Translations under genes and position numbers: made by a program
NCBI GenBank assembly: GCA_958296245.1
Contig: OY282458.1
Location: 1,696,777-1,760,776 of the forward strand
DNA from: an uncultured Dehalococcoidia bacterium
GTDB taxonomy: Bacteria > Chloroflexota > Dehalococcoidia > Lucifugimonadales > G958296245
Direction: 5' to 3'
DNA: 64,000 nt
Shown here: positions 1 to 64,000 of the stretch, piece by piece
Position numbering within the stretch: the stretch's first letter is position 1
How the letters are laid out: every line of letters starts with the position of its first letter
The notes under the pieces: generated by a model
The model's database searches: none
Seen by the model: only the letters and a program-made list of their open reading frames with translations
Told to the model about the DNA's origin: nothing

Positions 1-216
1 GGGCGCGTGCTGTTGAGGTACTGCACCCCGGAGGGCGAGATCACCCCTGAAGCCAATCCCAACGGCTCCCTGGGCAACATCGCGGGCATCGTCAACGAGC
101 GCGGCAACGTCCTGGGGATGATGCCGCACCCAGAGCGCTGCTGCGAGCCGCTAATAGGCGGCGGCGACGGCGGATACGTATTCCGCTCGATACTGGAACA
201 CGCCGCCGTATGCTAG
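1..216 (+). CDS. purQ: Phosphoribosylformylglycinamidine synthase subunit PurQ, C-terminal part
   Basis: This is the end of the glutaminase subunit of FGAM synthase, which releases ammonia from glutamine for purine biosynthesis. The gene starts before the window. The visible 71 residues contain the family pattern [12 protein letters not shown] and the motif MPHPER, whose His and Glu complete the class I glutamine amidotransferase triad. The catalytic Cys lies outside the window. The stop overlaps the start of the next gene by 7 bases, so the two are probably translationally coupled. purL follows after two small transporter genes. A small three-component PurS/PurQ/PurL complex is expected, with purS probably upstream of the window (inference). 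Confidence 0.95.
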
Positions 217-632
217 GCATCGCCCTGTCCATATTGGCGGGCGCCGGATTCGGCGCCACCGCGGTGATCGTCCGCCTTAGCGTTCAGCATATGCGGCCCA
301 TCACCGTGACGTTGGTCTCCATAGTCGCAGGCGCCGTAATGACCCTGGCTGCCGCGTCGGCCATCGACGGCCGGGGCATGGTCGGAGTCGCAGCCGCCGC
401 CCTGCCGTGGTTCTTAGCCGCCGGGCTGCTGAACTTCCCCGCCGGACGCCTGCTCAACTTCACCGGCGTCTCATTGGCCGGAGTATCGCGGGCGAGTCTG
501 ATAGTCGGCGCCACGCCGCTGTTTGCCCTGGTGCTGGCCGTCGTACTCGGGGGCGAGTCCGTGAACGCTACCACCATCGCCGGCACCCTGGCCATCATCG
601 GCGGCCTGGCGCTCGTGTTGAGCCAGCAATGA
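210..632 (+). CDS. Half-size EamA-family transporter, first member of a pair
   Basis: A 140-residue membrane protein with about four or five hydrophobic segments and a single EamA-like repeat (drug/metabolite transporter superfamily). Normal EamA exporters have two such repeats and ten helices in one chain of about 300 residues. Here the second repeat is a separate gene that begins inside this stop codon. The ATG overlaps the purQ end, and no separate promoter is visible, so the gene belongs to the purine operon. The probable product is one subunit of a heterodimeric small transporter; the substrate is unknown. An old frameshift in a full-length gene is the alternative, but the clean ATG-A overlap argues for two real genes. 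Confidence 0.75.
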
Positions 633-1117
633 CCCGCCCTCCCACGTCCGCAGTGCGTCCGCTCATCGCGCCGCGGCGTCAGCTACTCCTTGGCTACGCA
701 GCCGCCGTGGGCGCGGCATTCTCGTTCGCCCTGGGCGCGTTGGTCGTCCGCAAGGCCGTGACCGACTACGCAACCCCGCTGGTGGCCGCCGCATACTCGA
801 TGATGTTCGGCTGCGCGGCGGTGACCTTGCTTGCGGGCCGAGGGGCTGTCGCCGAACTGAACAGAGCGTCTCGGGTAGGCTGGGCGCTGGCCGCGGCGGC
901 GGGCGTGGTCTCCTCCACAGCCGCAATCTGCTTCTACTTCGCTCTGAGCGCGGCCCCGGTCGTCCTGGTGGCGCCGCTCTCCGGGACCTCCCCCCTCTTC
1001 GCCATGCTGTTCACCATCATCTTCCTAAGGAGACTGGAGAGGGTCACCCCCCGCATGATAGCCGGGTGCGTCCTGGTGGTCGTCGGCGTGGCATTTATCG
1101 CCGTCGGGCGGAGTTGA
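629..1117 (+). CDS. Half-size EamA-family transporter, second member of the pair
   Basis: A 162-residue protein with one EamA-like unit. A short polar N-terminus is followed by about five hydrophobic helices and the typical C-terminal end with Gly- and Val-rich helices. The start is the ATG at 629, which overlaps the preceding stop as ATGA. The open frame extends further upstream, to 407, but that part is antisense-like Arg-rich text in another frame of the first half-gene. The product probably pairs with that first half to make a functional ten-helix exporter. Only 7 bases separate its stop from purL, so purQ, both transporter genes and purL look like one transcript. Substrate unknown. Confidence 0.75.
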   Translation: MTRPPTSAVRPLIAPRRQLLLGYAAAVGAAFSFALGALVVRKAVTDYATPLVAAAYSMMFGCAAVTLLAGRGAVAELNRASRVGWALAAAAGVVSSTAAICFYFALSAAPVVLVAPLSGTSPLFAMLFTIIFLRRLERVTPRMIAGCVLVVVGVAFIAVGRS

Positions 1118-1124
1118 AGAAGAT

Positions 1125-3317
1125 ATGGCCGTGACCAAAGAGATGATGGAGGCCCTCGCCCTCTCTGAAGCGGAGTACGAAGCCATTGTGGAGCGGCTTG
1201 GCCGAGAGCCCAACGAGCTCGAGGTCGGCCTGCTCGGCTCCCTATGGAGCGAGCACTGCGGCTACAAGCACTCCAAACCGCTCCTGCGGATGTTCACCAC
1301 GGAAAGCCCCAGGCTCCTAGCGGCCCTGGGCGCGGAGAACGCGGGCGCGGTCGACATTGGCGGCGGGCTCGCCATCGTGATGAAGATCGAGTCTCACAAC
1401 CACCCGTCCGCCATCGAGCCGTATGAAGGCGCCGCAACGGGCGTCGGCGGTATCGTCCGCGACATCTTCGCCATGGGCGCCCGGCCCATCGCGTTGCTGA
1501 ACTCCCTGCGGTTCGGCCCCCCGGAAGAGGGCCGCAACCGGTATCTCCTAGAGGGCGTCGTAGCCGGCATTGCGGGCTACGGCAACTGCATCGGCATCCC
1601 CAACGTGGGCGGTGAGATTGGGTTCTCACCCTCATACTCCGACAACCCCCTCGTAAACGCGATGTGCGTAGGCATCGTCCCAAAGGACCGCCTCGTTAAC
1701 GCAACTGTCGGCGCGCCGGGCAATCTGCTGGTCCTCGTGGGCGCCGAGACCGGGCGGGACGGCATCCACGGCGCTTCCGGCCTAGCGTCCCGCGCCTTCG
1801 AGGATAGGCAAGACCTCAGACCCGCCGTGCAGGTGGGGAACCCCTTCTTGGAGAAGGTGCTGATGGAGGCATGTATCGAGGCCGCCCGCATGGACGGCGT
1901 CGCAGGCGTTCAGGACCTGGGCGCCGCGGGGTTGTCGTCAGCCAGCGCCGAGGCTGCCGACCGGGCCGGGCTGGGCGCCGCCATCGACGTCTCCAAGGCC
2001 CCCAGGCGCGAGACCGCGATGACGCCCTACGAAGTCATGCTCTCAGAGTCACAGGAGCGCATGTTGGTGGTGGTGGAACAGGACGCGGCGGACCGCGTGG
2101 CCCGCGTCTTCAAGAAGTGGCGCCTGAACTCCACCGTAATAGGACACGCGACGGACGACGGCATGATCACCGTGTCGGAGGGAAAGGACGCCAGGGGCGC
2201 GCTCCCGGTATCTCTCCTCACTGACCCGCCTCAGTACCGCCCTCAAGGCGTCGAGCCGGAACGGCAACGCGAGCTTAGAGCGTATGGCCTGGACGCGCTG
2301 CCGCTGCCCAGCGAGCCGCCCTCGGAGGTCCTCCTGAAGCTCTTGGCCTCGCCCAACGTCGCCAGCAAGGAGTGGGTCTATCGCCAGTACGACCACCACG
2401 TAATGACCAACACGGTCGCCGGGCCCGGAACTGACGCCGCCGTACTGCGCATAAAGGGGACCCGCAAGGGCATCGCCCTAACGACGGACGGCAACGGCCG
2501 TTACTGCTCCCTGGACCCGTATCAGGGCGGCATGATAGCCGTCGCCGAGTCGTGCCGCAACATATCGACCGTCGGAGCAGAACCCATAGCCCTTACCGAC
2601 TGCCTCAATTTCGGAAACCCTGAGAAGCCCGACGTATACTTCCAGCTTGAGGAGTGCGTCAAAGGCATGGCCGCCGCCAGCGCGGCCTTTGGGGCGCCTA
2701 TCATTTCGGGCAACGTCAGCCTATACAACGAGACGCGCGGTCAGGGCATCTACCCGACGCCGATCATCGGCGCGCTGGGTTTGCTGGATGACGTAACCGC
2801 GCACGCCGCGATGGCTTTCCGGCACGAGGGCGACGCGGTGGTGCTTCTCGGGGCGGGTAACGTCGCTTCTCCCACTGCGTCCTTGTCCGGCAGCGAGTAC
2901 CTACAGGTCTTCCATGACTTGGTAGCAGGGCAGCCCGGCATCGACTTGGAGTTGGAGGCCGCAGTGCAGAAATGCTGCCGCAGCGCAGTCAGAGAGGGGC
3001 TGCTCAAGTCTGCCCACGACTGTTCGGACGGTGGGCTGGCCGTGGCCATCGCGGAATCGTGCATCGCCGGCGGCGTCGGCGTCACGATCGACTCCGCGCT
3101 CTCCGGGAGATGGGACGCAGCCCTGTTTGGCGAGTCTCAATCCCGCATCGTAGCCACGGTGTCACAGTCCCAACTACCCGACCTCCTCAGGCTCTGCGGC
3201 GATCTGGGTTGCCCGGCGTCTGCGGTAGGCACGGTGGGCGGCGACTCGATCAGGGTCGGCGGCGTGCTGGACGTCAGCGTCGCCGACGCGGCGGCGGCCT
3301 GGAGGACTCGGCCCTAG
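1125..3317 (+). CDS. purL: Phosphoribosylformylglycinamidine synthase subunit PurL
   Basis: The 730-residue synthetase subunit that converts FGAR, ATP and ammonia to FGAM in step four of purine biosynthesis. Its length fits the small bacterial PurL that works with separate PurS and PurQ, not the 1,300-residue fused type. The N-terminal WSEHCGYKHSKP motif (residues 41-52) carries the family's catalytic His. Further family motifs are ESHNHPSAIEPY near residue 88, VQDLGAAGLSS near 262 and ESQERML near 308. The C-terminal half repeats the AIR-synthase-like fold. The stop shares the bases CTAG with the stop of the convergent gene. Confidence 0.96.
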   Translation: MAVTKEMMEALALSEAEYEAIVERLGREPNELEVGLLGSLWSEHCGYKHSKPLLRMFTTESPRLLAALGAENAGAVDIGGGLAIVMKIESHNHPSAIEPYEGAATGVGGIVRDIFAMGARPIALLNSLRFGPPEEGRNRYLLEGVVAGIAGYGNCIGIPNVGGEIGFSPSYSDNPLVNAMCVGIVPKDRLVNATVGAPGNLLVLVGAETGRDGIHGASGLASRAFEDRQDLRPAVQVGNPFLEKVLMEACIEAARMDGVAGVQDLGAAGLSSASAEAADRAGLGAAIDVSKAPRRETAMTPYEVMLSESQERMLVVVEQDAADRVARVFKKWRLNSTVIGHATDDGMITVSEGKDARGALPVSLLTDPPQYRPQGVEPERQRELRAYGLDALPLPSEPPSEVLLKLLASPNVASKEWVYRQYDHHVMTNTVAGPGTDAAVLRIKGTRKGIALTTDGNGRYCSLDPYQGGMIAVAESCRNISTVGAEPIALTDCLNFGNPEKPDVYFQLEECVKGMAAASAAFGAPIISGNVSLYNETRGQGIYPTPIIGALGLLDDVTAHAAMAFRHEGDAVVLLGAGNVASPTASLSGSEYLQVFHDLVAGQPGIDLELEAAVQKCCRSAVREGLLKSAHDCSDGGLAVAIAESCIAGGVGVTIDSALSGRWDAALFGESQSRIVATVSQSQLPDLLRLCGDLGCPASAVGTVGGDSIRVGGVLDVSVADAAAAWRTRP

Positions 3318-4252
3318 ACGGCCTCCCTGGTCAGCAAGGCCCGCACGTGGGCCGGCGTCAGACAGGCCGTGATGAAGTCGTTTGCCGGCGTGGGAACGCC
3401 GACCTCCTTCCCGATGCGCGACACTGCGCCGTTCAGCACGTTCACCTCCAGCGGATTGCCCATCTGAAGGTCGTTGTACATCGAAGACATCATCTCGCCC
3501 CGAGACTCGACGAACTGGGACATCACCCCGTCGACGAATCCCTCACCCAGGCGGACTCCCCTGGCTTTCGCCACCGCGTCCACCTCGCACATCACCCTCC
3601 AAGTCATATCCTTCGTAACGGGTGTTTCCAGGACCTCGGTGAAGCTCGATCGTGTGATGCACGTCATCCCACTCAAGGCGCATATGTACGTCAGCTTCTC
3701 CCACAGGGCCTTGGGCGCGTCGTCCGAAAGCTCCGCTGCGATTCCCGCGCAGCGCAGCGCCTCCAGGACCGCCAAGGCTCTCTCGCTGCGGCTGCCGTCC
3801 TGCTCGCCGAACACGATGTTGCACGGCCCGCCGTCCTCCCGAACGACGCCCGGCTCCGTGCGCACGGCGTCGACGTAGGTCACGCCCAGCAGCACCTTCT
3901 CCCGTCCGAACGCCGCGCCAAGCTCATCTGCACTGCCGACCCCGTTCTGCAGGGTGAGTACCGCCGTATTCTCGCCCACAGCCGGACCGAGCAGCTCTAT
4001 CGCACTCACGTTGTCGTACCCCTTCACGCAGAAGAGCGCCAGGTCGGGAGGCGCCGCTTCCTGCGGGCGCTCGAACGCCGGCGGATGGACGACGAATCTG
4101 CCTGACGTGACGCTCTCGACACGCAGGCCGCTCTCTCTAATCGCGGCCAGCCCCGCGCCTCGCGCGACGAAGGTCACGTCCGCGCCTGAGCGGCAGAGCA
4201 CCGCCCCGTAGTAGCCGCCCACTGCACCGGCTCCCATCACCATGATTCTCAC
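3314..4252 (-). CDS. 2-dehydropantoate 2-reductase family protein
   Basis: A 312-residue NADPH-dependent reductase of the ketopantoate reductase family (ApbA/PanE), which makes D-pantoate for coenzyme A. The N-terminal nucleotide-binding motif GAGAVGGYYG is at residues 7-16. The family Lys lies in KALWEKLTY, and the C-terminal helical domain is complete. Start is GTG at 4252. Only one base separates it from the stop of the radC-like gene upstream on the same strand, so they are probably co-transcribed. No panB or panC is nearby, and many proteins of this family act on other 2-keto acids, so the pantothenate role is likely but not proven here. Confidence 0.85.
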   Translation of the reverse strand: MRIMVMGAGAVGGYYGAVLCRSGADVTFVARGAGLAAIRESGLRVESVTSGRFVVHPPAFERPQEAAPPDLALFCVKGYDNVSAIELLGPAVGENTAVLTLQNGVGSADELGAAFGREKVLLGVTYVDAVRTEPGVVREDGGPCNIVFGEQDGSRSERALAVLEALRCAGIAAELSDDAPKALWEKLTYICALSGMTCITRSSFTEVLETPVTKDMTWRVMCEVDAVAKARGVRLGEGFVDGVMSQFVESRGEMMSSMYNDLQMGNPLEVNVLNGAVSRIGKEVGVPTPANDFITACLTPAHVRALLTREAV

Positions 4253-4253
4253 G

Positions 4254-5057
4254 TCACCACCCCGTATCCGCCACGTTGCGCGTAATCTCCGCTACTCTAC
4301 CGATTCTATTTCTATCGATGCCGAAGCCCAATCCCCTGTCCTTCATGCTGACGTGACCCCGGGCGCCGATCACGACGTGATCCAGAAGCTCGATATCCAT
4401 CAGCTCGGCTCCCTCACGGATCTTGTTGGTTATCATCACGTCCTCGGCGCTGGGCGTCGGGTCCCCCGACGGGTGATTATGCACGACGATGATGAACGGA
4501 CAATTTGCCCTGACGGCGGGCCTCAGGACCTCGGCCACACGCACCATCGACGCGTTGACGGTGCCCTGGTACACCTGCTTGGAACCCATTACTTCGTTCT
4601 TGGTGGACAGCAGCAGGACGCGCAGCTGCTCTTGGTCCAACAGGCTCATCTCCGCCGCCAAGAGATGCTCTACGTCCCGAGGCGAGCTTATCTTGGCGCG
4701 GTCATCGGGGCTCAGGGATACCAGCCTTTTGCCCAACTCCAAGCCCGCCTGGATCTGGCACGCCTTGGCATCGCTGATCCCGTGTATCTTGCACAACTCC
4801 TCGTGCGTGACGCTGCCGACTCCACGAAGCCCCATCTCCCCAAGCACGCGAGCAGACATATTCAAGACGCTCTCGCCCTTGGTCCCCGACCGCAGCAAGA
4901 TGGCAATCAGCTCGGAGTTGCTCAGCGCCCCGGCGCCCAACGCCTTCAGACGCTCACGGGGGCGCTCGGAGGGCAGAAGGTCCCGGATCATCGTCGTGTA
5001 CGGCGCCCCGGCCACGAATCCCTCCCCTTTATGCTCGGAGGCTCTCGGGCGCTCCAC
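4254..5057 (-). CDS. radC: RadC-family JAB/MPN-domain protein
   Basis: A 267-residue protein with the RadC layout. It opens with the segment RDLLPSERPRERL and a helix-hairpin-helix-like region. A C-terminal JAMM metal-binding domain follows, with VVHNHPSGDPTPSAED holding the two His and the Asp. The family is called DNA repair protein RadC, but its biochemical role is unsettled; the JAMM motif suggests a metal-dependent isopeptidase or nuclease-like activity. The GTG at 5057 gives the longest form. The ATG at 4991 (MIRDLL) matches the usual family start better; neither has a good ribosome-binding site. It is followed closely by the ketopantoate reductase gene. Confidence 0.88.
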   Translation of the reverse strand: MERPRASEHKGEGFVAGAPYTTMIRDLLPSERPRERLKALGAGALSNSELIAILLRSGTKGESVLNMSARVLGEMGLRGVGSVTHEELCKIHGISDAKACQIQAGLELGKRLVSLSPDDRAKISSPRDVEHLLAAEMSLLDQEQLRVLLLSTKNEVMGSKQVYQGTVNASMVRVAEVLRPAVRANCPFIIVVHNHPSGDPTPSAEDVMITNKIREGAELMDIELLDHVVIGARGHVSMKDRGLGFGIDRNRIGRVAEITRNVADTGW

Positions 5058-5087
5058 CGCGCCCGTTTGGGAGCACTGAGACCTCGC

Positions 5088-6044
5088 TCATCCGACCGAC
5101 GCCGGCAGGACTCCCGGAACCCCGCAGCACAGAAGCATTTCGCGGGTCCGTTCCCGGAATTGGTCCCGGACGTCCCTAGTCGGCGGCCTGCTCCGGCTGG
5201 ACCCCAGGCCGATCAGTTCCAGGCACAGCTTGTCCAGGTAGCCATCCCCGCCGGTATATCCGGCCATCTCCTCCCACACCTCATAGAATGGGATGACGAC
5301 GCGCACAAGCTCCCTTTGCGCCTCTGCGTACTCGCCGGCCTCCAACAACTCCCAGGTCCTGAGACCCCACTGCGGCCAGTAGTTCGTCGGGTGCAACTCG
5401 ATCCCGCGCGCGCCCATCATGTGGCTGGTCACGTAAGTCAGCCGATTGTCGATGACGCTCAGCCGGTCGGCATACCTGACCACCGCGCGCTCGAACGCCA
5501 TGAACGCCAGCCCCGGGGTCGACCACTTGAGCCCTACCACGTTAGGCGTCTCAGCGAGCCTGTCCACCATGTCCAGAGAAACGTTGCTGCTCGTCCAGAA
5601 GGTATTGTAGATGATGATGCCGACGTCGGCAGCCTCAGAGGCGGCCATGATGTACTCGTAGAAGTCGCCCTCCGTCGCCTCGAAGTAGTACGGCGGCGAC
5701 ACCTGCACGTACTCCGCCCCTGCACGCTCCGCCGCCTTGACGAGCTCCACGAGCTCGGCTGTGCTGGTGGTCTGCGCGCCCAGGATGACCGGCACCCTCC
5801 CCTCAGCCTCCTGTACCACCGCGTCGGTTAGCGCGACCCGTTCGTCGAAGGTCATGGTGGAGAAATCCCCAGCCGCCCCGCCCGCCAGCAACACGGAATT
5901 GCCCGTCTTCAAGCCTCCGTCTAGGAGGAACTTCACGTGCCGGCGCACCGCCGGGAGGTCGAGCGCAAGGTCGCCGTCTCTGAACATGGTCGGAATGGTC
6001 ACGTAGCACCCGCACAGCCGTCTTACACGTGTCTCTCTATCCAT
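5088..6044 (-). CDS. Dihydrodipicolinate synthase (DapA) family aldolase/lyase
   Basis: A 318-residue class I aldolase-type TIM barrel. Tyr146 in IIIYNTFW and Lys173 in GLKWS match the family's proton-relay Tyr and Schiff-base Lys. The usual GxxGE loop is altered to GGAAGDF, so a role in lysine synthesis is unlikely. A catabolic sugar-acid or keto-acid aldolase is more plausible. The start has a clear AGGGAGAAGG ribosome-binding site. A paralogue with the same YNT-W and LKWS motifs lies at 53.2 kb. Upstream is a family B repeat, then the class III aminotransferase gene on the same strand. Confidence 0.85.
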   Translation of the reverse strand: MDRETRVRRLCGCYVTIPTMFRDGDLALDLPAVRRHVKFLLDGGLKTGNSVLLAGGAAGDFSTMTFDERVALTDAVVQEAEGRVPVILGAQTTSTAELVELVKAAERAGAEYVQVSPPYYFEATEGDFYEYIMAASEAADVGIIIYNTFWTSSNVSLDMVDRLAETPNVVGLKWSTPGLAFMAFERAVVRYADRLSVIDNRLTYVTSHMMGARGIELHPTNYWPQWGLRTWELLEAGEYAEAQRELVRVVIPFYEVWEEMAGYTGGDGYLDKLCLELIGLGSSRSRPPTRDVRDQFRERTREMLLCCGVPGVLPASVG

Positions 6045-6084
6045 ACCTTCTCCCTTCCATCGGACTGCGGGACGGGACGCCGCA

Positions 6085-6176
6085 GGCTGCCCCTAAGTAG
6101 GCAGCGGGCATTATTCTGAGGGACATCCTCAGACTCCCGGCGAGGGCCTCGCCCCTCTGCACACCCCGTATTCCCC
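6085..6176 (-). repeat. Family B hairpin repeat, copy B1
   Basis: Fills the gap between the DapA-family gene and the aminotransferase gene. It contains the family hairpin CTGAGG-N5-CCTCAG (about 6116-6132). The shared tract follows: CAGACTCCCGGCG, then GCCCCTCTGCAC and CCCGTATT. The same blocks recur near 53.0 and 61.2 kb in this orientation, and inverted near 16.9, 30.6 and 46.7 kb. Confidence 0.75.
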
Positions 6177-6182
6177 AGCCTG

Positions 6183-7469
6183 TTAGCCCTCCAGCCGCTC
6201 GATGGCCGACTCGAATGCGTTTATGGTCAGCCGTATGTCATCGTCGTCGTGGGCAGTCGAAACGTAGTACTTGGTGTCACCCTTGAACACGCCGTGCTCG
6301 AGTAGGAGCCTGTTGAATCGCGTCACCTTCTCCTTGTCTGCCGAAAGCGTCGAGCGGTAGTCTACTATCTCCTCGTCTGTGAAGTAGACGTCGAAGAGGA
6401 CCGACTCGCCCACCACCTGCGCCGGTATCTCCGCCTGGTTCAGCAACCGCTGGAGCGCGTCCTTGACGCGCTGTCCGTTCGCGAACAGCCTTTCGTACGT
6501 CCCTTCACGCCGGAGCACCCTCAGGGTCGCCAGTCCCGCCGCCGCCGCAACGGGGTTGCCGTTCAGGGTGCCGATCTGGGGCATGAGACCGCCCTTCTCC
6601 ATCCTCGCGGGATCGAAGTGCTCCATGATCTCATCCCTGCCGACCACCGCGGACAACGGAAAGCCTCCCGCAACGACCTTGCCCAGCGTGCAGATGTCGG
6701 GCGTGACGCCGTAGTATTGCTGCGCCCCGCCGTAGGCAAACCGGAATCCCGTGACTATCTCGTCGAAGATGAGCGGCAGCCCGTACTGCTCAGTGACCTC
6801 GCGCAGACCCTCCAAGAACCCCGGACGCGGCGGTATCACCCTCTGGAAAGGCTCCACGATCACCCCCGCCAACTCGTCGTGATGCCGCTCGACGATGGCC
6901 GACGTGGTCTCAATGTCGTTGAACGGAGCGATCAGCACCTCGGCTTGGACCGACGCAGGAATCCCCGGCGAGTCGGGAGCGGCAGACGGGAAATCGGGAG
7001 GGTGGGTGGGCCACATGCTCATCAACGAGTAGTCGTTCATGCCATGAAAGCCGCCCTCGAACTTGAGTATCTTGTCACGGCCGCGGAACGCCCTGGCGGC
7101 CCGCATGGCATAGTGCGTCGCCTCCGTTCCGCTGCTGAGGAAGCGTACCTTCCCGGCGCATGGCGCCGCGCCGGCTATCTCCTCGGCCAGCAGGACTGCC
7201 TGCTCGTTCAACGCGAAGAAGGTGGAACCCCGGGCCGCCTGCTCCTGTACGGCCTCGACCACCTCAGGATGCGCGTGTCCTATGAGCATGGGGCCCGACC
7301 CCAGCAGATAGTCCACGTACTCGTTGCCGCTCATGTCCCATACCCGGCTGCCCTTGCCCTCCCGCACGACCAGATCGTAGTACAGGTTCCCTTGGCTGCC
7401 TCCAGGCAGCACCGCGCGGGCGCGCTCCAAGACGTCTTTTTCCCGTGCAGTAGTCTCTCTTGCGGGCAC
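6183..7469 (-). CDS. Class III pyridoxal-phosphate aminotransferase (glutamate-1-semialdehyde mutase-like)
   Basis: A 428-residue PLP enzyme. SSGTEA (residues 112-117) binds the phosphate, FDEIVTGFR (about 235-243) holds the cofactor Asp, and Lys264 in TLGKVVAGGF forms the Schiff base. The family includes HemL and many omega-aminotransferases. The best overall match is to HemL-like proteins, but no haem genes are nearby and the sequence departs from classical HemL, so the substrate is open. The open frame extends 64 codons further, into the divergent gene. GTG at 7469 is preferred because AAGGAGG lies just upstream of it. Confidence 0.85.
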   Translation of the reverse strand: MPARETTAREKDVLERARAVLPGGSQGNLYYDLVVREGKGSRVWDMSGNEYVDYLLGSGPMLIGHAHPEVVEAVQEQAARGSTFFALNEQAVLLAEEIAGAAPCAGKVRFLSSGTEATHYAMRAARAFRGRDKILKFEGGFHGMNDYSLMSMWPTHPPDFPSAAPDSPGIPASVQAEVLIAPFNDIETTSAIVERHHDELAGVIVEPFQRVIPPRPGFLEGLREVTEQYGLPLIFDEIVTGFRFAYGGAQQYYGVTPDICTLGKVVAGGFPLSAVVGRDEIMEHFDPARMEKGGLMPQIGTLNGNPVAAAAGLATLRVLRREGTYERLFANGQRVKDALQRLLNQAEIPAQVVGESVLFDVYFTDEEIVDYRSTLSADKEKVTRFNRLLLEHGVFKGDTKYYVSTAHDDDDIRLTINAFESAIERLEG

Positions 7470-7508
7470 CTCGCCCTCCTTGCCTTTGATGCGCGTTTGC
7501 CGCCGGGG

Positions 7509-7541
7509 ATTATAGCAGACGCCAATCGAGTCCAATATAAT
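7509..7541. promoter_or_regulatory. Overlapping divergent promoter region
   Basis: Between the aminotransferase start (7469, minus) and the RraA-like start (7597, plus) there are two perfect TATAAT boxes. One reads on the minus strand (7509-7514) and one on the plus strand (7536-7541). No good -35 box is seen for either at 17-18 bp. The back-to-back arrangement suggests that the two genes share a control region. Confidence 0.45.
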
Positions 7542-7596
7542 CGCGTGAAAGGAATCCTCAAGCGGCCCGGTAGGCGGCCCGCAGGAAGGAACACCG

Positions 7597-8310
7597 ATGG
7601 AGAGAGCATCCGCCGAAGTCATCAACGCCCTGAAGGAATTCGATTCAGCAACCGTCTTCAACGCGGTCGTAGAGATGCAGGGGGCCTCCCAAGGAGGCCG
7701 CGAGCTGGAGGAGGCCGGGGGCCAACCCGAATGCTACGCCGGCCCGGAGATGAGGTGCATGCTTCCGAAACTGGGCCGCGCCGTGGGCTACGCCGTAACC
7801 TGCGAGATCACCCCGTTGGACGCCGATTCTCCCGCCATCCCGTGGGACGAGTTCTACGACACCTTGGACCGGACGCCCGGCCCCATCGTGGCCGTCTACA
7901 AGGACGTGGACTCACGCCCCGGACGCGGCGCGTCCTTCGGGGACGGCATAGCCGCCGCGCACAGGATGTTAGGTGTAACCGGGGTACTGGTGGACGGCTC
8001 CGTCAGAGACCTGGAGGGCATCGAGCGCGTCGGCCTGCCCATCTGGGGCGCGGGGCAGGTACCGGGCCACGGCGTATTCTCCCTGCTGCGCGTCAACTCG
8101 TCGGTTACCATAGCCGGCCTGCGGATCAATCCCGGCGAGCTCATCGTCGCGGACAGCGACGGAGTGACCAAGGTCCCCGAGGGGTTCGACGCAGCGGGGG
8201 TGCTCGACGCAGCCCGCAAGGTGCGCGACTACGAGTCCAGCTTCCACGCCCTATTCGACGACCCAGACGTCAACCTAGCCAAGATTAAGGAGTGGCGGGA
8301 GAGCCACTGA
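7597..8310 (+). CDS. RraA-like protein (possible HMG/CHA aldolase or demethylmenaquinone methyltransferase-like)
   Basis: A 237-residue protein of the RraA/MenG-like fold. The core VTGVLVDGSVRDLEGIERVGLPIWG matches the family's VDG-x-RD block, whose Arg-Asp binds metal and substrate in HMG aldolases. GELIVADSDGVTKVP is the second conserved block. Members either inhibit RNase E (RraA) or act as 4-hydroxy-4-methyl-2-oxoglutarate/oxaloacetate lyases. The surroundings here are catabolic, and a lyase role is the better guess. The protein is longer than RraA (about 160 residues), with extra N-terminal sequence. The ATG has AGGAAGGA upstream. Confidence 0.8.
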   Translation: MERASAEVINALKEFDSATVFNAVVEMQGASQGGRELEEAGGQPECYAGPEMRCMLPKLGRAVGYAVTCEITPLDADSPAIPWDEFYDTLDRTPGPIVAVYKDVDSRPGRGASFGDGIAAAHRMLGVTGVLVDGSVRDLEGIERVGLPIWGAGQVPGHGVFSLLRVNSSVTIAGLRINPGELIVADSDGVTKVPEGFDAAGVLDAARKVRDYESSFHALFDDPDVNLAKIKEWRESH

Positions 8311-8342
8311 CTGAACAGTTATCTACGACAGAATCAGAGACC

Positions 8343-8405
8343 GTTGAGACCGTTGACACCAGTTGACACCAAAGGTTGACACGGAGGGGTGGATGCGTGT
8401 TAAAT
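8343..8405 (+). promoter_or_regulatory. Promoter with four GTTGA repeats upstream of the ABC importer operon
   Basis: Four near-identical 9-mers, GTTGAGACC, GTTGACACC, GTTGACACC and GTTGACACG, begin at 8343, 8352, 8362 and 8375. The last contains a consensus -35 TTGACA (8376-8381), followed after 18 bp by a fair -10 TTAAAT (8400-8405). The array could be an operator or alternative -35 boxes. The leader to the start codon is about 70 bases. Confidence 0.5.
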
Positions 8406-8483
8406 ATCCTGCGTCGTCGCGCCTGAACGTAGGCGCAGAAGTTGTAAAGGTAGCAGCAAGAATTTTGTAGGAGGAGGATCTAC

Positions 8484-10574
8484 ATGCTACAGACGGTGAG
8501 AGGCAAGAAGTGGCTGGGGCTGGCTATTGCCCTTGTGGCCTTAGTCGCACTGGCGTGCGGCACTAGGGAGGTCGTCAAGGAAGTAGAGGTCCCCGGCGAG
8601 ACCGTGGTGGTCGAGAAAGAAGTGATCAGGGAAGTCCCCGTAGAGGTGGTGGTGGAGAAAGAGGTCGTCAAGGAAGTGATGGTCCCCGGTGAGACCATGG
8701 TGGTGGAGAAAGAGGTCGTCAAGGAAGTGATGGTCCCCGGTGAGACCGTGGTGGTGGAGAAAGAGGTCGTCAAGGAAGTCCCCGTAGAGGTGGTGGTGGA
8801 GAGAGAGGTCGTCAAGACGGTGGAGGTCCCCGGTCAGACCGTGGTGGTGGAGAAAGAGGTCGTCAGGGAAGTCCCCGTAGAAGTGGTGGTGGAGAAAGAG
8901 GTCGTCAAGGAAGTCCCCGTAGAGGTGGTGGTGGAGAAAGAGGTCGTCAAGACGGTGGAGGTAGTCAAGGAGGTGGAGAAGATCGTCGAGGTGGAGGCCG
9001 CTGGCCCGGAGAAGCACCTCCGGATGCGCTTCAAAGAGGCGATCGCCCACATCAACCCATTCGACTCCCTGTCTAGGCCGCACAGCTGGGCGTGGAATCT
9101 GATGGGCTCCCGCCTCATCTTCCCGGACGACAAAGCTATGCAGTGGTCGCCCGACTTGGCCCAGCGATGGGAAGTCTCCGAAGACGCGACGTCCTACACG
9201 TTCTACCTCCGCAAGGGAGCCAAATTCCACGACGGAGAGGAAGTTACCGCCGACGACGTGGTCTTCACCTTCAGGTCCTACCTGAACCCCGAGGCCAGCC
9301 CTCGAGGGCCCAACTTGCTGAGCCTTATCAAGGGCGCAGAGGCCTTCACCGCGGCCAATGGCCAAGGTGACGTGGGGATAGTCAAGGTCGACGACTACAC
9401 GGTTCGGTTCGACCAGGAGTTCCCCAACGCGCTGTTCCTAGACAAGTGCTGCAACAGCACGCCGATAATCATGCCCGAGCACGTCCTGGGCAACGTGGCC
9501 CCCGCGGAGATAGCGAACTACCCGTGGTCCAGGGAATTCATCGGCTCCGGCCCCTTCATGCTTGACGTCCCCTTCGTTGCTGACAGGGGCTGGTCGATGA
9601 GGAAGAACCCCGACTACTTCTTCGGGGAGCCGCGGCTGGACAAGATCTCGTTCGAGTTCATTGAGACCCGCGACGCGACCTTCGTTGCCATGCAGCGCGG
9701 CGAGATCCACGGCTCGTCCTACCCGACGCTGACCGAGGAGATGTACCAGGCGTTCGTCACCGATCCCCGCTTCAACGTGATCGGCATCAAGGGTTCGATC
9801 ATGCGGAGCTTCATGTTCAACAACAACTACGAGCCCGCACAGGACCTACGAGTACGCCACGCCTTCCTGATGGCGATTGACCGCCAGGCGTTGATTGACG
9901 CCTACTGGCAGGGCAACGGCGACATCATCAACACCCCGTTCCAGAACCCTCTGTACCACATCCCCGAGTACGACTCGCGGTACCCGTACAACCCCGCCAA
10001 GGCCAGGGAGCTGCTGGCGGAGGCCGGCTGGGACGAAAGCACCGTAATCGAGAACAAGAGCTACTACGTCGACCGGGAGGACTTCTTCTCGGCCATCCAG
10101 GCGATGCTGGCTGAAGTTGGCATTCAGATGAAGACCACCATGCAGCAGGGCCCCGCCTGGGTCGAAGACTTCTACAATAAGCACGAATTTGATCTCGTGT
10201 TCGCAGGCTTTGGCGCTCCGTTCGACCCCGACGGCTGGCTCATCGCCCAGATGCACAGCAGCGCGCAGGACGGCGGCCAGTACGCCAACCCCGACTTGGA
10301 CGCGCTGATCGACAAGGGCCGGGCGGCAACGACGCCTGCGGCCCGCGGCGAAGCATACGCCATGATCGCCGAGGACTTCATCGATAGGATGCCCTTCCTG
10401 CCTATCCTCAGGCAGAACGAGTGGTGGTACAAGGCGAACGTCTGGCACCAGCCCATACTGAGCGAGGCGCGCCAGGCCACCAGCTTCTCGACGATCCAGA
10501 TACTCCCGGTGTTCCTCAACGCCGGCTCGTGGCACAAGTACCATCCCGAGCGCTGGGACCTAGACGTTCGGTAG
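8484..10574 (+). CDS. ABC transporter substrate-binding lipoprotein, family 5
   Basis: A 696-residue extracellular solute receptor of the peptide/nickel/oligosaccharide class (SBP_bac_5). A lipoprotein signal ends in LVALACG, with the acylated Cys at residue 25. Residues 28-172 form an unusual linker of Glu/Val/Lys repeats (EVVKEV, VVVEKE, VPGET), predicted to be a highly charged rod or coiled coil. The binding domain runs from about residue 175 to the end and contains FTFYLRKGAKFHDGEEVTADD, the family signature. The ribosome-binding site GGAGGAGG is strong. The two permease genes follow, so this is the receptor of that importer. The ligand is not identifiable from sequence alone. Confidence 0.92.
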   Translation: MLQTVRGKKWLGLAIALVALVALACGTREVVKEVEVPGETVVVEKEVIREVPVEVVVEKEVVKEVMVPGETMVVEKEVVKEVMVPGETVVVEKEVVKEVPVEVVVEREVVKTVEVPGQTVVVEKEVVREVPVEVVVEKEVVKEVPVEVVVEKEVVKTVEVVKEVEKIVEVEAAGPEKHLRMRFKEAIAHINPFDSLSRPHSWAWNLMGSRLIFPDDKAMQWSPDLAQRWEVSEDATSYTFYLRKGAKFHDGEEVTADDVVFTFRSYLNPEASPRGPNLLSLIKGAEAFTAANGQGDVGIVKVDDYTVRFDQEFPNALFLDKCCNSTPIIMPEHVLGNVAPAEIANYPWSREFIGSGPFMLDVPFVADRGWSMRKNPDYFFGEPRLDKISFEFIETRDATFVAMQRGEIHGSSYPTLTEEMYQAFVTDPRFNVIGIKGSIMRSFMFNNNYEPAQDLRVRHAFLMAIDRQALIDAYWQGNGDIINTPFQNPLYHIPEYDSRYPYNPAKARELLAEAGWDESTVIENKSYYVDREDFFSAIQAMLAEVGIQMKTTMQQGPAWVEDFYNKHEFDLVFAGFGAPFDPDGWLIAQMHSSAQDGGQYANPDLDALIDKGRAATTPAARGEAYAMIAEDFIDRMPFLPILRQNEWWYKANVWHQPILSEARQATSFSTIQILPVFLNAGSWHKYHPERWDLDVR
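8565..8999 (+). repeat. In-gene tandem repeat encoding EVVKEV-type linker
   Basis: Degenerate direct repeats of roughly 45-60 bases within the lipoprotein gene. They are built from blocks encoding VVVEKEVVKEV followed by MVPGET or PVEV. The blocks are nearly identical at DNA level, so they are prone to length change by slippage or recombination. They lie in frame throughout, so this is a coding repeat and not a CRISPR. Confidence 0.85.
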
Positions 10575-10703
10575 AAACGGCAGTTTTGGCAACCTGAATA
10601 GAGACTGGGCGGGGCGCACCGTACTACCGGCCGCTCCCGCCCAGTCCTAGCTTGCGCCTCCTGTCCCACTCGCAGTTCCTAAGATTCGGCCCTAACACTT
10701 TAG

Positions 10704-11666
10704 ATGCAGAAGTACATCCTCAGACGAATCCTGATCTCCATCCCAATGATCGTTGGGATATCGTTGATCACCTTCGTAATGGTCAACCTCGCCCCTGGAG
10801 ACCCCCTCACCGCAATGATCCCCCCTGACCTCATGGCCGAGATGTCGCCCGCGCAACTGGATGCAAAGAAAAGGCAGCTCGGGTTGGACAGGCCGATGAT
10901 GGTGCGGTACTTCATCTGGCTGGGCGAACTGGTTCGAGGCAACTTCGGGTTCTCGTTCCTGAGCCGCGAGCCGGTCCTGAAGATCATATGGGAGAGGATC
11001 CCCCCTACCCTCGAACTTACCTTTGCGGCGCTTGTCATCGGCACCCTCGGCGGGTTCGTCATGGGCGTGGTCGCCGCCCTCAAGCAGTACAGCCTATACG
11101 ACTACGCCCTCAGCTTCGCCTCCCTTGTAGGCTTATCGATCCCCGGATTCTTCTTGGCCCTGATCGCACTGTTCCTATTCGTCTTGAGATTCGAATGGTT
11201 CCCTTCCCACGGCATGACGTCCGAGCTCGGGAGATTCAATATCTGGGACAATCTGTACCACCTGGTACTGCCCGCCTCCGTGCTGGCCATCGAGCTTCTC
11301 GCAGTGAGCACGCGGTACGCCCGCACGGCGATGCTGGAGGTGCTCCACTCCGACTACGTCACGACGGCGAGGGCAAAGGGCCTCTCGGAATGGGTTGTAA
11401 TAGGACGCCATGCCTTTAGAAACGCCCTACTGCCGCTGATCACCATCAGCAGCCTGCGAATTCCGCTGCTCTTCGGCGGTGTAATCGTCATCGAGCAGAT
11501 GTTCTCCTGGCCCGGAATGGGCCTCCTGACCGTGAGGGCCATAACCAACGTCGACTACCCCGTGCTGATGGCCCTCACGTTCTGGGTGGCGGTCATCGTA
11601 CTTTTTTCCAACCTGCTGGCCGACGTACTCTATGCGGTGGCCGACCCTCGAATAAGGACGGATTAG
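10704..11666 (+). CDS. ABC transporter permease, DppB/OppB type
   Basis: A 320-residue inner-membrane permease with six hydrophobic segments. It has the DppB N-terminal pattern (MQKYILRRILISIPM, PGDP) and the cytoplasmic coupling loop ARAKGLSEWVVIGRHAFRNALLPL (about residues 224-247), which contacts the ATPase. It follows the binding-protein gene by 129 bases and precedes the DppC-type gene by 6 bases. It forms half of the membrane channel of the importer. Confidence 0.92.
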   Translation: MQKYILRRILISIPMIVGISLITFVMVNLAPGDPLTAMIPPDLMAEMSPAQLDAKKRQLGLDRPMMVRYFIWLGELVRGNFGFSFLSREPVLKIIWERIPPTLELTFAALVIGTLGGFVMGVVAALKQYSLYDYALSFASLVGLSIPGFFLALIALFLFVLRFEWFPSHGMTSELGRFNIWDNLYHLVLPASVLAIELLAVSTRYARTAMLEVLHSDYVTTARAKGLSEWVVIGRHAFRNALLPLITISSLRIPLLFGGVIVIEQMFSWPGMGLLTVRAITNVDYPVLMALTFWVAVIVLFSNLLADVLYAVADPRIRTD

Positions 11667-11672
11667 CGCGAG

Positions 11673-12644
11673 ATGGCGACAGGAGAGAGCAGCCCGGCCG
11701 TCAATCGTGAGTCCCCTCCCCCGGACCTTGGAGACCTGTCGCCGCGCAGGTCGAGCGTCAACCCGTGGCAGAGGTTCCGCCGTCACAGGATCGCGATGGT
11801 CGGCTTCGCCATCCTACTATTCTTCACGGCGTCCGCCGTGTTCGCACCGTTGCTCACAAACCAAGACCCCAACACGATCAACCTGAGGCTGCTCAAGAGG
11901 CCGCCCTGCTGGTCGACTGCGCTCGGAGTGGGTTCGGGAATAATAGAGGCCGAGTGTACCCCCGACCACTGGTTGGGCACGGACCGGACGGGGCGCGACG
12001 TATTCTCGCGTCTGCTCTACGCCGGCCGCGTGTCACTCACGGTGGGAGTAGCCGCCGCGGGCCTATCCGCCGTCATCGGCACGGTCCTGGGACTCATCTC
12101 GGGTTTCTTCGGCCACTGGACCGACAACGTGCTGCAGCGGTTCACCGAGCTGATCATGACGTTCCCGACCCTCTTTGCCGTGATCATACTGGTCGGAATA
12201 GTTGGCCCCAGCGTCTGGAACATCATCTTCGTCCTGGGAGGCTTGGGCTGGACCAGCACCATAAGGGTCGTCCGAGGGCAGGTGCTATCCATACGAGAGA
12301 TGGACTACGTGCTTGGCGCCAGAGCCCTCGGCGCCAGCAACGGACGCCTCATGTTCAAGCACATGCTGCCGGGCGTCATGCCCTACGTCGCAGTCGGCGC
12401 CACTCTGACCGTGGCGGGAGCGATACTAACGGAGGCGTCGTTGAGCTTCTTGGGCTTCGGCGTTCGAGCGCCGACGGCAACTTGGGGAAGTATGATGAAC
12501 CAGGCGCAGCGCCTGTTCATTCTCCGTGACATGCCCTGGCTGTGGCTCCCCCCGGGAGCCGCGATTTCCCTGACCGTGATCGCAGTAAACTTCATGGGAG
12601 ACGGCCTACGGGACGCCCTAGACCCGCGGACCAGGATAGAGTGA
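11673..12644 (+). CDS. ABC transporter permease, DppC/OppC type
   Basis: A 323-residue permease with a cytoplasmic N-terminus and about six helices. It has the DppC landmarks: HWLGTDRTGRDVFSRLLYAGRVSL, and the coupling loop GARALGASNGRLMFKHMLPGV. It pairs with the preceding DppB-type permease. No dppD or dppF ATPase gene follows; the next gene is on the other strand. The importer must therefore borrow ATPases encoded elsewhere, which is common when one genome holds many such operons. Confidence 0.92.
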   Translation: MATGESSPAVNRESPPPDLGDLSPRRSSVNPWQRFRRHRIAMVGFAILLFFTASAVFAPLLTNQDPNTINLRLLKRPPCWSTALGVGSGIIEAECTPDHWLGTDRTGRDVFSRLLYAGRVSLTVGVAAAGLSAVIGTVLGLISGFFGHWTDNVLQRFTELIMTFPTLFAVIILVGIVGPSVWNIIFVLGGLGWTSTIRVVRGQVLSIREMDYVLGARALGASNGRLMFKHMLPGVMPYVAVGATLTVAGAILTEASLSFLGFGVRAPTATWGSMMNQAQRLFILRDMPWLWLPPGAAISLTVIAVNFMGDGLRDALDPRTRIE

Positions 12645-12654
12645 GCCGCCGCCC

Positions 12655-13095
12655 TCAGCTCGTCTCAGCGGCGTAAGCAGCCGAGGCCTCGGGGCTCCCT
12701 ACCCAAACTTCGCCGCCCTCGAAGTACTCCTTCTTCCAGATCGGCACAGTCTGCTTGATGCGGTCCACCACGTACTGGCAAGCAGCGAAGGCCTCGCTCC
12801 TGTGAGGCGAGGCGACGGCGACGACGAGACTAATCTCCTGGATCTCGAGCCGACCCAGCCTATGGGCTATCGCGACGTCTTCGATCCGCCAGCGCCGGCC
12901 GATCTCCGCTTCGATCTCGGCGAGCTTGTTGTCCGCCATAGGACGGTAGGCCTCGTACTCGAGGTGAAGTACGTTGCGGCCTCTCGTGTTGTCGCGGGTC
13001 GTCCCAAGGAATGTGACGACAGCGCCGTTGGTGCTGCGCCTGACGCGGGCGGTGATCTCCTCCGGGTCCAGAGGGCCAATGCTAATCTCTATCAT
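12655..13095 (-). CDS. moaE: Molybdopterin synthase catalytic subunit MoaE
   Basis: A 146-residue MoaE, the large subunit that inserts two sulfurs into precursor Z to make molybdopterin. Landmarks are TFLGTTRDNTRGR (residues 28-40), the LEYEAY block, HRLG at 78-81 and VPIWKKEYF with the catalytic Lys pair 121-122. The start overlaps the end of moaD by 14 bases. Its ribosome-binding site, GCGGAGGC, is made of the moaD codons for the terminal Gly-Gly. It is the last gene of the hydratase, CoA-transferase, moaD, moaE operon. Confidence 0.94.
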   Translation of the reverse strand: MIEISIGPLDPEEITARVRRSTNGAVVTFLGTTRDNTRGRNVLHLEYEAYRPMADNKLAEIEAEIGRRWRIEDVAIAHRLGRLEIQEISLVVAVASPHRSEAFAACQYVVDRIKQTVPIWKKEYFEGGEVWVGSPEASAAYAAETS

Positions 13096-13351
13096 TCGGC
13101 GCGCCTCCGCTAACCGGCGGTATCAGAGCCACCTCATCGCCTTCGTGCAGCCTGTGTAGGTGGTCCCGGTACTCCTGGTTGACCGCGACCACGAGCCGCG
13201 CCGGGTCTCCGATGAGCCCAGGGTAGCACCGCACAATCTCCTCGGACAACAAGCCGACTGTAGCCCCTTCAGGCAGATCAAAGGTCATCTCCGCCCGCCC
13301 GATCCGGTCCCGGTATCCGGCGAACAATCTCAAATCGATCTTCAGAGCCAA
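13082..13351 (-). CDS. moaD: Molybdopterin synthase sulfur carrier MoaD, with C-terminal extension
   Basis: A ubiquitin-like sulfur carrier of about 89 residues (LRLFAGYRDRIG at the N-terminus, VALIPPVSGG near the end). MoaD normally ends exactly at the Gly-Gly that is adenylated and thiocarboxylated. Here the frame adds six residues, APNDRD, after Gly-Gly. Either the tail is trimmed or the carrier works differently. The open frame extends upstream to 13438 with an Arg-rich stretch that is probably not coding. TTG at 13351 or CTG at 13345 both sit behind a GGGAGGGGG tract, so the exact start is uncertain. Confidence 0.85.
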   Translation of the reverse strand: MALKIDLRLFAGYRDRIGRAEMTFDLPEGATVGLLSEEIVRCYPGLIGDPARLVVAVNQEYRDHLHRLHEGDEVALIPPVSGGAPNDRD

Positions 13352-13379
13352 CCCCCTCCCGGCGCCGAACAAGTATATA

Positions 13380-14615
13380 TCACCCAGCCGGCGACTCCTC
13401 TTCCGAAGACGCCTCCTCCGGCGGCTCCCCTCCCCCAACGACGCCCCGCCTCAAGAGCTCGGCGACCCTGTCGCCGGAGTACCCCAGAACGTCGGCCAAG
13501 ACGTACCTGGTATGCTCACCCACGGTGGGAGCAGACCCCACCACGATGGGCGTCCGGCTGAACTTGATCATCTTGCCCGCTACGTGGATCGATCCCGCGG
13601 CGGCGTCGGGCACCTCAACCAGCAACTCACGCTCGCGAAGGTGACGCTCCTCAGCCGCCTGCTGAACGTCGTTTATGGGTGCGCATGGGATGCTGTGGGA
13701 CGACAGATACTCGACGGCGTCGGAGGTCGTGCGCCGTTCGAACCACGCCGACAGCTCAGCCTCCAGTTCAGCCGCGTTGCGGATTCTCCCCTCAGCGGTG
13801 GCGAAGCCGAGGCGCGTCAGCCATTCCGGCCTGTCGAGGGCCTCGCATACGCGTCTCCACATAGTGTCGTTGTTGGCATGGATGTAAACCCAACCGTCGG
13901 AGGTCCGGTAAGCGTTATTCAGACCCTCGCCGTTGCCCTCGCGTTGCGTCACCTCACCGCTCCCCAGGTATGCGGCGATGGGTATCTCGTTGACTGTGAA
14001 GCCCGTGTCGGCCAGGCTCACGTCTATAGACTGCCCTACCCCAGACTTTTCGCGCTCCATGAGCGCGGCCATGGCGCCTATGGTCGCGTGGAGGGCCGTT
14101 ATACGGTCGATGAGCGGAAAGTAAGTCCGTACCGGCGGACCGCCCGGGAAACCGGTCAACGACATGAGCCCTCCGATGGCCTGCCCGATGGAGTCGAAGC
14201 CGATCCGGTCGCGGTAGGTACCGTCCTGGCCGTATGCCGACACGTTGACCATCACTATCCTACGGTTGGCCTCCCTCAAGGCGTCGTAGCCGAAGCCCAT
14301 CGACTCGATGACGCCCGGTCGAAAGTTCTGCAAGAACACGTCGGAGACCCGGACCAAGTCCCGCAGGACGTCCTTGCCCTCTTCGAGCCTCAGATTGATC
14401 GCAAGGCTCTTCTTGCCGCTGTTGTACTGCACCCAATAGGCGCTCTGGCCCCGGACCCTGGGCCCGTTCTTGCGGCTCTCGTCGCCGATCAGGGATTCCA
14501 CCTTGATGACCTCGGCGCCCATTCGCGCGAACATCAACGCGCACCTCGGGCCCGCCTGGTACCGGCCGAGGTCGAGGACCCGGATCCCATCCAACGGGGC
14601 GGTCTCGGCGCTCAC
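13380..14615 (-). CDS. CaiB/BaiF family (class III) CoA-transferase
   Basis: A 411-residue family III CoA-transferase, which moves CoA between carboxylic acids. The N-terminal block GIRVLDLGRYQAGPRCALMFARMGAEVIKVE is diagnostic. The family's catalytic Asp is expected in the stretch around FPLIDRITALHATIG (about residues 168-182). The protein is likely a dimer of interlocked rings, as in formyl-CoA transferase. Its GTG start overlaps the stop of the enoyl-CoA hydratase gene as GTGA, so the two probably act in one acyl-CoA pathway. The acid substrate is not evident. It is followed after 28 bases by moaD. Confidence 0.9.
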   Translation of the reverse strand: MSAETAPLDGIRVLDLGRYQAGPRCALMFARMGAEVIKVESLIGDESRKNGPRVRGQSAYWVQYNSGKKSLAINLRLEEGKDVLRDLVRVSDVFLQNFRPGVIESMGFGYDALREANRRIVMVNVSAYGQDGTYRDRIGFDSIGQAIGGLMSLTGFPGGPPVRTYFPLIDRITALHATIGAMAALMEREKSGVGQSIDVSLADTGFTVNEIPIAAYLGSGEVTQREGNGEGLNNAYRTSDGWVYIHANNDTMWRRVCEALDRPEWLTRLGFATAEGRIRNAAELEAELSAWFERRTTSDAVEYLSSHSIPCAPINDVQQAAEERHLRERELLVEVPDAAAGSIHVAGKMIKFSRTPIVVGSAPTVGEHTRYVLADVLGYSGDRVAELLRRGVVGGGEPPEEASSEEESPAG

Positions 14616-15376
14616 TGCCTCGCCCCCTTACGGTCCAGGAAGTCCTTGAACCCGACCCCGACGGGCGTCGGCGCAAGCTTTCCTGCCCTGGTCTCGGTTT
14701 CGTTGCGGTGCATCTCCTCCCAATCGGAGCCGACGCCCTTGAGCATAAGCTCCTTTGCGCCCTGGACCATGCGGGGATCATTCGAGGCTATCAGCGCCGC
14801 TGTCTCCAAGGCCTTTTCCATGAGCCGGTCGGACGGGACGAGATGGTTCAGCAACCCGATCCGATACGCCTCCTCGGCTTCTACCACACGGGCAGTGAAC
14901 AGCAGCTCCTTGGCCGCCGGCCATCCGACCTGCATCGGAAGGTTCCACGTGGAATTCACTCGCCCATAGGAGACGGCCAAGAATCTGAAGCTGGTGTTCT
15001 CACAACCTATACGAATATCGAGGCTCGCCGCCATGACAGCCCCGCCGCCATAGGCAAGCCCGTTGATCGCGCCGACCGTCGGCTTGGTGCATGACGCGAT
15101 ATGCCAGGCGTGCCGTTCACGGTCCCGGGCGGGTGTGGGCGCTCCATCTCGGGCCTGCCGGGCCATCTCGTGAATATCCCCACCGGCGGAGAAGGCCCGC
15201 TTGCCGCTGCCGGTCAGGATTATCGCCCGGACGTCGTCGTCCTGCTCCATCGAGGTCAACGCGGCGTCCAACTCTTCATATAGTGCCCCGTTCAGGGCGT
15301 TCAGCACCCGGGGTCGGTCCAGCGTGATGACGCCCACCCCATCCGACACTTCAACTAGGATGTTCTCGTAGTCCAC
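14612..15376 (-). CDS. Enoyl-CoA hydratase/isomerase family protein
   Basis: A 254-residue crotonase-fold enzyme. The oxyanion-hole blocks are SAGGDIHEM (about residues 66-74) and GLAYGGGAVMAASLDIRIG. The Glu typical of the second block in true hydratases is missing (GGGAVMAA), so the exact reaction (hydratase, isomerase or other CoA chemistry) is open. GTG at 15376 is chosen because GGAGGG lies 5 bases upstream and because the longer frame would start inside the promoter. First gene of a four-gene operon with the CoA-transferase, moaD and moaE. Confidence 0.85.
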   Translation of the reverse strand: MDYENILVEVSDGVGVITLDRPRVLNALNGALYEELDAALTSMEQDDDVRAIILTGSGKRAFSAGGDIHEMARQARDGAPTPARDRERHAWHIASCTKPTVGAINGLAYGGGAVMAASLDIRIGCENTSFRFLAVSYGRVNSTWNLPMQVGWPAAKELLFTARVVEAEEAYRIGLLNHLVPSDRLMEKALETAALIASNDPRMVQGAKELMLKGVGSDWEEMHRNETETRAGKLAPTPVGVGFKDFLDRKGARQ

Positions 15377-15397
15377 CGATGCCCTCCCCGCGCGGCA

Positions 15398-15427
15398 ATT
15401 ATAGGAGCCGTTCAACGCACCGGTCAA
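15398..15427 (-). promoter_or_regulatory. Promoter of the hydratase/CoA-transferase/moaDE operon
   Basis: On the minus strand, a -35 box TTGACC (15422-15427) is followed after 18 bp by a perfect -10 TATAAT (15398-15403). Transcription would start near 15391, about 15 bases before the GTG start of the hydratase gene. A family A repeat begins 17 bp upstream. Confidence 0.65.
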
Positions 15428-15443
15428 TGTATAATTACGGCCT

Positions 15444-15581
15444 GTAACCGTTCAGAGTCCGTGAGGTCCTCTCGACCGGCGTAGCCCCGATAAAGCAGAC
15501 GTCTTTGTTCCCCACCAGCCCGCCCCTTGGTAACCGGGGGCATAGCCCCCAGACCCCCTGCCGGAGGGGAGAACCTCTCTC
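15444..15581 (-). mobile_element. Family A MITE-like repeat, copy A1 (truncated)
   Basis: Begins at GTAACCGTTCAGAGTCCGTG, the terminal inverted repeat of the family, and continues with the shared CCCCGATAAAGCAGACGTC block. A hairpin with GGGGGC and GCCCCC arms around a 3-base loop and the CCCCCTGCCGGAGGGG block follow. The far terminal repeat is missing; sequence homology stops at about 15581, where acyl-CoA synthetase-like coding sequence begins. The retained end faces the promoter of the hydratase operon. Confidence 0.8.
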
Positions 15582-16920
15582 GGCATGGGACGACCTATTC
15601 GGCGAGCTCGGCTGGCTGCCCGGGGGTCGTCTCAACCTCGCGCATGAAGCTATCGACCGTCATGCCCTCTCGGAAACCGCCAATGACCCGGCCCTAATAT
15701 GGGAAGGGGGGCTGGGAGAACAGGAAAAATACACCTTCGCAGAGATGAAAACCCTCTCCGACCTCTTCGCCGGCGTCCTTCGGAACCTGGGAGTCGTGAA
15801 GGGAGACCGGGTATTCATCCTGCTCGACTCGACACCGGAGCTGTTCGTAGCGTTCCTCGGAGCGCTGAAGGTGGGCGCGATAGCCTGCGTGCTCCCCTCG
15901 GAGCTTGGTCCCGACGACGCCAAGCACAGACTGGCAGCCGCAGGGGTCAAGATAGTCGTCACCGACCCCCGAGTGCGCCGCCGGCTCTCCGCCATCGTGT
16001 ACCACCTCTTCGACCTACAGCATATCGTTGTCGTCAACAAGAACGACCGCGACCCGTTCCCCACCGATCCGGCGGACCTGAGCTACGATGAAGAGATGCG
16101 AAAGGCATCCGGCGACGCGGTTGTGGAAGCGACCGGCCAGTACGAACCCGCACTAATCGACTACTCACCGAGCAGCGCCGCCGGGCCTCTCGGGGCCGTG
16201 CACCGCCATATCTCAGCGGCTCAGCACCTCGTAACAGGCAGATGGGCGCTCTGCCTGGGAAGAGGTGACGTCTACTGGTGCGCCGCCGCGCCGGGCAGCG
16301 CTGCGTGGCCGTCCCTCGGTCTGCTGGGCCCCTGGATGGCCGGCGCAGCGGTGCTGTCGGTAGAGGCGGCTGCGGACCCCGACGACTGGCGCCGCCTCGT
16401 TAGCAGGCACGGCGTGACCGTCGCGTACGCAGGCGCCGGGCCGATGCCGAGAATGTCCGGCGCCGCGCCGGAAACCGGCAGCGCCCCAACGCTGCGGCGC
16501 CTCCTATACGGCGGGGCCGCGGACTCCGCCACCGCATCCTGGCCGGAAGACGCCATTGGCGCCCCGTTCCGGCAGTGCTGGAGCCAAGCGGAGACGGGAA
16601 CCGCGATACTCGCCGACACTGGGGGGACGCCGAGACGAGGCCCGGCCGGCGTACCGGCCCCGGGGATCGAGGTGAGCATCCGGGACGACGATATGAAGCG
16701 CCTCCCGACAGGCGCGGCCGGCCACCTGACCCTCCGGCCCACCTGGCCGTCGATGTTCGCGGCCTACTGGGGAGACCCCGAGGCATACGGCTCGCGTTTC
16801 AACAGAGGATGGTACGTAACCGGAGAGCAGGCCCGCTTGGACGACGACGGATACGTCTGGCTGGAAGGCCCCATAAACAGAAGTGTGCAGGGGAACAGGC
16901 CCACTTTGCCGGACGCCTGA
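15505..16920 (+). CDS. Degenerate acyl-CoA synthetase-like (AMP-binding) ORF framed by repeats, probable pseudogene
   Basis: A 471-codon open frame (nominal TTG start). Residues about 28-455 resemble acetyl/acyl-CoA synthetases: WLPGGRLNLAHEAIDRH, ALIWEG, GDRVFILLDSTPELFVAFLGALKVGAI and GWYVTGEQARLDDDGYVWLEG. The first 25 residues are translated family A repeat and the last 15 are translated family B repeat, which supplies the stop. The phosphate-binding loop, normally YTSGTTGxPKG, reads YSPSSAAGPLG. The C-terminal domain with the catalytic Lys is absent. Adenylation activity is therefore not expected. No convincing start codon with a ribosome-binding site was found. Most likely a decaying gene kept open by chance or a pseudoenzyme. 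Confidence 0.6.
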   Translation: MFPTSPPLGNRGHSPQTPCRRGEPLSAWDDLFGELGWLPGGRLNLAHEAIDRHALSETANDPALIWEGGLGEQEKYTFAEMKTLSDLFAGVLRNLGVVKGDRVFILLDSTPELFVAFLGALKVGAIACVLPSELGPDDAKHRLAAAGVKIVVTDPRVRRRLSAIVYHLFDLQHIVVVNKNDRDPFPTDPADLSYDEEMRKASGDAVVEATGQYEPALIDYSPSSAAGPLGAVHRHISAAQHLVTGRWALCLGRGDVYWCAAAPGSAAWPSLGLLGPWMAGAAVLSVEAAADPDDWRRLVSRHGVTVAYAGAGPMPRMSGAAPETGSAPTLRRLLYGGAADSATASWPEDAIGAPFRQCWSQAETGTAILADTGGTPRRGPAGVPAPGIEVSIRDDDMKRLPTGAAGHLTLRPTWPSMFAAYWGDPEAYGSRFNRGWYVTGEQARLDDDGYVWLEGPINRSVQGNRPTLPDA

Positions 16921-17068
16921 GGGTGTGTCCTCAGATATAATCTATTCTCCATTCCTGACTATGGGGACTTTAAGGGGTGTGCAGAGGGGGGTAAAGACCC
17001 CCTTTGCCGGTGTGCCTGAGGGTGTCCCTCAAGATATAATCTATTCTCTCTTCCTGACTAGGAAGGGA
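16883..17068 (+). repeat. Family B hairpin repeat, tandem pair B2a/B2b
   Basis: Two direct copies begin with GTGTGCAG at 16883 and 16977. Each continues with an ACTTTGCCGG or CCTTTGCCGG tract, the hairpin CTGAGGGTGTGTCCTCAG (or CTGAGGGTGTCCCTCAAG), GATATAATCTATTCTC and TTCCTGACTA. The first copy ends the acyl-CoA synthetase-like frame: its CTGAGGG motif provides the TGA stop. Confidence 0.8.
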
Positions 17069-17121
17069 TGCCAGCAAGGAGCGTTTCTTCCGCAGCCTGT
17101 TTTTAGGGGGAGGCATACTCG

Positions 17122-18168
17122 ATGGAAAACAACGCCGCAGCACCTTGGTTCAGGGAAACGGAGATATTCACCTCAGGGGCGGAAGGCTACCACACCTTCA
17201 GAATACCGGGCCTCGTCGTGGCCGGAGACGGCGCCATACTGGCCTTCTGCGAGGGACGCAGAGACGGGAGCGACGACTACCACGCCCTCTATCTGCTGCT
17301 GAAGCGCAGCACCGACAACGGGGCCACCTGGGGACCTACCCAGGTCCTCGACGGCGACGGGACGCGTACCTATCACAACCCCACTGCCGTCCTCGACCGG
17401 GATACAGGCCTCGTCTGGCTGGCCTATAACATCGACGCCGATCGATTCATGGTCATGAGCAGCGCCGACAGCGGCGCGACGTGGTCCGAGCCAACCGACA
17501 TATCCGACCAGGTGCGGAAGCCGGGAATGACGTTCTACGTCGCCGGGCCGGGACACGGAATACAGCGCAAGGACGGCGCCCTCGTCATCCCCTGCGACCA
17601 CCACGCCGGGATGCGCATGGACTCCGTATACAACACCTCCCACGTGGTCTTAAGCAGCGACCACGGAGCGAGTTGGCAGATGGGCGGCTCACTCAGCGGC
17701 AGCACGGACGAGTGCGAGATCGTCGAGACGCAGGACGGAGCGCTGTACATGGCAGTACGCGGCCAACGAAACAGACCCGACTACCGTTACTGCGCTTGGA
17801 GCAGGGACGGAGGGATCACCTGGTCCGACATTGAGACGCTGAACGAGATCCCGGACCCGCATTGCCAGGCGAGCATCGCCAGGTTTACCTCCGAGGAGAG
17901 CCACGGCAAGAACCGCATACTGTTCTCCAACGTATCCAGCAAGACCCGAGACCACCTCACTATCAGAATCAGCTACGACGAGTGCAAGACGTGGACGTCG
18001 CCCAAGGTCCTATATCCAGGGCCGGCCGCATACTCTGAGCTGGCCGTCGCCGCCGACACGTCAATCTTGTGCATGTACGAAAGGGGTATACAGGGCCCCT
18101 ACGAGAGCATCAGAATGGCCCAGTTCAACCTAGATTGGCTGACCGACGGCCGGGATACACTCGGATAG
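17122..18168 (+). CDS. Sialidase-family (BNR/Asp-box) glycoside hydrolase
   Basis: A 348-residue six-bladed propeller of the sialidase/neuraminidase superfamily. FRIP is at residues 26-29. Five Asp boxes (SxDxGxTW type) lie at 63-70, 114-121, 178-185, 227-234 and, degenerate, 284-291. Tyr303 with nearby Glu305 (YSEL) fits the nucleophile motif, and Arg27 and Arg213 fit two of the Arg triad. No signal peptide is seen, so it may act in the cytoplasm on imported sugars. The substrate may be sialic acid or a related sugar acid. GGGGGAGG lies 8 bases before the ATG. A Gfo/Idh oxidoreductase gene follows and may act on the product. Confidence 0.87.
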   Translation: MENNAAAPWFRETEIFTSGAEGYHTFRIPGLVVAGDGAILAFCEGRRDGSDDYHALYLLLKRSTDNGATWGPTQVLDGDGTRTYHNPTAVLDRDTGLVWLAYNIDADRFMVMSSADSGATWSEPTDISDQVRKPGMTFYVAGPGHGIQRKDGALVIPCDHHAGMRMDSVYNTSHVVLSSDHGASWQMGGSLSGSTDECEIVETQDGALYMAVRGQRNRPDYRYCAWSRDGGITWSDIETLNEIPDPHCQASIARFTSEESHGKNRILFSNVSSKTRDHLTIRISYDECKTWTSPKVLYPGPAAYSELAVAADTSILCMYERGIQGPYESIRMAQFNLDWLTDGRDTLG

Positions 18169-18233
18169 ACGCGGCCCTTGCCCACGGGCGTGTCCACAAC
18201 ATGCGGCCTCGTCGACCTCGAAACGAAAGGGCT

Positions 18234-19241
18234 ATGACTATGGACAAGCTAAACGTTGCGGTCATCGGATGCGGCGGGCACGCGGAAAGCCACTTCCGCG
18301 AGATCGCCGGGGAACCCAGGCTGCGCTTGGAGGCCATCGCGGAGGTCAACCCGGACCGGCTGCAGGCTGCCGCCGCCAGACACCGGCCCAAACGCGCCTT
18401 TGCGGACCACCGGGACATGCTCGACAACGCCGAGATCGACGTAGCCTACGTGGTGACGTTACCGGGCCAACTCCTCCCCATCGTGCTGGACTGCCTCGAC
18501 CGCGGCGTAAACGTCTCCGTGGAGAAGTCCCCGGGAATGTCGTCCAGCGAGACCCTGCAGATGGTGGAAGCCGAGCGAAGAAGCAAAGCCAAGGCCATCG
18601 TCTCGTTCAATCGCAGGTACTTCCCGGAGGTGCTGGCGGTTAGACGGTTGATCCAGCAGCAGGGCGGCGCCGTCCACTGCGCCGCCACCTACAATAAGCC
18701 CCTGACCCTCGTCGGCACCCCCAAGACAAAAGATCTGTATCCGGACCCGCTGATCTGCGATTCGATACACTTGGTAGACCTGCTTCGCTGGCTGGCCGGC
18801 CCCACCGAAGCCGCCGCTGCCCACGCGACCGAGGTCTACTCGGAGGTCCAAGACGGCGACCGGCCCGGCGCTCATCGGCACAACGCCGTCATCAAGTTCG
18901 ACACCGGGGCCTTAGGCGCTATGATGAGCCACTACGGGATCGGCTACCGCATCCAGCGAGCGGAAGTACACGCTGAGGACACGTCCGCCTACTTCGAACT
19001 GACCAGCGGCACCCGATATGACCTCTACAGGGCGCAACCGGCGGACGACGGGACTACCCAAGGCGCCAAGAGCGAGGACCCGCTGGACCTGGAGCCAATC
19101 GGCGGCAGCGGATTCAACGAGACGAAGCACTTCATCGACTGCATTTTGGAAGACCGCACGCCCTGGTCGTCGCTGGCGGATTCGGTACACACTATGGAGC
19201 TGTGCGAAGCGATCCGAAGAGGCCATAAAGGCGCGATCTAG
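18234..19241 (+). CDS. Gfo/Idh/MocA family oxidoreductase
   Basis: A 335-residue NAD(P)-dependent dehydrogenase of the glucose-fructose oxidoreductase/inositol dehydrogenase family. The Rossmann motif VIGCGGHAE (residues 10-18) is followed by VEKSPGM, which replaces the family EKP motif. The downstream His in HLVDLLRW is the probable catalytic helper. The ATG at 18234 is chosen; the open frame runs back into the sialidase gene in another frame and is not coding there. It lies 65 bases after the sialidase stop and probably works in the same sugar pathway. Another member of the family is at 44.6-45.7 kb. Confidence 0.88.
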   Translation: MTMDKLNVAVIGCGGHAESHFREIAGEPRLRLEAIAEVNPDRLQAAAARHRPKRAFADHRDMLDNAEIDVAYVVTLPGQLLPIVLDCLDRGVNVSVEKSPGMSSSETLQMVEAERRSKAKAIVSFNRRYFPEVLAVRRLIQQQGGAVHCAATYNKPLTLVGTPKTKDLYPDPLICDSIHLVDLLRWLAGPTEAAAAHATEVYSEVQDGDRPGAHRHNAVIKFDTGALGAMMSHYGIGYRIQRAEVHAEDTSAYFELTSGTRYDLYRAQPADDGTTQGAKSEDPLDLEPIGGSGFNETKHFIDCILEDRTPWSSLADSVHTMELCEAIRRGHKGAI

Positions 19242-19688
19242 AGTTCATACCCTCTCGACCAAACCGCGGGCCTGCAAGAGCGCCATTAGCCGCAACCAGC
19301 CTGAAATATGGGCTGGAAAATACGGGCTGTGCAAAGGGATAAAGCTCCCCCCGGTACATGAAGATGTCCCTCGCCGGATGACAATTCCAACGACCTCCGC
19401 GCATACAGAATACCCCCCAACACCCTGCGTAAATACCGGGATATGCAGAGAGGCAGCGCCCTTAATGCCGAGCCTGAGAGTCTCTACAACCCACGTTGCC
19501 CATCCTCTCTCGATCCTGAAAATCCCCTAGTCCCGTAGTCCTGATTCAGACAACCCCTCCCTTCAGGGGTTCTCCCGATGCCGCTAATAACCGAGAGTTA
19601 GCAGACCCACGCTTCCGCCGAATAACAACCGCCCACGAAATACTCTAACGTGTATAATAAGGGCCGAACTTCATTTCAGGAGGCACGT
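19242..19688 (+). other. Intergenic region with decayed repeats and a promoter box
   Basis: No gene is supported here. The sequence holds weak echoes of family B: GTGCAAAGGG near 19331 and a block near 19435-19490 that resembles the GTGCAGAGG...GCCGGGAGTCTGAGGG tract with many changes. A perfect -10 TATAAT at 19653-19658 lies 31 bases upstream of the next start codon; no good -35 is visible. Confidence 0.5.
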
Positions 19689-19967
19689 ATGCCCACGTTC
19701 ACACTCATGTCACGAGAAGAAGCGGCCCTATATTCCGCAACGGGGAAACGGGCGCAGATCACCAAGCAGTACATCGGATATATCAATGAACTGAACGCCA
19801 GACAGTCCGGCAAACTCGAGCTTGAGGAGGGCGAATCCGTCCCTACGGTAAAGCGTCGGCTGCACACCGCCGCCAAAGCCGCACGCAAGCAGATCTCTAT
19901 CGACGCGGTGAGAAACAATACGATCTACTTCTCGATCAAGCGAAGAAAGAACGAGACGCCGGGTTAG
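19689..19967 (+). CDS. Uncharacterised small basic protein
   Basis: A 92-residue protein not recognised from family motifs. It is rich in Lys and Arg, especially in the second half (KRRLHTAAKAARKQISIDAV, then IYFSIKRRK), and could bind nucleic acid. No membrane segment or signal is seen. The ATG at 19689 is supported by AGGAGG 6 bases upstream and by a TATAAT box at 19653. The open frame extends 13 codons further, but that part would start at the promoter. It stands alone between repeat-rich stretches, and codon use looks normal. Confidence 0.7.
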   Translation: MPTFTLMSREEAALYSATGKRAQITKQYIGYINELNARQSGKLELEEGESVPTVKRRLHTAAKAARKQISIDAVRNNTIYFSIKRRKNETPG

Positions 19968-20079
19968 CCTATAAACGGCCCCGTCCCCTGTAGGCTGCGG
20001 GGACTCCCCCTGTGCGAAAATCCCTCCCGCAACACTGTTGCAATTGCAGGCTCGTTGAAACCTTTTGACGTTACCCTAG

Positions 20080-20142
20080 AGCCCCTTCCTGAGCAGGAAG
20101 AAAGGCATTGTGTCTGAGGGTTTCCCCCTCAGACACCCGGCT
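20080..20142 (-). repeat. Family B hairpin repeat, copy B4
   Basis: Contains the small stem CTTCCTGAGCAGGAAG and the best-preserved hairpin of the family, TGTCTGAGGG-N5-CCCTCAGACA (10 bp arms, about 20110-20135). The hairpin overlaps the last codons of the sufU-like gene and provides its TGA stop. It may also end transcription of the SUF operon, though there is no T-run. Confidence 0.7.
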
Positions 20143-20587
20143 CCCCATACGACGAAATAGTATCCTCTATCGCCCCCCAGATTAGCAGCGCGCACTTAAT
20201 CCGGACGGGGTATTCCCTCACGCCTGCCAGGGTATTCAACTCCCCCATGCGCCCACGCTCTTCGCCGCTCAAGTCGGCGCCGCCCATCATGCCGGCAAAC
20301 AACGCCCTCAGAGTATCGGCCTGCGCCAAGGTCAGCCCCAGAACGGCTTCTGAGGCCATCGAGGCAGTCGCCTGATTGATGGAGCAGCCTTCGGCTTGAA
20401 CCCCAATCTCGGCGATTCGGCCCCGCTCGAGAACAATCTGAACGGCTACCTCGTCCCCGCAGAAGGGATTTACGGCGCAGCCAACAAGGTCGGGGCGGGC
20501 AAGCTCCCGCCGGTTGCGCGGGCTGCGCCGGTGCTCCAAGATCGCGTCCTGGTACAGCTCATCTAGCAGCCGATGCTCCATCTCCAA
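20129..20587 (-). CDS. sufU: SufU-like Fe-S scaffold/sulfurtransferase, first copy
   Basis: A 152-residue SufU/IscU-type protein, which in Gram-positive-like SUF systems accepts sulfur from SufS. The zinc/cluster ligands are in place: Cys43 and Asp45 in NPFCGDE, Cys68 in GCSINQATAS and Cys132 in RIKCALL. The start lies 29 bases inside the end of sufS, so the two are translationally coupled. This is one of two SufU proteins in the operon; the other lies at 22.9 kb. The last residues and the stop are formed by a family B repeat. Confidence 0.9.
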   Translation of the reverse strand: MEMEHRLLDELYQDAILEHRRSPRNRRELARPDLVGCAVNPFCGDEVAVQIVLERGRIAEIGVQAEGCSINQATASMASEAVLGLTLAQADTLRALFAGMMGGADLSGEERGRMGELNTLAGVREYPVRIKCALLIWGAIEDTISSYGEPGV

Positions 20588-21803
20588 AGTATCTCAACGC
20601 TCGCTTCAGTGCGTCAACCAACGTGTCAACTTCCTGCTCGGTATTGTAGACGTAGAGGCTGGCCCTGGCAGTGGCAGGCACGCCAAGGGCGCCCATGAGA
20701 GGCATGGCGCAGTGATGGCCCGTCCTTATGGCTACGCCTTCCTGATCCAAGAAGGTGCCCAGATCGTGCGGATGCACGTCGGACGAATAGAAAGACAGGA
20801 TGCCTCCACGCGAGTCAACGTCCCACGGTCCGAACAGGTCGATCTCCTCCAGCCCTCGTAAGCCGTCCAGAGCATAGGCTGTCAACTGCTTCTCATGCTC
20901 GCGCACGTTCTCCATGCCAAGGCCGGCAAGGTAATCTACGGCGGCGCCCAACCCGATAGCCCCGGCGATGTTGGGCGTACCGGCCTCGAAACGCATCGGC
21001 AAGTCGTTCCAGCTAGCGCCCTCGTAAGACACCTCCAACACCATCTCCCCCCCGTACAGGAACGGTTCCATCTGCTCCAAAACGTCCCGCCGCGCATAGA
21101 GGGCGCCGATACCCGTCGGCCCCATCATCTTGTGACCTGAGATCGCCAGGAAGTCGCAATCAAGCTCCTCTACGTCCACAGGCTGATGAGGAACGCTTTG
21201 AGCCCCGTCCACCAGGACCGCCGCCCCCACGGACCGGGCCATGCCAGCCAATTCCTTGACCGGTACCACCGTCCCGAGCGCATTGGACACGTGCGTTACG
21301 GCTAACAGCTTTGTCTTCGTGTTTATTACCGAGTCCGCGCCGTCCAGATCCAGCCTTCCGTCCTCTGTCAGGTCCAGAAACTTCAGTACGGCCCCCTTCT
21401 TGGCCGCGACCCTCTGCCACGGCACCAAGTTACTGTGATGCTCAAGCCGTGTCAGTACGATCTCGTCGCCCTCGGAGATGTTGCTCTCGCCCCAACTGCG
21501 CGCAACCAGGTTGATCGACTCGGTCGCGTTGCGCGTCCAGATGATGGATTCCGGCGCCCCTGCGTTGATGAAGCGGGCTACCTTCTCGCGGGCCTCTTCG
21601 TACCGATCCGTCGCCTCCATGCTCAGAGAATGCACCCCTCGATGGACGTTGGAGTTGTACGTCTCGTAGTACTCGCTCAGCGCCTGAATTACGGCCCGGG
21701 GCTTATGCGACGTCGCCGCATTGTCCAGGTACGCCAAGGGCTTCCCGTGAACGGTCCTAGACAGGATCGGGAAATCGTTCCTTATTCTCTCGACGTCAAG
21801 CAC
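20559..21803 (-). CDS. sufS: Cysteine desulfurase SufS
   Basis: A 414-residue class V PLP enzyme that takes sulfur from cysteine and passes it to SufU. Lys225 in SGHKMMGPTG binds PLP. Cys365 in RTGHHCAMPLM carries the persulfide and shows the SufS-type (group II) context. GTG at 21803 is chosen. The open frame extends 34 codons upstream, but that part translates a family A repeat. The ribosome-binding sequence GGGGAAG lies in the target-site duplication of that repeat. sufU overlaps its end. Confidence 0.93.
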   Translation of the reverse strand: MLDVERIRNDFPILSRTVHGKPLAYLDNAATSHKPRAVIQALSEYYETYNSNVHRGVHSLSMEATDRYEEAREKVARFINAGAPESIIWTRNATESINLVARSWGESNISEGDEIVLTRLEHHSNLVPWQRVAAKKGAVLKFLDLTEDGRLDLDGADSVINTKTKLLAVTHVSNALGTVVPVKELAGMARSVGAAVLVDGAQSVPHQPVDVEELDCDFLAISGHKMMGPTGIGALYARRDVLEQMEPFLYGGEMVLEVSYEGASWNDLPMRFEAGTPNIAGAIGLGAAVDYLAGLGMENVREHEKQLTAYALDGLRGLEEIDLFGPWDVDSRGGILSFYSSDVHPHDLGTFLDQEGVAIRTGHHCAMPLMGALGVPATARASLYVYNTEQEVDTLVDALKRALRYFGDGASAAR

Positions 21804-22000
21804 TTCACTTCCCCGTAACTGTTCAGAGTTCGTGAGGTCTTTTTCGACTGGCGCAGCCCCGATAAAGCAGATGTCTTTGATCCCCGCCCGCCCGCACCTT
21901 GGCAACTGGGGGCACGGCCCCCAGACCCCCTGCCGGAGGGGAGGACCTCTCCGGCCTTCCCCCTGCGAGTCTCACAGAGTCTGGACAGCTTCACTTCCCC
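21804..22000 (-). mobile_element. Family A MITE-like repeat, copy A2, with 11-bp target-site duplication
   Basis: The element proper is 21815-21989. It begins with GTAACTGTTCAGAGTTCGTG and ends with CTCACAGAGTCTGGACAGC, which are imperfect inverted repeats of each other. Both sides carry TTCACTTCCCC (21804-21814 and 21990-22000), the expected footprint of an insertion. The element fills the gap between the Rieske gene and sufS and ends 12 bases before the sufS start. No coding sequence of its own. Confidence 0.85.
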
Positions 22001-22091
22001 GACTCAGATGATTCGGATGAGCATCCGCACTCCCCACGGTTAGCGAACCGTGGATTACCGGGCGTTAGCACCGTGGACAGATGAGAAGCGG

Positions 22092-22397
22092 TCAAACCTC
22101 CACCTGGATCTCTTCGCCTTCTAACCTGACCGGAAAGGTATCGACCGGCAGGAAGGCGGGAGCCTCCGTTGCCTCGCCTGTTCTGACGTCGAACCTGGCG
22201 CCGTGAAGCGGGCACTCGATCTCGAAGCCGTCGAGGTCTCCCTCGTCCAATGATCCCTCATCGTGCGTGCAGATGTTATCGATGGCGCATATGCGGCCGT
22301 CGGCGTTGCAGATGGCTATATCCCTGTCCCCCACCGTGACCACCTTCGCCGTGCCGGCCGGTACGTCCGGAAGCCTCGCTACTGTGACGTATCCCAT
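22092..22397 (-). CDS. Rieske-type [2Fe-2S] ferredoxin-like protein
   Basis: A 101-residue single-domain Rieske protein. The ligands are Cys43 and His45 in CTHDEG and Cys62 and His65 in CPLHGARFD. It resembles the NirD/biphenyl-dioxygenase ferredoxin type, lacks a membrane anchor and is probably a cytoplasmic electron carrier. It sits inside the SUF operon after the Rrf2 regulator. It may give electrons to Fe-S assembly or be a client of it (inference). Confidence 0.9.
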   Translation of the reverse strand: MGYVTVARLPDVPAGTAKVVTVGDRDIAICNADGRICAIDNICTHDEGSLDEGDLDGFEIECPLHGARFDVRTGEATEAPAFLPVDTFPVRLEGEEIQVEV

Positions 22398-22417
22398 TCA
22401 TCCCTCCCTGGGTTATT

Positions 22418-22855
22418 TTAGGCGGGGACCAGCCGATCTTCCGCTAGGCGCCGCGTCCGATCCGTCAGGTCCGCAATAGTCGTGGAGTCGAGCACCCTTG
22501 CAATGGCCTCCTCCACCTCCTTCCACACCTCGCGCTGCATGCACGACGGCGTGAGGTCGCACTGTTCAGCATCGTCGAGGCAGTTCACCAACGTCTGTGT
22601 TCCCCCCAAGTACTCCATGACCATACCCATCGTGATCTTCGAGGGGTCGCGCGCCAAAGAGTGCCCCCCCTGCGGACCGCGGCGGCTCCTGACCAAACCC
22701 TCCTTCTGGAGGGTATGCAACACCCTCGCCAAGTAGGGCTCGGGTATGCTTCTGCGCCTGGCAATCTGACCGGCGCGGACCGAACCTTCACCGGCGTGCT
22801 CCGCAAGGTCCACAAGCGCCCGGATACCGTAGTCGACCTGTATGGGAACGTGCAT
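22418..22855 (-). CDS. Rrf2-family transcriptional regulator (SufR/IscR-like)
   Basis: A 145-residue winged-helix regulator. The N-terminal DNA-binding part (MHVPIQVDYGIRALVDLAEHAG, then SIPEPYLARVLHTLQKEGLVRSRRG) is typical of Rrf2. Three Cys at 92, 99 and 105 (NCLDDAEQC, then PSC) could hold an Fe-S cluster, as in IscR. It is encoded in the middle of the SUF operon and is the natural candidate to bind the palindrome over the sufB promoter at 27.7 kb, so as to repress the operon when clusters are plentiful. Confidence 0.9.
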   Translation of the reverse strand: MHVPIQVDYGIRALVDLAEHAGEGSVRAGQIARRRSIPEPYLARVLHTLQKEGLVRSRRGPQGGHSLARDPSKITMGMVMEYLGGTQTLVNCLDDAEQCDLTPSCMQREVWKEVEEAIARVLDSTTIADLTDRTRRLAEDRLVPA

Positions 22856-22878
22856 CGGAGCCTCCTGAATACTGAGGC

Positions 22879-23340
22879 CTACTCAGTCTTGACGGTCTCA
22901 TCCCGCTCGTTCAACGCAGCCGCCAACGTGTGCCACGCCAGCGTCGCGCACTTCACCCGAATGGGAAACTCCCTCACCCCCGCCAGCATCTCAAGTTCCT
23001 GCAGATCATCGCCGGGCTCGAAGTCCTCTCCCGGCGCACGAGTAACCATGCTGCGAAACGACTCGAAAAGCCCCAGAACCTCGGTGACGCCCTTGCCCCT
23101 TACGCTCTCCGTCATCATCGAGGCGGACGCCTTCGATATCGCACACCCGGTACCCTGAAACCCGACGTCCGAAATGACGCCGACCTCATCGACGCGCAGG
23201 CTCAGCGAGACCTTGTCCCCGCAGAGCGGGTTGAACCCCTCGGCCCTGCGGTTGGCGTCAGGAAGCAGCCGGAAATTGCTGGGCTTCCGCGAGTGCTCGA
23301 GGATCGTATCCTGGTAGAGATCGTCTAGCTGCGTCATCAC
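22879..23340 (-). CDS. sufU: SufU-like Fe-S scaffold/sulfurtransferase, second copy
   Basis: A 153-residue SufU-family protein with all ligands: Cys40 and Asp42 in NPLCGDK, Cys66 in GCAISKASAS and Cys131 in RVKCATLAW. It is clearly diverged from the copy at 20.1 kb. Its start (GTG at 23340 or ATG at 23337) overlaps the sufD stop. The two may divide labour, one as sulfur acceptor of SufS and one as scaffold, or they may reflect an old duplication. Confidence 0.9.
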   Translation of the reverse strand: MMTQLDDLYQDTILEHSRKPSNFRLLPDANRRAEGFNPLCGDKVSLSLRVDEVGVISDVGFQGTGCAISKASASMMTESVRGKGVTEVLGLFESFRSMVTRAPGEDFEPGDDLQELEMLAGVREFPIRVKCATLAWHTLAAALNERDETVKTE

Positions 23341-24668
23341 CCGCCCCCAGGAGGTCCCACGCTGAACATCCGGTCCAGGTGACTGCGCAGAGCCGGCAAC
23401 TCGATGGAATCGATTATCTCGCTGGCGAAGCCGTGGACGAACAGCGACCGAGCCGTCTCCTCATCCATCCCCCTGCTCCTCATGTAGAAGATAGCGTCGC
23501 CGGCCACCGCCCCGGCCGTGGCTCCATGAAAGCATTGAACGTCGTCGGCGTATATCTCCAGGCTCGGCTTGGTGTTGATCCTCGCGCCGTCGGACAGGAC
23601 AACGTTCTTGTCCGCCTGGCGGGCATATGTCTTCTGGGCATTGGGCCGGACGAGCACCCGGCCGCTGAACACGGCTTTCGAACTGCCGTCCAAAATGCCC
23701 TTGAAGTATTGGTCGCTCGACGCGCCCGGCCCCGCGTGATCCACGTCTATATGGTTGTCGACGTGCTCCGACCCAGTGGTGTAGTAGAGACCCTTAAGAA
23801 CGCACGACGCCCCCGGAGCATCGAGGAGCACGCTGAGCCCGTTCCTCGCTATCCGAGCCCCCCTCCCGAAGGACGTAGAGCGGAAGGAGCTGCCACGCCC
23901 CAAGCGCACGTAGGAGCTGCCCACGTGGAACGCGCCGGCGCCCTCCGTCATATACCGGTAATGCTCTACGCCGGAGCCCTCCTGTGCGACGATCTCGGTC
24001 ACGGCGTTGGTGAAGTAGCGGCCGTCCCCAGGACCGACGTAGCTCTCCACGAGGGTGAGGCGGCTGTTCCTGCCTGCCAGCACCAGGGCGCGCGGATACG
24101 AGACCCTGTCCGGCGACGCGCCGCTCGAAACGAAGACTAGGTGGACCGGCCTTTCGCACGTGGTGTCGTCGGGCGCCTCCACCAACGCGCCGTCTCCCAG
24201 AAACGCGGTGTTGACGGCGGTGAAGCCGTCGCCGCTCTGAGCCAGCTTTCCAAGATGCTGCCGGACGCCGCCGCCGTCCTTGTGTAGAGCGGCCCCGATG
24301 TTGACCAGCCTCAGTCCGTCATCGCCGTCGAACGTAGTCGAGAGCAACGCGGAAAAACGCCCGTCGACGAAAACCAGCCTAGCCCAGTCGTCGCTCCACG
24401 GCCCCTGTTGCCTGAGGAACGCCTCGGTGACCGCGTCCATGTCGACGTCGAACGGGTAGGCGAACGTCGACCGCGCGATCGGAGCAACGTTCGTGTACTT
24501 CCAGCGCTCGTTACCGCGCCGCTCTGCGGGAAAGCCCAGCCGCCTGAACGCGGCCAGCGCCTCCCTGCGGACGCCGCGCAGCCAGGCCGAGCCGTTGGGC
24601 GGCTCCATGCCTTCCAACGCCTCGAAGTCGGCTGCGTACCGTTCGTATCCTGTCAGCGATTGCGTCAT
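23337..24668 (-). CDS. sufD: Fe-S cluster assembly protein SufD
   Basis: A 443-residue SufD, partner of SufB in the SufBC2D scaffold complex. The N-terminal part has ERWKYTNVAPI. The C-terminal beta-helix core has the family pattern DVQCFHGATAGAVAGDAIFYMRSRGMDEETARSLFVHGF, with the conserved His of FHGAT. It lies between sufC and the second sufU, with a stop/start overlap to the latter. Confidence 0.93.
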   Translation of the reverse strand: MTQSLTGYERYAADFEALEGMEPPNGSAWLRGVRREALAAFRRLGFPAERRGNERWKYTNVAPIARSTFAYPFDVDMDAVTEAFLRQQGPWSDDWARLVFVDGRFSALLSTTFDGDDGLRLVNIGAALHKDGGGVRQHLGKLAQSGDGFTAVNTAFLGDGALVEAPDDTTCERPVHLVFVSSGASPDRVSYPRALVLAGRNSRLTLVESYVGPGDGRYFTNAVTEIVAQEGSGVEHYRYMTEGAGAFHVGSSYVRLGRGSSFRSTSFGRGARIARNGLSVLLDAPGASCVLKGLYYTTGSEHVDNHIDVDHAGPGASSDQYFKGILDGSSKAVFSGRVLVRPNAQKTYARQADKNVVLSDGARINTKPSLEIYADDVQCFHGATAGAVAGDAIFYMRSRGMDEETARSLFVHGFASEIIDSIELPALRSHLDRMFSVGPPGGG

Positions 24669-24734
24669 TAGTGGGCCGATTTTATCGGCTAGTCATACCA
24701 ATCGGACTCGAAGGGTTCTCATCATGAATTCCAG

Positions 24735-25496
24735 TCACCGATCACCAGCCGTCGCCCCGTCCCGCAGCCACTCGTAACCCTTCTCTTCCAACTCCAAGGC
24801 AAGCTCGCGGCCCCCCGACTGCACGATCCTGCCGTCCAGAAGGACGTGAACGAAGTCCGGCACGACGAAGCTGAGGATACGCTGGTAGTGCGTCACCAGA
24901 ACGATGGCCCTGTCGGGCGACCTGCGCCGGTTGACCCCGGCGGCAACCAATCTGAGCGCGTCTATGTCCAAGCCGGAGTCCGTCTCGTCCAGCAGGGCCA
25001 ACCTGGGGTCCAAGACGGCCATCTGAAGCATCTCGCTACGCTTCTTCTCCCCCCCGGAGAACCCCTCGTTCACGGAGCGCTTCACCAAGTCGGGGTCCAA
25101 ACCGGTCTCCCGGACCTTCTCCCGTAGCAGCTTGTCGAACTCGCGCGCCGAAAGCTCCTCTCGCCCCTGGTAGACGCGCACCGCGTCCAAAGCCGACTTC
25201 AGGAACTGCCGGTTGCGTACCCCCGGCAGCTCGACCGGATACTGGAACGCTAGGAAGATGCCCCTGCGCGCCCGCTCGTCCGGCATCACCTCCAGCAGGC
25301 TCTGGCCGTCGTACAGGACGTCGCCGCCGGTCACCTCGTAGCCCGGCCTGCCTGCTATGACGTTCGCCAGCGTACTCTTGCCGCTGCCGTTCGGCCCCAT
25401 GACGGCGTGAACCTCTCCCTCGCCAACGGCGAGGCTCACCCCCCTGAGGATCTCGGTATCTTCGACCGACACCCTGAGATTGTGAATTTCGAGCAT
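24735..25496 (-). CDS. sufC: Fe-S cluster assembly ATPase SufC
   Basis: A 253-residue ABC-type ATPase of the SufBCD complex. The Walker A motif GPNGSGKST starts at residue 34, the signature is FSGGEKKR and Walker B is LALLDETDSGLD, the SufC version with DETDSG. ATG at 25496 is chosen. The open frame extends 64 codons upstream across the end of the DUF1643 gene in another frame and lacks SufC similarity there. It is followed after 66 bases by sufD. Confidence 0.95.
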   Translation of the reverse strand: MLEIHNLRVSVEDTEILRGVSLAVGEGEVHAVMGPNGSGKSTLANVIAGRPGYEVTGGDVLYDGQSLLEVMPDERARRGIFLAFQYPVELPGVRNRQFLKSALDAVRVYQGREELSAREFDKLLREKVRETGLDPDLVKRSVNEGFSGGEKKRSEMLQMAVLDPRLALLDETDSGLDIDALRLVAAGVNRRRSPDRAIVLVTHYQRILSFVVPDFVHVLLDGRIVQSGGRELALELEEKGYEWLRDGATAGDR

Positions 25497-25513
25497 ATTA
25501 GCGCCTTCTCGTT

Positions 25514-26002
25514 TCAGTTCTTGATCTGGAAGCAGACAGGCGGCGTGTCTGACCTGAGGTACAGCGGGTGCCTGGGCTGCCCCTTCCCGGTCAGCCCGAG
25601 GTGATACGTCTTGCCCAACCAACCCTCGCTCTCGAGCATTCCCATAACACGTTCTCCCCTGCCGAGATGCAACCCGTGATTCCCCCACGCGCAGACCACC
25701 CTATCCGCATCCCGCCCGCGCCTCACGACGTGGCCGTCATTCATCGGCCCTACCGGGTCCGAGGACTGCTTTAGGGATCCGGGGTCCGGAGAGCGCAGGG
25801 CGAACAGGTTGCACACCCACAGGACACCATATCCCCAGCCGCCGGCGAAGCCCTTGCACCTGGTGACCGTCGGGTCGGACATGGTCTCGTCTGCCGTGCT
25901 CGGGTTCAGCATCAGGAATAAGCAAGTCCCGCCCCTGTCGGACATATTCGCCTCTAGCCAGTAGCGGTAGCGGCGGTCACGTGAAAAAGACACGTTGTGC
26001 AT
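25514..26002 (-). CDS. DUF1643-family protein inside the SUF operon
   Basis: A 162-residue protein with the DUF1643 hallmarks LMLNPSTADETMSDPTVTRC and GYGVLWVCNLFALR, followed by PVGPMND. The biochemical function of the family is not established. It lies between sufB and sufC, where no extra gene is normally found, and reads in the same direction with 17 bases to sufC, so it is expressed with the operon. Its start is just after the stop of a possible 59-residue ORF. Confidence 0.88.
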   Translation of the reverse strand: MHNVSFSRDRRYRYWLEANMSDRGGTCLFLMLNPSTADETMSDPTVTRCKGFAGGWGYGVLWVCNLFALRSPDPGSLKQSSDPVGPMNDGHVVRRGRDADRVVCAWGNHGLHLGRGERVMGMLESEGWLGKTYHLGLTGKGQPRHPLYLRSDTPPVCFQIKN

Positions 26003-26003
26003 C

Positions 26004-26183
26004 TCAGACCCCTACTCCAACACCCTTCCTCCAGTCCAGCGGGTCTGGCCACCGTACGAACGCCACTGAGCGAGACAGCCTGCTATAGTCGGACGCCGAC
26101 AAGTCAGTCCGATAGGGCAAGGGGTGCGCCTCCAGACTCTTCCAGACGACGACCCCGGACTTGCTGACGTCGTAATCACTCAA
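26004..26183 (-). CDS. Possible small protein between sufB and the DUF1643 gene
   Basis: A 59-codon frame that starts at TTG (26183) and stops one base before the DUF1643 start. Its composition looks protein-like (balanced Ser, Asp, Tyr, Trp; VVVWKSLEAHPLPYRTD and FVRWPDPLDW) and unlike the Arg-rich shadows elsewhere. A GGAGGGGGAG tract lies about 10-14 bases upstream. The frame continues open into sufB, so the start is uncertain. No family recognised. It may instead be a decayed remnant. Confidence 0.35.
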   Translation of the reverse strand: MSDYDVSKSGVVVWKSLEAHPLPYRTDLSASDYSRLSRSVAFVRWPDPLDWRKGVGVGV

Positions 26184-26233
26184 TCCCGCACACTCCCCCT
26201 CCGACTCAGAACGACCCTGGAGCTCAACACCGC

Positions 26234-27691
26234 CTACCCCACCGCCCCCTCTAGGCTGACCCGCAGCAACTGCTGAGCCTCCATGGCGAACTCGAACGGC
26301 AGCTCCTGGAATATGTCCCGGCAGAAGCCGTTGATCACCATGTAGTGGGCCTCCTCGTCCGATATCCCGCGCTGCATGCAGTAGAAGAGCTTGTCGTCGC
26401 TCACCCTGGACGTGGAAGCCTCGTGCTCCATGCGCGCCGACGAGTTGCGCACCTCGATGTAGGGCACCGTGTGAGCGCCGCACTCGTCCCCCACCAGCAG
26501 AGAGTCGCACTGGGTGTAGTTGCTGGCGTTCTCCGCCGAGGGCATGATCTGCACCAGTCCCCGGTAGGTGTTGTTCCCCTTCCCCGCGGAAATGCCCTTG
26601 GCGACGATGGTGCTCTTCGTGTTTTTCCCTATGTGGATCATCTTCGTGCCCGTGTCGGCCTGCTGATGATTGTTGACCAAGGCGACCGAGTAGAACTCGC
26701 CCGTGGAATCGTCGCCCTGTAGGATCACGCTGGGGTACTTCCACGTGATCGCCGAGCCGGTCTCCACCTGCGTCCAGGAGATCTTGGACCCCCTGCCCGC
26801 CGCCTTGCCGCGCTTGGTCACGAAGTTATAGACGCCCCCATTACCCTCCTTGTCCCCGGGGTACCAGTTCTGAAGGGTGGAGTACTTGATCTGGGCGCCC
26901 TCCAGAGCCACCAACTCGACGACTGCGGCGTGAAGCTGGTGCGACTTGCGCATCGGCGCGGTGCAGCCCTCCAGGTAGCTGACGTACGAGCCTTCGTCGG
27001 CGACGATCAACGTCCGCTCGAACTGACCCGTCTCCTCGGCGTTGATCCGGAAGTAGGTCATCAACTCGATCGGACACCGCACGCCGGGCGGGACGTAGAC
27101 GAAGGAACCGTCGCTGAAGACCGCCGAGTTCAGGGCGGCATAGAAGTTATCCGTATAGGGCACCACCGAGCCGAGATACTTCTCTACCAAATCCGGGTGG
27201 TGCTGCACGGCCTCGCTGACCGAGCAGAAGACAACCCCGGAGTCCGCCAACATCTTCTGATAGGTCGTGGCGACGGAGACGCTGTCGAAGATGGCGTCCA
27301 CAGCCACGCCGGTCATCCTCTTCTGCTCCTCTATGGGGATGCCCAGCTTGTCGAACGCCTCGATCAGCTCCGGATCGACGTCGTCGAGGCTCTCGGGCGA
27401 GTCGCCCTTCTTCACCGGCGCCGCGTAGTAGTGCAGGTCCTGGTAGTCGATGGGCGGGAACTCCACCTTGGCCCAGCGCGGCTCCTTACCGCCCATCTTG
27501 AGCCAGCGGCGGTAGGCCTTGAGGCGAAACTCCAGCAGGAAATCAGGCTCGTCCTTCTTGGCCGAGATCATGCGGACTACCTGCTCGTCCAGCCCTTTGG
27601 GCGCGACCTCGGACTCGATGTCCGTCACGAAGCCGTACTTGTAGTCGGCCTCCAACTCCGATGTCCTGGAAATCACTTTCGGCGCTGCCAA
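26234..27691 (-). CDS. sufB: Fe-S cluster assembly protein SufB
   Basis: A 485-residue SufB, core scaffold of the SUF system. Recognised blocks are [38 protein letters not shown], the SCREW-like [16 protein letters not shown] and the C-terminal [24 protein letters not shown]. The open frame begins at 27757, but that ATG and the next one lie inside the promoter. TTG at 27691 has GGGGG six bases upstream and lies about 30 bases after the predicted transcription start. First gene of the SUF operon. Confidence 0.93.
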
Positions 27692-27713
27692 CGGCGCCCC
27701 CTTTTCTTGAGCA

Positions 27714-27757
27714 ATATGGTCAGGAATTATTCTAACCATATCGGCCCCAGCCGTCAA
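27714..27757 (-). promoter_or_regulatory. SUF operon promoter with overlapping palindromic operator
   Basis: On the minus strand, -35 TTGACG (27752-27757) and -10 TAGAAT (27729-27734) are separated by exactly 17 bp. A near-perfect inverted repeat spans 27714-27741: ATATGGTTAG, 8 bp, CTGACCATAT, with nine of ten bases paired. It covers the -10 box and the start of transcription. The Rrf2-family regulator encoded in the operon is the likely ligand. Confidence 0.75.
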
Positions 27758-27773
27758 TGAATCGGATGCCCAC

Positions 27774-27899
27774 GTAACTGTTCAGACCCTGTGAGACCTG
27801 AAGGGGAAAGTCCGGAGAGGTCCTCCCCTCTGGCAGGGGTCCGGTATGCAGGCGAGACGCCTGCGCTCCCAGTTACCAAGGGGCGGGCGGGTGGGGATC
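27774..27899 (+). mobile_element. Family A MITE-like repeat, copy A3 (truncated)
   Basis: Starts with GTAACTGTTCAGACCCTGTG and continues with the left-end block AAGGGGAAAGTCCGGAGAGG, the CTCTGGCAGGGG hairpin arm and AGTTACCAAGGGGCGGGCGG. It also carries GCAGGCGAGACGCCTGC, a palindromic insert absent from other copies. The far end is missing. The retained end lies 17 bp upstream of the sufB -35 box. Confidence 0.7.
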
Positions 27900-27945
27900 C
27901 CCGCCCATCCTCTTCATCCACGTCCGACTGCCCCGACGGTGGGAT

Positions 27946-29274
27946 TCACTCCCGGTAGGTCGCCTCGTCGAGGATGCCTCTCATGAACGTCAGGTAGCCT
28001 TGCTTCGTCATTGGCGCCTTGTAGGCGGACTTGACGTCGTGGGCGCGCTTAGCTCCGTCGGATAGCAGGTCTATGACGGTCATCGCCATGGCCTTCGCCG
28101 CTGTCGTAACGGCCAAGTCGTAGTCGCCTATGAGATAGTCGGCTCCGTGGGCCAGCCCGGTAGAGGCCCTGACGTACGGGTGGATGACCGGCATCAGTTG
28201 CGAGACGTCCCCCATGTCGGTGGAGCCGGGGCGGTGCCCCAGATCGACGATCGCGCCGGCCCCCACCAGCGCAGAAGCATTGCCGCGGAACAGATCGAGC
28301 ATTGCCCCGTCGTTGCGTATCGGCAGGTAGCCGGGCAGCGTCTGAATGGTGACGCTCCCGCCGACGGCCAACGCGCCCGCCCGCAGCGCCCGGTCCACCT
28401 TGGAGGAGGCGGACGTTACCGCCTCGACGCTCCGGGCGCGCACGAATGTCTCCAACCGCACGTCCGCCGGCACCGAACTCACCGCCGCGCCGCCGCGCGT
28501 GATTATCGGGTGTATCCGCACCGAATCCTCGTCCCGGTACGTCTCCCGCTGCGCGTGGATCGCCGTCAGCGCGATCATGGACGCGTTCAGGGCGTTGACG
28601 CCCGCGTGAGGCGCCGCGCCGGCATGTGCCGCCACCCCCTCGAACTTGACCAGCTTGGCCACCATCCCATTGTTCGAACCGCTCACGGCAAATTTTGCCC
28701 CCTCAGGGGAGGACGTGGTATGAATCATCATGGCCATGTCCACGTCGTCGAGCGCCCCCAGCCTGATGAATTCAGGCTTGCCGGCCAGAAACTCCAGGAC
28801 GCCGTCACGCCGGAGCCCATCGCGGTACCCGATCTCGATATACTCCTCAGCCGGTACGACCAAAAGCGCGACCCGCCCCGACAGATCCGCCATGATCCCG
28901 GGCGCCATGAGACCCATGGCCACCGCCGCCAACGCGCCGATCTGGCAGTGGTGGCCGCAGGCGTGAGCCGCCCCGGTCGCAGGGTCGGCGTGAGGATGGC
29001 CAGGCACGATGAGCGAGTCGAGCTCCGCCATCACCGCGACTGTGGGACCCGGATTCCCGGAATCGAGAATGGCCTTCAGTCCGGTCACGGCGATGCCATC
29101 CTCGTACGGGATGGATAACCGCCTGAACGCATCGGCGACGCGCGCCGCCGTCTTCACCTCCCGGAACCCGGCCTCAGGCGCCTTCAGTATCTCCACCGAC
29201 AACGCCACGGCCTCGTGCGCGCGCCGATCTATCTCAGCCCTAACCGCACCCTTCAGTTCCTCCGGCGTCATCAT
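27946..29274 (-). CDS. M20-family amidohydrolase/peptidase (AbgB-like)
   Basis: A 442-residue metal-dependent amidohydrolase of the M20D group, which cleaves N-acyl or aminobenzoyl-glutamate-type amides. GAAHACGHHCQIGALA carries metal-binding residues, and VVPAEEYIEIGYRDG holds the Glu pair. The lid domain contains VKFEGVAAHAGAAPHAGVNAL, the family dimerisation block. ATG at 29274 is chosen, with GGAGGAG ten bases upstream; the longer frame runs into the divergent promoter. No signal peptide. Substrate unknown. Confidence 0.88.
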   Translation of the reverse strand: MMTPEELKGAVRAEIDRRAHEAVALSVEILKAPEAGFREVKTAARVADAFRRLSIPYEDGIAVTGLKAILDSGNPGPTVAVMAELDSLIVPGHPHADPATGAAHACGHHCQIGALAAVAMGLMAPGIMADLSGRVALLVVPAEEYIEIGYRDGLRRDGVLEFLAGKPEFIRLGALDDVDMAMMIHTTSSPEGAKFAVSGSNNGMVAKLVKFEGVAAHAGAAPHAGVNALNASMIALTAIHAQRETYRDEDSVRIHPIITRGGAAVSSVPADVRLETFVRARSVEAVTSASSKVDRALRAGALAVGGSVTIQTLPGYLPIRNDGAMLDLFRGNASALVGAGAIVDLGHRPGSTDMGDVSQLMPVIHPYVRASTGLAHGADYLIGDYDLAVTTAAKAMAMTVIDLLSDGAKRAHDVKSAYKAPMTKQGYLTFMRGILDEATYRE

Positions 29275-29378
29275 GCTTGCACCGCTCCTCCATAGAGCAT
29301 TCATCCGACGGGCAGATTCTAACAGAGCCTCGACCGCGTAATGGTATATAATCCCCGCGACCGCCCGGAGCAGCCGCA

Positions 29379-30530
29379 ATGAAGGTCGTCATCGCCCCGC
29401 AGGCGTTCAAAGGAAGCATCTCGGCCCTAGAGGTCGCCGCCGCCCTGGCGGAGGGCGTCAGACGGGCCGTCCCGGACGCGGAAATCGACCTGGTCCCAGT
29501 CGCCGACGGCGGCGACGGGACCCTGGAAACGCTGGTCGAGGCCACGGGCGGCGAGGTGCGCGCGGCGGCAGTCACAGGCCCCCTCGGCGATACGGTGGAG
29601 GCCGACTGGGGCGCCCTTGGCGACGGACGCACGGCCGTTATCGAGATGGCGCGCACGTCCGGGCTGGCCCTGACGCCGCCGGAAAAGCGGGACCCGCTGG
29701 CAGCCACCACGTACGGCCTGGGCGAGGTCATCGGGCGTGCGCTCGACGCCGGATTCCGGAGCTTCATAGTAGGCATCGGAGGCAGCGCAACCAACGACGC
29801 CGGGGCCGGCATGGCCCAGGCCCTCGGCGTTCAACTGCTCGACGCACGGGAGAGAGACCTGCCCACCGGAGGCGCGGCCTTGGCGCGCTTGGAGCGCATC
29901 GACGTGTCCGGCCTTGACCCAAGGGCGCGGGAGTCGACCTTCTCGGTCGCCTGCGACGTCAACAACCCACTGACCGGGCCGGAGGGCGCGTCTGCGGTCT
30001 ACGGCCCGCAGAAGGGAGCGACCCCCGAGATGGTCGCGCAGCTCGACGCCGCGCTCTCCCACTTCGCCGAGGTGGTGCGCCGAGACCTCGGCAAGAGCAT
30101 CAGCCAGATAGCCGGCGCAGGCGCCGCAGGAGGCCTTGGAGGGGGCATGGTCGCCTTCCTGGACGGCGGCCTAAGGGCGGGAGTGGATATAGTGCTGGAC
30201 GCGGTCGACCTGCGCTCGCACCTGGAGGGCGCCGATCTGATCATCACGGGAGAGGGTCAGCTCGACTACCAGACCGTCTACAACAAAGCGCCGATCGGGG
30301 TCGCCAGACTCGCCAAGGCGCGGCGCATCCCGGTAATAGCCATCTCCGGCTCATTGGGAACAGGCTTCGCGGACGTCCACGAACACGGCATCGACGCCGC
30401 GCTGGCCATAACGCCAGCCCCCATCACCCTCGAAGAGTCCTCAAGGCAGGCCCGCGAGCTTGCGGCCTCCGCAGCCGAGCAGGCCATGCGGCTGATGTCG
30501 GTCGGTTCCCGGATATTCTCAACCCGCTGA
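29379..30530 (+). CDS. Glycerate kinase (GarK/GlxK type)
   Basis: A 383-residue type I glycerate kinase, which makes 2- or 3-phosphoglycerate from glycerate. Diagnostic blocks are the start MKVVIAPQAFKGSISALEVA, PVADGGDGTLETL, VGIGGSATNDAGAGMAQALG and ITGEGQLDYQTVYNKAP. Length is typical. A TATAAT box lies at 29347-29352. It is divergent from the M20 gene. It may feed products of sugar-acid or keto-acid breakdown into glycolysis. Confidence 0.92.
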   Translation: MKVVIAPQAFKGSISALEVAAALAEGVRRAVPDAEIDLVPVADGGDGTLETLVEATGGEVRAAAVTGPLGDTVEADWGALGDGRTAVIEMARTSGLALTPPEKRDPLAATTYGLGEVIGRALDAGFRSFIVGIGGSATNDAGAGMAQALGVQLLDARERDLPTGGAALARLERIDVSGLDPRARESTFSVACDVNNPLTGPEGASAVYGPQKGATPEMVAQLDAALSHFAEVVRRDLGKSISQIAGAGAAGGLGGGMVAFLDGGLRAGVDIVLDAVDLRSHLEGADLIITGEGQLDYQTVYNKAPIGVARLAKARRIPVIAISGSLGTGFADVHEHGIDAALAITPAPITLEESSRQARELAASAAEQAMRLMSVGSRIFSTR

Positions 30531-30593
30531 TAGGCGGGATCCGAAGTCGGACCCGCTCTTGAAGGCAATCCGTACTCCCGAAACGTCCACGGC

Positions 30594-30690
30594 TGAGAAT
30601 ACGGGACATGCATGGGGGGGCTCCGCCCCATGCCGGAAGTCCGAGGGCCTCCCGCAGATACAATCCCCTACCCTCCTGACAGAAAGGGCT
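30594..30690 (+). repeat. Family B hairpin repeat, copy B5
   Basis: Plus-oriented copy with GGGACATGCATGGGG, the ATGCCGGAAGTCCGAGGGCC tract (matching the GCCGGGAGTCTGAGGG consensus), CAGATACAAT and a CCCTCCTGACAGAAAGGG stem. It lies 64 bp beyond the glycerate kinase gene, between convergent gene ends. Confidence 0.65.
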
Positions 30691-30752
30691 TTACCCGCAC
30701 CCCCGGCAATCAAGACCGCTGGGAAGCAGGGCTGCGCCAGTGAACCGGCTCC

Positions 30753-31613
30753 TCAGAGATCGAGCGCCCATACCTCCTCGGAGAAGACGACCTCGCCGTC
30801 GTAGATACGGCGAATGTCCGCGATGCCCTTCCCCATAGCCCCGCTGCCCGACAGGCGCGGCCCGACGTGGACCAGGACGAGCTTCCCCACTCCCGCCTCC
30901 TGCGCCATCCGGGCGGCCCCGGTGGTGCCGCACTGCCTGGGCGCTTCGCCGTTGCGCTCCATCACCTCCTGATCGTCCCAACACATGCACAACATGACGT
31001 CGGCCCCGGCGGCCAGTTCGACTACCGACCGGCACGGCTCCGTGTCGCCGGTGAACACGATGCCGCCCTCCGGGCTGTCGAGCCGGTAGGCAAGCGAGTC
31101 GAGATATGGTTGAACGTGCTCGGCCCTGGCTCCGGTCATCTCCCAGTCGGAGCCGGAGTAGACCCTGCCCGGAGCAACGTCCTGCGCCAAGACGTCGGGA
31201 GGCTTACGCGGCAGCACGCCCCCGCGGTTGACGAACACCTGCTGGCTGACCGGATGGTTCACGCGGGCCTTCCAGTCGTGGGCAAACACGCCGTCGTCGC
31301 CAATGATCCCCTCCGTGAGCTTCTCAGTGGGACTGGGGCCGAAGACCCGCAGTCGGTTCTCCTTGCCGATGCTCTGGTCCCAGCGGGTCAACAGAAAGCA
31401 GGGATAGTCCACGTCATGGTCGAAGTGATGATGCGTAAAGAAGAGATAGTCGATCTCGGTTGGCCAAAGGCCGGCCTTGACCAGCTTATGAGTGGCGGCG
31501 GGGCCGCAGTCCACCATGATCCGCTCACCGCACACCTCGACGACGTAGGAAGAACCGAACCTCGTCGGCGTGGGTGTCGGCGTGCCTGCCCCGAGAACGT
31601 GTACGCGGGCCAT
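30753..31613 (-). CDS. Metallo-beta-lactamase-fold hydrolase (RNase Z-like)
   Basis: A 286-residue MBL-fold protein. The metal motif HHHFDHD lies at residues 61-67, and IVFTGDTEPC and LVHVG provide later ligands. The order resembles the RNase Z/arylsulfatase-like branch, but there is no RNase Z exosite, so the reaction is unknown. ATG at 31613 has GGAGG seven bases upstream; the longer open frame is not supported. Convergent with the glycerate kinase gene across a family B repeat. Confidence 0.85.
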   Translation of the reverse strand: MARVHVLGAGTPTPTPTRFGSSYVVEVCGERIMVDCGPAATHKLVKAGLWPTEIDYLFFTHHHFDHDVDYPCFLLTRWDQSIGKENRLRVFGPSPTEKLTEGIIGDDGVFAHDWKARVNHPVSQQVFVNRGGVLPRKPPDVLAQDVAPGRVYSGSDWEMTGARAEHVQPYLDSLAYRLDSPEGGIVFTGDTEPCRSVVELAAGADVMLCMCWDDQEVMERNGEAPRQCGTTGAARMAQEAGVGKLVLVHVGPRLSGSGAMGKGIADIRRIYDGEVVFSEEVWALDL

Positions 31614-31767
31614 GCCATAACCTCCACGGAAGCCCGTCGCGCGGGCAGCGTTCGGAAAGTCTAGCAGCCCAACGAAGCGGCGGCCAGAACGCACGCCCGG
31701 AATGGTGCGAATCCATGCGTCATAGAATAGAATCCCGGAGAATCAGGCCCGGGGGAGGAGACTTGCC

Positions 31768-32700
31768 ATGACCAAGATGCGAGTGCTGGTCACAGGCGGA
31801 GCAGGATACGTCGCCAGCCAGATGCTCCCGGCGTTTCGTGAGCGGTACGACCTCGTGCTGGTCGACGTTACCGACACCGACCGGGACGGCAACGAGGTCG
31901 ATGGCGTCGTCAAGGCCGACCTCATCGACCCGGACAGGTCCAGGTACGAGTCGCTTTTCGAAAACGTCGATGCCGTCGTCCATCTCGGCTATCGCCAACG
32001 CTCCGGCGAGGCCATAGACCACTTCTTCCACGAGAAGCAGAACGTCGAAATGGCCTACAACGTCCTGCGGACCGCTTACGACTCCGGCGTCAGGCGCGTT
32101 GCAATGGCAAGCTCCAATCACGCCGCCGACTGGTACGAACACGCCCTGATCCACCGCCGAAAGATGGAGATGCTAGATCCATACGCGCTCCCGCTGTCCG
32201 ACAACTTCTACGGATGGTCCAAGGCCGCCTACGAGCACATGGGGTTCCTGTTCGCCTGCGGCTTCCCAAGCTCCCAGGACCTGGCGGGCCGAGAGCATCA
32301 CACCTCGGGGTTGAGGCCCGGAAGGCGCATGGGGGTTGTCATGGTCAGGATAGGCGCGCCGAGGGAGCTGGCGCTCGGCAGCTACGAGGGCGCGCCGGCC
32401 AACTTCAAGAGGGACCTGGGAGCCTACGTCAGCCCCAGGGACATAACCCAACTATTCGCCAAGGCCATCGAGACCCCCAACATCGACAACGAGCACGGCA
32501 TCCCGTGGCAGGTGGTCTACGGAATCAGCAACAATACGCGCGCGTTCTGGTCCCTGGTCAACGCCCGCAGGGTGTTGGGCTACGAGCCGGAGGACGACGC
32601 GGAGATCAAGTTCGCCGAGGACGTCGCAAGGTTCAAGCAGAGCGCGGGAGGGGCCATAGCCTCGGGCCGGGTCGGCCTGCCCCCCGGGACGGGTCTATAG
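31768..32700 (+). CDS. NAD-dependent epimerase/dehydratase family protein
   Basis: A 310-residue extended short-chain dehydrogenase. The cofactor motif is TGGAGYVAS (residues 9-17), the active-site Ser is in MASSNHAADWY, and the YxxxK pair is in FYGWSKAAYEHMG. The protein most resembles sugar-nucleotide or uronate dehydrogenases of the family. GGGGGAGGAG lies just upstream of the ATG. It stands alone, convergent with the first of three paralogous putative glycoside hydrolases; a role in sugar-acid use is plausible. Confidence 0.87.
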   Translation: MTKMRVLVTGGAGYVASQMLPAFRERYDLVLVDVTDTDRDGNEVDGVVKADLIDPDRSRYESLFENVDAVVHLGYRQRSGEAIDHFFHEKQNVEMAYNVLRTAYDSGVRRVAMASSNHAADWYEHALIHRRKMEMLDPYALPLSDNFYGWSKAAYEHMGFLFACGFPSSQDLAGREHHTSGLRPGRRMGVVMVRIGAPRELALGSYEGAPANFKRDLGAYVSPRDITQLFAKAIETPNIDNEHGIPWQVVYGISNNTRAFWSLVNARRVLGYEPEDDAEIKFAEDVARFKQSAGGAIASGRVGLPPGTGL

Positions 32701-32720
32701 CCAAAGATTCGCCGCGCTGC

Positions 32721-34502
32721 CTACCCCGGCGTCTCGTAGGACAGGTCCCACTCGCCGAGGCGGCGCAGCGTCATGCGCGGCGCCTCCAGCGGCGGCGCGC
32801 CGGCCGCCTCCCACTCCGCTATCTCGTCCGCGTGGCCCAACCGCCTCATCGCGTTCCAAGAGTCGGTGTAGTTCGCTCGCTGCTGCGAAGCTGAGTCCCA
32901 GAAGAATAGGTTCTTCACGCCGTAGGCGTACAGCCGAGAGGCCCGTCGCCGGTACTCCTCCGGGCTCATCTGGCGGGGCATGATGTTCGGCGCCAACTTC
33001 ACCTGAGTGCCCTTCGTGATGGATACGAAGAAGTCCAAGGCGCTCGGGTCCGTCCACGATGGGTTCATGCTGTCCAGGTTCGGCCCTGAAGAGTAGGGAA
33101 TGATGGTGTCGACCAGCCCTTCAGAGACCCAGGCGCGCAGGTCCATCGCGACCGATAGGTTCTCCTGCTCGGTGCTCATCACGATGGCGGACACCTCTAC
33201 CGGCCGGCCTCGACGGCGGCCCGCGTCGTCCATGGCCTCGCGCACCTCGCGCATGAATTGCGTCAGCACACGCGCACGGTAGCTGAGCCATCGAGGGTCT
33301 CTTTCGTCCAGCCGACGGGGGTCTTCGCCGTACTCTGCCTTGAAGCCGTCCACCACGGGCGGCTCGTACTCCACGAGCGGAGGCCGCCGGTTGTACAGCA
33401 AGCATATGCCGTCCACGTCGTAGCCCGCCATCTCGCTGAGCAGAGATACCACGAACCTCCTCACCTCCGGGTAGGCATACGAGACGCGGGGCGTGGGCCT
33501 CCCGCCGCGGTCCATCCCGCGCAACTCCGGGTGGTACAGGTAGAAGTTGCCGCGCTCGCTATCCCGGTCCAGCGGAGGCGGGAAGTGAAACCCCGCCAGT
33601 CTGTAGCTTGCGTGTATCTCGATGCCGATCTCGTGCGCGTGCTCCACCGCCACCTGCAGGGGGTCCAACCCCTGGTCACGGAAGGAGCGCCAGACCTCCG
33701 AGAACATGCGGTCGCCCTGCCGCTCGAAGTCCTCGACGCCGTCATGCGTTGGGAGCCGGCCAATGCGGGTCAGGTACGTCAGCGAGTCCCCGGCCCCCGT
33801 CTCCCAGTACAACCGCGAGAAGTCGGTGCCGCGGTACGGCTCCACCTGCCGCCTGATGCCGTCAGCCGTCGTGATCCGATAGCTGTACAATGGCCCGTGC
33901 GCGTCGTTATGAGCGAACAGCCTCCGGGTCCCGCTCCCCGCCCCATCGGCCTTCAGGAAGGCCGCTTCGTCGTCCGAAAGCGGGGTCAGCTTGACGTACG
34001 CGACGCGGGCGCCGTGAGTCCTCAACGATCCGGGACCGTCTCCCCCCGAGACCCGCCAGTACTGTTGCGCGAAGCTGATCCGCTGCCCCGTGAGGTCGGC
34101 AACCTTCCAGAACATCTCGTGGATGCCGGGGTCGGCAACCTCCTTCATCTTGCCCTCTTCCTCGCCCTGCTCGTAGCCCAAGGACCGCAGAATGAGCGCC
34201 GACGAGGTGCTCTCCTCCGAGAGCCTGACGAGCACCTGGGTATCCTCCACCTGATCCCCGTACACGCCGATGGTTATAGCGTGCCAACCGTCCGCGTTGA
34301 GCGGGTAAGTCACCTCGGGAGCCGCCGTCTCCGGCCCCGCGATCAGCATCACGCCCTCGAAGTTAGGCGTCTCATAGCCGACCTTTCTCCAACGCCTCCA
34401 CACCGGACGGTCCGACAACGCCGCGCCGGGCTCGCACCGGTCGAGGTCGGACAAGTACACCGGCTCCCCCGCAAAACCCCTGTCGCCGATCATGTCAACC
34501 AC
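32721..34502 (-). CDS. Putative glycoside-hydrolase-like protein, paralogue 1 of 3
   Basis: A 593-residue protein. The N-terminal ~190 residues look like a beta-sandwich (VYLSDLDRCEPGAAL, GWHAITIGVYG). The rest looks like a TIM barrel similar in style to GHL10/DUF187-type hydrolases: DFSRLYWETGAGD, HEIGIEIHASYRLAGF and MAGYDVDGICLLYNRRPPLVEYEPP. No signal peptide. Two paralogues lie at 36.0-37.8 and 37.8-39.6 kb, with the shared block FAHNDxHGP. Catalytic acids cannot be assigned safely. GTG at 34502 and ATG at 34493 are both possible starts. Function unknown; a cytoplasmic glycosidase is the best guess. Confidence 0.72.
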   Translation of the reverse strand: MVDMIGDRGFAGEPVYLSDLDRCEPGAALSDRPVWRRWRKVGYETPNFEGVMLIAGPETAAPEVTYPLNADGWHAITIGVYGDQVEDTQVLVRLSEESTSSALILRSLGYEQGEEEGKMKEVADPGIHEMFWKVADLTGQRISFAQQYWRVSGGDGPGSLRTHGARVAYVKLTPLSDDEAAFLKADGAGSGTRRLFAHNDAHGPLYSYRITTADGIRRQVEPYRGTDFSRLYWETGAGDSLTYLTRIGRLPTHDGVEDFERQGDRMFSEVWRSFRDQGLDPLQVAVEHAHEIGIEIHASYRLAGFHFPPPLDRDSERGNFYLYHPELRGMDRGGRPTPRVSYAYPEVRRFVVSLLSEMAGYDVDGICLLYNRRPPLVEYEPPVVDGFKAEYGEDPRRLDERDPRWLSYRARVLTQFMREVREAMDDAGRRRGRPVEVSAIVMSTEQENLSVAMDLRAWVSEGLVDTIIPYSSGPNLDSMNPSWTDPSALDFFVSITKGTQVKLAPNIMPRQMSPEEYRRRASRLYAYGVKNLFFWDSASQQRANYTDSWNAMRRLGHADEIAEWEAAGAPPLEAPRMTLRRLGEWDLSYETPG

Positions 34503-34974
34503 GGGACACCCCCTAGCACGTCGTCAATGCCAACCACGCGATGACCACCGCCTACAACACCGAAGCCCGACCTGCCCCCTAGCGAACGATAACATCGCCT
34601 CGACGGCATAGCGCGGTTCGTACTTACGGATACGGTAATCATAATTTTGCTTACCTTAATCCGTTCATGCTGGTTAAGCAATAGCGGCGAAAGTTCCCAA
34701 ATCTCCCACCCTTAACGATAACGATGTAGGTCTTCGTCGGCCCGTAAATAAGGCGCTAGGGCGAGATTGGCAATGAGGAATAGATTTCAGAATATACAAC
34801 AATGCCCATTTTGTACTTTGGAGAGATGAATTGCTAAGTCAGCACCTGGAAGGCACTATCGCAAGGAATTGACCTTGGTTGAGCTGGTCAAATGGAAGGC
34901 AAGCGACTGAAGTACGTGGACTTGATAGTGTAAGGAGCACAAAGGAAATGCCCTATGTCGAACCGTCAACCCGA
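34503..34974. other. AT-richer intergenic region
   Basis: About 470 bases with clearly lower GC than the flanks. Apart from a possible transposase relic (34826-34910), no gene, tRNA or repeat of families A or B is seen. The base composition suggests imported or decaying DNA. Confidence 0.5.
34826..34910 (+). pseudogene. Possible IS1595-type transposase N-terminal relic
   Basis: After an ATG at 34826 and a one-base shift, the frame from 34830 reads IAKSAPGRHYRKELTLVELV and a few more residues before TGA. The order PG-x-H-x-RK-x-x-(S/T)-L-x-E resembles the first residues of IS1595-group transposases from memory. The match is short and frameshifted, so this is only a suggestion. It lies in the AT-richer gap between the paralogue cluster and the microprotein gene. 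Confidence 0.3.
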
Positions 34975-35088
34975 TCAGCAGCCTCTTGAAGACGACGGGC
35001 CAATCGTCTTCTGAACGATCTTCACCTCAGCTAGTTCCAGAGACGGCAGACGAATAAGCCCGTCGGCATCCTTGTCGAAATCGGCCAT
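34975..35088 (-). CDS. 37-residue microprotein with a DxDxDG-like motif
   Basis: A short ORF starting at ATG 35088 behind an excellent TAGGAGG ribosome-binding site. The TAG of that site is the stop of the upstream lipoprotein gene, so the two are co-translated. The product begins MADFDKDADGLIRLPSLELA. DKDADGLI matches the first eight positions of an EF-hand or dockerin-type calcium loop, although the usual Glu at position 12 is displaced by two. No known family. It is too short for automatic gene calls. Confidence 0.55.
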   Translation of the reverse strand: MADFDKDADGLIRLPSLELAEVKIVQKTIGPSSSRGC

Positions 35089-35097
35089 GGTTGCCTC

Positions 35098-35637
35098 CTA
35101 GCGCATCTTCACCGTGAGGTACAGCAGTCCCATTGTGACTTTCAGTGAGACCCTCTTACCGTCGACTGTCGTTGTGACCTCACGGCTGTGCGCGGCCTCT
35201 AGGTTCTTGCCCGCCCACTCGGCGCCGTCTGTCCACTCTGGCGTCAGGACGGAAAAGAGCGCGGCAATCATCGTGCCTACGTGGAGTCGGTTTTCGCTCA
35301 GTGGTGCGGACAGAGTGACTGATTCGAGTGAGTGCGCTGAGCCTATGGCGTCTATCTCTAGACCGTCCTTGTATGCAGTCCACGAGTCCTTGCTGCCCAT
35401 TGGGAAGTGGACGAACGTCATGCCGCCGAACCTGTTCTTGAGGGAGTCCAGGCTGACGCTTCTGACAGTCGGAGCCGGGCGTGGCGTGGCGGTGGGCCGA
35501 GGTGTGTATGTTGGTGCTGCAATAACCCGCGGGGTTGGGGTGGGTTCGGGAGTCGGTGCTTCGCCTTGCACGCAGGCTACGGTGCCAACGGTGATCAGCA
35601 TGGACAGTACAGCTAAGGCGACGCTCGGCAATCTCAC
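35098..35637 (-). CDS. Putative lipoprotein with Pro/Thr-rich linker
   Basis: About 179 residues from GTG at 35637. The N-terminus RLPSVALAVLSMLITVGTVAC reads as a lipoprotein signal, although the lipobox is weak. A Pro/Thr-rich spacer (PTPEPTPTPRV, YTPRPTATPRP) precedes a domain of about 110 residues with no recognised motif (FGGMTFVHFPMGSKDSW, KRVSLKVTMGLLYLTV). AGGGG lies five bases before this GTG. The longer frame to 35685 would put 16 residues before the signal and overlap an inverted repeat. The microprotein gene follows directly. Confidence 0.6.
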   Translation of the reverse strand: MRLPSVALAVLSMLITVGTVACVQGEAPTPEPTPTPRVIAAPTYTPRPTATPRPAPTVRSVSLDSLKNRFGGMTFVHFPMGSKDSWTAYKDGLEIDAIGSAHSLESVTLSAPLSENRLHVGTMIAALFSVLTPEWTDGAEWAGKNLEAAHSREVTTTVDGKRVSLKVTMGLLYLTVKMR

Positions 35638-35662
35638 GGATGCCCCTGCGGCGAGGTTTACC

Positions 35663-35756
35663 ACTTCGCTACAAGTCGGCATCACCGGGTACGGGCCGCA
35701 GGGAGCACGACGGCATCCCTCGCGCGGAACCGCACCGCTGTGACTTGTAGCGAAGT
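35663..35756. repeat. Perfect 15-bp inverted repeat upstream of the lipoprotein gene
   Basis: ACTTCGCTACAAGTC (35663-35677) is exactly complementary to GACTTGTAGCGAAGT (35742-35756), with 64 bp between. It could be an operator pair, the ends of a small decayed element, or a structured leader. The sequence from 35757 to 36014 holds nothing else I can support. Confidence 0.6.
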
Positions 35757-36014
35757 CAGAGATAAGCTACCCCAGCCGGTGGAGGCTGTCAATGTATTTG
35801 ACGATTTGGTGTAGGTATAGAAGAGTAATCAAGCACAGGGGGGTGCAGTGAACAAGGGTAGGAAGGTTACGCCCTCCGGTTGCGGTATTCGTGGGTGGCG
35901 GACGTGCACGCGGCTGGAAGCGATTGGGCTTGAACCGAGGGGTGAATCAGTAGATACAACAGGGTCGGTTGAAGCGCCAGTGACAAGCAGGCGGCGAGGA
36001 CTCTCGAATGGCAA

Positions 36015-37790
36015 TCAGCCCGGCGTGACGTACGCCGTGTTCCATTCCCCGTGCTTGGTCAGCTTTACGGAGCGGCTCGCCGTATCCGGTTCGCCCGCGC
36101 CGCGCCAGGCCTCCAACTCCTCCGCGTGCCCCAGGCGGCGCAACGCCGTCCAGTGCTCCGAGTATCTGGAGGGCGTGTTCCAGAAGAACAGACCCTCTGC
36201 GCCGGCCCGATACAGCTCCGAAGCCCTGCGGCGCAGCCGGCCCGGCTCCATCTCTGACGGCTGTATGTTGAAAGACAGTTCGCAGGGGGTGCCCGCCACC
36301 AGCGACCGGAAATACCGCGTCGCCTCCGTGTCCGACCACGCCTCAGCGATCATGTTGTACTCCGGGTGCGAGCTGAACGGTATCAGCACGTCCACCAAGC
36401 CCTCAGCCACCCACGTCTTCAGATCGATGCCGTAGTAGAGGTTCTCCTCCTCGTCCTTCGCAACCACGGCGGAGACCCGCAGCCGCCTGCCCGACGAGAC
36501 GCCGACCTCGTCCATGGCCTGCCTGAGCCGCCTCATGAAGTCCGTCAGCGAGCGGGAGCGGTACCGGAGCCAGTCCACGTCGCGCTCGCCCAAGTCCCTG
36601 GGGTCGATTCCATACTCGGCTTTGAAGCCCTCCACCAAGGGGGGCTCGTACTCGACCAGCGGCGGCCGGCGGCAATACAGCGGCGCCACTCCGTCGATCG
36701 GGTACTCCGACGCCATCTCGCGGAAAAGCGAGACGACGTACTCCCGTACCTCCGGATAGCTGAAGGCGATGCGAGGCGTCGGGTCGCCGTTCCGGTCTAC
36801 GCCCCTGTACTCGGGATGAGCCGAGTAGTAGGAGTCTCCGTAGTCGAAGTGATCGTGAGCGGGCGGGCTCATGAAGCCGGCCACCCGATAGCCCGCGTGG
36901 CACTCCATACCCATGCCGTGTATGTAGTCCACGGCGAGCCGGTACGGGTCGATCCCGTCCGCCTGCAGCCGCCTCCACTGCTCCGCTTCACCCCGGTAGC
37001 CCGGCTGCGCGAAGTCGTTCAGGCCGTAGTACGTGCCCACCCTTGCGATCTTGGTGGGGTAGTTCATCAGGTCGCCGGCTCCGGCCTCGAGCACGATGCG
37101 CGAGAAGTCGGAGTCACGGAACGCGGTCAGGCTCTCTCTGATCTGGTCTGGTCCCTTGTGGGTGAAGTCGTTGTGCGCAAACAGGCGTCTGTCGTCCCGT
37201 CTCTCCCGATCAGCCTGAAGGGCCGCCGCCTCGTCCTCGGACAGCGGCGTCAGCTTGACGTAGGCGATGGAAGCCACGTTGCACTTGAACGAACCCGGGA
37301 AGTCGCCGGGCGCGTGGCGGTGCTTCACCTGCCCCACCGTCAGTTGCTTGCCCGTCAGGTCGGCAGCCTTCCAGAAGACCTCGCCCAGCCACTCGCCGCC
37401 GGTCCAGTCGTCCCACCCGGCAACGGGGTCTTCCGGCTCGCTCACCGTGGGCATCCTCAGCACCGAGAACGCGTCGTCCCCGGTAAGCTTCGCCTTGATC
37501 TCCACCGGGCCGGCGCCGCCCTTGTACCATTCCTTGAGCTTCCAGGCGCCTATCGTGACCGCGTGCCACCCGGTGGCCTCCAGCGGGTAGATGACGTCGG
37601 GCGCGGCCGTCTCCTGCCATGCCACGAGCATGACGCCGGAGACGTCATGTGACTCATACGGCACCGCCCTCCATCGGCCCCTCTTCGGCTCCGGCGATAC
37701 AGCCCCGGAGGGGAGGCACCGATCCATGTCGGTCAGGTAGATCGCATCACCTCCGACCCACCTGTCGGCCACGCGGTCTATGGCAGTCAT
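36015..37790 (-). CDS. Putative glycoside-hydrolase-like protein, paralogue 2 of 3
   Basis: A 591-residue protein of the same unrecognised family as its neighbours. N-terminal IYLTDMDRCLPSGAV and GWHAVTIGAWK; central LFAHNDFTHKGP and DFSRIVLEAGAGDLMNYPTKIARV; barrel segment VDGVAPLYCRRPPLVEYEPPLVEGFKAEYG; C-terminal EELEAWRGAGEPD and GEWNTAYVTPG. ATG at 37790 fits the starts of the paralogues and has GAGGA upstream. The longer frame to 37841 would overlap paralogue 3. It is the most diverged of the three. Probably one operon with paralogue 3. Confidence 0.72.
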   Translation of the reverse strand: MTAIDRVADRWVGGDAIYLTDMDRCLPSGAVSPEPKRGRWRAVPYESHDVSGVMLVAWQETAAPDVIYPLEATGWHAVTIGAWKLKEWYKGGAGPVEIKAKLTGDDAFSVLRMPTVSEPEDPVAGWDDWTGGEWLGEVFWKAADLTGKQLTVGQVKHRHAPGDFPGSFKCNVASIAYVKLTPLSEDEAAALQADRERRDDRRLFAHNDFTHKGPDQIRESLTAFRDSDFSRIVLEAGAGDLMNYPTKIARVGTYYGLNDFAQPGYRGEAEQWRRLQADGIDPYRLAVDYIHGMGMECHAGYRVAGFMSPPAHDHFDYGDSYYSAHPEYRGVDRNGDPTPRIAFSYPEVREYVVSLFREMASEYPIDGVAPLYCRRPPLVEYEPPLVEGFKAEYGIDPRDLGERDVDWLRYRSRSLTDFMRRLRQAMDEVGVSSGRRLRVSAVVAKDEEENLYYGIDLKTWVAEGLVDVLIPFSSHPEYNMIAEAWSDTEATRYFRSLVAGTPCELSFNIQPSEMEPGRLRRRASELYRAGAEGLFFWNTPSRYSEHWTALRRLGHAEELEAWRGAGEPDTASRSVKLTKHGEWNTAYVTPG

Positions 37791-37824
37791 GTCCTCTGTG
37801 TCCTCCGTGGTCTTCGCCTCAGCG

Positions 37825-39603
37825 TCAGCCAGGCGTCGCATACGACAGATTCCAGTCTCCCAGCACCCTCAGCCCGACCTGAGGCAGGTCCAGGGCCGGC
37901 TCTCCGGCCTCCATCCACGCCTTCAGCTCCTCGCGGTGGCCGAGACGACGCAGCGCGTCCCAATCCTCGGCGTAGTGCGCCCGGTTGGAGGCGTCCGAGT
38001 CCCAGAAGAACAGGTGCTCGATGCCTGCGTCATACAGGGCCGACGCTCGCCGCCGGTAGTCCTCCGGGCTGATGTAGCGCGGCATCAGGTTCAGCGCAAG
38101 CGTCACCGGCTTGCCCTTAGTGATGTCCATGAACCACCTCGCGTCGTCCGGGTTGCTCCAACCCGCCGCCATGCCGCTCAGGTTCGGCGCCGACGTATAG
38201 GGGATGATCGTGTCCACCACGCCCTCGTTGACCCACGCCTCGACGTCCATCCCGTTGGCGAGGTTCTCCTCCTCGTCCTTCATCGTGATTGCCGTGATCT
38301 CCAAACGTTCGGCGCGACCCAGACGCTCCGCCGCGCCGTCCATGGCGCGCCTGACCTCGTGCATGAACTGGGTCAGCGTGCGGGCCCGGTACCTGAGCCA
38401 ACGCTGGTCGTCGTCGGGAAGTTCCCGTGGGTCCTCGCCGTACTCCGCCTTGAACCCGTCCACGACGGGCGGCTCGTACTCCAGCAGGGGCGGACGCCGG
38501 TTGTAGAGAAGCCCAACGCCGTCCACTCCGTACCCTGCCATCTCGGTCAGCAGGGAGATGACGAACTGCCGGGTCTTGGGGTATGCGTATGAGAGGCGGG
38601 GGGTGACGTTTCCCGCCTTGTCCATGGACCGCAACTCCGGGTGGTGCATGAAGAACGACGTGCCCATGTTGAAGTGGTCCAGCGGGGGAGGATAGCGGAA
38701 ACCCGCCAGCCGGAAGCTGGCGTGGATCTCCAACCCTATCTCGTGCGCCCGCTCCACGGCGACCTCGAGCGGGTCGATGCCCTTGTCCCGCAGGATGCGC
38801 CAACTCTCCGCCTGCATCCGGTCCCCCTGCCTGCCGAAGTCGTCCAGGCCGTCGTAGGACGGGATGGTTGCTATCTTGCTGTGGTAGAAGGCCATGTCGC
38901 CGCCGCCCGTCTCCCAGTAGAGGCGCGAGAAGTCGTTATCCGCGTAGGGGATGACGTGTCTGCGTATCTCCTCCTCGTTCGTCGGGCGGAAGCCGTAGTG
39001 GGGCCCGTGGGCGTCGTTGTGCGCGAACAGCCGCTTATTGGACCCGTCCCGGCGGTCCTGCTGGAGGGCTTCCGCCTCCGAGCGTGAAAGGGGCGTCAGC
39101 TTGACGTAGGCTATCCGGGCCGGCTCACAGTGGGTCGACCCCGGTCCCTCGCCGTTGGAAACCCTGTACTGGAATTGCCCCAACACCAGGTCCTGGCCGG
39201 TTATATCCGCCGTCCTCCAGTACATCTCGTTGATGGCTTCGCCGTGCCCGGTCCGGGCCACCGGCGGCAAAGTGATGATCGAGGAGGTGTCCTCGCCGCT
39301 CAGCCGGGCCAACACCCTCGTGGACTGCCGCCCGTCGCCGAGCACGCCGAGCGAAATTGCGTGCCACCCGCTGCGGTTCAGCGAGCACGTAACCTCAGGG
39401 GCGCCCGTCTCCGGGCCCGCCAGCAGCATGACGCCCGCCCCGTGCTCCGTCTCGTAGGACATCGACCGCCACCGCCCGGGGCGCGGGGCGTCTGAGAGCG
39501 CAGCCGCCGGGGTACACCGCCCCATGTCGGCGATGTAGATCGGCTTACTCCCGTACCCGCGGCCTCCGATGAAGTCCTTCCCTTCGAATACGTCGTTCTC
39601 CAT
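37825..39603 (-). CDS. Putative glycoside-hydrolase-like protein, paralogue 3 of 3
   Basis: A 592-residue member of the family, closer to paralogue 1 than to 2: IYIADMGRCTPAAALSD, RLFAHNDAHGPHYG, SRLYWETGGGDMAFYHSKIATIPSYDG, HEIGLEIHASFRLAGFRYPPPLDH, VGLLYNRRPPLLEYEPPVVDG and LGDWNLSYATPG. It is encoded first on the minus strand, 34 bases before paralogue 2. Like the others it has no signal peptide. The shared NRRPPL-x-EYEPP block is the best candidate for a substrate-binding loop. Confidence 0.72.
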   Translation of the reverse strand: MENDVFEGKDFIGGRGYGSKPIYIADMGRCTPAAALSDAPRPGRWRSMSYETEHGAGVMLLAGPETGAPEVTCSLNRSGWHAISLGVLGDGRQSTRVLARLSGEDTSSIITLPPVARTGHGEAINEMYWRTADITGQDLVLGQFQYRVSNGEGPGSTHCEPARIAYVKLTPLSRSEAEALQQDRRDGSNKRLFAHNDAHGPHYGFRPTNEEEIRRHVIPYADNDFSRLYWETGGGDMAFYHSKIATIPSYDGLDDFGRQGDRMQAESWRILRDKGIDPLEVAVERAHEIGLEIHASFRLAGFRYPPPLDHFNMGTSFFMHHPELRSMDKAGNVTPRLSYAYPKTRQFVISLLTEMAGYGVDGVGLLYNRRPPLLEYEPPVVDGFKAEYGEDPRELPDDDQRWLRYRARTLTQFMHEVRRAMDGAAERLGRAERLEITAITMKDEEENLANGMDVEAWVNEGVVDTIIPYTSAPNLSGMAAGWSNPDDARWFMDITKGKPVTLALNLMPRYISPEDYRRRASALYDAGIEHLFFWDSDASNRAHYAEDWDALRRLGHREELKAWMEAGEPALDLPQVGLRVLGDWNLSYATPG

Positions 39604-39921
39604 CGTGGGGTCCTCTCTCTTCGTCCTCTAGCGTCCGAAGATTGGAATCTACCGCCGCGAACCGGGGTCAGTTTCGCATTTAATCACAGCACAAGTGGAA
39701 GTCAACCATCCTCGGCTTCCGGCTTCCTTCTAGGAAGGGAGGGACTGCGCGTGTTGGGATGGAGGAAGCAAAGGGTTCATAGGGTGGGGATTTCCCGTGA
39801 ACCCGCAGGCTCCCCAATGGCGCATGGCCGTTCAGCCATAGAGAGAATCCTGTGAATCCTGATTCTGACAGTGCCATGACAGAAGACGATTTGAGGGATC
39901 AGGAGTTGGTGCTCCATCCCG
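39604..39921. other. Intergenic region without supported features
   Basis: About 320 bases between the start of paralogue 3 and the end of the next gene. It contains short stems (for example TTCCTTCTAGGAAGGGAGG near 39725), but no ORF with coding character and no repeat of families A or B. It may hold the promoter of paralogue 3 near its left end. Confidence 0.4.
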
Positions 39922-41130
39922 CTACTGGGCATATTCTGTGGAGAAGAGAGGCGCCTGGCTGCCATCAGTGACAACACGACGGCCGGATCCCTGGCCTGAG
40001 TTGGGATCTGATTCCCAGATTTCGCGAAGCTTAACGATTTTCTGATTACCCTTGAGCGAGCCTCTAATGGTTACGAACGAATTCCACATCGGACGCACAA
40101 TGTCATCCATCAGTCCAACGGGCACAATAACATCGTGAGGCGATTTATCCTGATCGACAATCTTGATTCTGTTGCGGTCCGTGGTTGCGGTTGCATAGAG
40201 TAGAGTACCGCTTATTTCGACGATACTCAACTGCGAGCTAGTTGATTCTATAACATCGGATGGAGGAAAACGCGAAGCCGGGGTGGTGACCGATAGATAA
40301 CGAGGAATGCCGCCGCGGACCACAGTGAACCCCACTTGACGGATCCTATCGCCGTCTGGAGCCAATTTCTTCGCTAGCCCGAGGAAATTTCGCTGAAACT
40401 CCGGGGCAGTGATTCGTTGTCGTATCTTGGTGACGCTTGCCTCATTGGATTCGTTTGCAAGCTCCATCAAATCCATGAATTCATCTAGGATTTCACCCGT
40501 GTCCAACACACCGGGGAAAGATGCCTGTGGAAGAGGGCGACCCAGCTTCAGTGACATTGCGAAGCTGCCTGCCCTTGGCGCAGAAGCAAACGCTCGGAAC
40601 CCTTTGCGTATGCCCACTGGTATCCGTCCATCATATTGTGGCTCAGCCTTCCTCTGCGCGATACGGTAAATCAAGGTTTGGAAATTATCCACACGGGTTA
40701 CAAGATCAGACAGTAGCGCGGTGCCATTCGATACTGAATGGCCGGCCAGACTCAACTGCACTTCCTCCTCGCCCAGCTCAATGCCCCTCGGTTCCAAATG
40801 CCTTCGGAAGTTGATTTGCTCCAAGAGGTCCCGCAACTCTTCCGCAATCTCAGAGTGCGGGGTATGGGCGAGGCCTTTGGCTGCCAACTGTTCGGCCAGC
40901 CGAAGTTGGTTGCAGTCCAACGCCAAGGTTCCAGCGCTGCGATGAAGAACTGAGTACGTTGGCTCGGCCCTACTCCCCGTCTTTTCCAATTCCTGGATCG
41001 CAGCGAGTTCGTCCTGCAACGCCCGCTCAAAGAGAACAGACGCTTCCTCTGTGTTGCCTCGCGACCGTTCCACAAGGGCAAGGGCCGCAATATCCATAGC
41101 CTTGCGGTGGAAGTCGTTGATCGCGCTCAT
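39922..41130 (-). CDS. Uncharacterised protein with TPR-like N-terminus, partner of the next gene
   Basis: A 402-residue protein of unknown family. Residues 1-110 are helical and TPR-like (FHRKAMDIAALALVERSRGNTEEASVLFERALQDE, then LALDCNQLRLAEQLAAKGLAHTP). The middle and C-terminal parts are mixed alpha/beta (SFAMSLKLGRPLP, RNRIKIVDQDKSPHDVIVPVGLMDDIVRPMWNSFVTIRG). GC is lower than in the flanks. Its ATG overlaps the preceding stop as ATGA, so it is coupled to the 173-residue protein. No enzyme motif is recognised. Confidence 0.7.
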   Translation of the reverse strand: MSAINDFHRKAMDIAALALVERSRGNTEEASVLFERALQDELAAIQELEKTGSRAEPTYSVLHRSAGTLALDCNQLRLAEQLAAKGLAHTPHSEIAEELRDLLEQINFRRHLEPRGIELGEEEVQLSLAGHSVSNGTALLSDLVTRVDNFQTLIYRIAQRKAEPQYDGRIPVGIRKGFRAFASAPRAGSFAMSLKLGRPLPQASFPGVLDTGEILDEFMDLMELANESNEASVTKIRQRITAPEFQRNFLGLAKKLAPDGDRIRQVGFTVVRGGIPRYLSVTTPASRFPPSDVIESTSSQLSIVEISGTLLYATATTDRNRIKIVDQDKSPHDVIVPVGLMDDIVRPMWNSFVTIRGSLKGNQKIVKLREIWESDPNSGQGSGRRVVTDGSQAPLFSTEYAQ

Positions 41131-41648
41131 TTCTTACGAACCTCGGCAATGGGCCTTCCAAACTCAACTACAATTACGTAAGCGGGCAGCAACGAACGGT
41201 CTGAGCGGTCGGTCTGTCGCAGCTTCTGCCGCACTCTACCTCGGACGATGTGATCCTCGCCCTGACGAATGCCTGATACTTCCAGCCTACCCTTGCGTTG
41301 AAAAGGCTCATCCGATTCGTACCCAAGCCAGTAGTCGATCCCGGTACCTTTTCGCGAAACCTCGATTACCGTGTGGTCAAGCTCTCGACCAGCCAATAGG
41401 ACCGCAATGCCGGCGGCCCCATGCTCAGTGGTATATTCCAAGTTACTCCAAGCCCTGAGAGCTTGGTCAGGTATAGGCGCCCACTCCAGAGCATGGGTGT
41501 TATTCCTATATCCTCTGACGGCAAGCAGTACACCCGGCGTATGGCCCTGAGACTCCAAGCATACGCCTGCAGCCTCGGCCAGCATATTGCCCACAGCCGG
41601 GGTGATGGCCCGTATGCCTCCTTTGGCCAAGTCGTTCAAGTCCAGCAT
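41127..41648 (-). CDS. Uncharacterised protein, first gene of a two-gene module
   Basis: A 173-residue protein of unknown family. The N-terminal half (VGNMLAEAAGVCLESQGHTPGVLLAVRG, RAWSNLEYTTEHGAAGIAVLL) and a second beta-rich half (EVSRKGTGIDYWLGY, RKGRLEVSGIRQG) are both well ordered, with no membrane segment. Stop and start overlap with the 402-residue protein, so the two are probably made in fixed ratio and may interact. Codon use is less GC-rich than that of neighbours, consistent with transfer. Confidence 0.7.
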   Translation of the reverse strand: MLDLNDLAKGGIRAITPAVGNMLAEAAGVCLESQGHTPGVLLAVRGYRNNTHALEWAPIPDQALRAWSNLEYTTEHGAAGIAVLLAGRELDHTVIEVSRKGTGIDYWLGYESDEPFQRKGRLEVSGIRQGEDHIVRGRVRQKLRQTDRSDRSLLPAYVIVVEFGRPIAEVRKK

Positions 41649-41747
41649 GTATCAAATTGCCACTGACCCGGCTACGGTACCTCTCTCTCCGCGTAGACGC
41701 CCATTATATCGGGCAGGACGGCGCTACCGGATAGCTGGCATGCTATC

Positions 41748-43118
41748 ATGCGTAGTATTCCAGTAAGGCCCAATCAGATGATCCCATTGCACGGCCTCAT
41801 TGAAATCCGCGACCTGAAGCTATGGATGCTTTCGTTCGTTCTGGGCGCGGTTCTGCTCGCCGCGTGCGGCGGCTCCACCCCGGCAGAGCCCGCCATGACG
41901 CCCACGACGGCGCCCACGCCCGGCAGTGTAGCGCCGGCAGCCGAGCCTACCATGACGCCCACGCCCGGCAGTGTAGCGCCGGCAGCCGAGCCTACCATGA
42001 CGCCCACGCCCGGCAGTGTAGAACCGGCAGCCGAACCTACCGCGGCGCCCACGCCCGGCAGTGTAGAACCGGCAGCCGAGCCTACCGCGGCGCCCACGCC
42101 CGGCAGTGAAGAACCGGCGCCCACGCCCGGCGCAGGCAACGAGGCTGCGCTGTTCAACATACCGGCGCGGGCGGAAGGGCTCGAGGGCCTGACGGACTCC
42201 GTTGTCGAGACCAACATCGCGCAGGTCTCCGTAACGCTACCGGACGGCCGCGTGTTCGTGGCCGGGGGCGTAGGAGAAGACCTCAGCCCGTCCGGGGCCT
42301 CGTACGTGCTGACGCCGGCAACGGGTAAGTGGAAGGCCCTGCCGCCTATGATCACCCCCCGCGTGCTCCATACGATAACCGTCCTCGCCGACGGCGAGGT
42401 CCTGGCCTCGGGAGGAGTCAGCGTGGATGGGCCGACGAACACCGCCGAGGTATTCGTCCCCGACTTGGGCTCTTGGAGACGAGCCGGGACCATGCCCCAC
42501 GCCGTCGGCAGCCACTCCGCAACGCTCCTCGTCGACGGCAGGGTGCTGGTCAGCGGCGGCCAGTCGGACAGAAACACACGGGTCGCCTATCTTCAGATAT
42601 ACGACCCGCAGAGCGGCTCGTGGTCCGAGGCTGCGGAGATGATGGAAGCCCGCACCGCGCACACCGCCACCCTCCTACCGGATGGCCGCGTGCTCATCGC
42701 GGGGGGCGCACCCACGCCCGATACCGTCACCGAGAGCGCCGAACTGTTCGACGCGGCGGCGAACACGACCGCTCCGGGGCCTGGCATGAACAGCCCCCGC
42801 GCGTACCATACGGCGACCGTGTTGAAGGATGGGACGATGCTGGTCTCGGGCGGATACGGCGAGTCCGACTTTGCCAAGGAGGCCGAGATATACGACCCCT
42901 CAACCGGCGAGTGGAGCAGGACCGGGGAGATGTACTTCGGCGCCGTGCTCCTCCGATCTGAGCTCCTGCCGGACGGGAGGGTGATCACCTACGGCGGCAG
43001 CCGCGAAGGCCTCGAATTGACGATCCCGCAGGTCTACGATCCGTCCACGCGGAGCTGGGGCGTGGCGGACCTCAGATTGGAGCGCGCCCCCAGGGCGGGC
43101 GACGTGGACCTGGAGTAG
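41748..43118 (+). CDS. Kelch-repeat lipoprotein with Pro/Thr/Ala linker
   Basis: A 456-residue lipoprotein. The signal ends in VLLAACGG, with the acylated Cys at residue 40 if the ATG at 41748 is used (ATG at 41778 or 41826 would give a shorter signal). Residues about 48-130 are tandem repeats of the type PTPGSVEPAAEPT. The rest has at least five kelch-like blades with the pattern HTATLLPDGRVLIAGG and YDPxxGxW, forming a propeller outside the cell. Probably involved in binding or surface interactions; ligand unknown. Confidence 0.85.
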   Translation: MRSIPVRPNQMIPLHGLIEIRDLKLWMLSFVLGAVLLAACGGSTPAEPAMTPTTAPTPGSVAPAAEPTMTPTPGSVAPAAEPTMTPTPGSVEPAAEPTAAPTPGSVEPAAEPTAAPTPGSEEPAPTPGAGNEAALFNIPARAEGLEGLTDSVVETNIAQVSVTLPDGRVFVAGGVGEDLSPSGASYVLTPATGKWKALPPMITPRVLHTITVLADGEVLASGGVSVDGPTNTAEVFVPDLGSWRRAGTMPHAVGSHSATLLVDGRVLVSGGQSDRNTRVAYLQIYDPQSGSWSEAAEMMEARTAHTATLLPDGRVLIAGGAPTPDTVTESAELFDAAANTTAPGPGMNSPRAYHTATVLKDGTMLVSGGYGESDFAKEAEIYDPSTGEWSRTGEMYFGAVLLRSELLPDGRVITYGGSREGLELTIPQVYDPSTRSWGVADLRLERAPRAGDVDLE

Positions 43119-43128
43119 GCCCGCGCCC

Positions 43129-43192
43129 CACTTCCCCAGAGGGCGGCGTGCATGGCCTCGACGTCACACCGCGCTGCCTGACGGAGCGAGCG
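43129..43192 (-). pseudogene. Relic of a Gfo/Idh-type oxidoreductase C-terminus
   Basis: On the minus strand, after a TAG, the frame reads RSLRQAARCDVEAMHAALW. This matches the end of the intact oxidoreductase at 44.6 kb (ESARTGARVDVKAMHADL) at most aligned positions; the block GGCGTGCATGGCCT is identical at DNA level. The rest of the relic is gone. The remaining 140 bases to the next gene hold nothing supported. Confidence 0.5.
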
Positions 43193-43338
43193 CTAAGTTG
43201 GAGTTCTGGTCCCGCTCGGTGGGCGGCGTGCCCCCTCAGCACCCGGGGCCGACGCGGCCGGAGTGGCGATGGAGAACCGCGTGCCGCAAGCGTCAATGCT
43301 CACGCTCCCAAAGTTCGCTCATGTAGTATGATCGTCGC

Positions 43339-44505
43339 ATGGTCATCTATCTACTGTCTTGCGTAAGACAGAAACAGCCGGTCCCTGCACCCGCGAAAGA
43401 CCTGTACACCTCTTCCTGGTTCCGCAAGGCACGCTGCTATGTGGAGAACACGGGGCAGCCTTGGTTCGTACTATCTGCCAAATACGGTCTTGTACATCCG
43501 GATGAGGTGATCGCGCCTTACGACTGCACTCTGAACGCCATGCCGGTTGCGGAGCGCCGCCGATGGGCGAGTAGAGTGCTCAAACAATTGGAGCCGCATT
43601 TGGATGGTGTCAAGTGCGTCGTGTTCTTGGCCGGCAAACGCTACCGCGAGTTCCTGGAGTTACCTTTGCGACATCAAGGTCTGGACGTCCGCGTCCCGAT
43701 GGAAGGCTTGAGGATTGGCGAGCAGTCGCAGTGGTTGACATGTCGACGAGATGGGCCACGTGATCCAAGGTGCTTGGTGTCTGAGCGGTTCGCAGACACC
43801 GTCCGTTTCTATGAGCTTCTCGACCGCCTTGCAGAGCGGGTCGGCGGCCCCAGGCTCTTGCAAAGCTGCCGCGCTGAGATGGGATGGCCGCTGCGTGGAG
43901 TATATTTCTTCTATGAGGATGGTGAATGCAGATCAGCCCCAGGGGCTGGGCTAAGGGTCGTTCGCATCGGTACTCATGCGCTGAAGGCCGGCGCCAAAAA
44001 TACGTTGTGGGGTCGGCTCAGGCAACATCGCGGTCCCCGGTCTGGTCTCGGTAACCATAGAGGGTCTATCTTTCGGCTGCTCGTGGGTGAAGCCTTGGCC
44101 AACCGGAGCAATATCCCGCTACCGAAGTCGTGGGGCGTTGCCGGAGGTGCCGGAGAGGCTGCACGGAGGCTGAATGTTGACAGGAAAACGGTCAAAGAAT
44201 CCGAGGCGAACATCGAGGCCCTCGTTAGCGAGTACGTCGGTCAGATGCCCTTCCTGTGGCTGAACGTGGATGATGCTCCCGGCCCCAACGCTAACCGTGG
44301 GCTGATCGAACGCAATGCCATAGCGCTCCTGAGCGGCTATAGCAGCCCTGCCGCCGACGGACCGTCGACAGCGTGGCTCGGCCAACACAGCAACCGGGAG
44401 CGGGTCCGCCTCTCCGGCCTTTGGAACAACAACCACGTCGATAAGACCTACGATCCGGCGTTTCTCGATGAGATGGAATCGTGGATTGACGATACTCATC
44501 AGTGA
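43339..44505 (+). CDS. DUF6884-like domain fused to a GIY-YIG-like nuclease domain
   Basis: A 388-residue two-domain protein. Residues 1-150 resemble the DUF6884-type fold: IYLLSCVRQKQPVPAPAKDLY, FVLSAKYGLVHPDEVIAPYD and VVFLAGKRY. Residues about 183-385 look like a GIY-YIG domain: RGVYFFYEDGE at 186-196, VRIGTH at 208-213 and NTLWGRLRQHRG at 221-232, with Arg226 as the likely catalytic Arg. Such fusions are expected in defence or mobile contexts, but no partner gene is visible. GC is lower than in flanks. It lies between an oxidoreductase relic and an intact oxidoreductase gene. Confidence 0.72.
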   Translation: MVIYLLSCVRQKQPVPAPAKDLYTSSWFRKARCYVENTGQPWFVLSAKYGLVHPDEVIAPYDCTLNAMPVAERRRWASRVLKQLEPHLDGVKCVVFLAGKRYREFLELPLRHQGLDVRVPMEGLRIGEQSQWLTCRRDGPRDPRCLVSERFADTVRFYELLDRLAERVGGPRLLQSCRAEMGWPLRGVYFFYEDGECRSAPGAGLRVVRIGTHALKAGAKNTLWGRLRQHRGPRSGLGNHRGSIFRLLVGEALANRSNIPLPKSWGVAGGAGEAARRLNVDRKTVKESEANIEALVSEYVGQMPFLWLNVDDAPGPNANRGLIERNAIALLSGYSSPAADGPSTAWLGQHSNRERVRLSGLWNNNHVDKTYDPAFLDEMESWIDDTHQ

Positions 44506-44621
44506 TGGAGGCGCCCCGTAGCGGGTATTCGCCCGACCGTGGCAGATTAAGGCTGACTACAGGCCCAAGGCGAAACCTCAGAGTGAAAGACTTCTGATTT
44601 CGTCCGGTTTGGCGGACTGCC

Positions 44622-45692
44622 CTACCCCTCCAGCAGGTCGGCGTGCATGGCCTTGACGTCAACACGCGCCCCGGTGCGGGCCGACTCGTTGCACGCCTCC
44701 ATCAGCACCCAGGTCGCCAGCGTCGAGTTGTGCAACCAGTCGCGGCCCTCGCCCGTCCCTATAGCACGGGCGAAGGCGTCCAACTGGATGACCTCGTCGG
44801 CCACCATGTCGGTGTGTATGTCCTGGAGGCTCAGGTTCTCTACGCACCGCCCCTTCCGGTAGAGGCGCAGACGCCCGGCATCGCGACGGACGTCGCCCCT
44901 CTTCCCGTGAATCTCCCAGTGGCCGCTCCAGCCCGCGAAGGGCTCGTTGAGGTGTCCGGCGCGGGTGCCGGTGTAGCAGAAGACCGCCCCGTTGGCGTAC
45001 TCCATGAGCGCCTGCCCCCCAGCCGTCCCCATGACGCCAATCTGGCCTATCTCCTCGTCCCCGTCCAGGTGAGTCTTGGCCGTCACGTAGTCGGGAAGGC
45101 CCTTGGCGGCTACGAGCTGGTCGAGTTGGTGCGAAGCCGCCGCGTGGAAGAATAGGCCCTCCGTGAGGGCGTCGAACCTGCCCTCGGTCCGCAGGTCGAG
45201 GCGCACCCAGAAGCGGCACTCCCCGCCCAGCATCTCGCCGATCCCGTGCGGCTCCCGCAGCCACTCCCGCATCTTTGCCGCCGCCGGATTCCATCTCTTG
45301 TTCTGACCCTGCACGAGCAACAGGCCGGGGCGCTCCGCGTGGGCGGCGGCTACGCGCCGCATCTCGTCCTGAGTGACCGCTATCGGCTTGACGCACAGCG
45401 TATGCAGCCCCAAGCCCAAGCTCTCGACCACCAGCGCGGCGTGGGCCTGGGTCGAGGCGTATATCAGGCAGACCTCGGCGCTGTGCCGCCTCAGCGCCTC
45501 CGTGATCGTCGGGTAGACGCGGCCTGCAAGCATCTCTGCGGCGCTCCCGCCGAGCGACCGGACGCTCTCCCGCGCGCCCTCGACGTCGACGTCCACGCAC
45601 GCCACCGGATCGAGGCCGCCGCACTCTATGAGCGCCTGGAGCCGGGAGCGTCCGAACACCTTGCACCCAACGTGAATGGTAGGAATCGCCAT
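44622..45692 (-). CDS. Gfo/Idh/MocA family oxidoreductase
   Basis: A 356-residue NAD(P)-dependent sugar-type dehydrogenase. The Rossmann part begins MAIPTIHVGCKVFGRSRLQAL. CVKPIA replaces the EKP motif, and ASHQLDQLVA holds the likely catalytic His. ATG at 45692 is chosen; the open frame runs 40 codons further without similarity. A relic of a relative's C-terminus is found at 43.1 kb. It is divergent from apt across a family A repeat. Substrate unknown. Confidence 0.85.
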   Translation of the reverse strand: MAIPTIHVGCKVFGRSRLQALIECGGLDPVACVDVDVEGARESVRSLGGSAAEMLAGRVYPTITEALRRHSAEVCLIYASTQAHAALVVESLGLGLHTLCVKPIAVTQDEMRRVAAAHAERPGLLLVQGQNKRWNPAAAKMREWLREPHGIGEMLGGECRFWVRLDLRTEGRFDALTEGLFFHAAASHQLDQLVAAKGLPDYVTAKTHLDGDEEIGQIGVMGTAGGQALMEYANGAVFCYTGTRAGHLNEPFAGWSGHWEIHGKRGDVRRDAGRLRLYRKGRCVENLSLQDIHTDMVADEVIQLDAFARAIGTGEGRDWLHNSTLATWVLMEACNESARTGARVDVKAMHADLLEG

Positions 45693-45843
45693 GTAAGCCC
45701 ACCCGGTACGCCTGCTCGGCGAGCGCCCAAGGACGCGGAGGTACTGGGCAGCGCGCCTCCCGCCCGGCTCACCGGCTGTAGTATAGCAGGGCGCGAAAAC
45801 GCAGGCCTCCAAGTATCCGAACCCAAATTCACGCCGGCTTGAG

Positions 45844-46014
45844 AAACTGTTCAGACTCTGTGAGACTCGAAGGGAGAAGTCTGGAGAGGGTTCCTCCCCT
45901 CTGGCAGGGGATTCTGGGGGCTGTACCCCAAGTTACCAAGGGGCGGGCGGGGATCAAAGACGGCTGCCTTATCGGGGCTGCGCCAGTCGAAAGACCTTAC
46001 GAAGTCTGAACAGC
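45844..46014 (+). mobile_element. Family A MITE-like repeat, copy A4 (full length)
   Basis: Starts AAACTGTTCAGACTCTGTGA and ends ACGAAGTCTGAACAGC, inverted relative to each other. The internal blocks are AGTTACCAAGGGGCGGGCGG, GATCAAAGACGGCTGCC and TTATCGGGGCTGCGCCAGTC. The right end stops 4 bp before the -35 box of the apt promoter. No clean target-site duplication is seen at this copy. Confidence 0.85.
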
Positions 46015-46018
46015 GCGG

Positions 46019-46047
46019 TTGACGCTCCCTTGGCGCAACCCTATCAT
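46019..46047 (+). promoter_or_regulatory. Promoter of apt
   Basis: -35 TTGACG (46019-46024), 17-bp spacer, -10 TATCAT (46042-46047). Transcription would start near 46054, just before the GGAGGGG ribosome-binding site of apt. The promoter abuts the end of a family A repeat. Confidence 0.65.
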
Positions 46048-46065
46048 TGGCCTTCGGAGGGGCCA

Positions 46066-46584
46066 ATGGACCTGAAGCCCTGGATACGAGAGGTTCCCGA
46101 CTTCCCCAAGCCGGGGATACTGTTCAAGGACATCACCCCGCTCATGAAGGAGCCGGATGTATTCAAGTACGTCGTCGACCGGATGGCGAAGCACTACGCG
46201 GAACAGGACATAGACGTGGTCGCTGGCGTCGAGGCGCGAGGGTTTCTCTTCGCGTCGCCCTTGGCGGTCCAGATGGCAAAGCCGCTGGTTCCGCTGCGGA
46301 AGGCGGGGAAGCTTCCGTACCATACTCACAGGATGAGCTACGCTCTCGAGTACGGAGACGACGCCGTGGAGGTACACGTCGACGCCATAGCTCCCGGCAG
46401 CCGCGTGCTGATCGTGGATGACCTCCTGGCCACTGGGGGCACCGTGGCCGCCTGCGTCGAGCTGATCAGGAGAGCAGGCGGCCGCGTAGCCGGGCTGGCC
46501 GCCGTCGTCGAACTCGAGGACTTGCGGGGCAGGCATCGCGTTAGCGGCTGCGACGTCTTCTCCCTAATGCGTTACGGCCTCTGA
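46066..46584 (+). CDS. apt: Adenine phosphoribosyltransferase
   Basis: A 172-residue purine salvage enzyme that makes AMP from adenine and PRPP. The N-terminal block REVPDFPKPGILFKDITPL is typical, and the PRPP loop VLIVDDLLATGGT is complete. The flexible-loop region GKLPYHTHRMSYALEYGDD is present. ATG at 46066 has GGAGGGG five bases upstream; the longer frame would start within the promoter. Length is standard for Apt. Confidence 0.95.
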   Translation: MDLKPWIREVPDFPKPGILFKDITPLMKEPDVFKYVVDRMAKHYAEQDIDVVAGVEARGFLFASPLAVQMAKPLVPLRKAGKLPYHTHRMSYALEYGDDAVEVHVDAIAPGSRVLIVDDLLATGGTVAACVELIRRAGGRVAGLAAVVELEDLRGRHRVSGCDVFSLMRYGL

Positions 46585-46611
46585 GGGATACGGTCACGCT
46601 GCGCCGCGGCC

Positions 46612-46740
46612 TGCCGTATAATGCCTTTGAAGGATACCGGCAGGCTGCGGAAACGCGCGGGGGGATCTTGCCGGGAGTCTGAGGGCATCCCACCGGAGAT
46701 AAGCCCCTCCCTGCCTGAACGGAAGGGGTTCGAAGATGAT
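46612..46740 (+). repeat. Family B hairpin repeat, copy B6, with a TATAAT-bearing stem
   Basis: First a stem with GCCTGCCG and CGGCAGGC arms around a loop that contains TATAAT (46617-46622). Then the shared tract GCCGGGAGTCTGAGGGCATC and the CCCTCCCTGCCTGAACGGAAGGGG stem. It separates apt from the next gene and might carry that gene's promoter. Confidence 0.65.
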
Positions 46741-46790
46741 CAGGAAGGATTCCGCAACCCGTAGGGATTAGATTGGAGCAGTAGGCGCAT

Positions 46791-47555
46791 ATGGACATCT
46801 CGTTCGAACAGGGCAGCCAAGGAGAGCCCAGAGGGCACGCCCTGCTCTACTTCCTCAGTTCGTCCGACCCGGACGAGCTATGGGCCAGCTACGTCGTCGT
46901 GCTGCCGATCACGGTGGACGTCTCCAAGTACGTGCCGCCGTTCCTCATGAGCCAGGTCAAGGACTTAGGGCCCCGCGACCTGTCGGCCTTCGCCTTCCCC
47001 CCGGCGCCGGAGCGGCTGGGCGGGCGGGACGCCCTCGACAGGCTGGCCGCCGCCAGGGGCGACGACGTACTGTTCGGCGGCTCCATCAACCCCGCGGACG
47101 TGGCGTCCGGGATGATGGCGGTGAACGAGGCCGTGCAACGCTACACGGAAGTATACTCGCGCGTCGTCGGCATCGAGTCCGCGCCCGAAGAGAAGGAAGA
47201 AGACCAAGACGAAGGCAGCCACGGGGTCAGCGAGGTGATCTACGGCCTGATGAGCAACACGGACAAGCTCAACGAACTGACCAAGCTCGTCAGCAGGCTG
47301 CGCTTCGGCGTGGAGGGCGCCGATTCGAGGACGGTCAGCGAAGCCGAGCAGGATATGAACCTCCTGTCCCGGCACCTTCCCGCCAACCACGGCGTCGATC
47401 AGCTCATTCAGGCCGTCAAGTCCACGGACGAAGATTCCGCCGAGCTGGCCGACCTATACGTCCAGCGCTGCTTCCATCTGGTGCAGGAAGACTACGGGAG
47501 CCTGCCCCGGTTAGAGGCCAAGATCCGGGCCCTGGAAGCCAAGATGGAGACGTGA
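46791..47555 (+). CDS. Uncharacterised soluble protein with acidic middle segment
   Basis: A 254-residue protein, family not recognised. Residues 1-110 look globular (ALLYFLSSSDPDELWASYVVVLPITVDVSKYVPPF). An acidic stretch (APEEKEEDQDEGSHG, about 129-143) follows, then a helical C-terminal half with LEAKIRALEAKM at the end, possibly a short coiled coil. No signal or membrane segment. ATG at 46791 with GGAG upstream. It stands between apt and the tRNA region; no functional context. Confidence 0.7.
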   Translation: MDISFEQGSQGEPRGHALLYFLSSSDPDELWASYVVVLPITVDVSKYVPPFLMSQVKDLGPRDLSAFAFPPAPERLGGRDALDRLAAARGDDVLFGGSINPADVASGMMAVNEAVQRYTEVYSRVVGIESAPEEKEEDQDEGSHGVSEVIYGLMSNTDKLNELTKLVSRLRFGVEGADSRTVSEAEQDMNLLSRHLPANHGVDQLIQAVKSTDEDSAELADLYVQRCFHLVQEDYGSLPRLEAKIRALEAKMET

Positions 47556-47694
47556 GCAGCCGCAGCACTGCTCAGCCTTGGTGAGGAATGCAGGGAATCC
47601 CCATCTCTCATTGTCATTCTTAAGGGAGGAGCGGGCGAGACGCCCGCGCTCCCAGGAGGCGCCTACTGAATCTGGGACAGACTCACGAGGCTGT

Positions 47695-47809
47695 AGGGCC
47701 TTTCCAAGGTCCGTCACCGTCATGCTGAGCGAAGCCGAAGCATCTGTCGCGCCGCGTGCTCAGACCTAAGTTATCTGAGTCCTAACACCCTGACCTTGGA
47801 AAAGGCCCT
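47695..47809. repeat. Third type of dispersed-repeat candidate with inverted ends, containing a REP-like motif
   Basis: AGGGCCTTTCCAAGGTC (47695-47711) and GACCTTGGAAAAGGCCCT (47792-47809) are inverted copies that differ by one inserted base. Each is also flanked by CGAGGCTG. Inside lies CATGCTGAGCGAAGCCGAAG (from 47720), a motif seen as a repeat in several bacterial phyla (recalled, not searched). Just left, GAGCGGGCGAGACGCCCGCG is a palindrome related to the insert in copy A3. Confidence 0.5.
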
Positions 47810-47874
47810 GACGAGGCTGACGGCAGGTTGCCGGAGCGCGGCATCGTGATATAGGATGCAAGGGTACGCACCGA

Positions 47875-47951
47875 GGCGACGTAGCCAAGTGGTCTAAGGC
47901 GGAGGTCTGCAAAACCTCTATTCGGCGGTTCGAATCCGCCCGTCGCCTCCA
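47875..47951 (+). tRNA. tRNA-Cys (GCA)
   Basis: Acceptor stem GGCGACG pairs with CGTCGCC (47941-47947). The anticodon loop CTGCAAA gives anticodon GCA, flanked by the GAGGT/ACCTC stem. The T arm GGCGGTTCGAATCCGCC is complete. The CCA end is encoded after discriminator T. The sequence resembles bacterial cysteine tRNAs. Confidence 0.95.
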
Positions 47952-47991
47952 CATCCTCTCATGACGCGCCGCCTGCCCTTAATTCGCCGCC

Positions 47992-48687
47992 TCACACGTC
48001 CCCGGAGCGCCCGATAGGAGGCAGGGACACGCCGCCGCCGTACTCCTCATAACCGGCATCCGTGTAGGCGGTGACGTTCCCGTTGCCGACCGCGCGCCAC
48101 CCGTCAGGCCCGCTCAGAATGCCCGCCATTGCGTCGATGCCCAGCACGATGAGTCCCGCCGGCGCGTTGCCTCGAAGGCTCTTCGAGACGGCTGCCGGAT
48201 CGCTGTTCTCGTGGTGGGGGAGCACTGCGGCGCCCTCCACCAAACCCAGAGCGGGCGCCCACCCGCCCTGGCGCATGTATGACCCCAACACCATGGCGCC
48301 GGCGCTGGATCCAGCCACCACGGCCCCGCGGCGGAGGGCCATGAGAATACGCCGCAGCAGCAGGGAGCCGGACAGCACGTCCAAGAGGTGGCGCGGGCTC
48401 CCGCCCGTCAGGTACAGCAAGTCCGCATGGTCGGCACGGCTTGCCAATGCCTCGTCATCCGCGTCGGCAGAGTCGATCGCCATCAGAGCGGAAGCGTCGC
48501 AGCCCAAGCCGGAGAAGTAGCTTATTCCGTTTCGGGCCGCCTTTCCCGGGTTCTCATGAGCCGCCGCAGTGGGCAGTATGACCACGCGGGGGCGGTCTGC
48601 GTCTACCGCATCGAGCAGAGCCCGGTCCATGGGCTCGCACCCAAGCCTGAATTCGCCGCCCCCAACCAGTGCGATCCTCCCGGTCAC
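47992..48687 (-). CDS. Cyanophycinase-like / peptidase S51 family protein
   Basis: A 231-residue class I amidotransferase-fold hydrolase. AGSSAGAMVLG holds the nucleophile Ser (about 128), and LLYLTGGSPRHLLDVL and VVILPTAAAHENPGKA are the flanking family blocks. Relatives are cyanophycinase and aspartyl dipeptidase (PepE). Length is nearer PepE. It may release amino acids from Asp-containing peptides. Start GTG at 48687 with GAGGTGAGGA upstream. A truncated family A repeat lies 37 bp before it. Confidence 0.85.
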   Translation of the reverse strand: MTGRIALVGGGEFRLGCEPMDRALLDAVDADRPRVVILPTAAAHENPGKAARNGISYFSGLGCDASALMAIDSADADDEALASRADHADLLYLTGGSPRHLLDVLSGSLLLRRILMALRRGAVVAGSSAGAMVLGSYMRQGGWAPALGLVEGAAVLPHHENSDPAAVSKSLRGNAPAGLIVLGIDAMAGILSGPDGWRAVGNGNVTAYTDAGYEEYGGGVSLPPIGRSGDV

Positions 48688-48724
48688 TCCTCACCTCATC
48701 GTACGGTTAGTGTACCATCAGACC

Positions 48725-48913
48725 AATAAAGCAGATGTCTTTGATCCCCACCCACCCGCCCCTTGGTAACTGGGGGCATAGCCCCCAGACCCCCTGCCGG
48801 AGGGGAGAACCGATCCAGGACCTGACCCACCGAGAGGAGCGGCGCCAGACCCCCCGCCGGAGGGGAGAACCTCTCTGGACTCCCCCTTCGGGTCTCACAG
48901 AGTCTGAACAGTT
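48725..48913 (-). mobile_element. Family A MITE-like repeat, copy A5 (left end lost, internal duplication)
   Basis: Left side begins within the element at AATAAAGCAGATGTCTTTGA; the terminal repeat there is missing. The hairpin TGGGGGCATAGCCCCCA is perfect. The CAGACCCCCTGCCGGAGGGG block occurs twice, about 60 bp apart, so part of the element is duplicated. The right end GTCTCACAGAGTCTGAACAG is intact and lies 31 bp before the FAD oxidoreductase start. Confidence 0.8.
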
Positions 48914-48943
48914 TCGCGTAACGGAAGCCGACGGGAGGTCTCG

Positions 48944-50110
48944 ATGAAGCGCACCGCGGACGCCGTCGTGATCGGCGGCGGGGTCATGGGTTGCAGCATA
49001 CTTCACAACCTTGCGCTCAAGGGTATATCCGACACGTTGCTACTGGAAATGGGCGGCCTCGGGTCGGGTTCCACGGGCCGATCCCAAGCGATCCTGCGGA
49101 TGCACTACTCCAACGAGGTCACGACCCGAATGGCCTGGAAGAGCCTTCGGATATACAAGAACTTCGAAGACCTGACCGGTGGGGCGTCCGGCTACACGAA
49201 GACCGGCTACGTTCTCATAGTGAGCGGCTCCGACCGCAACGCCCTCCGGGACAACGTGATGATGCAGCGCGCCGCCGGGGTCGCCGCGGGTGAAATGTCT
49301 CCCGCCGAGGCTATGGAGGCCGCCCCGGCCCTACGGGTCTTGAACAGCGAGGCTTGCGCGTTCGAGCCGGAGTCGGGGTACGCGGACCCTCACTCGGTCA
49401 CGCAGTCCTACGCTGCCGCCGCCCGTAGGCTCGGGGCTTCCATAGCCACGAACACCCCTGCCCTGTCCGTCGAGGTGTCCGGCGGGCGCGCAGCAGCCGT
49501 CCTAACGCCTCAAGGCAGGGTAGCCGCGCCTCTCGTCGTCGTGGCCGCGGGCCCTTGGTCCAAGGGCATACTGTCGAAACTGGGGATCGAGGTCCCACTG
49601 GAGACGATCAGGCATCAGGTGTTCGTACTGCGGAGACCGGAGCCACTGGCCCAAGACCACCCGATCATCGGGGACGTGGTGAACGGGATGTCGGCGCGCC
49701 CCGACGTCGGCGGCCTCACCCTCGTGGGCGCGGGCGAGGATGAGCAAGGGGATCCGGAAGGGTACGACCAAGGGGTGGACGTGGAGGTCTTCCGGGGCAT
49801 CGCGGAGCGGCTTGAGCGGCGGATGCCGGGCATGTCGCAGGCACGCTTCCGAGGCGGATGGTCGGGGCTGTTCACGGTCACCCCGGATTGGCACCCCATC
49901 TTGGACAAGGCCGAGCACGTCGACGGCCTCTACGTCGCCGCCGGCTTCAGCGGGCACGGCTTCAAGCTCGCTCCTATGGTCGGCGTGGCCATGGCCGAGT
50001 TGGCCGCGGACGGTAGGGCCGCCACGATCGATATATCACAGCTAGGGATCGACCGCTTCAGCAGCGGCCGCCTGCTCCGGTCCCGGTACGGCATGAGCGT
50101 CCTGGCGTGA
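48944..50110 (+). CDS. FAD-dependent oxidoreductase (DAO family, sarcosine/glycine oxidase-like)
   Basis: A 388-residue flavoprotein. The dinucleotide motif VVIGGGVMGCSILHNLA starts at residue 8, GSTGRSQAILRMHY covers the flavin site, and RGGWSGLFTVTPDWHPILD plus AAGFSGHGFKLAPMVG form the C-terminal FAD block. Relatives are sarcosine oxidase beta subunits and dimethylglycine dehydrogenases. It is probably a demethylase or amine oxidase for small N-methylated compounds. ATG at 48944 has GGGAGG upstream. Confidence 0.88.
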   Translation: MKRTADAVVIGGGVMGCSILHNLALKGISDTLLLEMGGLGSGSTGRSQAILRMHYSNEVTTRMAWKSLRIYKNFEDLTGGASGYTKTGYVLIVSGSDRNALRDNVMMQRAAGVAAGEMSPAEAMEAAPALRVLNSEACAFEPESGYADPHSVTQSYAAAARRLGASIATNTPALSVEVSGGRAAAVLTPQGRVAAPLVVVAAGPWSKGILSKLGIEVPLETIRHQVFVLRRPEPLAQDHPIIGDVVNGMSARPDVGGLTLVGAGEDEQGDPEGYDQGVDVEVFRGIAERLERRMPGMSQARFRGGWSGLFTVTPDWHPILDKAEHVDGLYVAAGFSGHGFKLAPMVGVAMAELAADGRAATIDISQLGIDRFSSGRLLRSRYGMSVLA

Positions 50111-50215
50111 AGGCGCAAGATGGCCTCGGGGCCGTACCTAAAGTGTGCGGTGCGGCGAGGCCGCCCGTCCGTAGACGGACAGTTCCCGAGTTGCCGCTGA
50201 GTTGCCGCCGCCGCG

Positions 50216-51577
50216 CTATACGACCCCTACTCGGAGCCACTTCCCCCTGGCTGCGTAGGCCGCAAGGGCTGCGAATCGAAGGGCTGCGCCGGCTATGATT
50301 GCCCAGGGGACGCCAGTGTGGTCCAGGGAGGTGAACCTCGACAGGGCGAAGGCGAGAGGGACCTCTACGCTCCACGTCAAAGCTATGCTGACCACCATAG
50401 GCGCGATGGTCTCGCCGGACGTATTGAGTGTGTTTATGAAGACGAAGGCGCCCGCCAAGGCAAAGTATCCCAACGCGATGACCGTCAGCCACGAGGCAGC
50501 AGCCTCGACGAATGCCGCGTCTTCGTTGACGAACGACGCGATCTGTTCGGGGAAGGCCATCATGAGTACCGATGCGGGCAGGCTTACCAGGCCGACGTAA
50601 GCGATGCCCCACCAGACGGAGGCCCTTGCGCGCTGGGGATGACCTGCGCCCAAGTTCTGGCCTGCCAGAACGCCGGCAGCCCTTCCGACCGCCCGGCCAG
50701 TCAGCATGGAGGCCAGCTCTGCCCGGCGCGCCAGCGTAAAGGCCGCCACGGTGGTGGCCCCGAACGGCGCCACCACCGCCATGACGGCCAGCCGGGACAA
50801 TCCGCGCTGTACGTCGGTTCCCGAGGCGGGCAGCCCGATTCGAAACAGCCGCCACAAGAGCGGAGCGTCGAACCGGTAGTCTTGGAATCTAAGCCGAATC
50901 TTGGACGAGCCCGCGGAGAGGCCGTACAGGTTGAGCGCGAGACCGACGCTGCGGGCGGCAAGGCTGGCCGCAGCCGCCCCAGCCAGTCCCAGAGACGGCA
51001 TCCCCAACCAGCCGAATATCAGGATAGGACTCAGTACGAGGTGCCCGACCCTGCTGACCGTCTCGGCCTTCAGTGGCGTCATGACGTCGCCTGACGCCTG
51101 CAGCGCTCCGCCTGCGAGTCCATGAACCCCCCACACCGCTATCACCAGGAGCTGGATCCGCATGTAGGGAACGGCCTCGCGGACCACCTCGTCGCTGAGT
51201 CCAAAGATGCGCAACGCGGGATCCGAGAGCGTCCACCCCAAAACCACCATACCGGCCCCCAACACGCCTGCGACGGTCATGGACTGGAGCAACACGTGGT
51301 TGGCGTACTCCGTCCTGCCGGCGCCCACGGCCCTAGCTATCATGGCCCTGGCCGCCACCTCCAGACCGGTCTTGAAGGTGACGGCGGCCACTATGAACGC
51401 CTGGACCAGGCCCATTCCGGCGATGGCCTGGAAGCCCAACCTGCCCACCCATATGAGGTCGGCTATCTGGTCGAGGACGCCAAGGACGGCTTCCGTTAAC
51501 TGCGGCCATGCCAGGAACCAGAGATTTCCCGGAATGCTGCCCCGCGTGAGGTCGCGGTGAACCCTCGGCGGTCGCAT
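50216..51577 (-). CDS. MATE-family efflux transporter
   Basis: A 453-residue membrane protein with about twelve hydrophobic segments and the two-fold MATE repeat (GNLWFLAWPQLTEAVLGVLDQIADLIWVGRLG at the start, FRIGLPASGTDVQRGLSR at mid-protein). It exports cationic compounds or drugs with proton or sodium exchange. ATG at 51577 is chosen; the open frame runs 46 codons into the upstream gene with Arg-rich sequence. It follows the enolase-superfamily gene by 5 bases on the same strand, so they are co-transcribed. Confidence 0.88.
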   Translation of the reverse strand: MRPPRVHRDLTRGSIPGNLWFLAWPQLTEAVLGVLDQIADLIWVGRLGFQAIAGMGLVQAFIVAAVTFKTGLEVAARAMIARAVGAGRTEYANHVLLQSMTVAGVLGAGMVVLGWTLSDPALRIFGLSDEVVREAVPYMRIQLLVIAVWGVHGLAGGALQASGDVMTPLKAETVSRVGHLVLSPILIFGWLGMPSLGLAGAAAASLAARSVGLALNLYGLSAGSSKIRLRFQDYRFDAPLLWRLFRIGLPASGTDVQRGLSRLAVMAVVAPFGATTVAAFTLARRAELASMLTGRAVGRAAGVLAGQNLGAGHPQRARASVWWGIAYVGLVSLPASVLMMAFPEQIASFVNEDAAFVEAAASWLTVIALGYFALAGAFVFINTLNTSGETIAPMVVSIALTWSVEVPLAFALSRFTSLDHTGVPWAIIAGAALRFAALAAYAARGKWLRVGVV

Positions 51578-51582
51578 ACGGC

Positions 51583-52728
51583 CTACGGCGACCAGGTCCT
51601 GCCCAGTCGGCGAACTGCCTCCAGGTCTAGAGCCGCGCCGAGCCCGGGGCCTTCGGGTAGCCGCAGTCTGCCGTCCTCTACCCGCTCGGCCGGCTGCATC
51701 AGGTCGGCGCGCCAATCTGCTTCGTATAGGGCATATTCCAAGGGCATCGCACCGGGCACGGAGGCCGTGACGTGTCCGCTGGCGAGCAGTGAGACCGGCC
51801 CCGAGGGGCTGTGGAGGGACATTCCCCCTCCGGCCTTGATCGCCGCCAGGCCGGACCGTCTGGCCACAGCCGCGCCGCCGCAGTGTTTGACGTCCGGCAT
51901 GACGACCTTGACCGCTTGGCGCGCGATCAGGTCCGCGAACAGGTCCTCCCCGTATCCGCCCTCGCCTCCGGCCACCGCCACCGGCGCCCGCGCGGCAATC
52001 CGCGCCAGGCCGGCCGCGTCCTCCGTGGGCTGGACAGGCTCCTCGAACCAGCAGATGCCCAACTCGGCCAACTCCTCAGCCACTATGACCGCGGAATCGA
52101 CGTCGAAGCGGCTGTGGCAGTCCACCTTGAAGCTCACGTCCGGCCCCACGGCGTCCCGGACCGCCGCCGCGCGCAGTATGCCGGGGCGGGCCAGCCTGAC
52201 CGCCTCTTCCGGACTGTTGCCCGGGCCGACCTCATCGAACGGGGCACATTTCACCGCCTGGAATCCGTCCCGCACGGCCCGGGCGGCTGCCGCCGCGAAG
52301 TCCGCCGGCGTCCGCTGCGTCGAGAATAGGCCCCGGTTGATGTTCGCGTACAGCGGCACGCTGCTTCGCGGCCGGCCGCCCAAGGCCTCCATCAGGCTGA
52401 CGCCGCCCTTCAGCGCCTGGATAACCGACACCCCGGTACGCAGGGCGCTCACAGCGGTAGCCAAGGCCGTGTCATGCCTCAGTCGGGGGGCGTCTACGCC
52501 CAACATGCTCGGGACATCTTCCTCGCCGGCTATGCCGGCTCCCTTCAGGGAGGCGGCCGCCCCGGCAACCAGTCGTACCACCTCGGCGGTAAGTTCGCCG
52601 GCAGTTATCTCCACGTCCGCTGAGACGCCGCCCGCGTCGTGCAAGCGTGCGAAGGTCCACTCCGTGCGCACGGTCACGACAGCCGAAGCAAACTCGACAC
52701 GGTCCAGCCGCACCGCTTCAGTCGTCAC
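51583..52728 (-). CDS. Mandelate racemase/muconate lactonizing enzyme family (enolase superfamily)
   Basis: A 381-residue enolase-superfamily protein. The barrel residues are in order: Lys160 in VKCAPFD (the second Lys of KxK is replaced by Pro), metal ligands Asp203 (FKVDCHSR), Glu229 (FEEPVQP) and Glu256 (AGGEGG), then His306 in SLHSPSGP. The Asp279-Lys281-His282 segment (DVKHCGG) is near the usual base. It probably acts on a sugar acid or similar carboxylate (dehydration or epimerisation). First of two genes with the MATE exporter. Confidence 0.88.
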   Translation of the reverse strand: MTTEAVRLDRVEFASAVVTVRTEWTFARLHDAGGVSADVEITAGELTAEVVRLVAGAAASLKGAGIAGEEDVPSMLGVDAPRLRHDTALATAVSALRTGVSVIQALKGGVSLMEALGGRPRSSVPLYANINRGLFSTQRTPADFAAAAARAVRDGFQAVKCAPFDEVGPGNSPEEAVRLARPGILRAAAVRDAVGPDVSFKVDCHSRFDVDSAVIVAEELAELGICWFEEPVQPTEDAAGLARIAARAPVAVAGGEGGYGEDLFADLIARQAVKVVMPDVKHCGGAAVARRSGLAAIKAGGGMSLHSPSGPVSLLASGHVTASVPGAMPLEYALYEADWRADLMQPAERVEDGRLRLPEGPGLGAALDLEAVRRLGRTWSP

Positions 52729-53164
52729 TACGGGGCCTCCATTCGGGACGCATCCGGCGGGCGAGTCAAATACCTAAGGTCGGTGGAAAAGCAGCCGGGT
52801 CTGTGCCCTAAGACACAGATGGCGGCTTCAGCGGCAGCGCACGCTAACCGGCGGCTGCCGACTGCACGCGGGCCTAGTCGCCTACCTCGCCGCCCGCGCA
52901 TTATACATGCCCCGCGTTCATGCCGAGATTGCCCGGCTGAATCTCCCGACCTCGAGAGCGTTTAGGAGGAGAGACACCCTCAGACTCCCGGCGTAGGGAC
53001 TCCGCACCTCTGCACTCCCCGTATTTCCGAGGGACACCCCATTATGGGGGTGTGCAAAGGGGGGCTGCTTGGGCTACGATTGAGCGGATCGGCCTGAAGC
53101 GCCGCGCCACGCAGTGGCTTGAATACCTTCCCTTACCATCGAGGTCTAAAACAGGAGGCACAGG
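52729..53164. repeat. Intergenic region with family B repeat copy B7
   Basis: About 435 bases between divergent genes. From 52960 to 53070 lies a minus-oriented family B copy: ACACCCTCAGACTCCCGGCG, CACCTCTGCACTCCCCGTAT, and a second, inverted arm GGGGGTGTGCAAAGGGG at about 53045. The first 230 bases hold no feature I can support. AGGAGG before the next start (53165) is a strong ribosome-binding site. Confidence 0.65.
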
Positions 53165-54097
53165 ATGAACCGCGAAGAGCTGAGGCAACTGATACAAGGG
53201 ACCCTGGTCACGGTACCGACCGCCTTCGATGAGAATATGAACGTCGATCTGGCGCGCATGACCGACCTGACAAGGTGGTGGGTGGAGCAAGGCCTGGGCA
53301 CCAATACCGCGCCCCTGAAGGTGACAGCCGCGATGGGCGAGGGCCCGAACCTCGGCGACGACGAGTGGCCCCACGTCCTGCGCACTGTGGTCAACGCCGC
53401 GGGCAGCGGCGCCGTCGTAATGTGCGCCCTCAAGTCGAAGAATACCCTTCACGCCATCGACGATGCGAAGAGGGCGCAAGACCTCGGCGCCGTCGGTCTG
53501 CAGATCGACCTGCCCTTCTTCCACCACTGCCAGCAGGACGACTACGTGCGGTACTTCACAGACATCTCGGACGCGATCGACATCGGCATCATGATCTACA
53601 ACACACACTGGTTCACCCAGAATCCCCAGCAGGAATCGATGCAGACGGACACGATGCTGAGGATGAAGGACGCAGAGCACGTCGCGGCGCTCAAGTGGTC
53701 CCCTGCCGAGGGGCAGGAATACGACGACATGACGAAAATCGCCCACGTATTCAACATTATCGACAACACCGGCTCGCCCGTCCGGTGCCACAGAAACGGA
53801 GGACGGGGCTACATCAGCAGCCTGATCGCCGTATACCCGCCTCACGACCTGGCGATATGGCGGCTGTTGGAGGAGGGCAAATACGACGAGGCTCAAGCCA
53901 GGTTCGACCGCGTAAGGAGCGCGCTGGCCGATTGGGACGCGAGGACGCGCGCAAAGTCCGGCGGCTACCGGCAGGGCAAGGGGATGATGGCCGCCTTGGG
54001 CCGCCCTGCGGGGCCGCCGCGTCCGCCGACGCTGCCCTTGGACGACGACGAGACCGCGGAGGCCGCCAGGATCATGAAGGGCCTCGGCTGGAGCTAG
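53165..54097 (+). CDS. Dihydrodipicolinate synthase (DapA) family aldolase/lyase, second copy
   Basis: A 310-residue paralogue of the protein at 5.1 kb. Tyr145 in IMIYNTHW and Lys177 in ALKWSP match the class I aldolase pair. The first loop (AAMGEGPNLGDDEW) departs from the GxxGE-S/T pattern, so a role in lysine biosynthesis is unlikely. The C-terminal tail is long and Pro-rich (RPAGPPRPPTLPLDDDE). AGGAGG precedes the ATG. Its stop shares CTAG with the convergent PAC2 gene. Confidence 0.85.
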   Translation: MNREELRQLIQGTLVTVPTAFDENMNVDLARMTDLTRWWVEQGLGTNTAPLKVTAAMGEGPNLGDDEWPHVLRTVVNAAGSGAVVMCALKSKNTLHAIDDAKRAQDLGAVGLQIDLPFFHHCQQDDYVRYFTDISDAIDIGIMIYNTHWFTQNPQQESMQTDTMLRMKDAEHVAALKWSPAEGQEYDDMTKIAHVFNIIDNTGSPVRCHRNGGRGYISSLIAVYPPHDLAIWRLLEEGKYDEAQARFDRVRSALADWDARTRAKSGGYRQGKGMMAALGRPAGPPRPPTLPLDDDETAEAARIMKGLGWS

Positions 54098-55005
54098 CTG
54101 TCATCAGGATTATCCTCTAGCCGCTGGCCCATCTGCTGCAGGAAGCTCTCCACGTCCGGGGCCAGCTCCACCTTCTCCTCCGCACTCTCCGGCGGGGCAG
54201 CCTGGCCCGTGGCGACCTTGTCGTAGTCGGCCTCGAGCTGGCGGATGACCCTGGTTATCTGGGAGTTGTTCTGCACCAGGGAGCTGATGTACTTGTACTG
54301 CTGCTCCCCCTTGGTGAAGTCAACGAGCGAGCTGGGGAAGCCGTATATGGCGCACAGGACCTGCAGGACGCGGGCGGCGGCTTGGTGGTCCTCGTCCAGT
54401 TGGGCATACTGGGGAACATGCACCATCAAGCTCGCCGTGGGCGTACCTGCGGCCTCCAGGTTCTCCATGACGAGGTGTACGATGCTGGTAGGCCCCTGGT
54501 ACGTGTTGCTCCTCTCGGAGATGAGATCCCCGGCCAACCTTACCTGCTCCTCGGAGAAGGTGCCCGTTACGAGAAGGGGCCGGGTGTGGGGAACCGCGTC
54601 GTAGAACCCGCCTATACGGCAGTACTCGCTGACGCCGAAGTGCTGGAGCAGAGCCACGATGGCGTCCGTGTACTCCTCACCTCTGGCGTGCGGCTCTCGG
54701 ATGTGGAGGAAGATGTAATCCTTGGAGCTCTCCGCGTCGAGGCCGTAGTTGACTATGGTATTGGGTATGGATAGTGTACGCCGCCCCTCGACCGACCGCA
54801 TCACCGGCCTATCCCTGGTGAAGTCGAAGAAGTCGCCGGGCCGCGACAGCTTTCCCAACTGTCTGGCGCCCAGGTGCTGCTCGATCTTACTAAGCACCAA
54901 GCGGCCAACCTTGCCGACGTTGACCCACGGCGTGAGCATCGCCAACGCGCGCGGGTCGCGCAGAGAGGGGATGTCGTCGGATACGTCAAATGCGCCTACT
55001 CTCAT
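54094..55005 (-). CDS. PAC2-family protein (proteasome-assembly-chaperone-like)
   Basis: A 303-residue protein of the PAC2/ATP-grasp-like family, related to archaeal and eukaryotic proteasome assembly chaperones. Visible blocks are FDFTRDRPVM, IFLHIREPHARGEEYTDAIVALLQHFGVSEYCRIGGFYDAVPHTRP and TASLMVHVPQYAQLDEDHQAAARVLQVL. Bacteria without proteasomes also have it, and its role there is unclear. No proteasome gene lies in the window. No membrane segment; the C-terminal 40 residues are acidic and probably flexible. Confidence 0.8.
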   Translation of the reverse strand: MRVGAFDVSDDIPSLRDPRALAMLTPWVNVGKVGRLVLSKIEQHLGARQLGKLSRPGDFFDFTRDRPVMRSVEGRRTLSIPNTIVNYGLDAESSKDYIFLHIREPHARGEEYTDAIVALLQHFGVSEYCRIGGFYDAVPHTRPLLVTGTFSEEQVRLAGDLISERSNTYQGPTSIVHLVMENLEAAGTPTASLMVHVPQYAQLDEDHQAAARVLQVLCAIYGFPSSLVDFTKGEQQYKYISSLVQNNSQITRVIRQLEADYDKVATGQAAPPESAEEKVELAPDVESFLQQMGQRLEDNPDDS

Positions 55006-55274
55006 GGGTGGTATCGTGCCAGAGTAGGCCGTCTAATGCAAGGCCAGAGTCGAAATTTTCTAATACGAGGCATAGCTATGGTCAACCACGTGGAGGGCGA
55101 GCAGACCCATGACGTCTGTACCCGTCCGGCCCTGGGCGGACCCTCTCGACACCACACCACTTGGACACTTGATATGGGGGGGGCCGCGGGCATACACTCC
55201 GGGACGAGAGCAGACCGCCGCTAACGGCAATAGGCAGGACCTGAAGGCAGACCACCGCATCATGGCCCCATAGT

Positions 55275-56249
55275 ATGGAATACGTAAGATTCGGCCGGGC
55301 CGGCGTGAAGGTCTCGCGTCTGGCCTTGGGCTTAGGATTCAGAGGAATAAGCTCGCCGGACGAGGCCACCCGGGTCATCGAGCACGCCATCGACTTGGGC
55401 GTCAATCTGATCGACTGCTCCAACTTCTACGGCCTAGCCGACGGGTCCATGCTCTCAGAGGAGATTCTCGCAGGAGTACTGAAAACCCACCGCGACGACC
55501 TGGTAATCACCTCCAAGGTGTTCGGCCGGATCGGCCCCGGACCCAACGACAGCGGCAACTCTCGCCACCACGTCATGAGGGAGGTAGAACGCTCCCTGAG
55601 ACGCCTGGACACCGACCGCATAGACGTCTACCTGCTCCACGGCTACGATGAGGATACCCCGCTCGAAGAGACCCTGCGAGCCTTGGACGACCTGATCACG
55701 CAGGGCAAAGTGCTGTACGCCGGCTGCAGCAACTTCGCCGCCTGGCAGGTCTGCAAGGCGCTATGGACAGCCGACAGGCTCAGCGCCGGCCCGATCATCT
55801 GCGTGCAGCACCCTTACAGTCTGCTCAACCGGGCTATTGAGACCGATCTATTCGGGCTCGTGCGAGATCAGGGGCTGGGGGTCATGGCGTTCAGCCCATT
55901 GGGCGCCGGTCTGCTCAGCGGCGATTACCGCACCGGAACGGCGCCCCCGCCGGGCACGCTCTGGGTGGGCAAGGATAGAGCGCGCTTCCATGCCTCGATG
56001 TCCGGCAGCGCCGTGGCCGTGCTCGGCGAGTTGTCCCGCATAGCGGCGGAACGGGGCAAGACGGTCGCCCAGACTGCTCTGAACTGGGTCATTTCCAAGA
56101 GCGAGGTAACGGTCGCGATATTCGGCTGCGACGGTGTCGAACACCTCGAAGACAATCTCGGCGCAGTGGGTTGGGAACTGAGCGAAGACGAGATGTCGGC
56201 CCTAGACAAGGCGTCCGAGGGAGCCAGCGTCAGCTTCGTCAATCTGTGA
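55275..56249 (+). CDS. Aldo/keto reductase
   Basis: A 324-residue NADPH-dependent reductase. The catalytic tetrad is Asp47, Tyr52 (LIDCSNFYG), Lys81 (ITSKVFG) and His122 (YLLHGYD). SNFAAWQV, VQHPYSLLNR and the C-terminal FGCDGVEHLEDNLGAV are typical of the YajO/general stress protein group. It reduces aldehydes or ketones; substrate open. It is convergent with the Nudix gene, 26 bases apart. Confidence 0.9.
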   Translation: MEYVRFGRAGVKVSRLALGLGFRGISSPDEATRVIEHAIDLGVNLIDCSNFYGLADGSMLSEEILAGVLKTHRDDLVITSKVFGRIGPGPNDSGNSRHHVMREVERSLRRLDTDRIDVYLLHGYDEDTPLEETLRALDDLITQGKVLYAGCSNFAAWQVCKALWTADRLSAGPIICVQHPYSLLNRAIETDLFGLVRDQGLGVMAFSPLGAGLLSGDYRTGTAPPPGTLWVGKDRARFHASMSGSAVAVLGELSRIAAERGKTVAQTALNWVISKSEVTVAIFGCDGVEHLEDNLGAVGWELSEDEMSALDKASEGASVSFVNL

Positions 56250-56275
56250 AGGGCGTGCCGCTCTCGGGTTCGCCG

Positions 56276-56764
56276 TCACCTGTCCCGCCAAGCCCTCAGG
56301 ATGCCGGCGTCGTGAAAGAAGGGGAGCGGCGGCAGCGCGTCCGGGTCGAACAGCGCCGCGTCGCTGACCTCTTCCCCCGCCTGCAGGACGCCCCCGACGA
56401 CCTCCGCCGCGTAGGCCGCCAGCACTATGGGGTCGCCCGTCCTTGAGTAGACGCCGATCAGCCGCGTGACCTCCACGACGAGGCCGGTCTCCTCGCGGAC
56501 CTCCCTGACGGCGGCGTCCTCCACGGCCTCGCCCCGGTCCACGTACCCGGAAGGAAAGCTCCACTCGCCGAGCGCGGGCTCGTTGGCCCTGCGCACCAAC
56601 ACGAGCTTGCCGTCTATCGCTATGAGTACGACGGCGGCCAGCTTGGGATCTAGGAAGACTATGTTCCCGCAGCGAGGGCACCGGGGCCTGGGTTTCCCGT
56701 GGACCGTCTCGACGACCAGACCGTGGCCGCAACGCCCGCAGTAGCTCACGCCCGCTTCCAACAC
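56276..56764 (-). CDS. Nudix hydrolase with N-terminal zinc ribbon (NudC-like)
   Basis: A 162-residue protein. Cys9, Cys12, Cys29 and Cys32 form a zinc ribbon. The Nudix box is complete: Gly73, Glu79, Arg87, Glu88, Glu91, Glu92 and Gly94. The layout resembles NudC-type NADH pyrophosphatase without the N-terminal domain, or small ADP-ribose/NADH hydrolases. Likely cleans up modified or excess nucleotides. Confidence 0.88.
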   Translation of the reverse strand: MLEAGVSYCGRCGHGLVVETVHGKPRPRCPRCGNIVFLDPKLAAVVLIAIDGKLVLVRRANEPALGEWSFPSGYVDRGEAVEDAAVREVREETGLVVEVTRLIGVYSRTGDPIVLAAYAAEVVGGVLQAGEEVSDAALFDPDALPPLPFFHDAGILRAWRDR

Positions 56765-56960
56765 GGCCTCCTCCGTACCATCCCAGCCATGCTACCGGCA
56801 CGGCCCAACGGCGTCTAGGACGCTGTCACTCACCGAACCACGTCTTCACCATGTCTGTATCCGTAGAAGCTGGCCCGGCGCCCTGCCCTCCCCCGCAATA
56901 GATTGGCGGGGACACCCTAACCCTGAACATACTCGTTCCGTAAAGTTCTTATATTGATGA

Positions 56961-56989
56961 TATAATGCGAGTCGGCCCCTTCGGGGCCG
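56961..56989 (+). promoter_or_regulatory. gyrA -10 box followed by a leader hairpin
   Basis: TATAAT at 56961-56966 is the likely -10 of gyrA; no good -35 is visible at 17-18 bp. Transcription would start near 56973, exactly where a stem CGGCCCC-TTC-GGGGCCG begins (56973-56989). The mRNA would thus carry a hairpin at its very 5' end, which can protect transcripts from decay. The gyrA ATG follows at 57027 with AGGGG upstream. Confidence 0.5.
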
Positions 56990-57026
56990 GCGTATCACTA
57001 CCAACCACGTATAGGGGCAACGGCAC

Positions 57027-59552
57027 ATGGTCACGAAAACCGACTTCGGGTACGTCAGACCCACGCAGATCGAAGAGGAGATGCGCAGCTCCTACCTCGA
57101 CTACGCGATGAGCGTAATCGTCTCAAGGGCCCTTCCAGACGTGCGCGACGGACTCAAACCCGTCCAGAGGCGTATCCTCTACGCCATGCATGACATGGGC
57201 ATGCGCTCCGGCTCGGCGTACAAGAAGAGCGCCCGCCTGGTCGGGGAGGTCCTCGGCAAGTACCACCCCCACGGAGAGGCGCCGGTCTACGACGCCATGG
57301 TCCGCATGGCGCAACCCTTCTCCATGAGGCTGCCCCTCGTGGACGGCCAAGGCAACTTCGGCAGCGTCGACAACGACCCGCCTGCCGCCATGCGGTACAC
57401 CGAAGCGCGCCTCTCCCCCGCCGCCGAAATGATGATGGCCAACCTCGACCAGGAAACCGTCGACTTCGTCGACAACTTCGACGGGAGCCTCACCGAACCC
57501 GTCGTCCTGCCGGCCAGGCTCCCAAACCTGCTCATAAACGGCGCAGCCGGAATAGCCGTAGGCATGGCAACCAGCATCCCCCCGCACAACGCAACGGAGA
57601 TCTGCAACGGCGTCATACTACTGATCGACAACCCCGACGCCGCCCTCCCCGACCTCATGAAGCACGTCAAAGGGCCCGATTTCCCCACCGGCGCGACCAT
57701 CATGGGACGCGAGGGCATCAAGAGCGCATACTCCACCGGCAGAGGCCACGTCGTCGTCCGAGCAACCGCCGAAATCGAGGAAACCAAACGCTCCGACAGA
57801 ATGCGCGTGGTTGTGACCGAACTGCCCTATCAGGTCAACAAGGCCGCCCTGATACAAAAGATCGCCGCCCTGATCAAGAGCAAGAAGATCGACGGCATCT
57901 CCGAAATCCGCGACGAGTCCGACCGCAAAGGCATGCGCATCGTCATGGAACTCCGCTCGGGTACGCAGCCCCTCGTCGTGCTGAACAACCTCTACAAGCA
58001 CACCGCCATGCAGAGCACCTTCTCCGCGAACATGCTGGCCCTCGTGGACGGCACCCCCGAAATCGTAACCCTCAAGCAGGCCCTCCAACACTACGTCGAC
58101 TTCCGCAAAGAGGTCGTCAAGCGCCGCTCCCAATTCGAACTCCGCAAAGCACAGGAGCGCGCCCACATACTGGAAGGCCTCAGGGTCGCCCTCTCGAACC
58201 TGGACGCTATCATCGCCCTGATACGGAACGCCAGAGACGCCGAAGAGGCCAGAAACGGCTTGATGGAGCGGTTCGGCCTCGACCAACCACAGGCACAGGC
58301 CATCCTGGACATGCAGCTCCGACGCCTCGCCGCACTGGAACGCGAACGCATCGAGAATGAGTATCAACAGCTCCAGGCCCTGATAAAGGAACTCGAAGAG
58401 CTGATCGGGGACCCGCAAAGGATCCTCGCCGTGGTCCGGTCCGAGACCGAGGAACTCAAGAAGAAGGTCCGCGGCGCCCGACTGACGCGCATCGGCGGCG
58501 ATGCCGAAGAGTTCGACCGCGCCGCGCTGGAACCCCACCAGCAAGTGATCGTAACCCTCAGCAAGGCCGGCTACGTCAAACGCATCCCGGCAACCACCTA
58601 CCGCAGCCAGCACCGAGGGGGCAAGGGCGTCGTCGGCATGACACGCAAGGAGGACGACCCCGTCAACCATATCCTCGTCGTGGACACACACGACACCCTG
58701 CTGTTCTTCACCGACCGCGGCCGGGTGCTCCCTCTGATCTCATATGAACTCAAGGGCGACACCTCCCGCACCACGCGCGGCGTCCCGGTCGTCAACGTCA
58801 TCCCGATCGGCGGCGGCGAGGGCGTCAACTCCGTGATCGGGGTCGCCAACATGCACGAGGAAGACCGCTTCCTCGTCATGGCGACCCGTAAGGGCACGAT
58901 CAAGCGCATAGCTCTGGAGCAAGTCTCATCCGTCCGCCGTTCAGGGCTCATCGTGATGAACCTCCAGCCGGACGACGAACTCGTGGCCGCCCGCCTCGCC
59001 AGAGCCGGCGACGACGTGATGATGGTCTCCCACGGAGGGATGTCCATCCGCTTCCCGGTCGGCGAGGTCCGGTCCCGGCAGCGGGTCGCCGGCGGCGTCC
59101 GAGGCATGGAATTGGGACCGGGCGACTTCATCGTCTCGATGGACGTCGTGGTGCCGGACAGCAAGCTCTTGGTGATCAGCCAGAACGGCTACGGCAAGCT
59201 AACGGACCTGAAGAGATACCGCAGTCAGGGAAGGGGCGGCTCCGGCATAACCACCCTCAAGATAACCCGGAAGACGGGCCCTGTCGCCGCGGCGGAGGTC
59301 ATCGCCGACAGCGACGAACTCTATATAGCCTCCGAGAAGGGCCAGGTGCTCAGGACCAACCTGTCCGAGATACGAAACACCGGAAGGGCAGCCCAGGGCG
59401 TGACGATCTTCAAGCCCCAACCCGGCGACGCCGTGGCGTCCATCGCCTGCGTCCGAGACCTCCAGGAGCTGGAGGCCGCCGCCGCGTCCGGCAAGAATGG
59501 CAAGAACGGTAAGAGCAACGGCCAGATCCCCAAGACCTCCAATCTAGTGTGA
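57027..59552 (+). CDS. gyrA: DNA gyrase subunit A
   Basis: An 841-residue type IIA topoisomerase subunit. The winged-helix region with [16 protein letters not shown] is followed by the catalytic Tyr124 in [10 protein letters not shown]. The coiled-coil tower ends with the Gln/Arg-rich block near residue 430. The C-terminal DNA-wrapping propeller carries the GyrA box as QHRGGKG (528-534), one change from QRRGGKG, which marks it as gyrase, not topoisomerase IV. At positions equal to E. coli Asp82, Ser83 and Ala84 it has Glu84, Ala85 and Pro86. The tail is basic ([10 protein letters not shown]). No gyrB nearby. Confidence 0.96.
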
Positions 59553-59778
59553 GGATCGAACCAACCGGGGTTTGATGGGTTGCATCCACCCATGAGGGCG
59601 GATGAGGGGTCGAGCCGCCCCAAATGGCAGGCCCGACTCCTCACTCCCCTAACGCTGCCGTACGACCCCGGAGCAACGTTACCGGTAACTTCAACCACGC
59701 TACCCACTCCCGCCATCAGCGCCTCCGACACCTGCACAGATTCCGTTCCGTAGCCTAACATCTTCACTCCATTGACTT
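59553..59778. other. Intergenic region downstream of gyrA
   Basis: About 225 bases before the family A repeat. GGGTTGCATCCACCCATGAG could form a weak terminator-like stem. A minus-strand open frame crosses it but is composed partly of translated repeat and partly of antisense gyrA, so no gene is called. Confidence 0.4.
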
Positions 59779-59954
59779 GAAACTGTTCAGACTCTGTGAG
59801 ACCCGAAAGGGGAAGTCCAGAGAGGTCCTCACCTCCGGCAGGGGGTCTCGGGGATCTGCCCCAAGTTACCAGGGGCGGGCGGGTGGGGATCAAAGACGTC
59901 TGCTTTATCGGGGCTGCCCCGTCGAAAAGTACCTCACGAACCCTGAACGGTTAC
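59779..59954 (+). mobile_element. Family A MITE-like repeat, copy A6 (full length)
   Basis: Starts GAAACTGTTCAGACTCTGTG and ends TCACGAACCCTGAACGGTTA, the two terminal inverted repeats. Inside are AAGTTACCAGGGGCGGGCGG, GATCAAAGACGTCTGC and TTTATCGGGGCTGCCCCGTC. TTCACTC-NN-TTGAC occurs just left (59763) and just right (59961), a possible imperfect duplication of the target. It lies 17 bp before the next gene's -35 box. Confidence 0.85.
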
Positions 59955-59970
59955 GACGCCTTTCACTCTG

Positions 59971-59999
59971 TTGACGCTCCTAGGGGGCGCTGGTACACT
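59971..59999 (+). promoter_or_regulatory. Promoter of the alcohol dehydrogenase gene
   Basis: -35 TTGACG (59971-59976), 17-bp spacer, -10 TACACT (59994-59999). It shares TTGACGCTCC with the apt promoter, which also lies beside a family A repeat. Start of transcription would be near 60006, about 46 bases before the ATG. Confidence 0.55.
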
Positions 60000-60051
60000 C
60001 GCCACCCTAAAAGTGCGGCGCCCTGTTCGAACAGGTATGGGGACGACATAG

Positions 60052-61116
60052 ATGAAGACGCTGGCCGCAATACAGCCCGCCTGCGAGCTGCCCCTAGTGG
60101 TCGACGAGTTGCGCCTCCCGGACCCGGGGCCGCGCGAGACCATCGTCAAGCTGTTCTCCTCCGGCATCTGCCATTCGCAACTCCATCAGATGCTCAACCC
60201 TAAGCAGCCCCGTCCTCTCGTGCTTGGACACGAGGGCATGGGGGTGGTGACCCACGCCGGACGGGACGTCAAGCACGTGTCCGAGGGCGACCCCGTCATC
60301 GTTACGTGGGTCTCGCGCACCCCGATACGCGGGCGCCCTAAGCTGCCTGCGCCGGGGGCCTTCTACCGGGGCGAGGAGGTGGGCGGCACGAAGGGCTTCA
60401 CTTGGACAGAGGACACGTTGGCGGATGCCGAGTACGTCGTCCCCATCGGCAAGGACGCGCCCAAGGACGTGAGCTGCATCATCGGATGCGCGGTGCTGAC
60501 GGGCGCAGGCGCGGTGCTTCACACTGCCAAGGTGCGGCCGGGCGATTCGGTGGCGGTCTTCGGAGTGGGCGGCGTGGGCATCTCGGCCATCCGCATGGCG
60601 TCGATTCTCGATGCTCATCCCATCATCGCGGTCGACCTCAAGGACGATAAGTTGGAATTCGCCAAGGAGATGGGCGCAACTCATGGCGTCAACGCGTCCG
60701 ACCGGGACCCGGTAGAGGCGGTGCTGGATATTTCGGGCGGCGGCGTCGATTACGCCTTCGACGCGATAGGGCTCCGCGTGACGAACGAACAGATACTACC
60801 GGTGACCCGCGAGGGCGGGCCCGGGGCTGGCAACGACGGCGGCATGGCCATATTGGTCGGGGTTCCCGGCGACCGGATGGCGATCGACCCGAAGCTGTTC
60901 ATGATCTACCAGCGTCGGTACCGCGGGAGCCTGGGGGCGACCTACCCCGACCGCGACTTCGCCATGTACCTACGGATGCACGCGGAGGGCAAGTTCCCGC
61001 TGGACAAGCTGGTAACCCGGCGGTACCGCTTGGACCAGATCAACGAGGCCTGCGGCGCACTGGAGGCAGGCCGGATACTGGGCCGGGCGATCATCGAGTT
61101 CCAGCAGGCTGCGTAA
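60052..61116 (+). CDS. Zinc-type alcohol dehydrogenase family protein
   Basis: A 354-residue medium-chain dehydrogenase. Catalytic zinc ligands are Cys40 (SGICHSQLH), His60-Glu61 (LGHEGMGVV) and Cys146 (IGCAVLTGAGAV). The NAD-binding motif is VFGVGGVGISA. The structural-zinc lobe with four Cys, normally after residue 90, is absent: that stretch (SRTPIRGRPKLPAPGAF) has no Cys. The overall type resembles class III/NDMA-dependent alcohol dehydrogenases, but the missing lobe and the substrate remain open. Confidence 0.87.
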   Translation: MKTLAAIQPACELPLVVDELRLPDPGPRETIVKLFSSGICHSQLHQMLNPKQPRPLVLGHEGMGVVTHAGRDVKHVSEGDPVIVTWVSRTPIRGRPKLPAPGAFYRGEEVGGTKGFTWTEDTLADAEYVVPIGKDAPKDVSCIIGCAVLTGAGAVLHTAKVRPGDSVAVFGVGGVGISAIRMASILDAHPIIAVDLKDDKLEFAKEMGATHGVNASDRDPVEAVLDISGGGVDYAFDAIGLRVTNEQILPVTREGGPGAGNDGGMAILVGVPGDRMAIDPKLFMIYQRRYRGSLGATYPDRDFAMYLRMHAEGKFPLDKLVTRRYRLDQINEACGALEAGRILGRAIIEFQQAA

Positions 61117-61144
61117 GGGATCCTTCCTCACCATCCCTGCGGAC

Positions 61145-61240
61145 CCCTTCCCTAACAGGAAGGGAGGAAACTTGTATCTGAGGGACGCCCTCAGACTCCC
61201 GGCAAAGGGACGCCGCCCCTCTGCACTCCCTCCGTATTTG
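61145..61240 (-). repeat. Family B hairpin repeat, copy B8
   Basis: Contains the CCCTTCCCTAACAGGAAGGG stem, the perfect CTGAGGG-ACG-CCCTCAG hairpin, CAGACTCCCGGCAAAGGG, GCCCCTCTGCACTCCC and CCGTATTTGCC. It directly follows the alcohol dehydrogenase gene and may end its transcript. The remaining bases to 61403 contain a TATAAT at about 61250; no gene is seen. Confidence 0.75.
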
Positions 61241-61403
61241 CCGTAGTCTTATAATGCGGACATAGAGTTGGAATATCATGACTGCATGACGGCCTCACGC
61301 CCAAATTGGTATGACCCATACCTACAGTACTAACCGCGCCTGGCATTCCACGTTGTGCAATATGATGAATACCCACTACTCCAATGGGGGCTAAAACGGG
61401 ATC

Positions 61404-64000
61404 ATGAGTAAAAGATACGCGGGCCTACGGGTCTGGCAAGTCCTCGCCGCTGCTGCCTTTCTCGTGATCGGTTTCGGCGGAAGCTACGTCGCGTACAGGG
61501 CTCTCACCGGCTCGGAGGATCAACCTTCAGACAAGAACCAGCAACTCATCCCAGTGACTCGCGGCAACTTGGTGAACGACGTCTCCATCAATGGCAGTGT
61601 CAAGTACCCCAATCGGAAGAAGTTGTACTTCGGGACTAAGGGCACGGTCGCCGAGCTGCTGGTAGAGGAAGGCGAGGCCGTCGATGAGGGCCAGAGGTTG
61701 GCCCTCATCGACTCCAAATCGGTTGCCGCCCTGAAAGCGGACGTCGCCAAGGCCGAGGTCGAGTTGCGCGACGCCAATAAGGCGCTCAAGACCGCCCTCG
61801 ACCCCTTCACCCGCCTCGACGTTGCGCAGGCGGAATCCAAAGTGGCCGGCGCCAAAGTGGCGCTGGAGGAGGCTTCCAAGAAGCTGACGGCGCTCACGCA
61901 ACCCTCGCGGCACGCAATCGCCGAGGCCGAGGAGGCGGTCGCCAACGCGCGTACGTCCCTAACCAGCGCCCAAGAGGCTCTCGCCAAGCTCACGAGCCCC
62001 GGAGGCGAGGCCGTGGCTAAGGCTGAAGCCCGCCCGGACAAAGCCAGGGTGGCGCTGAACAACGCACAGGAGGCGTTGACCAAGCTGGTCTCGCCCGACG
62101 CGGCCGATCTAGAAAAGGCCGAGGCGAACGTCGTCAAAGCCAGGGTGGCGCTGAACAATGCGCGGGAGGCGTTGACCAAGCTGACCGCGCCGGACGCGGC
62201 CGATCTAAAAAAGGCCGAGGCGGACGCCGTCAAAGCCAAGGTGGCGCTGAACAACGCACGGGAGGCGTTGGCCAAGCTGGTCTCGCCCGTCGAGCATGAC
62301 GTGAAGCAGGCCGAAGCTAAGGTGACCGGCTCCGGGATTGCGCTCGCGGAGGCAAAGAAGAAGCTGTCCCGCCTGGTAGATCCCGGCGCCCGCCAGATCG
62401 CCGAAGCCGAGGCCGCCGTCGCGGACGCGGAAAAGGCATTGGCAGACGCCATAGAGGCGCTAGGCGCGTTGACGCCCAGCGCGGAGGCGTTGGCCAAGGC
62501 GAGGTCCTCCGTCACGGAGGCGAAGGAAGCACGCGCCGACGCCCTGGAAGACCTCCGAAAGCTCGATAGCGGCCCTTCCGTGAAGGATGTATCGAAGCTG
62601 CAATTGGCGGTCGACCAGGCGGAGGCATCCTTAACGAGTGCGCGGCTTGACGTGGAGTTGGTCTCAGAGGAGTGGGAAGACAAGATCAAGCCTGCGTCCA
62701 AGACCGTGAACACCGCCGCGCGCGAGTACGTGAGCGTCTTTCGGAGCTGGTTGGGCATCGAAATCAGCGGCGACCAGGCCAGGATGGCTCCCGCGGAGGT
62801 GCTCGATTTCCTGGATCTGGACTTGGACTCGATTTTTGCCGTCCGACCCGTGGCGTCCAACGCGAACTTGCCTGCGGACGACCCGGACACCAAGTGGGAC
62901 GAACATCTCGTCCATATCTGGCTCAACCTCTACCCGGGTATGGTGATCACAACCTGTTCCCCCGACGCGGATCTCCTTGGCGGGACCCGCTGCATAAGCA
63001 GGGAGATGGACAAGGCGTGGGATGCGCTTTCCGACGCCATAGACGCCCTGAATACTGTGGAGGCCAACGCCGACAAGGCGACGCTCGGGGCCAGAGCCGC
63101 CGTAGACAAGGCGATGAGCGACCTGGGCGACGCTCAAGACGCTCTGGCGGAGCTCATGAAGCCTCCGACCAGCCTTAAGCTCGAGTCCGCGCGGGTCCGA
63201 GTAGATGCGGCTCTGGCGAAGATGGAATCGGCGCAGGACGAACTCGCCCGGCTCGAGGCGGCGCCGATCAAGGTGGACGTGGACCTCAGAGAAACGAAGG
63301 TCGCCCTAGCCAGAACAGGCCTCCAACAGGCAAAGGACAAGCTGGACAAGCTGACGGAGCCTGACCCGCTGGACGTAGAGGCCGCGCAGAATGAGGTTAC
63401 GTTGGCCGAGGCGAAACTGGCCGAGGATGAAAAGAGCTTGGCGGAGTTGACCCCGGACCCGTTGGACGTAGAGGCCGCGCAGAATGAGGTTGCGTTGGCC
63501 GAGGCTAAGTTGGCCGAGGATGAAAAGAGTTTGGCTAAACTGATCACCCCGGACCCGTTGGACGTAGAGGCCGCGCACAGTGAGGTTACGTTGGCCGAGG
63601 CGAAGTTGGCCGAGGATGAAAAGAGTTTGGCTAAACTGATCACCCCGGACCCGTTGGACGTAGAGGCCGCGCACAGTGAGGTTGCGTTGGCTGAAGCGGA
63701 ACTGGATGAAGCAATATCCCAGTTGGCGAAGCTCACCCAGCCCAACGAACAAGAGATCGAACTCAAGCAAAAAGAGGTTGCGCTGGCAGAGGCAGAGTTG
63801 GAGAAGGCAGAGTCCCAATTGGCGAAGCTGATGGCGCCGGATCCCCGGGACGTTGAGAAGCAGGAGAAGGAGGTCGAAGTAGCCCAAGCGCTCCTGGGAG
63901 ACGCGGTGCAGAAGCTGGAGGACGTGACGAAGGGCGCTGACCCGCTCGACGTCACCCTGAAACGTCTCACGGCCACGGCGGCCACCGCATCCCTGGAGGC
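61404..64000 (+). CDS. HlyD-type membrane fusion (adaptor) protein with very long coiled coil, partial
   Basis: An open frame of 865 codons from ATG 61404 that runs off the window. Residues about 10-33 form one membrane anchor (VWQVLAAAAFLVIGFGGSYVAY). A biotinyl-lipoyl-like half follows: KGTVAELLVEEGEAVDEGQRLALID (about 75-99). Then come hundreds of residues of Ala/Glu/Lys/Leu heptads (AEAKVAL, LAEAKLAEDEKSL), interrupted near residues 440-530 by a non-helical insert that includes two Cys. The second half-lipoyl and beta-barrel domains must lie beyond the window. Probably the adaptor of an ABC or RND exporter. The large Ser/Ala-rich antisense frames are shadows. Confidence 0.85.
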   Translation, partial: MSKRYAGLRVWQVLAAAAFLVIGFGGSYVAYRALTGSEDQPSDKNQQLIPVTRGNLVNDVSINGSVKYPNRKKLYFGTKGTVAELLVEEGEAVDEGQRLALIDSKSVAALKADVAKAEVELRDANKALKTALDPFTRLDVAQAESKVAGAKVALEEASKKLTALTQPSRHAIAEAEEAVANARTSLTSAQEALAKLTSPGGEAVAKAEARPDKARVALNNAQEALTKLVSPDAADLEKAEANVVKARVALNNAREALTKLTAPDAADLKKAEADAVKAKVALNNAREALAKLVSPVEHDVKQAEAKVTGSGIALAEAKKKLSRLVDPGARQIAEAEAAVADAEKALADAIEALGALTPSAEALAKARSSVTEAKEARADALEDLRKLDSGPSVKDVSKLQLAVDQAEASLTSARLDVELVSEEWEDKIKPASKTVNTAAREYVSVFRSWLGIEISGDQARMAPAEVLDFLDLDLDSIFAVRPVASNANLPADDPDTKWDEHLVHIWLNLYPGMVITTCSPDADLLGGTRCISREMDKAWDALSDAIDALNTVEANADKATLGARAAVDKAMSDLGDAQDALAELMKPPTSLKLESARVRVDAALAKMESAQDELARLEAAPIKVDVDLRETKVALARTGLQQAKDKLDKLTEPDPLDVEAAQNEVTLAEAKLAEDEKSLAELTPDPLDVEAAQNEVALAEAKLAEDEKSLAKLITPDPLDVEAAHSEVTLAEAKLAEDEKSLAKLITPDPLDVEAAHSEVALAEAELDEAISQLAKLTQPNEQEIELKQKEVALAEAELEKAESQLAKLMAPDPRDVEKQEKEVEVAQALLGDAVQKLEDVTKGADPLDVTLKRLTATAATASLE
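63360..63740 (+). repeat. In-gene tandem repeat of 93-96 bp in the coiled coil
   Basis: Four direct copies begin at about 63360, 63453, 63549 and 63645, each starting with CC(T/G)GACCCG(C/T)TGGACGTAGA. The unit encodes 31-32 residues of the form PDPLDVEAAxxEVxLAEAKL and onward to KSLAKLIT. The second, third and fourth copies are nearly identical, which points to recent expansion. Confidence 0.85.

Follow-up and report, generated by a model that had tools for sequence, protein, structure and literature searches.

The stretch of DNA analysed here (the window; 64,000 nt) comes from a bacterium of a sparsely studied group of Chloroflexota and lies in a genome, G000, that consists of one contig of 2.685 Mb. 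Six copies of a short element (A1 to A6) are found within it, all at the places given in a preliminary description, with limits that have since been slightly refined through profile search and end scans. These copies are set out below with their flanking features; here and throughout, promoters are sequence predictions from a sigma70-type model.

15422-15427, minus strand: −35 (TTGACC) at 16 bp from A1, part of a predicted leftward promoter; −10 (TATAAT) at 15398-15403, spacer 18, score 19.7 (model from other genomes).
15444-15583, minus strand: A1, R-type end at 15444, opposite end truncated.
21794-21799, minus strand: −35-like TTGACG, 15 bp left of A2; the −10 at 21771-21776 is weak, with promoter scores of 5.7 and 5.2 (counting cut 6).
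21807-21814: left 8-bp target duplication of A2, ACTTCCCC, 8/8 match.
21815-21992, minus strand: A2, complete, two ends.
21993-22000: right 8-bp target duplication of A2, ACTTCCCC, 8/8 match.
27752-27757, minus strand: −35 (TTGACG) at 16 bp from A3, part of a predicted leftward promoter; −10 (TAGAAT) at 27729-27734, spacer 17, scores 17.7 and 17.8.
27774-27918, plus strand: A3, left end kept, right end truncated.
45843-46017, plus strand: A4, complete apart from decay of its terminal bases on the right; the preferred offset shows no promoter.
47875-47951: tRNA-Cys (gca).
48723-48915, minus strand: A5, reduced to a single end, with its central part in duplicate; the preferred offset of that end shows no promoter.
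59779-59954, plus strand: A6, complete, two ends.
59971-59976, plus strand: −35 (TTGACG) at 16 bp from A6, part of a predicted rightward promoter; −10 (TACACT) at 59994-59999, spacer 17, score 15.8.

The inverted ends that had been ascribed to all of the copies are present in full on A2, A4, and A6; A1, A3, and A5 have retained one end each and are thus truncated. None of the copies is long enough to encode a transposase, a lack of coding capacity having been noted before. Strong predicted promoters stand at 16 bp from three of the six (A1, A3, and A6), with that of A6 pointing toward an ORF at 60052 for a zinc alcohol dehydrogenase-like protein (Pfam). A class-V aminotransferase gene has A2 on its 5′ side, and the listed ORF of this gene extends into the element. 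Among the ten ORFs tested, Pfam-matched stretches were uninterrupted by window copies, and a search of phages and plasmids with A4 as the query returned no match.

The copies in the window belong to a much larger family. Their terminal consensus is GTAACTGTTCAGAnTYnGTGAG, and in G000 this end pattern (up to 3 mismatches) was matched 155 times in forward and 145 times in reverse orientation, against 6 and 5 matches for the reversed-pattern control; a second end pattern gave 130 and 133 matches (forward and reverse), against 2 and 1 for its control. The first pattern thus yields ~145 pairs' worth of ends and, together with the 192 candidates obtained by BLAST on G000 (40 of which were scored), a copy number of ~145-190. 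Neither a sequence unique to this contig nor copies lacking conserved ends elsewhere, the two outcomes named beforehand as counting against a mobile family, was encountered. The end matches in G000 total 300 versus 11 in the control, and the same ends occur in other genomes of the order.

A sample of G000 in 103 merged segments (434 kb of the 2.685 Mb), drawn from among the matches listed, held 196 ends with up to 5 mismatches, whereas the reversed pattern gave 1. Both inverted ends were present in 48 copies, many further copies being single-ended; the paired copies have a median length of 177 bp, too short for a transposase, and 24 aligned full-length copies from among them (a few of them from tandem arrays) share a mean identity of 83%. 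The element interior comprises GC-rich hairpins and a folding consensus (computed without a shuffled control). Tandem arrays occur at L038 (G000 C1:80967-81284), L152 (C1:234503-235063), and L179 (C1:1160479-1161186), in which some units share or miss an end.

Comparison across the order extends this distribution, with the ends detected in 16 of 250 genomes (G000 counted) and no matches for the control. A scan of the GTDB collection (which may omit G000) with the exact end pattern returned 57 stretches, whose titles all name Chloroflexi, Chloroflexota, or Dehalococcoidia. In a second high-copy genome, G022, the interior of the elements is similar to that of the window copies. The same ends enclose interiors unlike those of the window at L079, L087, L091, L077, L101, and other loci; these elements often carry other hairpin repeats (e.g., CTTCCCCCTGCGAGGGGGAAGG), and their ends may be capturing local repeats. 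A distinct dispersed repeat of ~60 bp also lies at L091:1149-1209, with many occurrences in genomes G247, G248, and G249.

Several signs point to transposition. Of the 48 paired copies in G000 (some array units included), 10 are flanked by exact 8-bp target duplications and 21 by duplications matching in at least 6 of 8 positions; shuffled flank pairs gave 0 of 2256 and 0.9%, respectively, and the signal vanishes once one flank is shifted by 1-2 bp. Among single-ended copies, an exact 8-mer repeat of the flank was found nearby for 13 of 99 usable ends (0.78 expected). Seven of these 13 are in arrays or seemingly accidental. In the other six (G000 C1:137375, 383873, 672683, 1463186, 1536225, and 1639889), end and repeat are separated by 42 to 306 bp, and these look like copies shortened or rearranged after insertion with the duplication kept, or moved with a substitute end. 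An empty site was identified at one locus, in relatives of the window's genome: G249 holds a 113-bp element bearing the ends of the family and flanked by CGGAGAAG and CGGAGGAG, at a locus that in G247 is empty and carries a single CGGAGGAG together with a promoter (TTGACA-17-TATCAT) identical to that of G249. Because the G247 site has the promoter without the element, the promoter was not introduced by the insertion. For a second candidate locus, also in relatives, the comparison was not clean. Length (~175 bp), terminal inverted repeats, high copy number, 8-bp duplications, and the empty site in a relative together bear out the original assignment to the miniature inverted-repeat transposable elements (MITEs).

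The family itself had gone unrecognised; it is IS66. One end-match locus, L106, opens into a decayed IS66 transposase (PF03050), and a search with its protein found matches in 11 of 247 genomes, counting the one that holds L106. Open IS66 genes in the same order form single-gene elements of 1.43-1.48 kb with near-identical ends, a group that we take to be ISBst12-like. The transposases of L127, L129, and L130 match PF03050 (E 9.7e-36 to 1e-39) and NF033517 (254-266 bits; cutoff 180), while the ends of L127, L129, and L131 differ from the MITE pattern by 1-4 mismatches, and exact 8-bp duplications flank L127, L131, and L138. Overall, 9 of 12 full-length elements examined have duplications of at least 6/8; the other three (L129, L130, and L290) have none, and their best promoter scores are 0.5, 3.4, and 7.2. 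Left out of the 12 for want of a confident end pair were L126, L133-L136, L291-L294, and L296, the last of which (at the L289 locus) lacks a duplication, although a promoter that looks good stands 14 bp away. In addition, L139 and L140 represent one copy in genome G196, of which only one end was recognised, and L141, L142, and L297 are repeat records of L138, L137, and L128. Contig C1 of G196 carries several IS66 element copies in one genome (L131, L137, and L138). Seven clade transposases group together in a tree with support of 100/100, a grouping that is partly by construction since these proteins were gathered by similarity. This IS66 clade is present in the order studied here and in a few other Chloroflexota.

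Other genomes of the order therefore contain the full-length element, bounded by the same ends, that had been sought for this family. In G000, none was found at the limits used, be it with the L106 protein (E 1e-20), two relatives (1e-70 and 1e-60), or the IS66 model (1e-40). The L106-protein search likewise found no source in G022; at L118, where the ends lie ~1.75 kb apart, no transposase was seen by eye in the translated frames between them. In both high-copy genomes, which gave no IS66 source, mobilisation in trans by a transposase of the IS66 clade is inferred. The G000 copies look like ageing relics, their source gone.

A feature absent from the preliminary description is the placement of these elements relative to promoters. 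Its first sign was a pair of peaks, for TTGAC and TATAAT, in the outward flanks of ends from an undercounting scan. A promoter model was then trained on one genome set and tested on another, with ends counted when scoring at least 6 at an offset of 14-18 and with 57 shifted offsets as background. By this rule, (i) 42 of 175 ends score in G000 (shifted mean 2.0, maximum 5), (ii) 20 of 70 in G022 (mean 1.16, maximum 5), and (iii) 31 of 89 in other genomes (mean 1.32, maximum 4), a set in which counts are not fully independent, with at least two pairs of related loci (L227/L229 and L214/L239). Offset profiles of all three sets peak at 15-17 bp, over a width of 2-3 bp. Taken by element, 19 of the 48 paired copies in G000 score (shifted mean 1.03, maximum 3). 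No promoter scoring at least 6 was present at the preferred offset for 133 of the 175 ends and 29 of the 48 paired elements in G000, and the earlier, undercounting scan placed one beside only 6 of the 20 copies that had good duplications.

A promoter is faced by R-type ends more frequently than by L-type ends. Promoter-facing ends in G000 comprise 24 of 62 R-type, 8 of 69 L-type, and 10 of 44 unclassified ends (p 4e-4); the undercounting scan had given 12 of 57 R-type versus 8 of 67 L-type. For promoter-facing G000 ends gathered in that undercounting way, the neighbouring gene read outward in 16 cases, inward in 2, and was unclear in 18, versus 48, 16, and 59 for other G000 ends; this gene context is weak evidence.

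Full-length relatives display the same spacing. Among the nine elements of the related clade with duplications, seven score at least 9 at 15-16 bp, compared to 0 of 10 for other Chloroflexota IS66 elements with duplications, for which the best score is 8.8 (p 7e-4, for a cut of 9 picked after the scores were seen); at the lower cut of at least 4, the counts are 8 of 9 versus 5 of 10. The comparison group derives from 30 loci fetched, of which 13 had a usable end pair and were examined and 10 had a duplication of at least 6/8, and its shifted control exceeded 9 in 2 of 26 flanks (L276 and L279). L132 is barely past the cut at 9.0, with its own shifted controls reaching 8.7; L131 scores only 6.6, and at L138 the preferred offset is without a promoter; the promoter-upstream habit is hence a preference and no strict rule. 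The promoter-facing side of the transposase gene is the right-hand flank in some elements and the left-hand flank in others.

Our data thus show that the MITEs and their full-length relatives are enriched 15-16 bp upstream of the −35 of predicted, outward-reading sigma70-type promoters, and it is very probable that the six window copies represent a large IS66-derived MITE family mobilised in trans by the DDE transposase of this IS66 clade. The cue by which the transposase would pick its site is the promoter region itself or RNA polymerase bound to it. An insertion upstream of the −35 would leave genes and core promoters intact and thereby allow copy number to rise.

The main alternative is that insertion was broad and that selection did the sorting; i.e., hits in genes and core promoters were lost, with sites just upstream of the −35 being tolerated or useful, so that the surviving copies form a peak. 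All of our data come from natural survivors, copies without a detectable promoter are common, and the uninterrupted Pfam-matched stretches noted above would also be expected under such sorting. However, selection for a merely free site should produce a broad plateau, and the peak is 2-3 bp wide. The same offset moreover recurs in three genome sets and in the full-length elements, whereas other Chloroflexota IS66 elements with 8-bp duplications never reached a score of 9 (0 of 10). We therefore regard this explanation as unlikely, albeit deserving of more weight than the others considered here.

For IS66, excerpts of PMC11946415 describe an 8-bp duplication and inverted repeats of 20-30 bp starting GTAAGCG. 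The PF03050/NF033517 transposase, the 8-bp duplication, and the GTAA start are common to the elements described here, the ends of which continue with CTGTTCAG after GTAA, mostly with CTG next where IS66 has GCG (PMC11946415); the relatives here also have one gene, in contrast to the several typical of IS66 in excerpts of PMC3281130. The spacing itself is known from Mutator-type lineages. According to excerpts of PMC3942029, TnGBS/ISLre2 elements of the Mutator superfamily (p-MULT 3) insert 15-17 bp upstream of the −35 of sigma-A promoters, and the ISKra4 group (p-MULT 4) gives a similar but lower signal, with promoters predicted on both sides. Resemblance to the elements here is confined to target choice, the transposase superfamily being a different one. 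The word IS66 is absent from the main text of that source (PMC3942029), and the excerpted part of PMC9208149 gives no promoter habit for IS66. Within the open-licence PMC papers searched, we found no report of promoter-upstream spacing in IS66 nor of MITEs of SAR202/Dehalococcoidia with such placement.

This shared geometry of 15-17 bp (excerpts of PMC3942029) would also fit elements moved by a Mutator-type transposase (ISLre2/ISKra4), with the resemblance to IS66 ends a coincidence, an explanation to which we give very little credence. These ends bound IS66 transposases with 8-bp duplications, and no Mutator-type transposase was found inside them with the ISKra4 model in the ten genomes checked, G000 and G022 included. 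That model matched in 2 of the 10 genomes (one match being a fragment below cutoff), neither of them G000 or G022, and no close end match surrounds these matches (best 7 and 6 mismatches of 22).

Host repeats (REP/BIME-like), structured RNAs, or regulatory elements kept upstream of genes would agree with the GC-rich hairpins, the folding consensus (again without a shuffled control), the tandem arrays, and the promoter-proximal position, but are similarly improbable, being contradicted by the 8-bp duplications and empty site, by ends common to IS66 elements, and by the unrelated interiors that the same ends enclose in several other genomes (G022, with its similar interior, aside). Single copies may later have been used by the host. 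As a candidate RNA family, the copies were also rejected, with Rfam gathering thresholds yielding the tRNA-Cys as the sole match in the window.

Returning to the IS66-derived MITEs, we propose tentatively, as a reading that could well hold but is slightly likelier to fail, that this IS66 clade independently evolved the promoter-upstream targeting known from Mutator elements, with the same 15-16 bp spacing, most simply because both read one landmark, and that the MITEs exploit this as a safe-harbour strategy. That landmark, at about −50, would be the RNA polymerase holoenzyme or a DNA shape that the polymerase needs. When transposase families that are unrelated use one spacing, a landmark shared among bacterial promoters is indicated, and the mechanism becomes testable by comparison. 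Promoter-upstream placement would also help to account for the tolerance of a small genome to well over a hundred copies.

MITEs with proposed parents have been described previously, including MITEPsy1 (IS5-like, queried; excerpts of PMC3189936) and MITECca01 (IS982; excerpts of PMC9769881). As there, the elements here are short, gene-less, bounded by inverted repeats, and thought to depend on a parent transposase; they differ from those excerpted accounts in their proposed IS66 parent, copy number of well over 100, lack of a resident parent found, and promoter-proximal placement. Such insertions could serve to mark promoters in uncultured bacteria without a transcriptome.

What the first reader, a model, noticed from the sequence alone, without database searches (positions are those of the whole stretch)
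21804..22000. Exact 11-bp target-site duplication places an insertion at the sufS ribosome-binding site
TTCACTTCCCC is present on both sides of copy A2. On the minus strand this is the GGGGAAGTGAA directly before the sufS GTG. The duplication restored the ribosome-binding sequence after insertion, so translation could survive although the element splits the SUF operon.
Basis: seen in the sequence. Interest (0 to 1): 0.68.

Follow-up and report, generated by a model that had tools for sequence, protein, structure and literature searches.

The report
Miniature transposon copy before sufS
A 178-bp non-coding "passenger" transposon, one of dozens in this bacterium, has landed just before an iron-sulphur cluster gene; it copied 8 bases of the target (not 11) and left that gene's start signal unchanged, which is a tidy but ordinary case of a known kind of insertion.

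Summary
The 11-mer TTCACTTCCCC lies on both sides of the repeat, and GGGGAAGTGAA directly precedes the sufS GTG. The element is 178 bp (21815-21992), one of at least 40 copies here and present in another family of the order. The target duplication is 8 bp, not 11: only length 8 stands out, in two genomes (9/31 and 7/15 copies with at most one mismatch, against 0.30 and 0.45 by chance). The focal duplication is ACTTCCCC; the extra TTC is the element's own end, matched by host bases. GTAA ends plus 8-bp duplications are the IS66/ISBst12 signature; IS66 elements in relatives have the same ends and exact 8-bp duplications, one sharing 22/22 bp with the focal left end. So it is an IS66-type MITE. 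Removing 186 bp leaves a 102-nt Rieske-sufS gap; ten element-free relatives have 17-114 nt. The sufS start signal is the same with or without the element; no terminator or promoter was found in it. The strict empty-site test could not be run: no close relative is held.

The parts
21815..21992 (+). the element: 178-bp non-autonomous IS66-type MITE, ends GTAACTGTTCAGA...TCTGGACAGCTTC
   Evidence: genome-wide copies; consensus of 24 full-length copies is also 178 bp, focal copy 8.4% diverged with no gaps
21815..21839 (+). left terminal inverted repeat GTAACTGTTCAGAGTTCGTGAGGTC; first 22 bp identical to the left end of an IS66 element in G062
21967..21992 (-). right terminal inverted repeat (reverse complement GAAGCTGTCCAGACTCTGTGAGACTC)
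21807..21814 (.). target-site duplication copy on the sufS side, ACTTCCCC (GGGGAAGT of the sufS ribosome-binding region)
21993..22000 (.). target-site duplication copy on the Rieske side, ACTTCCCC
21804..21806 (.). host TTC that happens to equal the element's last three bases (21990-21992), making the 11-mer
   Evidence: identical runs of 8 to 13 bp among copies with exact 8-bp duplications
20559..21803 (-). sufS, GTG start at 21803
   Evidence: PF00266; the GTG lines up with the ATG of 6 of 10 relatives
22092..22397 (-). Rieske-type ferredoxin gene directly upstream of sufS
   Evidence: PF00355; same neighbour order in ten relatives
27774..27904 (-). second, truncated copy of the family in the opposite sense, 17 bp upstream of the sufB reading frame; far edge approximate

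Best explanation
The feature is a 178-bp non-coding miniature inverted-repeat transposable element that was moved in the past by an IS66-family transposase of the ISBst12 type acting in trans. The transposase cut the target with an 8-nt stagger inside the sufS ribosome-binding region, joined the GTAA... ends to the overhangs, and repair duplicated ACTTCCCC. Because the cut lay 3 nt outside the sufS GTG, the sufS-side flank kept the complete GGGGAAGTGAA-GTG, so translation initiation of sufS needs no repair or new start. The element is an old, probably immobile copy and most likely has a neutral or weak effect on the suf transcript. Shown: ends, 8-bp duplication, copy number, same ends on IS66 elements in the order, absence in ten relatives, unchanged start signal. 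Inferred: mobilisation by IS66 in trans, continued co-transcription, near-neutral effect.
For: At least 40 loci in the own genome, 267 TIR matches there and 127 in G022 against 1 reversed-pattern control hit each. Only TSD length 8 exceeds the shuffled control, in two genomes. IS66 transposase loci in the same order carry GTAACTGTTCAG[G/A] at their ends with exact 8-bp duplications ACAAACGC and GTTGCAGG; a G062 IS66 left end equals the focal left end over 22/22 bp. Published ISDge4 (IS66, ISBst12 group) has end GTAACTGCTCAGCA and an 8-bp repeat (PMC12898284); Paracoccus IS66 members make 8-bp repeats (PMC3281130). The Rieske-sufS gap is 288 nt with the element and 102 nt without, against 17-114 nt in ten relatives. 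SD pairing is -10.1 kcal/mol in both states; no promoter or terminator match within the element; no covarying RNA structure.
Against: No IS66 transposase is found in the own genome, so the mobiliser is not shown. The copies most similar to each other still differ by about 8%, so no recent transposition is seen. The focal identical run (13 bp) is the longest of the set, although runs of 11-12 also occur. Predicted openness of the start signal is the same or slightly lower with the element (0.30-0.37 against 0.32-0.48), so a mild effect on translation is possible.
Confidence: 0.92

Rival explanations
1. The duplication really is 11 (or 12-13) bp, so the element belongs to a family with long duplications such as IS4/IS231.
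For: The exact repeat at this locus is 11-13 bp; in L030 the match also extends through CTTC.
Against: With ends fixed by the family consensus, lengths 9-14 show at most one copy with one mismatch or fewer in each genome, while length 8 shows 9/31 and 7/15. The extra bases are the element's own TTC end, present in most copies. Autonomous elements with the same ends give exactly 8.
Confidence: 0.04
2. The element is a functional regulatory RNA or attenuator of the suf operon, kept by selection, and not simply a mobile-element remnant.
For: It is GC-rich with stable hairpins and sits between operon genes; a second copy lies just upstream of sufB.
Against: Folding z-scores are -0.48 and -1.81, the covariation term is -0.05 with 2 of 34 pairs covarying, there is no Rfam match, copies are spread all over the genome, and none of ten relatives has it at this place.
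Confidence: 0.04
3. The insertion cut sufS off from the upstream transcript or start, and sufS is now expressed from a promoter supplied by the element or translated from an in-frame TTG inside it (21905).
For: The sufS frame is open into the element up to a TTG at 21905.
Against: The GTG at 21803 aligns with the ATG of relatives and its SD pairing is stronger than that of the TTG (-10.1 against -8.4); no sigma-70-like match lies within the element.
Confidence: 0.08

Closest known systems
IS66 family, ISBst12 group (ISDge4 of Deinococcus geothermalis, PMC12898284)
   Same: Ends GTAACTG.TCAG.A and an 8-bp direct repeat at the target.
   Different: ISDge4 encodes a 449-aa transposase; the window element is 178 bp and non-coding.
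Chunjie MITE of Geobacter uraniireducens (Chen et al. 2008, as described in review PMC10969869; original paper not held)
   Same: A 178-235-bp non-coding element in tens of copies, inserted in an operon, reported in its title as not disturbing the operon structure.
   Different: Different host; from the review text I cannot compare ends or duplication length, and I did not compare sequences.
Correia elements and other bacterial MITEs (PMC10969869)
   Same: Short, TIR-bearing, multi-copy, mostly between genes (general knowledge and the review).
   Different: Some Correia copies have shown regulatory effects; none is shown here.

Membership tests
MITE (miniature inverted-repeat transposable element) | short, without coding capacity for a transposase | tested here: met
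   178 bp, too short for a transposase gene
MITE (miniature inverted-repeat transposable element) | terminal inverted repeats and target-site duplications | tested here: met
   about 22-bp TIRs; 8-bp duplications well above shuffles
MITE (miniature inverted-repeat transposable element) | many dispersed copies | tested here: met
IS66 family derivative (ISBst12-like) | ends begin with GTAA | tested here: met
   left ends mostly GTAA; right ends GTAA or GAAA
IS66 family derivative (ISBst12-like) | 8-bp target duplication | tested here: met
IS66 family derivative (ISBst12-like) | ends shared with an element that encodes a DDE_Tnp_IS66 transposase | tested here: met
   G141 elements of 1.47-1.48 kb, and a G062 left end identical over 22 bp
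IS66 family derivative (ISBst12-like) | IS66 transposase in the same genome | tested here: not met
   none found; so it is filed as a non-autonomous derivative, not as an IS66 insertion sequence
IS66 family derivative (ISBst12-like) | mobilisation by IS66 transposase in trans | not testable with these tools
   needs a transposition assay
IS4/IS231 family (10-12-bp duplications, from general knowledge) | duplications of 10-12 bp | tested here: not met
structured RNA family (Rfam) | match to a known RNA family or covarying pairs | tested here: not met

The most novel reading that the evidence does not exclude
An undescribed IS66-derived MITE family that grew to a hundred or more copies in a SAR202-like Chloroflexota genome which no longer holds an IS66 transposase, with several survivors whose 8-bp duplication covers the Shine-Dalgarno region of the next gene (focal copy; L052 GGGGAGGC; L057 TGCCGGGG), so that start signals are often duplicated rather than destroyed.
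Probability: 0.3. Interest if true: 0.35.

Novelty: new member of a known kind. Interest (0 to 1): 0.22.

Why it matters
It corrects an 11-bp reading to an 8-bp one, which changes the family assignment and shows that a single copy cannot fix a duplication length when host and element ends happen to match. It documents an abundant, apparently old IS66-type MITE in Chloroflexota near SAR202 and gives one more case of an operon taking up a small transposon without loss of the downstream start signal.

Tried and rejected
Strict empty-site search: no other genome of the same family is held and the nearest SufS proteins are only about 64-73% identical, so the intergenic DNA cannot be aligned. IS66 transposase in the own genome: none; a weak 30-residue hit in G022 has no TIR near it. 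RNA function: no Rfam match, no covariation. Right end of the G062 IS66 element: not found, the element looks broken. Papers on SAR202 MITEs: none found; the Chunjie paper is not held.

Full report
Observation. TTCACTTCCCC is present at 21804-21814 and 21990-22000 and nowhere else in the window. Read on the minus strand it is GGGGAAGTGAA, immediately followed by the GTG (21803) of sufS. The identical stretch is 13 bp long (CTTCACTTCCCCG), so the chosen 11 bp is not a natural unit.

What lies between. The 178 bp between the flanks is one member of a dispersed repeat family: 54 BLAST matches at 40 or so loci in the own genome, further copies in G022, a genome of another family of the same order, and 267 and 127 matches to the terminal repeat in the two genomes. 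The window alone has six copies or parts. The consensus of 24 full-length copies is 178 bp, starts GTAACTGTTCAGACTTCGTGAGGTC and ends GGGTCTCACAGAGTCTGAACAGTTTC. Copies stand about 5-13% from the consensus and the closest pair differs by 8%, which points to an old burst (inference).

Length of the duplication. With the ends fixed by the consensus I compared left and right flanks for all copies with both ends. In the own genome 9 of 31, and in G022 7 of 15, match over 8 bp with at most one mismatch, against 0.30 and 0.45 in shuffled pairings; no length from 9 to 14 rises above one copy (first set). Among 21 copies with a good 8-bp match, those with an exact match have identical runs of 8 to 13 bp because neighbouring bases sometimes agree with the element's own end. 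The focal duplication is therefore ACTTCCCC (21807-21814 and 21993-22000); the extra TTC is the element's terminal TTC, matched by the host bases 21804-21806.

Which kind of element. GTAA ends and 8-bp duplications suggested IS66. Searching the order for PF03050 gave nine genomes. In G141 complete elements of 1,472-1,480 bp have ends GTAACTGTTCAGG and, in two of them, exact 8-bp duplications (ACAAACGC, GTTGCAGG), and the transposase hits PF03050 at 2.5e-40. In G062 an IS66 gene is preceded by an end that equals the focal left end over 22 of 22 bp. The published ISDge4 of the ISBst12 group has the end GTAACTGCTCAGCA and an 8-bp repeat (PMC12898284), and two Paracoccus IS66 elements make 8-bp repeats (PMC3281130). 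The own genome has no IS66 transposase. The element is therefore best called a non-autonomous IS66-type MITE; mobilisation in trans is inferred.

Effect on the suf genes. The order on the minus strand is sufB, an unrelated ORF, sufC, sufD, a sufU-like gene, an Rrf2 regulator, Rieske, [element], sufS, sufU (gene names by BLAST with relatives and Pfam, partly from general knowledge). Ten relatives keep Rieske directly upstream of sufS, without the element, with gaps of 17-114 nt; the window has 288 nt, or 102 nt after removing element plus one duplication. The GTG aligns with the ATG of six relatives. Predicted pairing with the anti-SD is -10.1 kcal/mol with and without the element, and predicted openness of the start region is similar or slightly lower with it. 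No promoter- or terminator-like match falls in the element. So sufS translation should continue, but the duplication did not repair anything: the sufS-side flank was never altered.

How special is the position. Eleven of 66 element sides have a start codon within 45 nt, an open frame of at least 130 codons and an SD-like pairing of -7 kcal/mol or better, against 7.1% of random window points (counted from its list). This is expected if surviving insertions lie mostly between genes. In L052 (GGGGAGGC) and L057 (TGCCGGGG) the duplication also overlaps the likely Shine-Dalgarno region, so the focal case is not unique.

Limits. Copy numbers are lower bounds. The organism is placed near SAR202 Chloroflexota only by its nearest SufS relatives.

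Noticed in passing
window 27774-27904: A second, truncated copy of the same family lies 17 bp upstream of the sufB reading frame, so the suf gene run carries two insertions.
   Followed up: partly
L048 498-1143; L198 257-794; L039 500-1202: Head-to-tail tandem arrays of the element (periods 162, 148 and about 134 bp, 3.6-5 units); in the first two, neighbouring units share one fused terminal repeat, possibly from unequal recombination or joined ends.
   Followed up: partly
L041, L047, L049, L052, L058, L059: Longer members (235-358 bp) with extra internal sequence between the two conserved halves.
   Followed up: no
L042 (G000:C1:136730-137880): A copy that lacks the right terminal repeat but still has CTCCTGTG on both sides, suggesting loss of the end after insertion.
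   Followed up: no
window 25514-26002: An unrelated reading frame (162 aa) lies between sufB and sufC, which are close neighbours in relatives such as L064-L066.
   Followed up: no
window 8568-8990, 41855-42124, 62019-62344, 63357-63737: Several tandem repeats with periods of 45, 51/42 and about 96 bp, probably coding.
   Followed up: no
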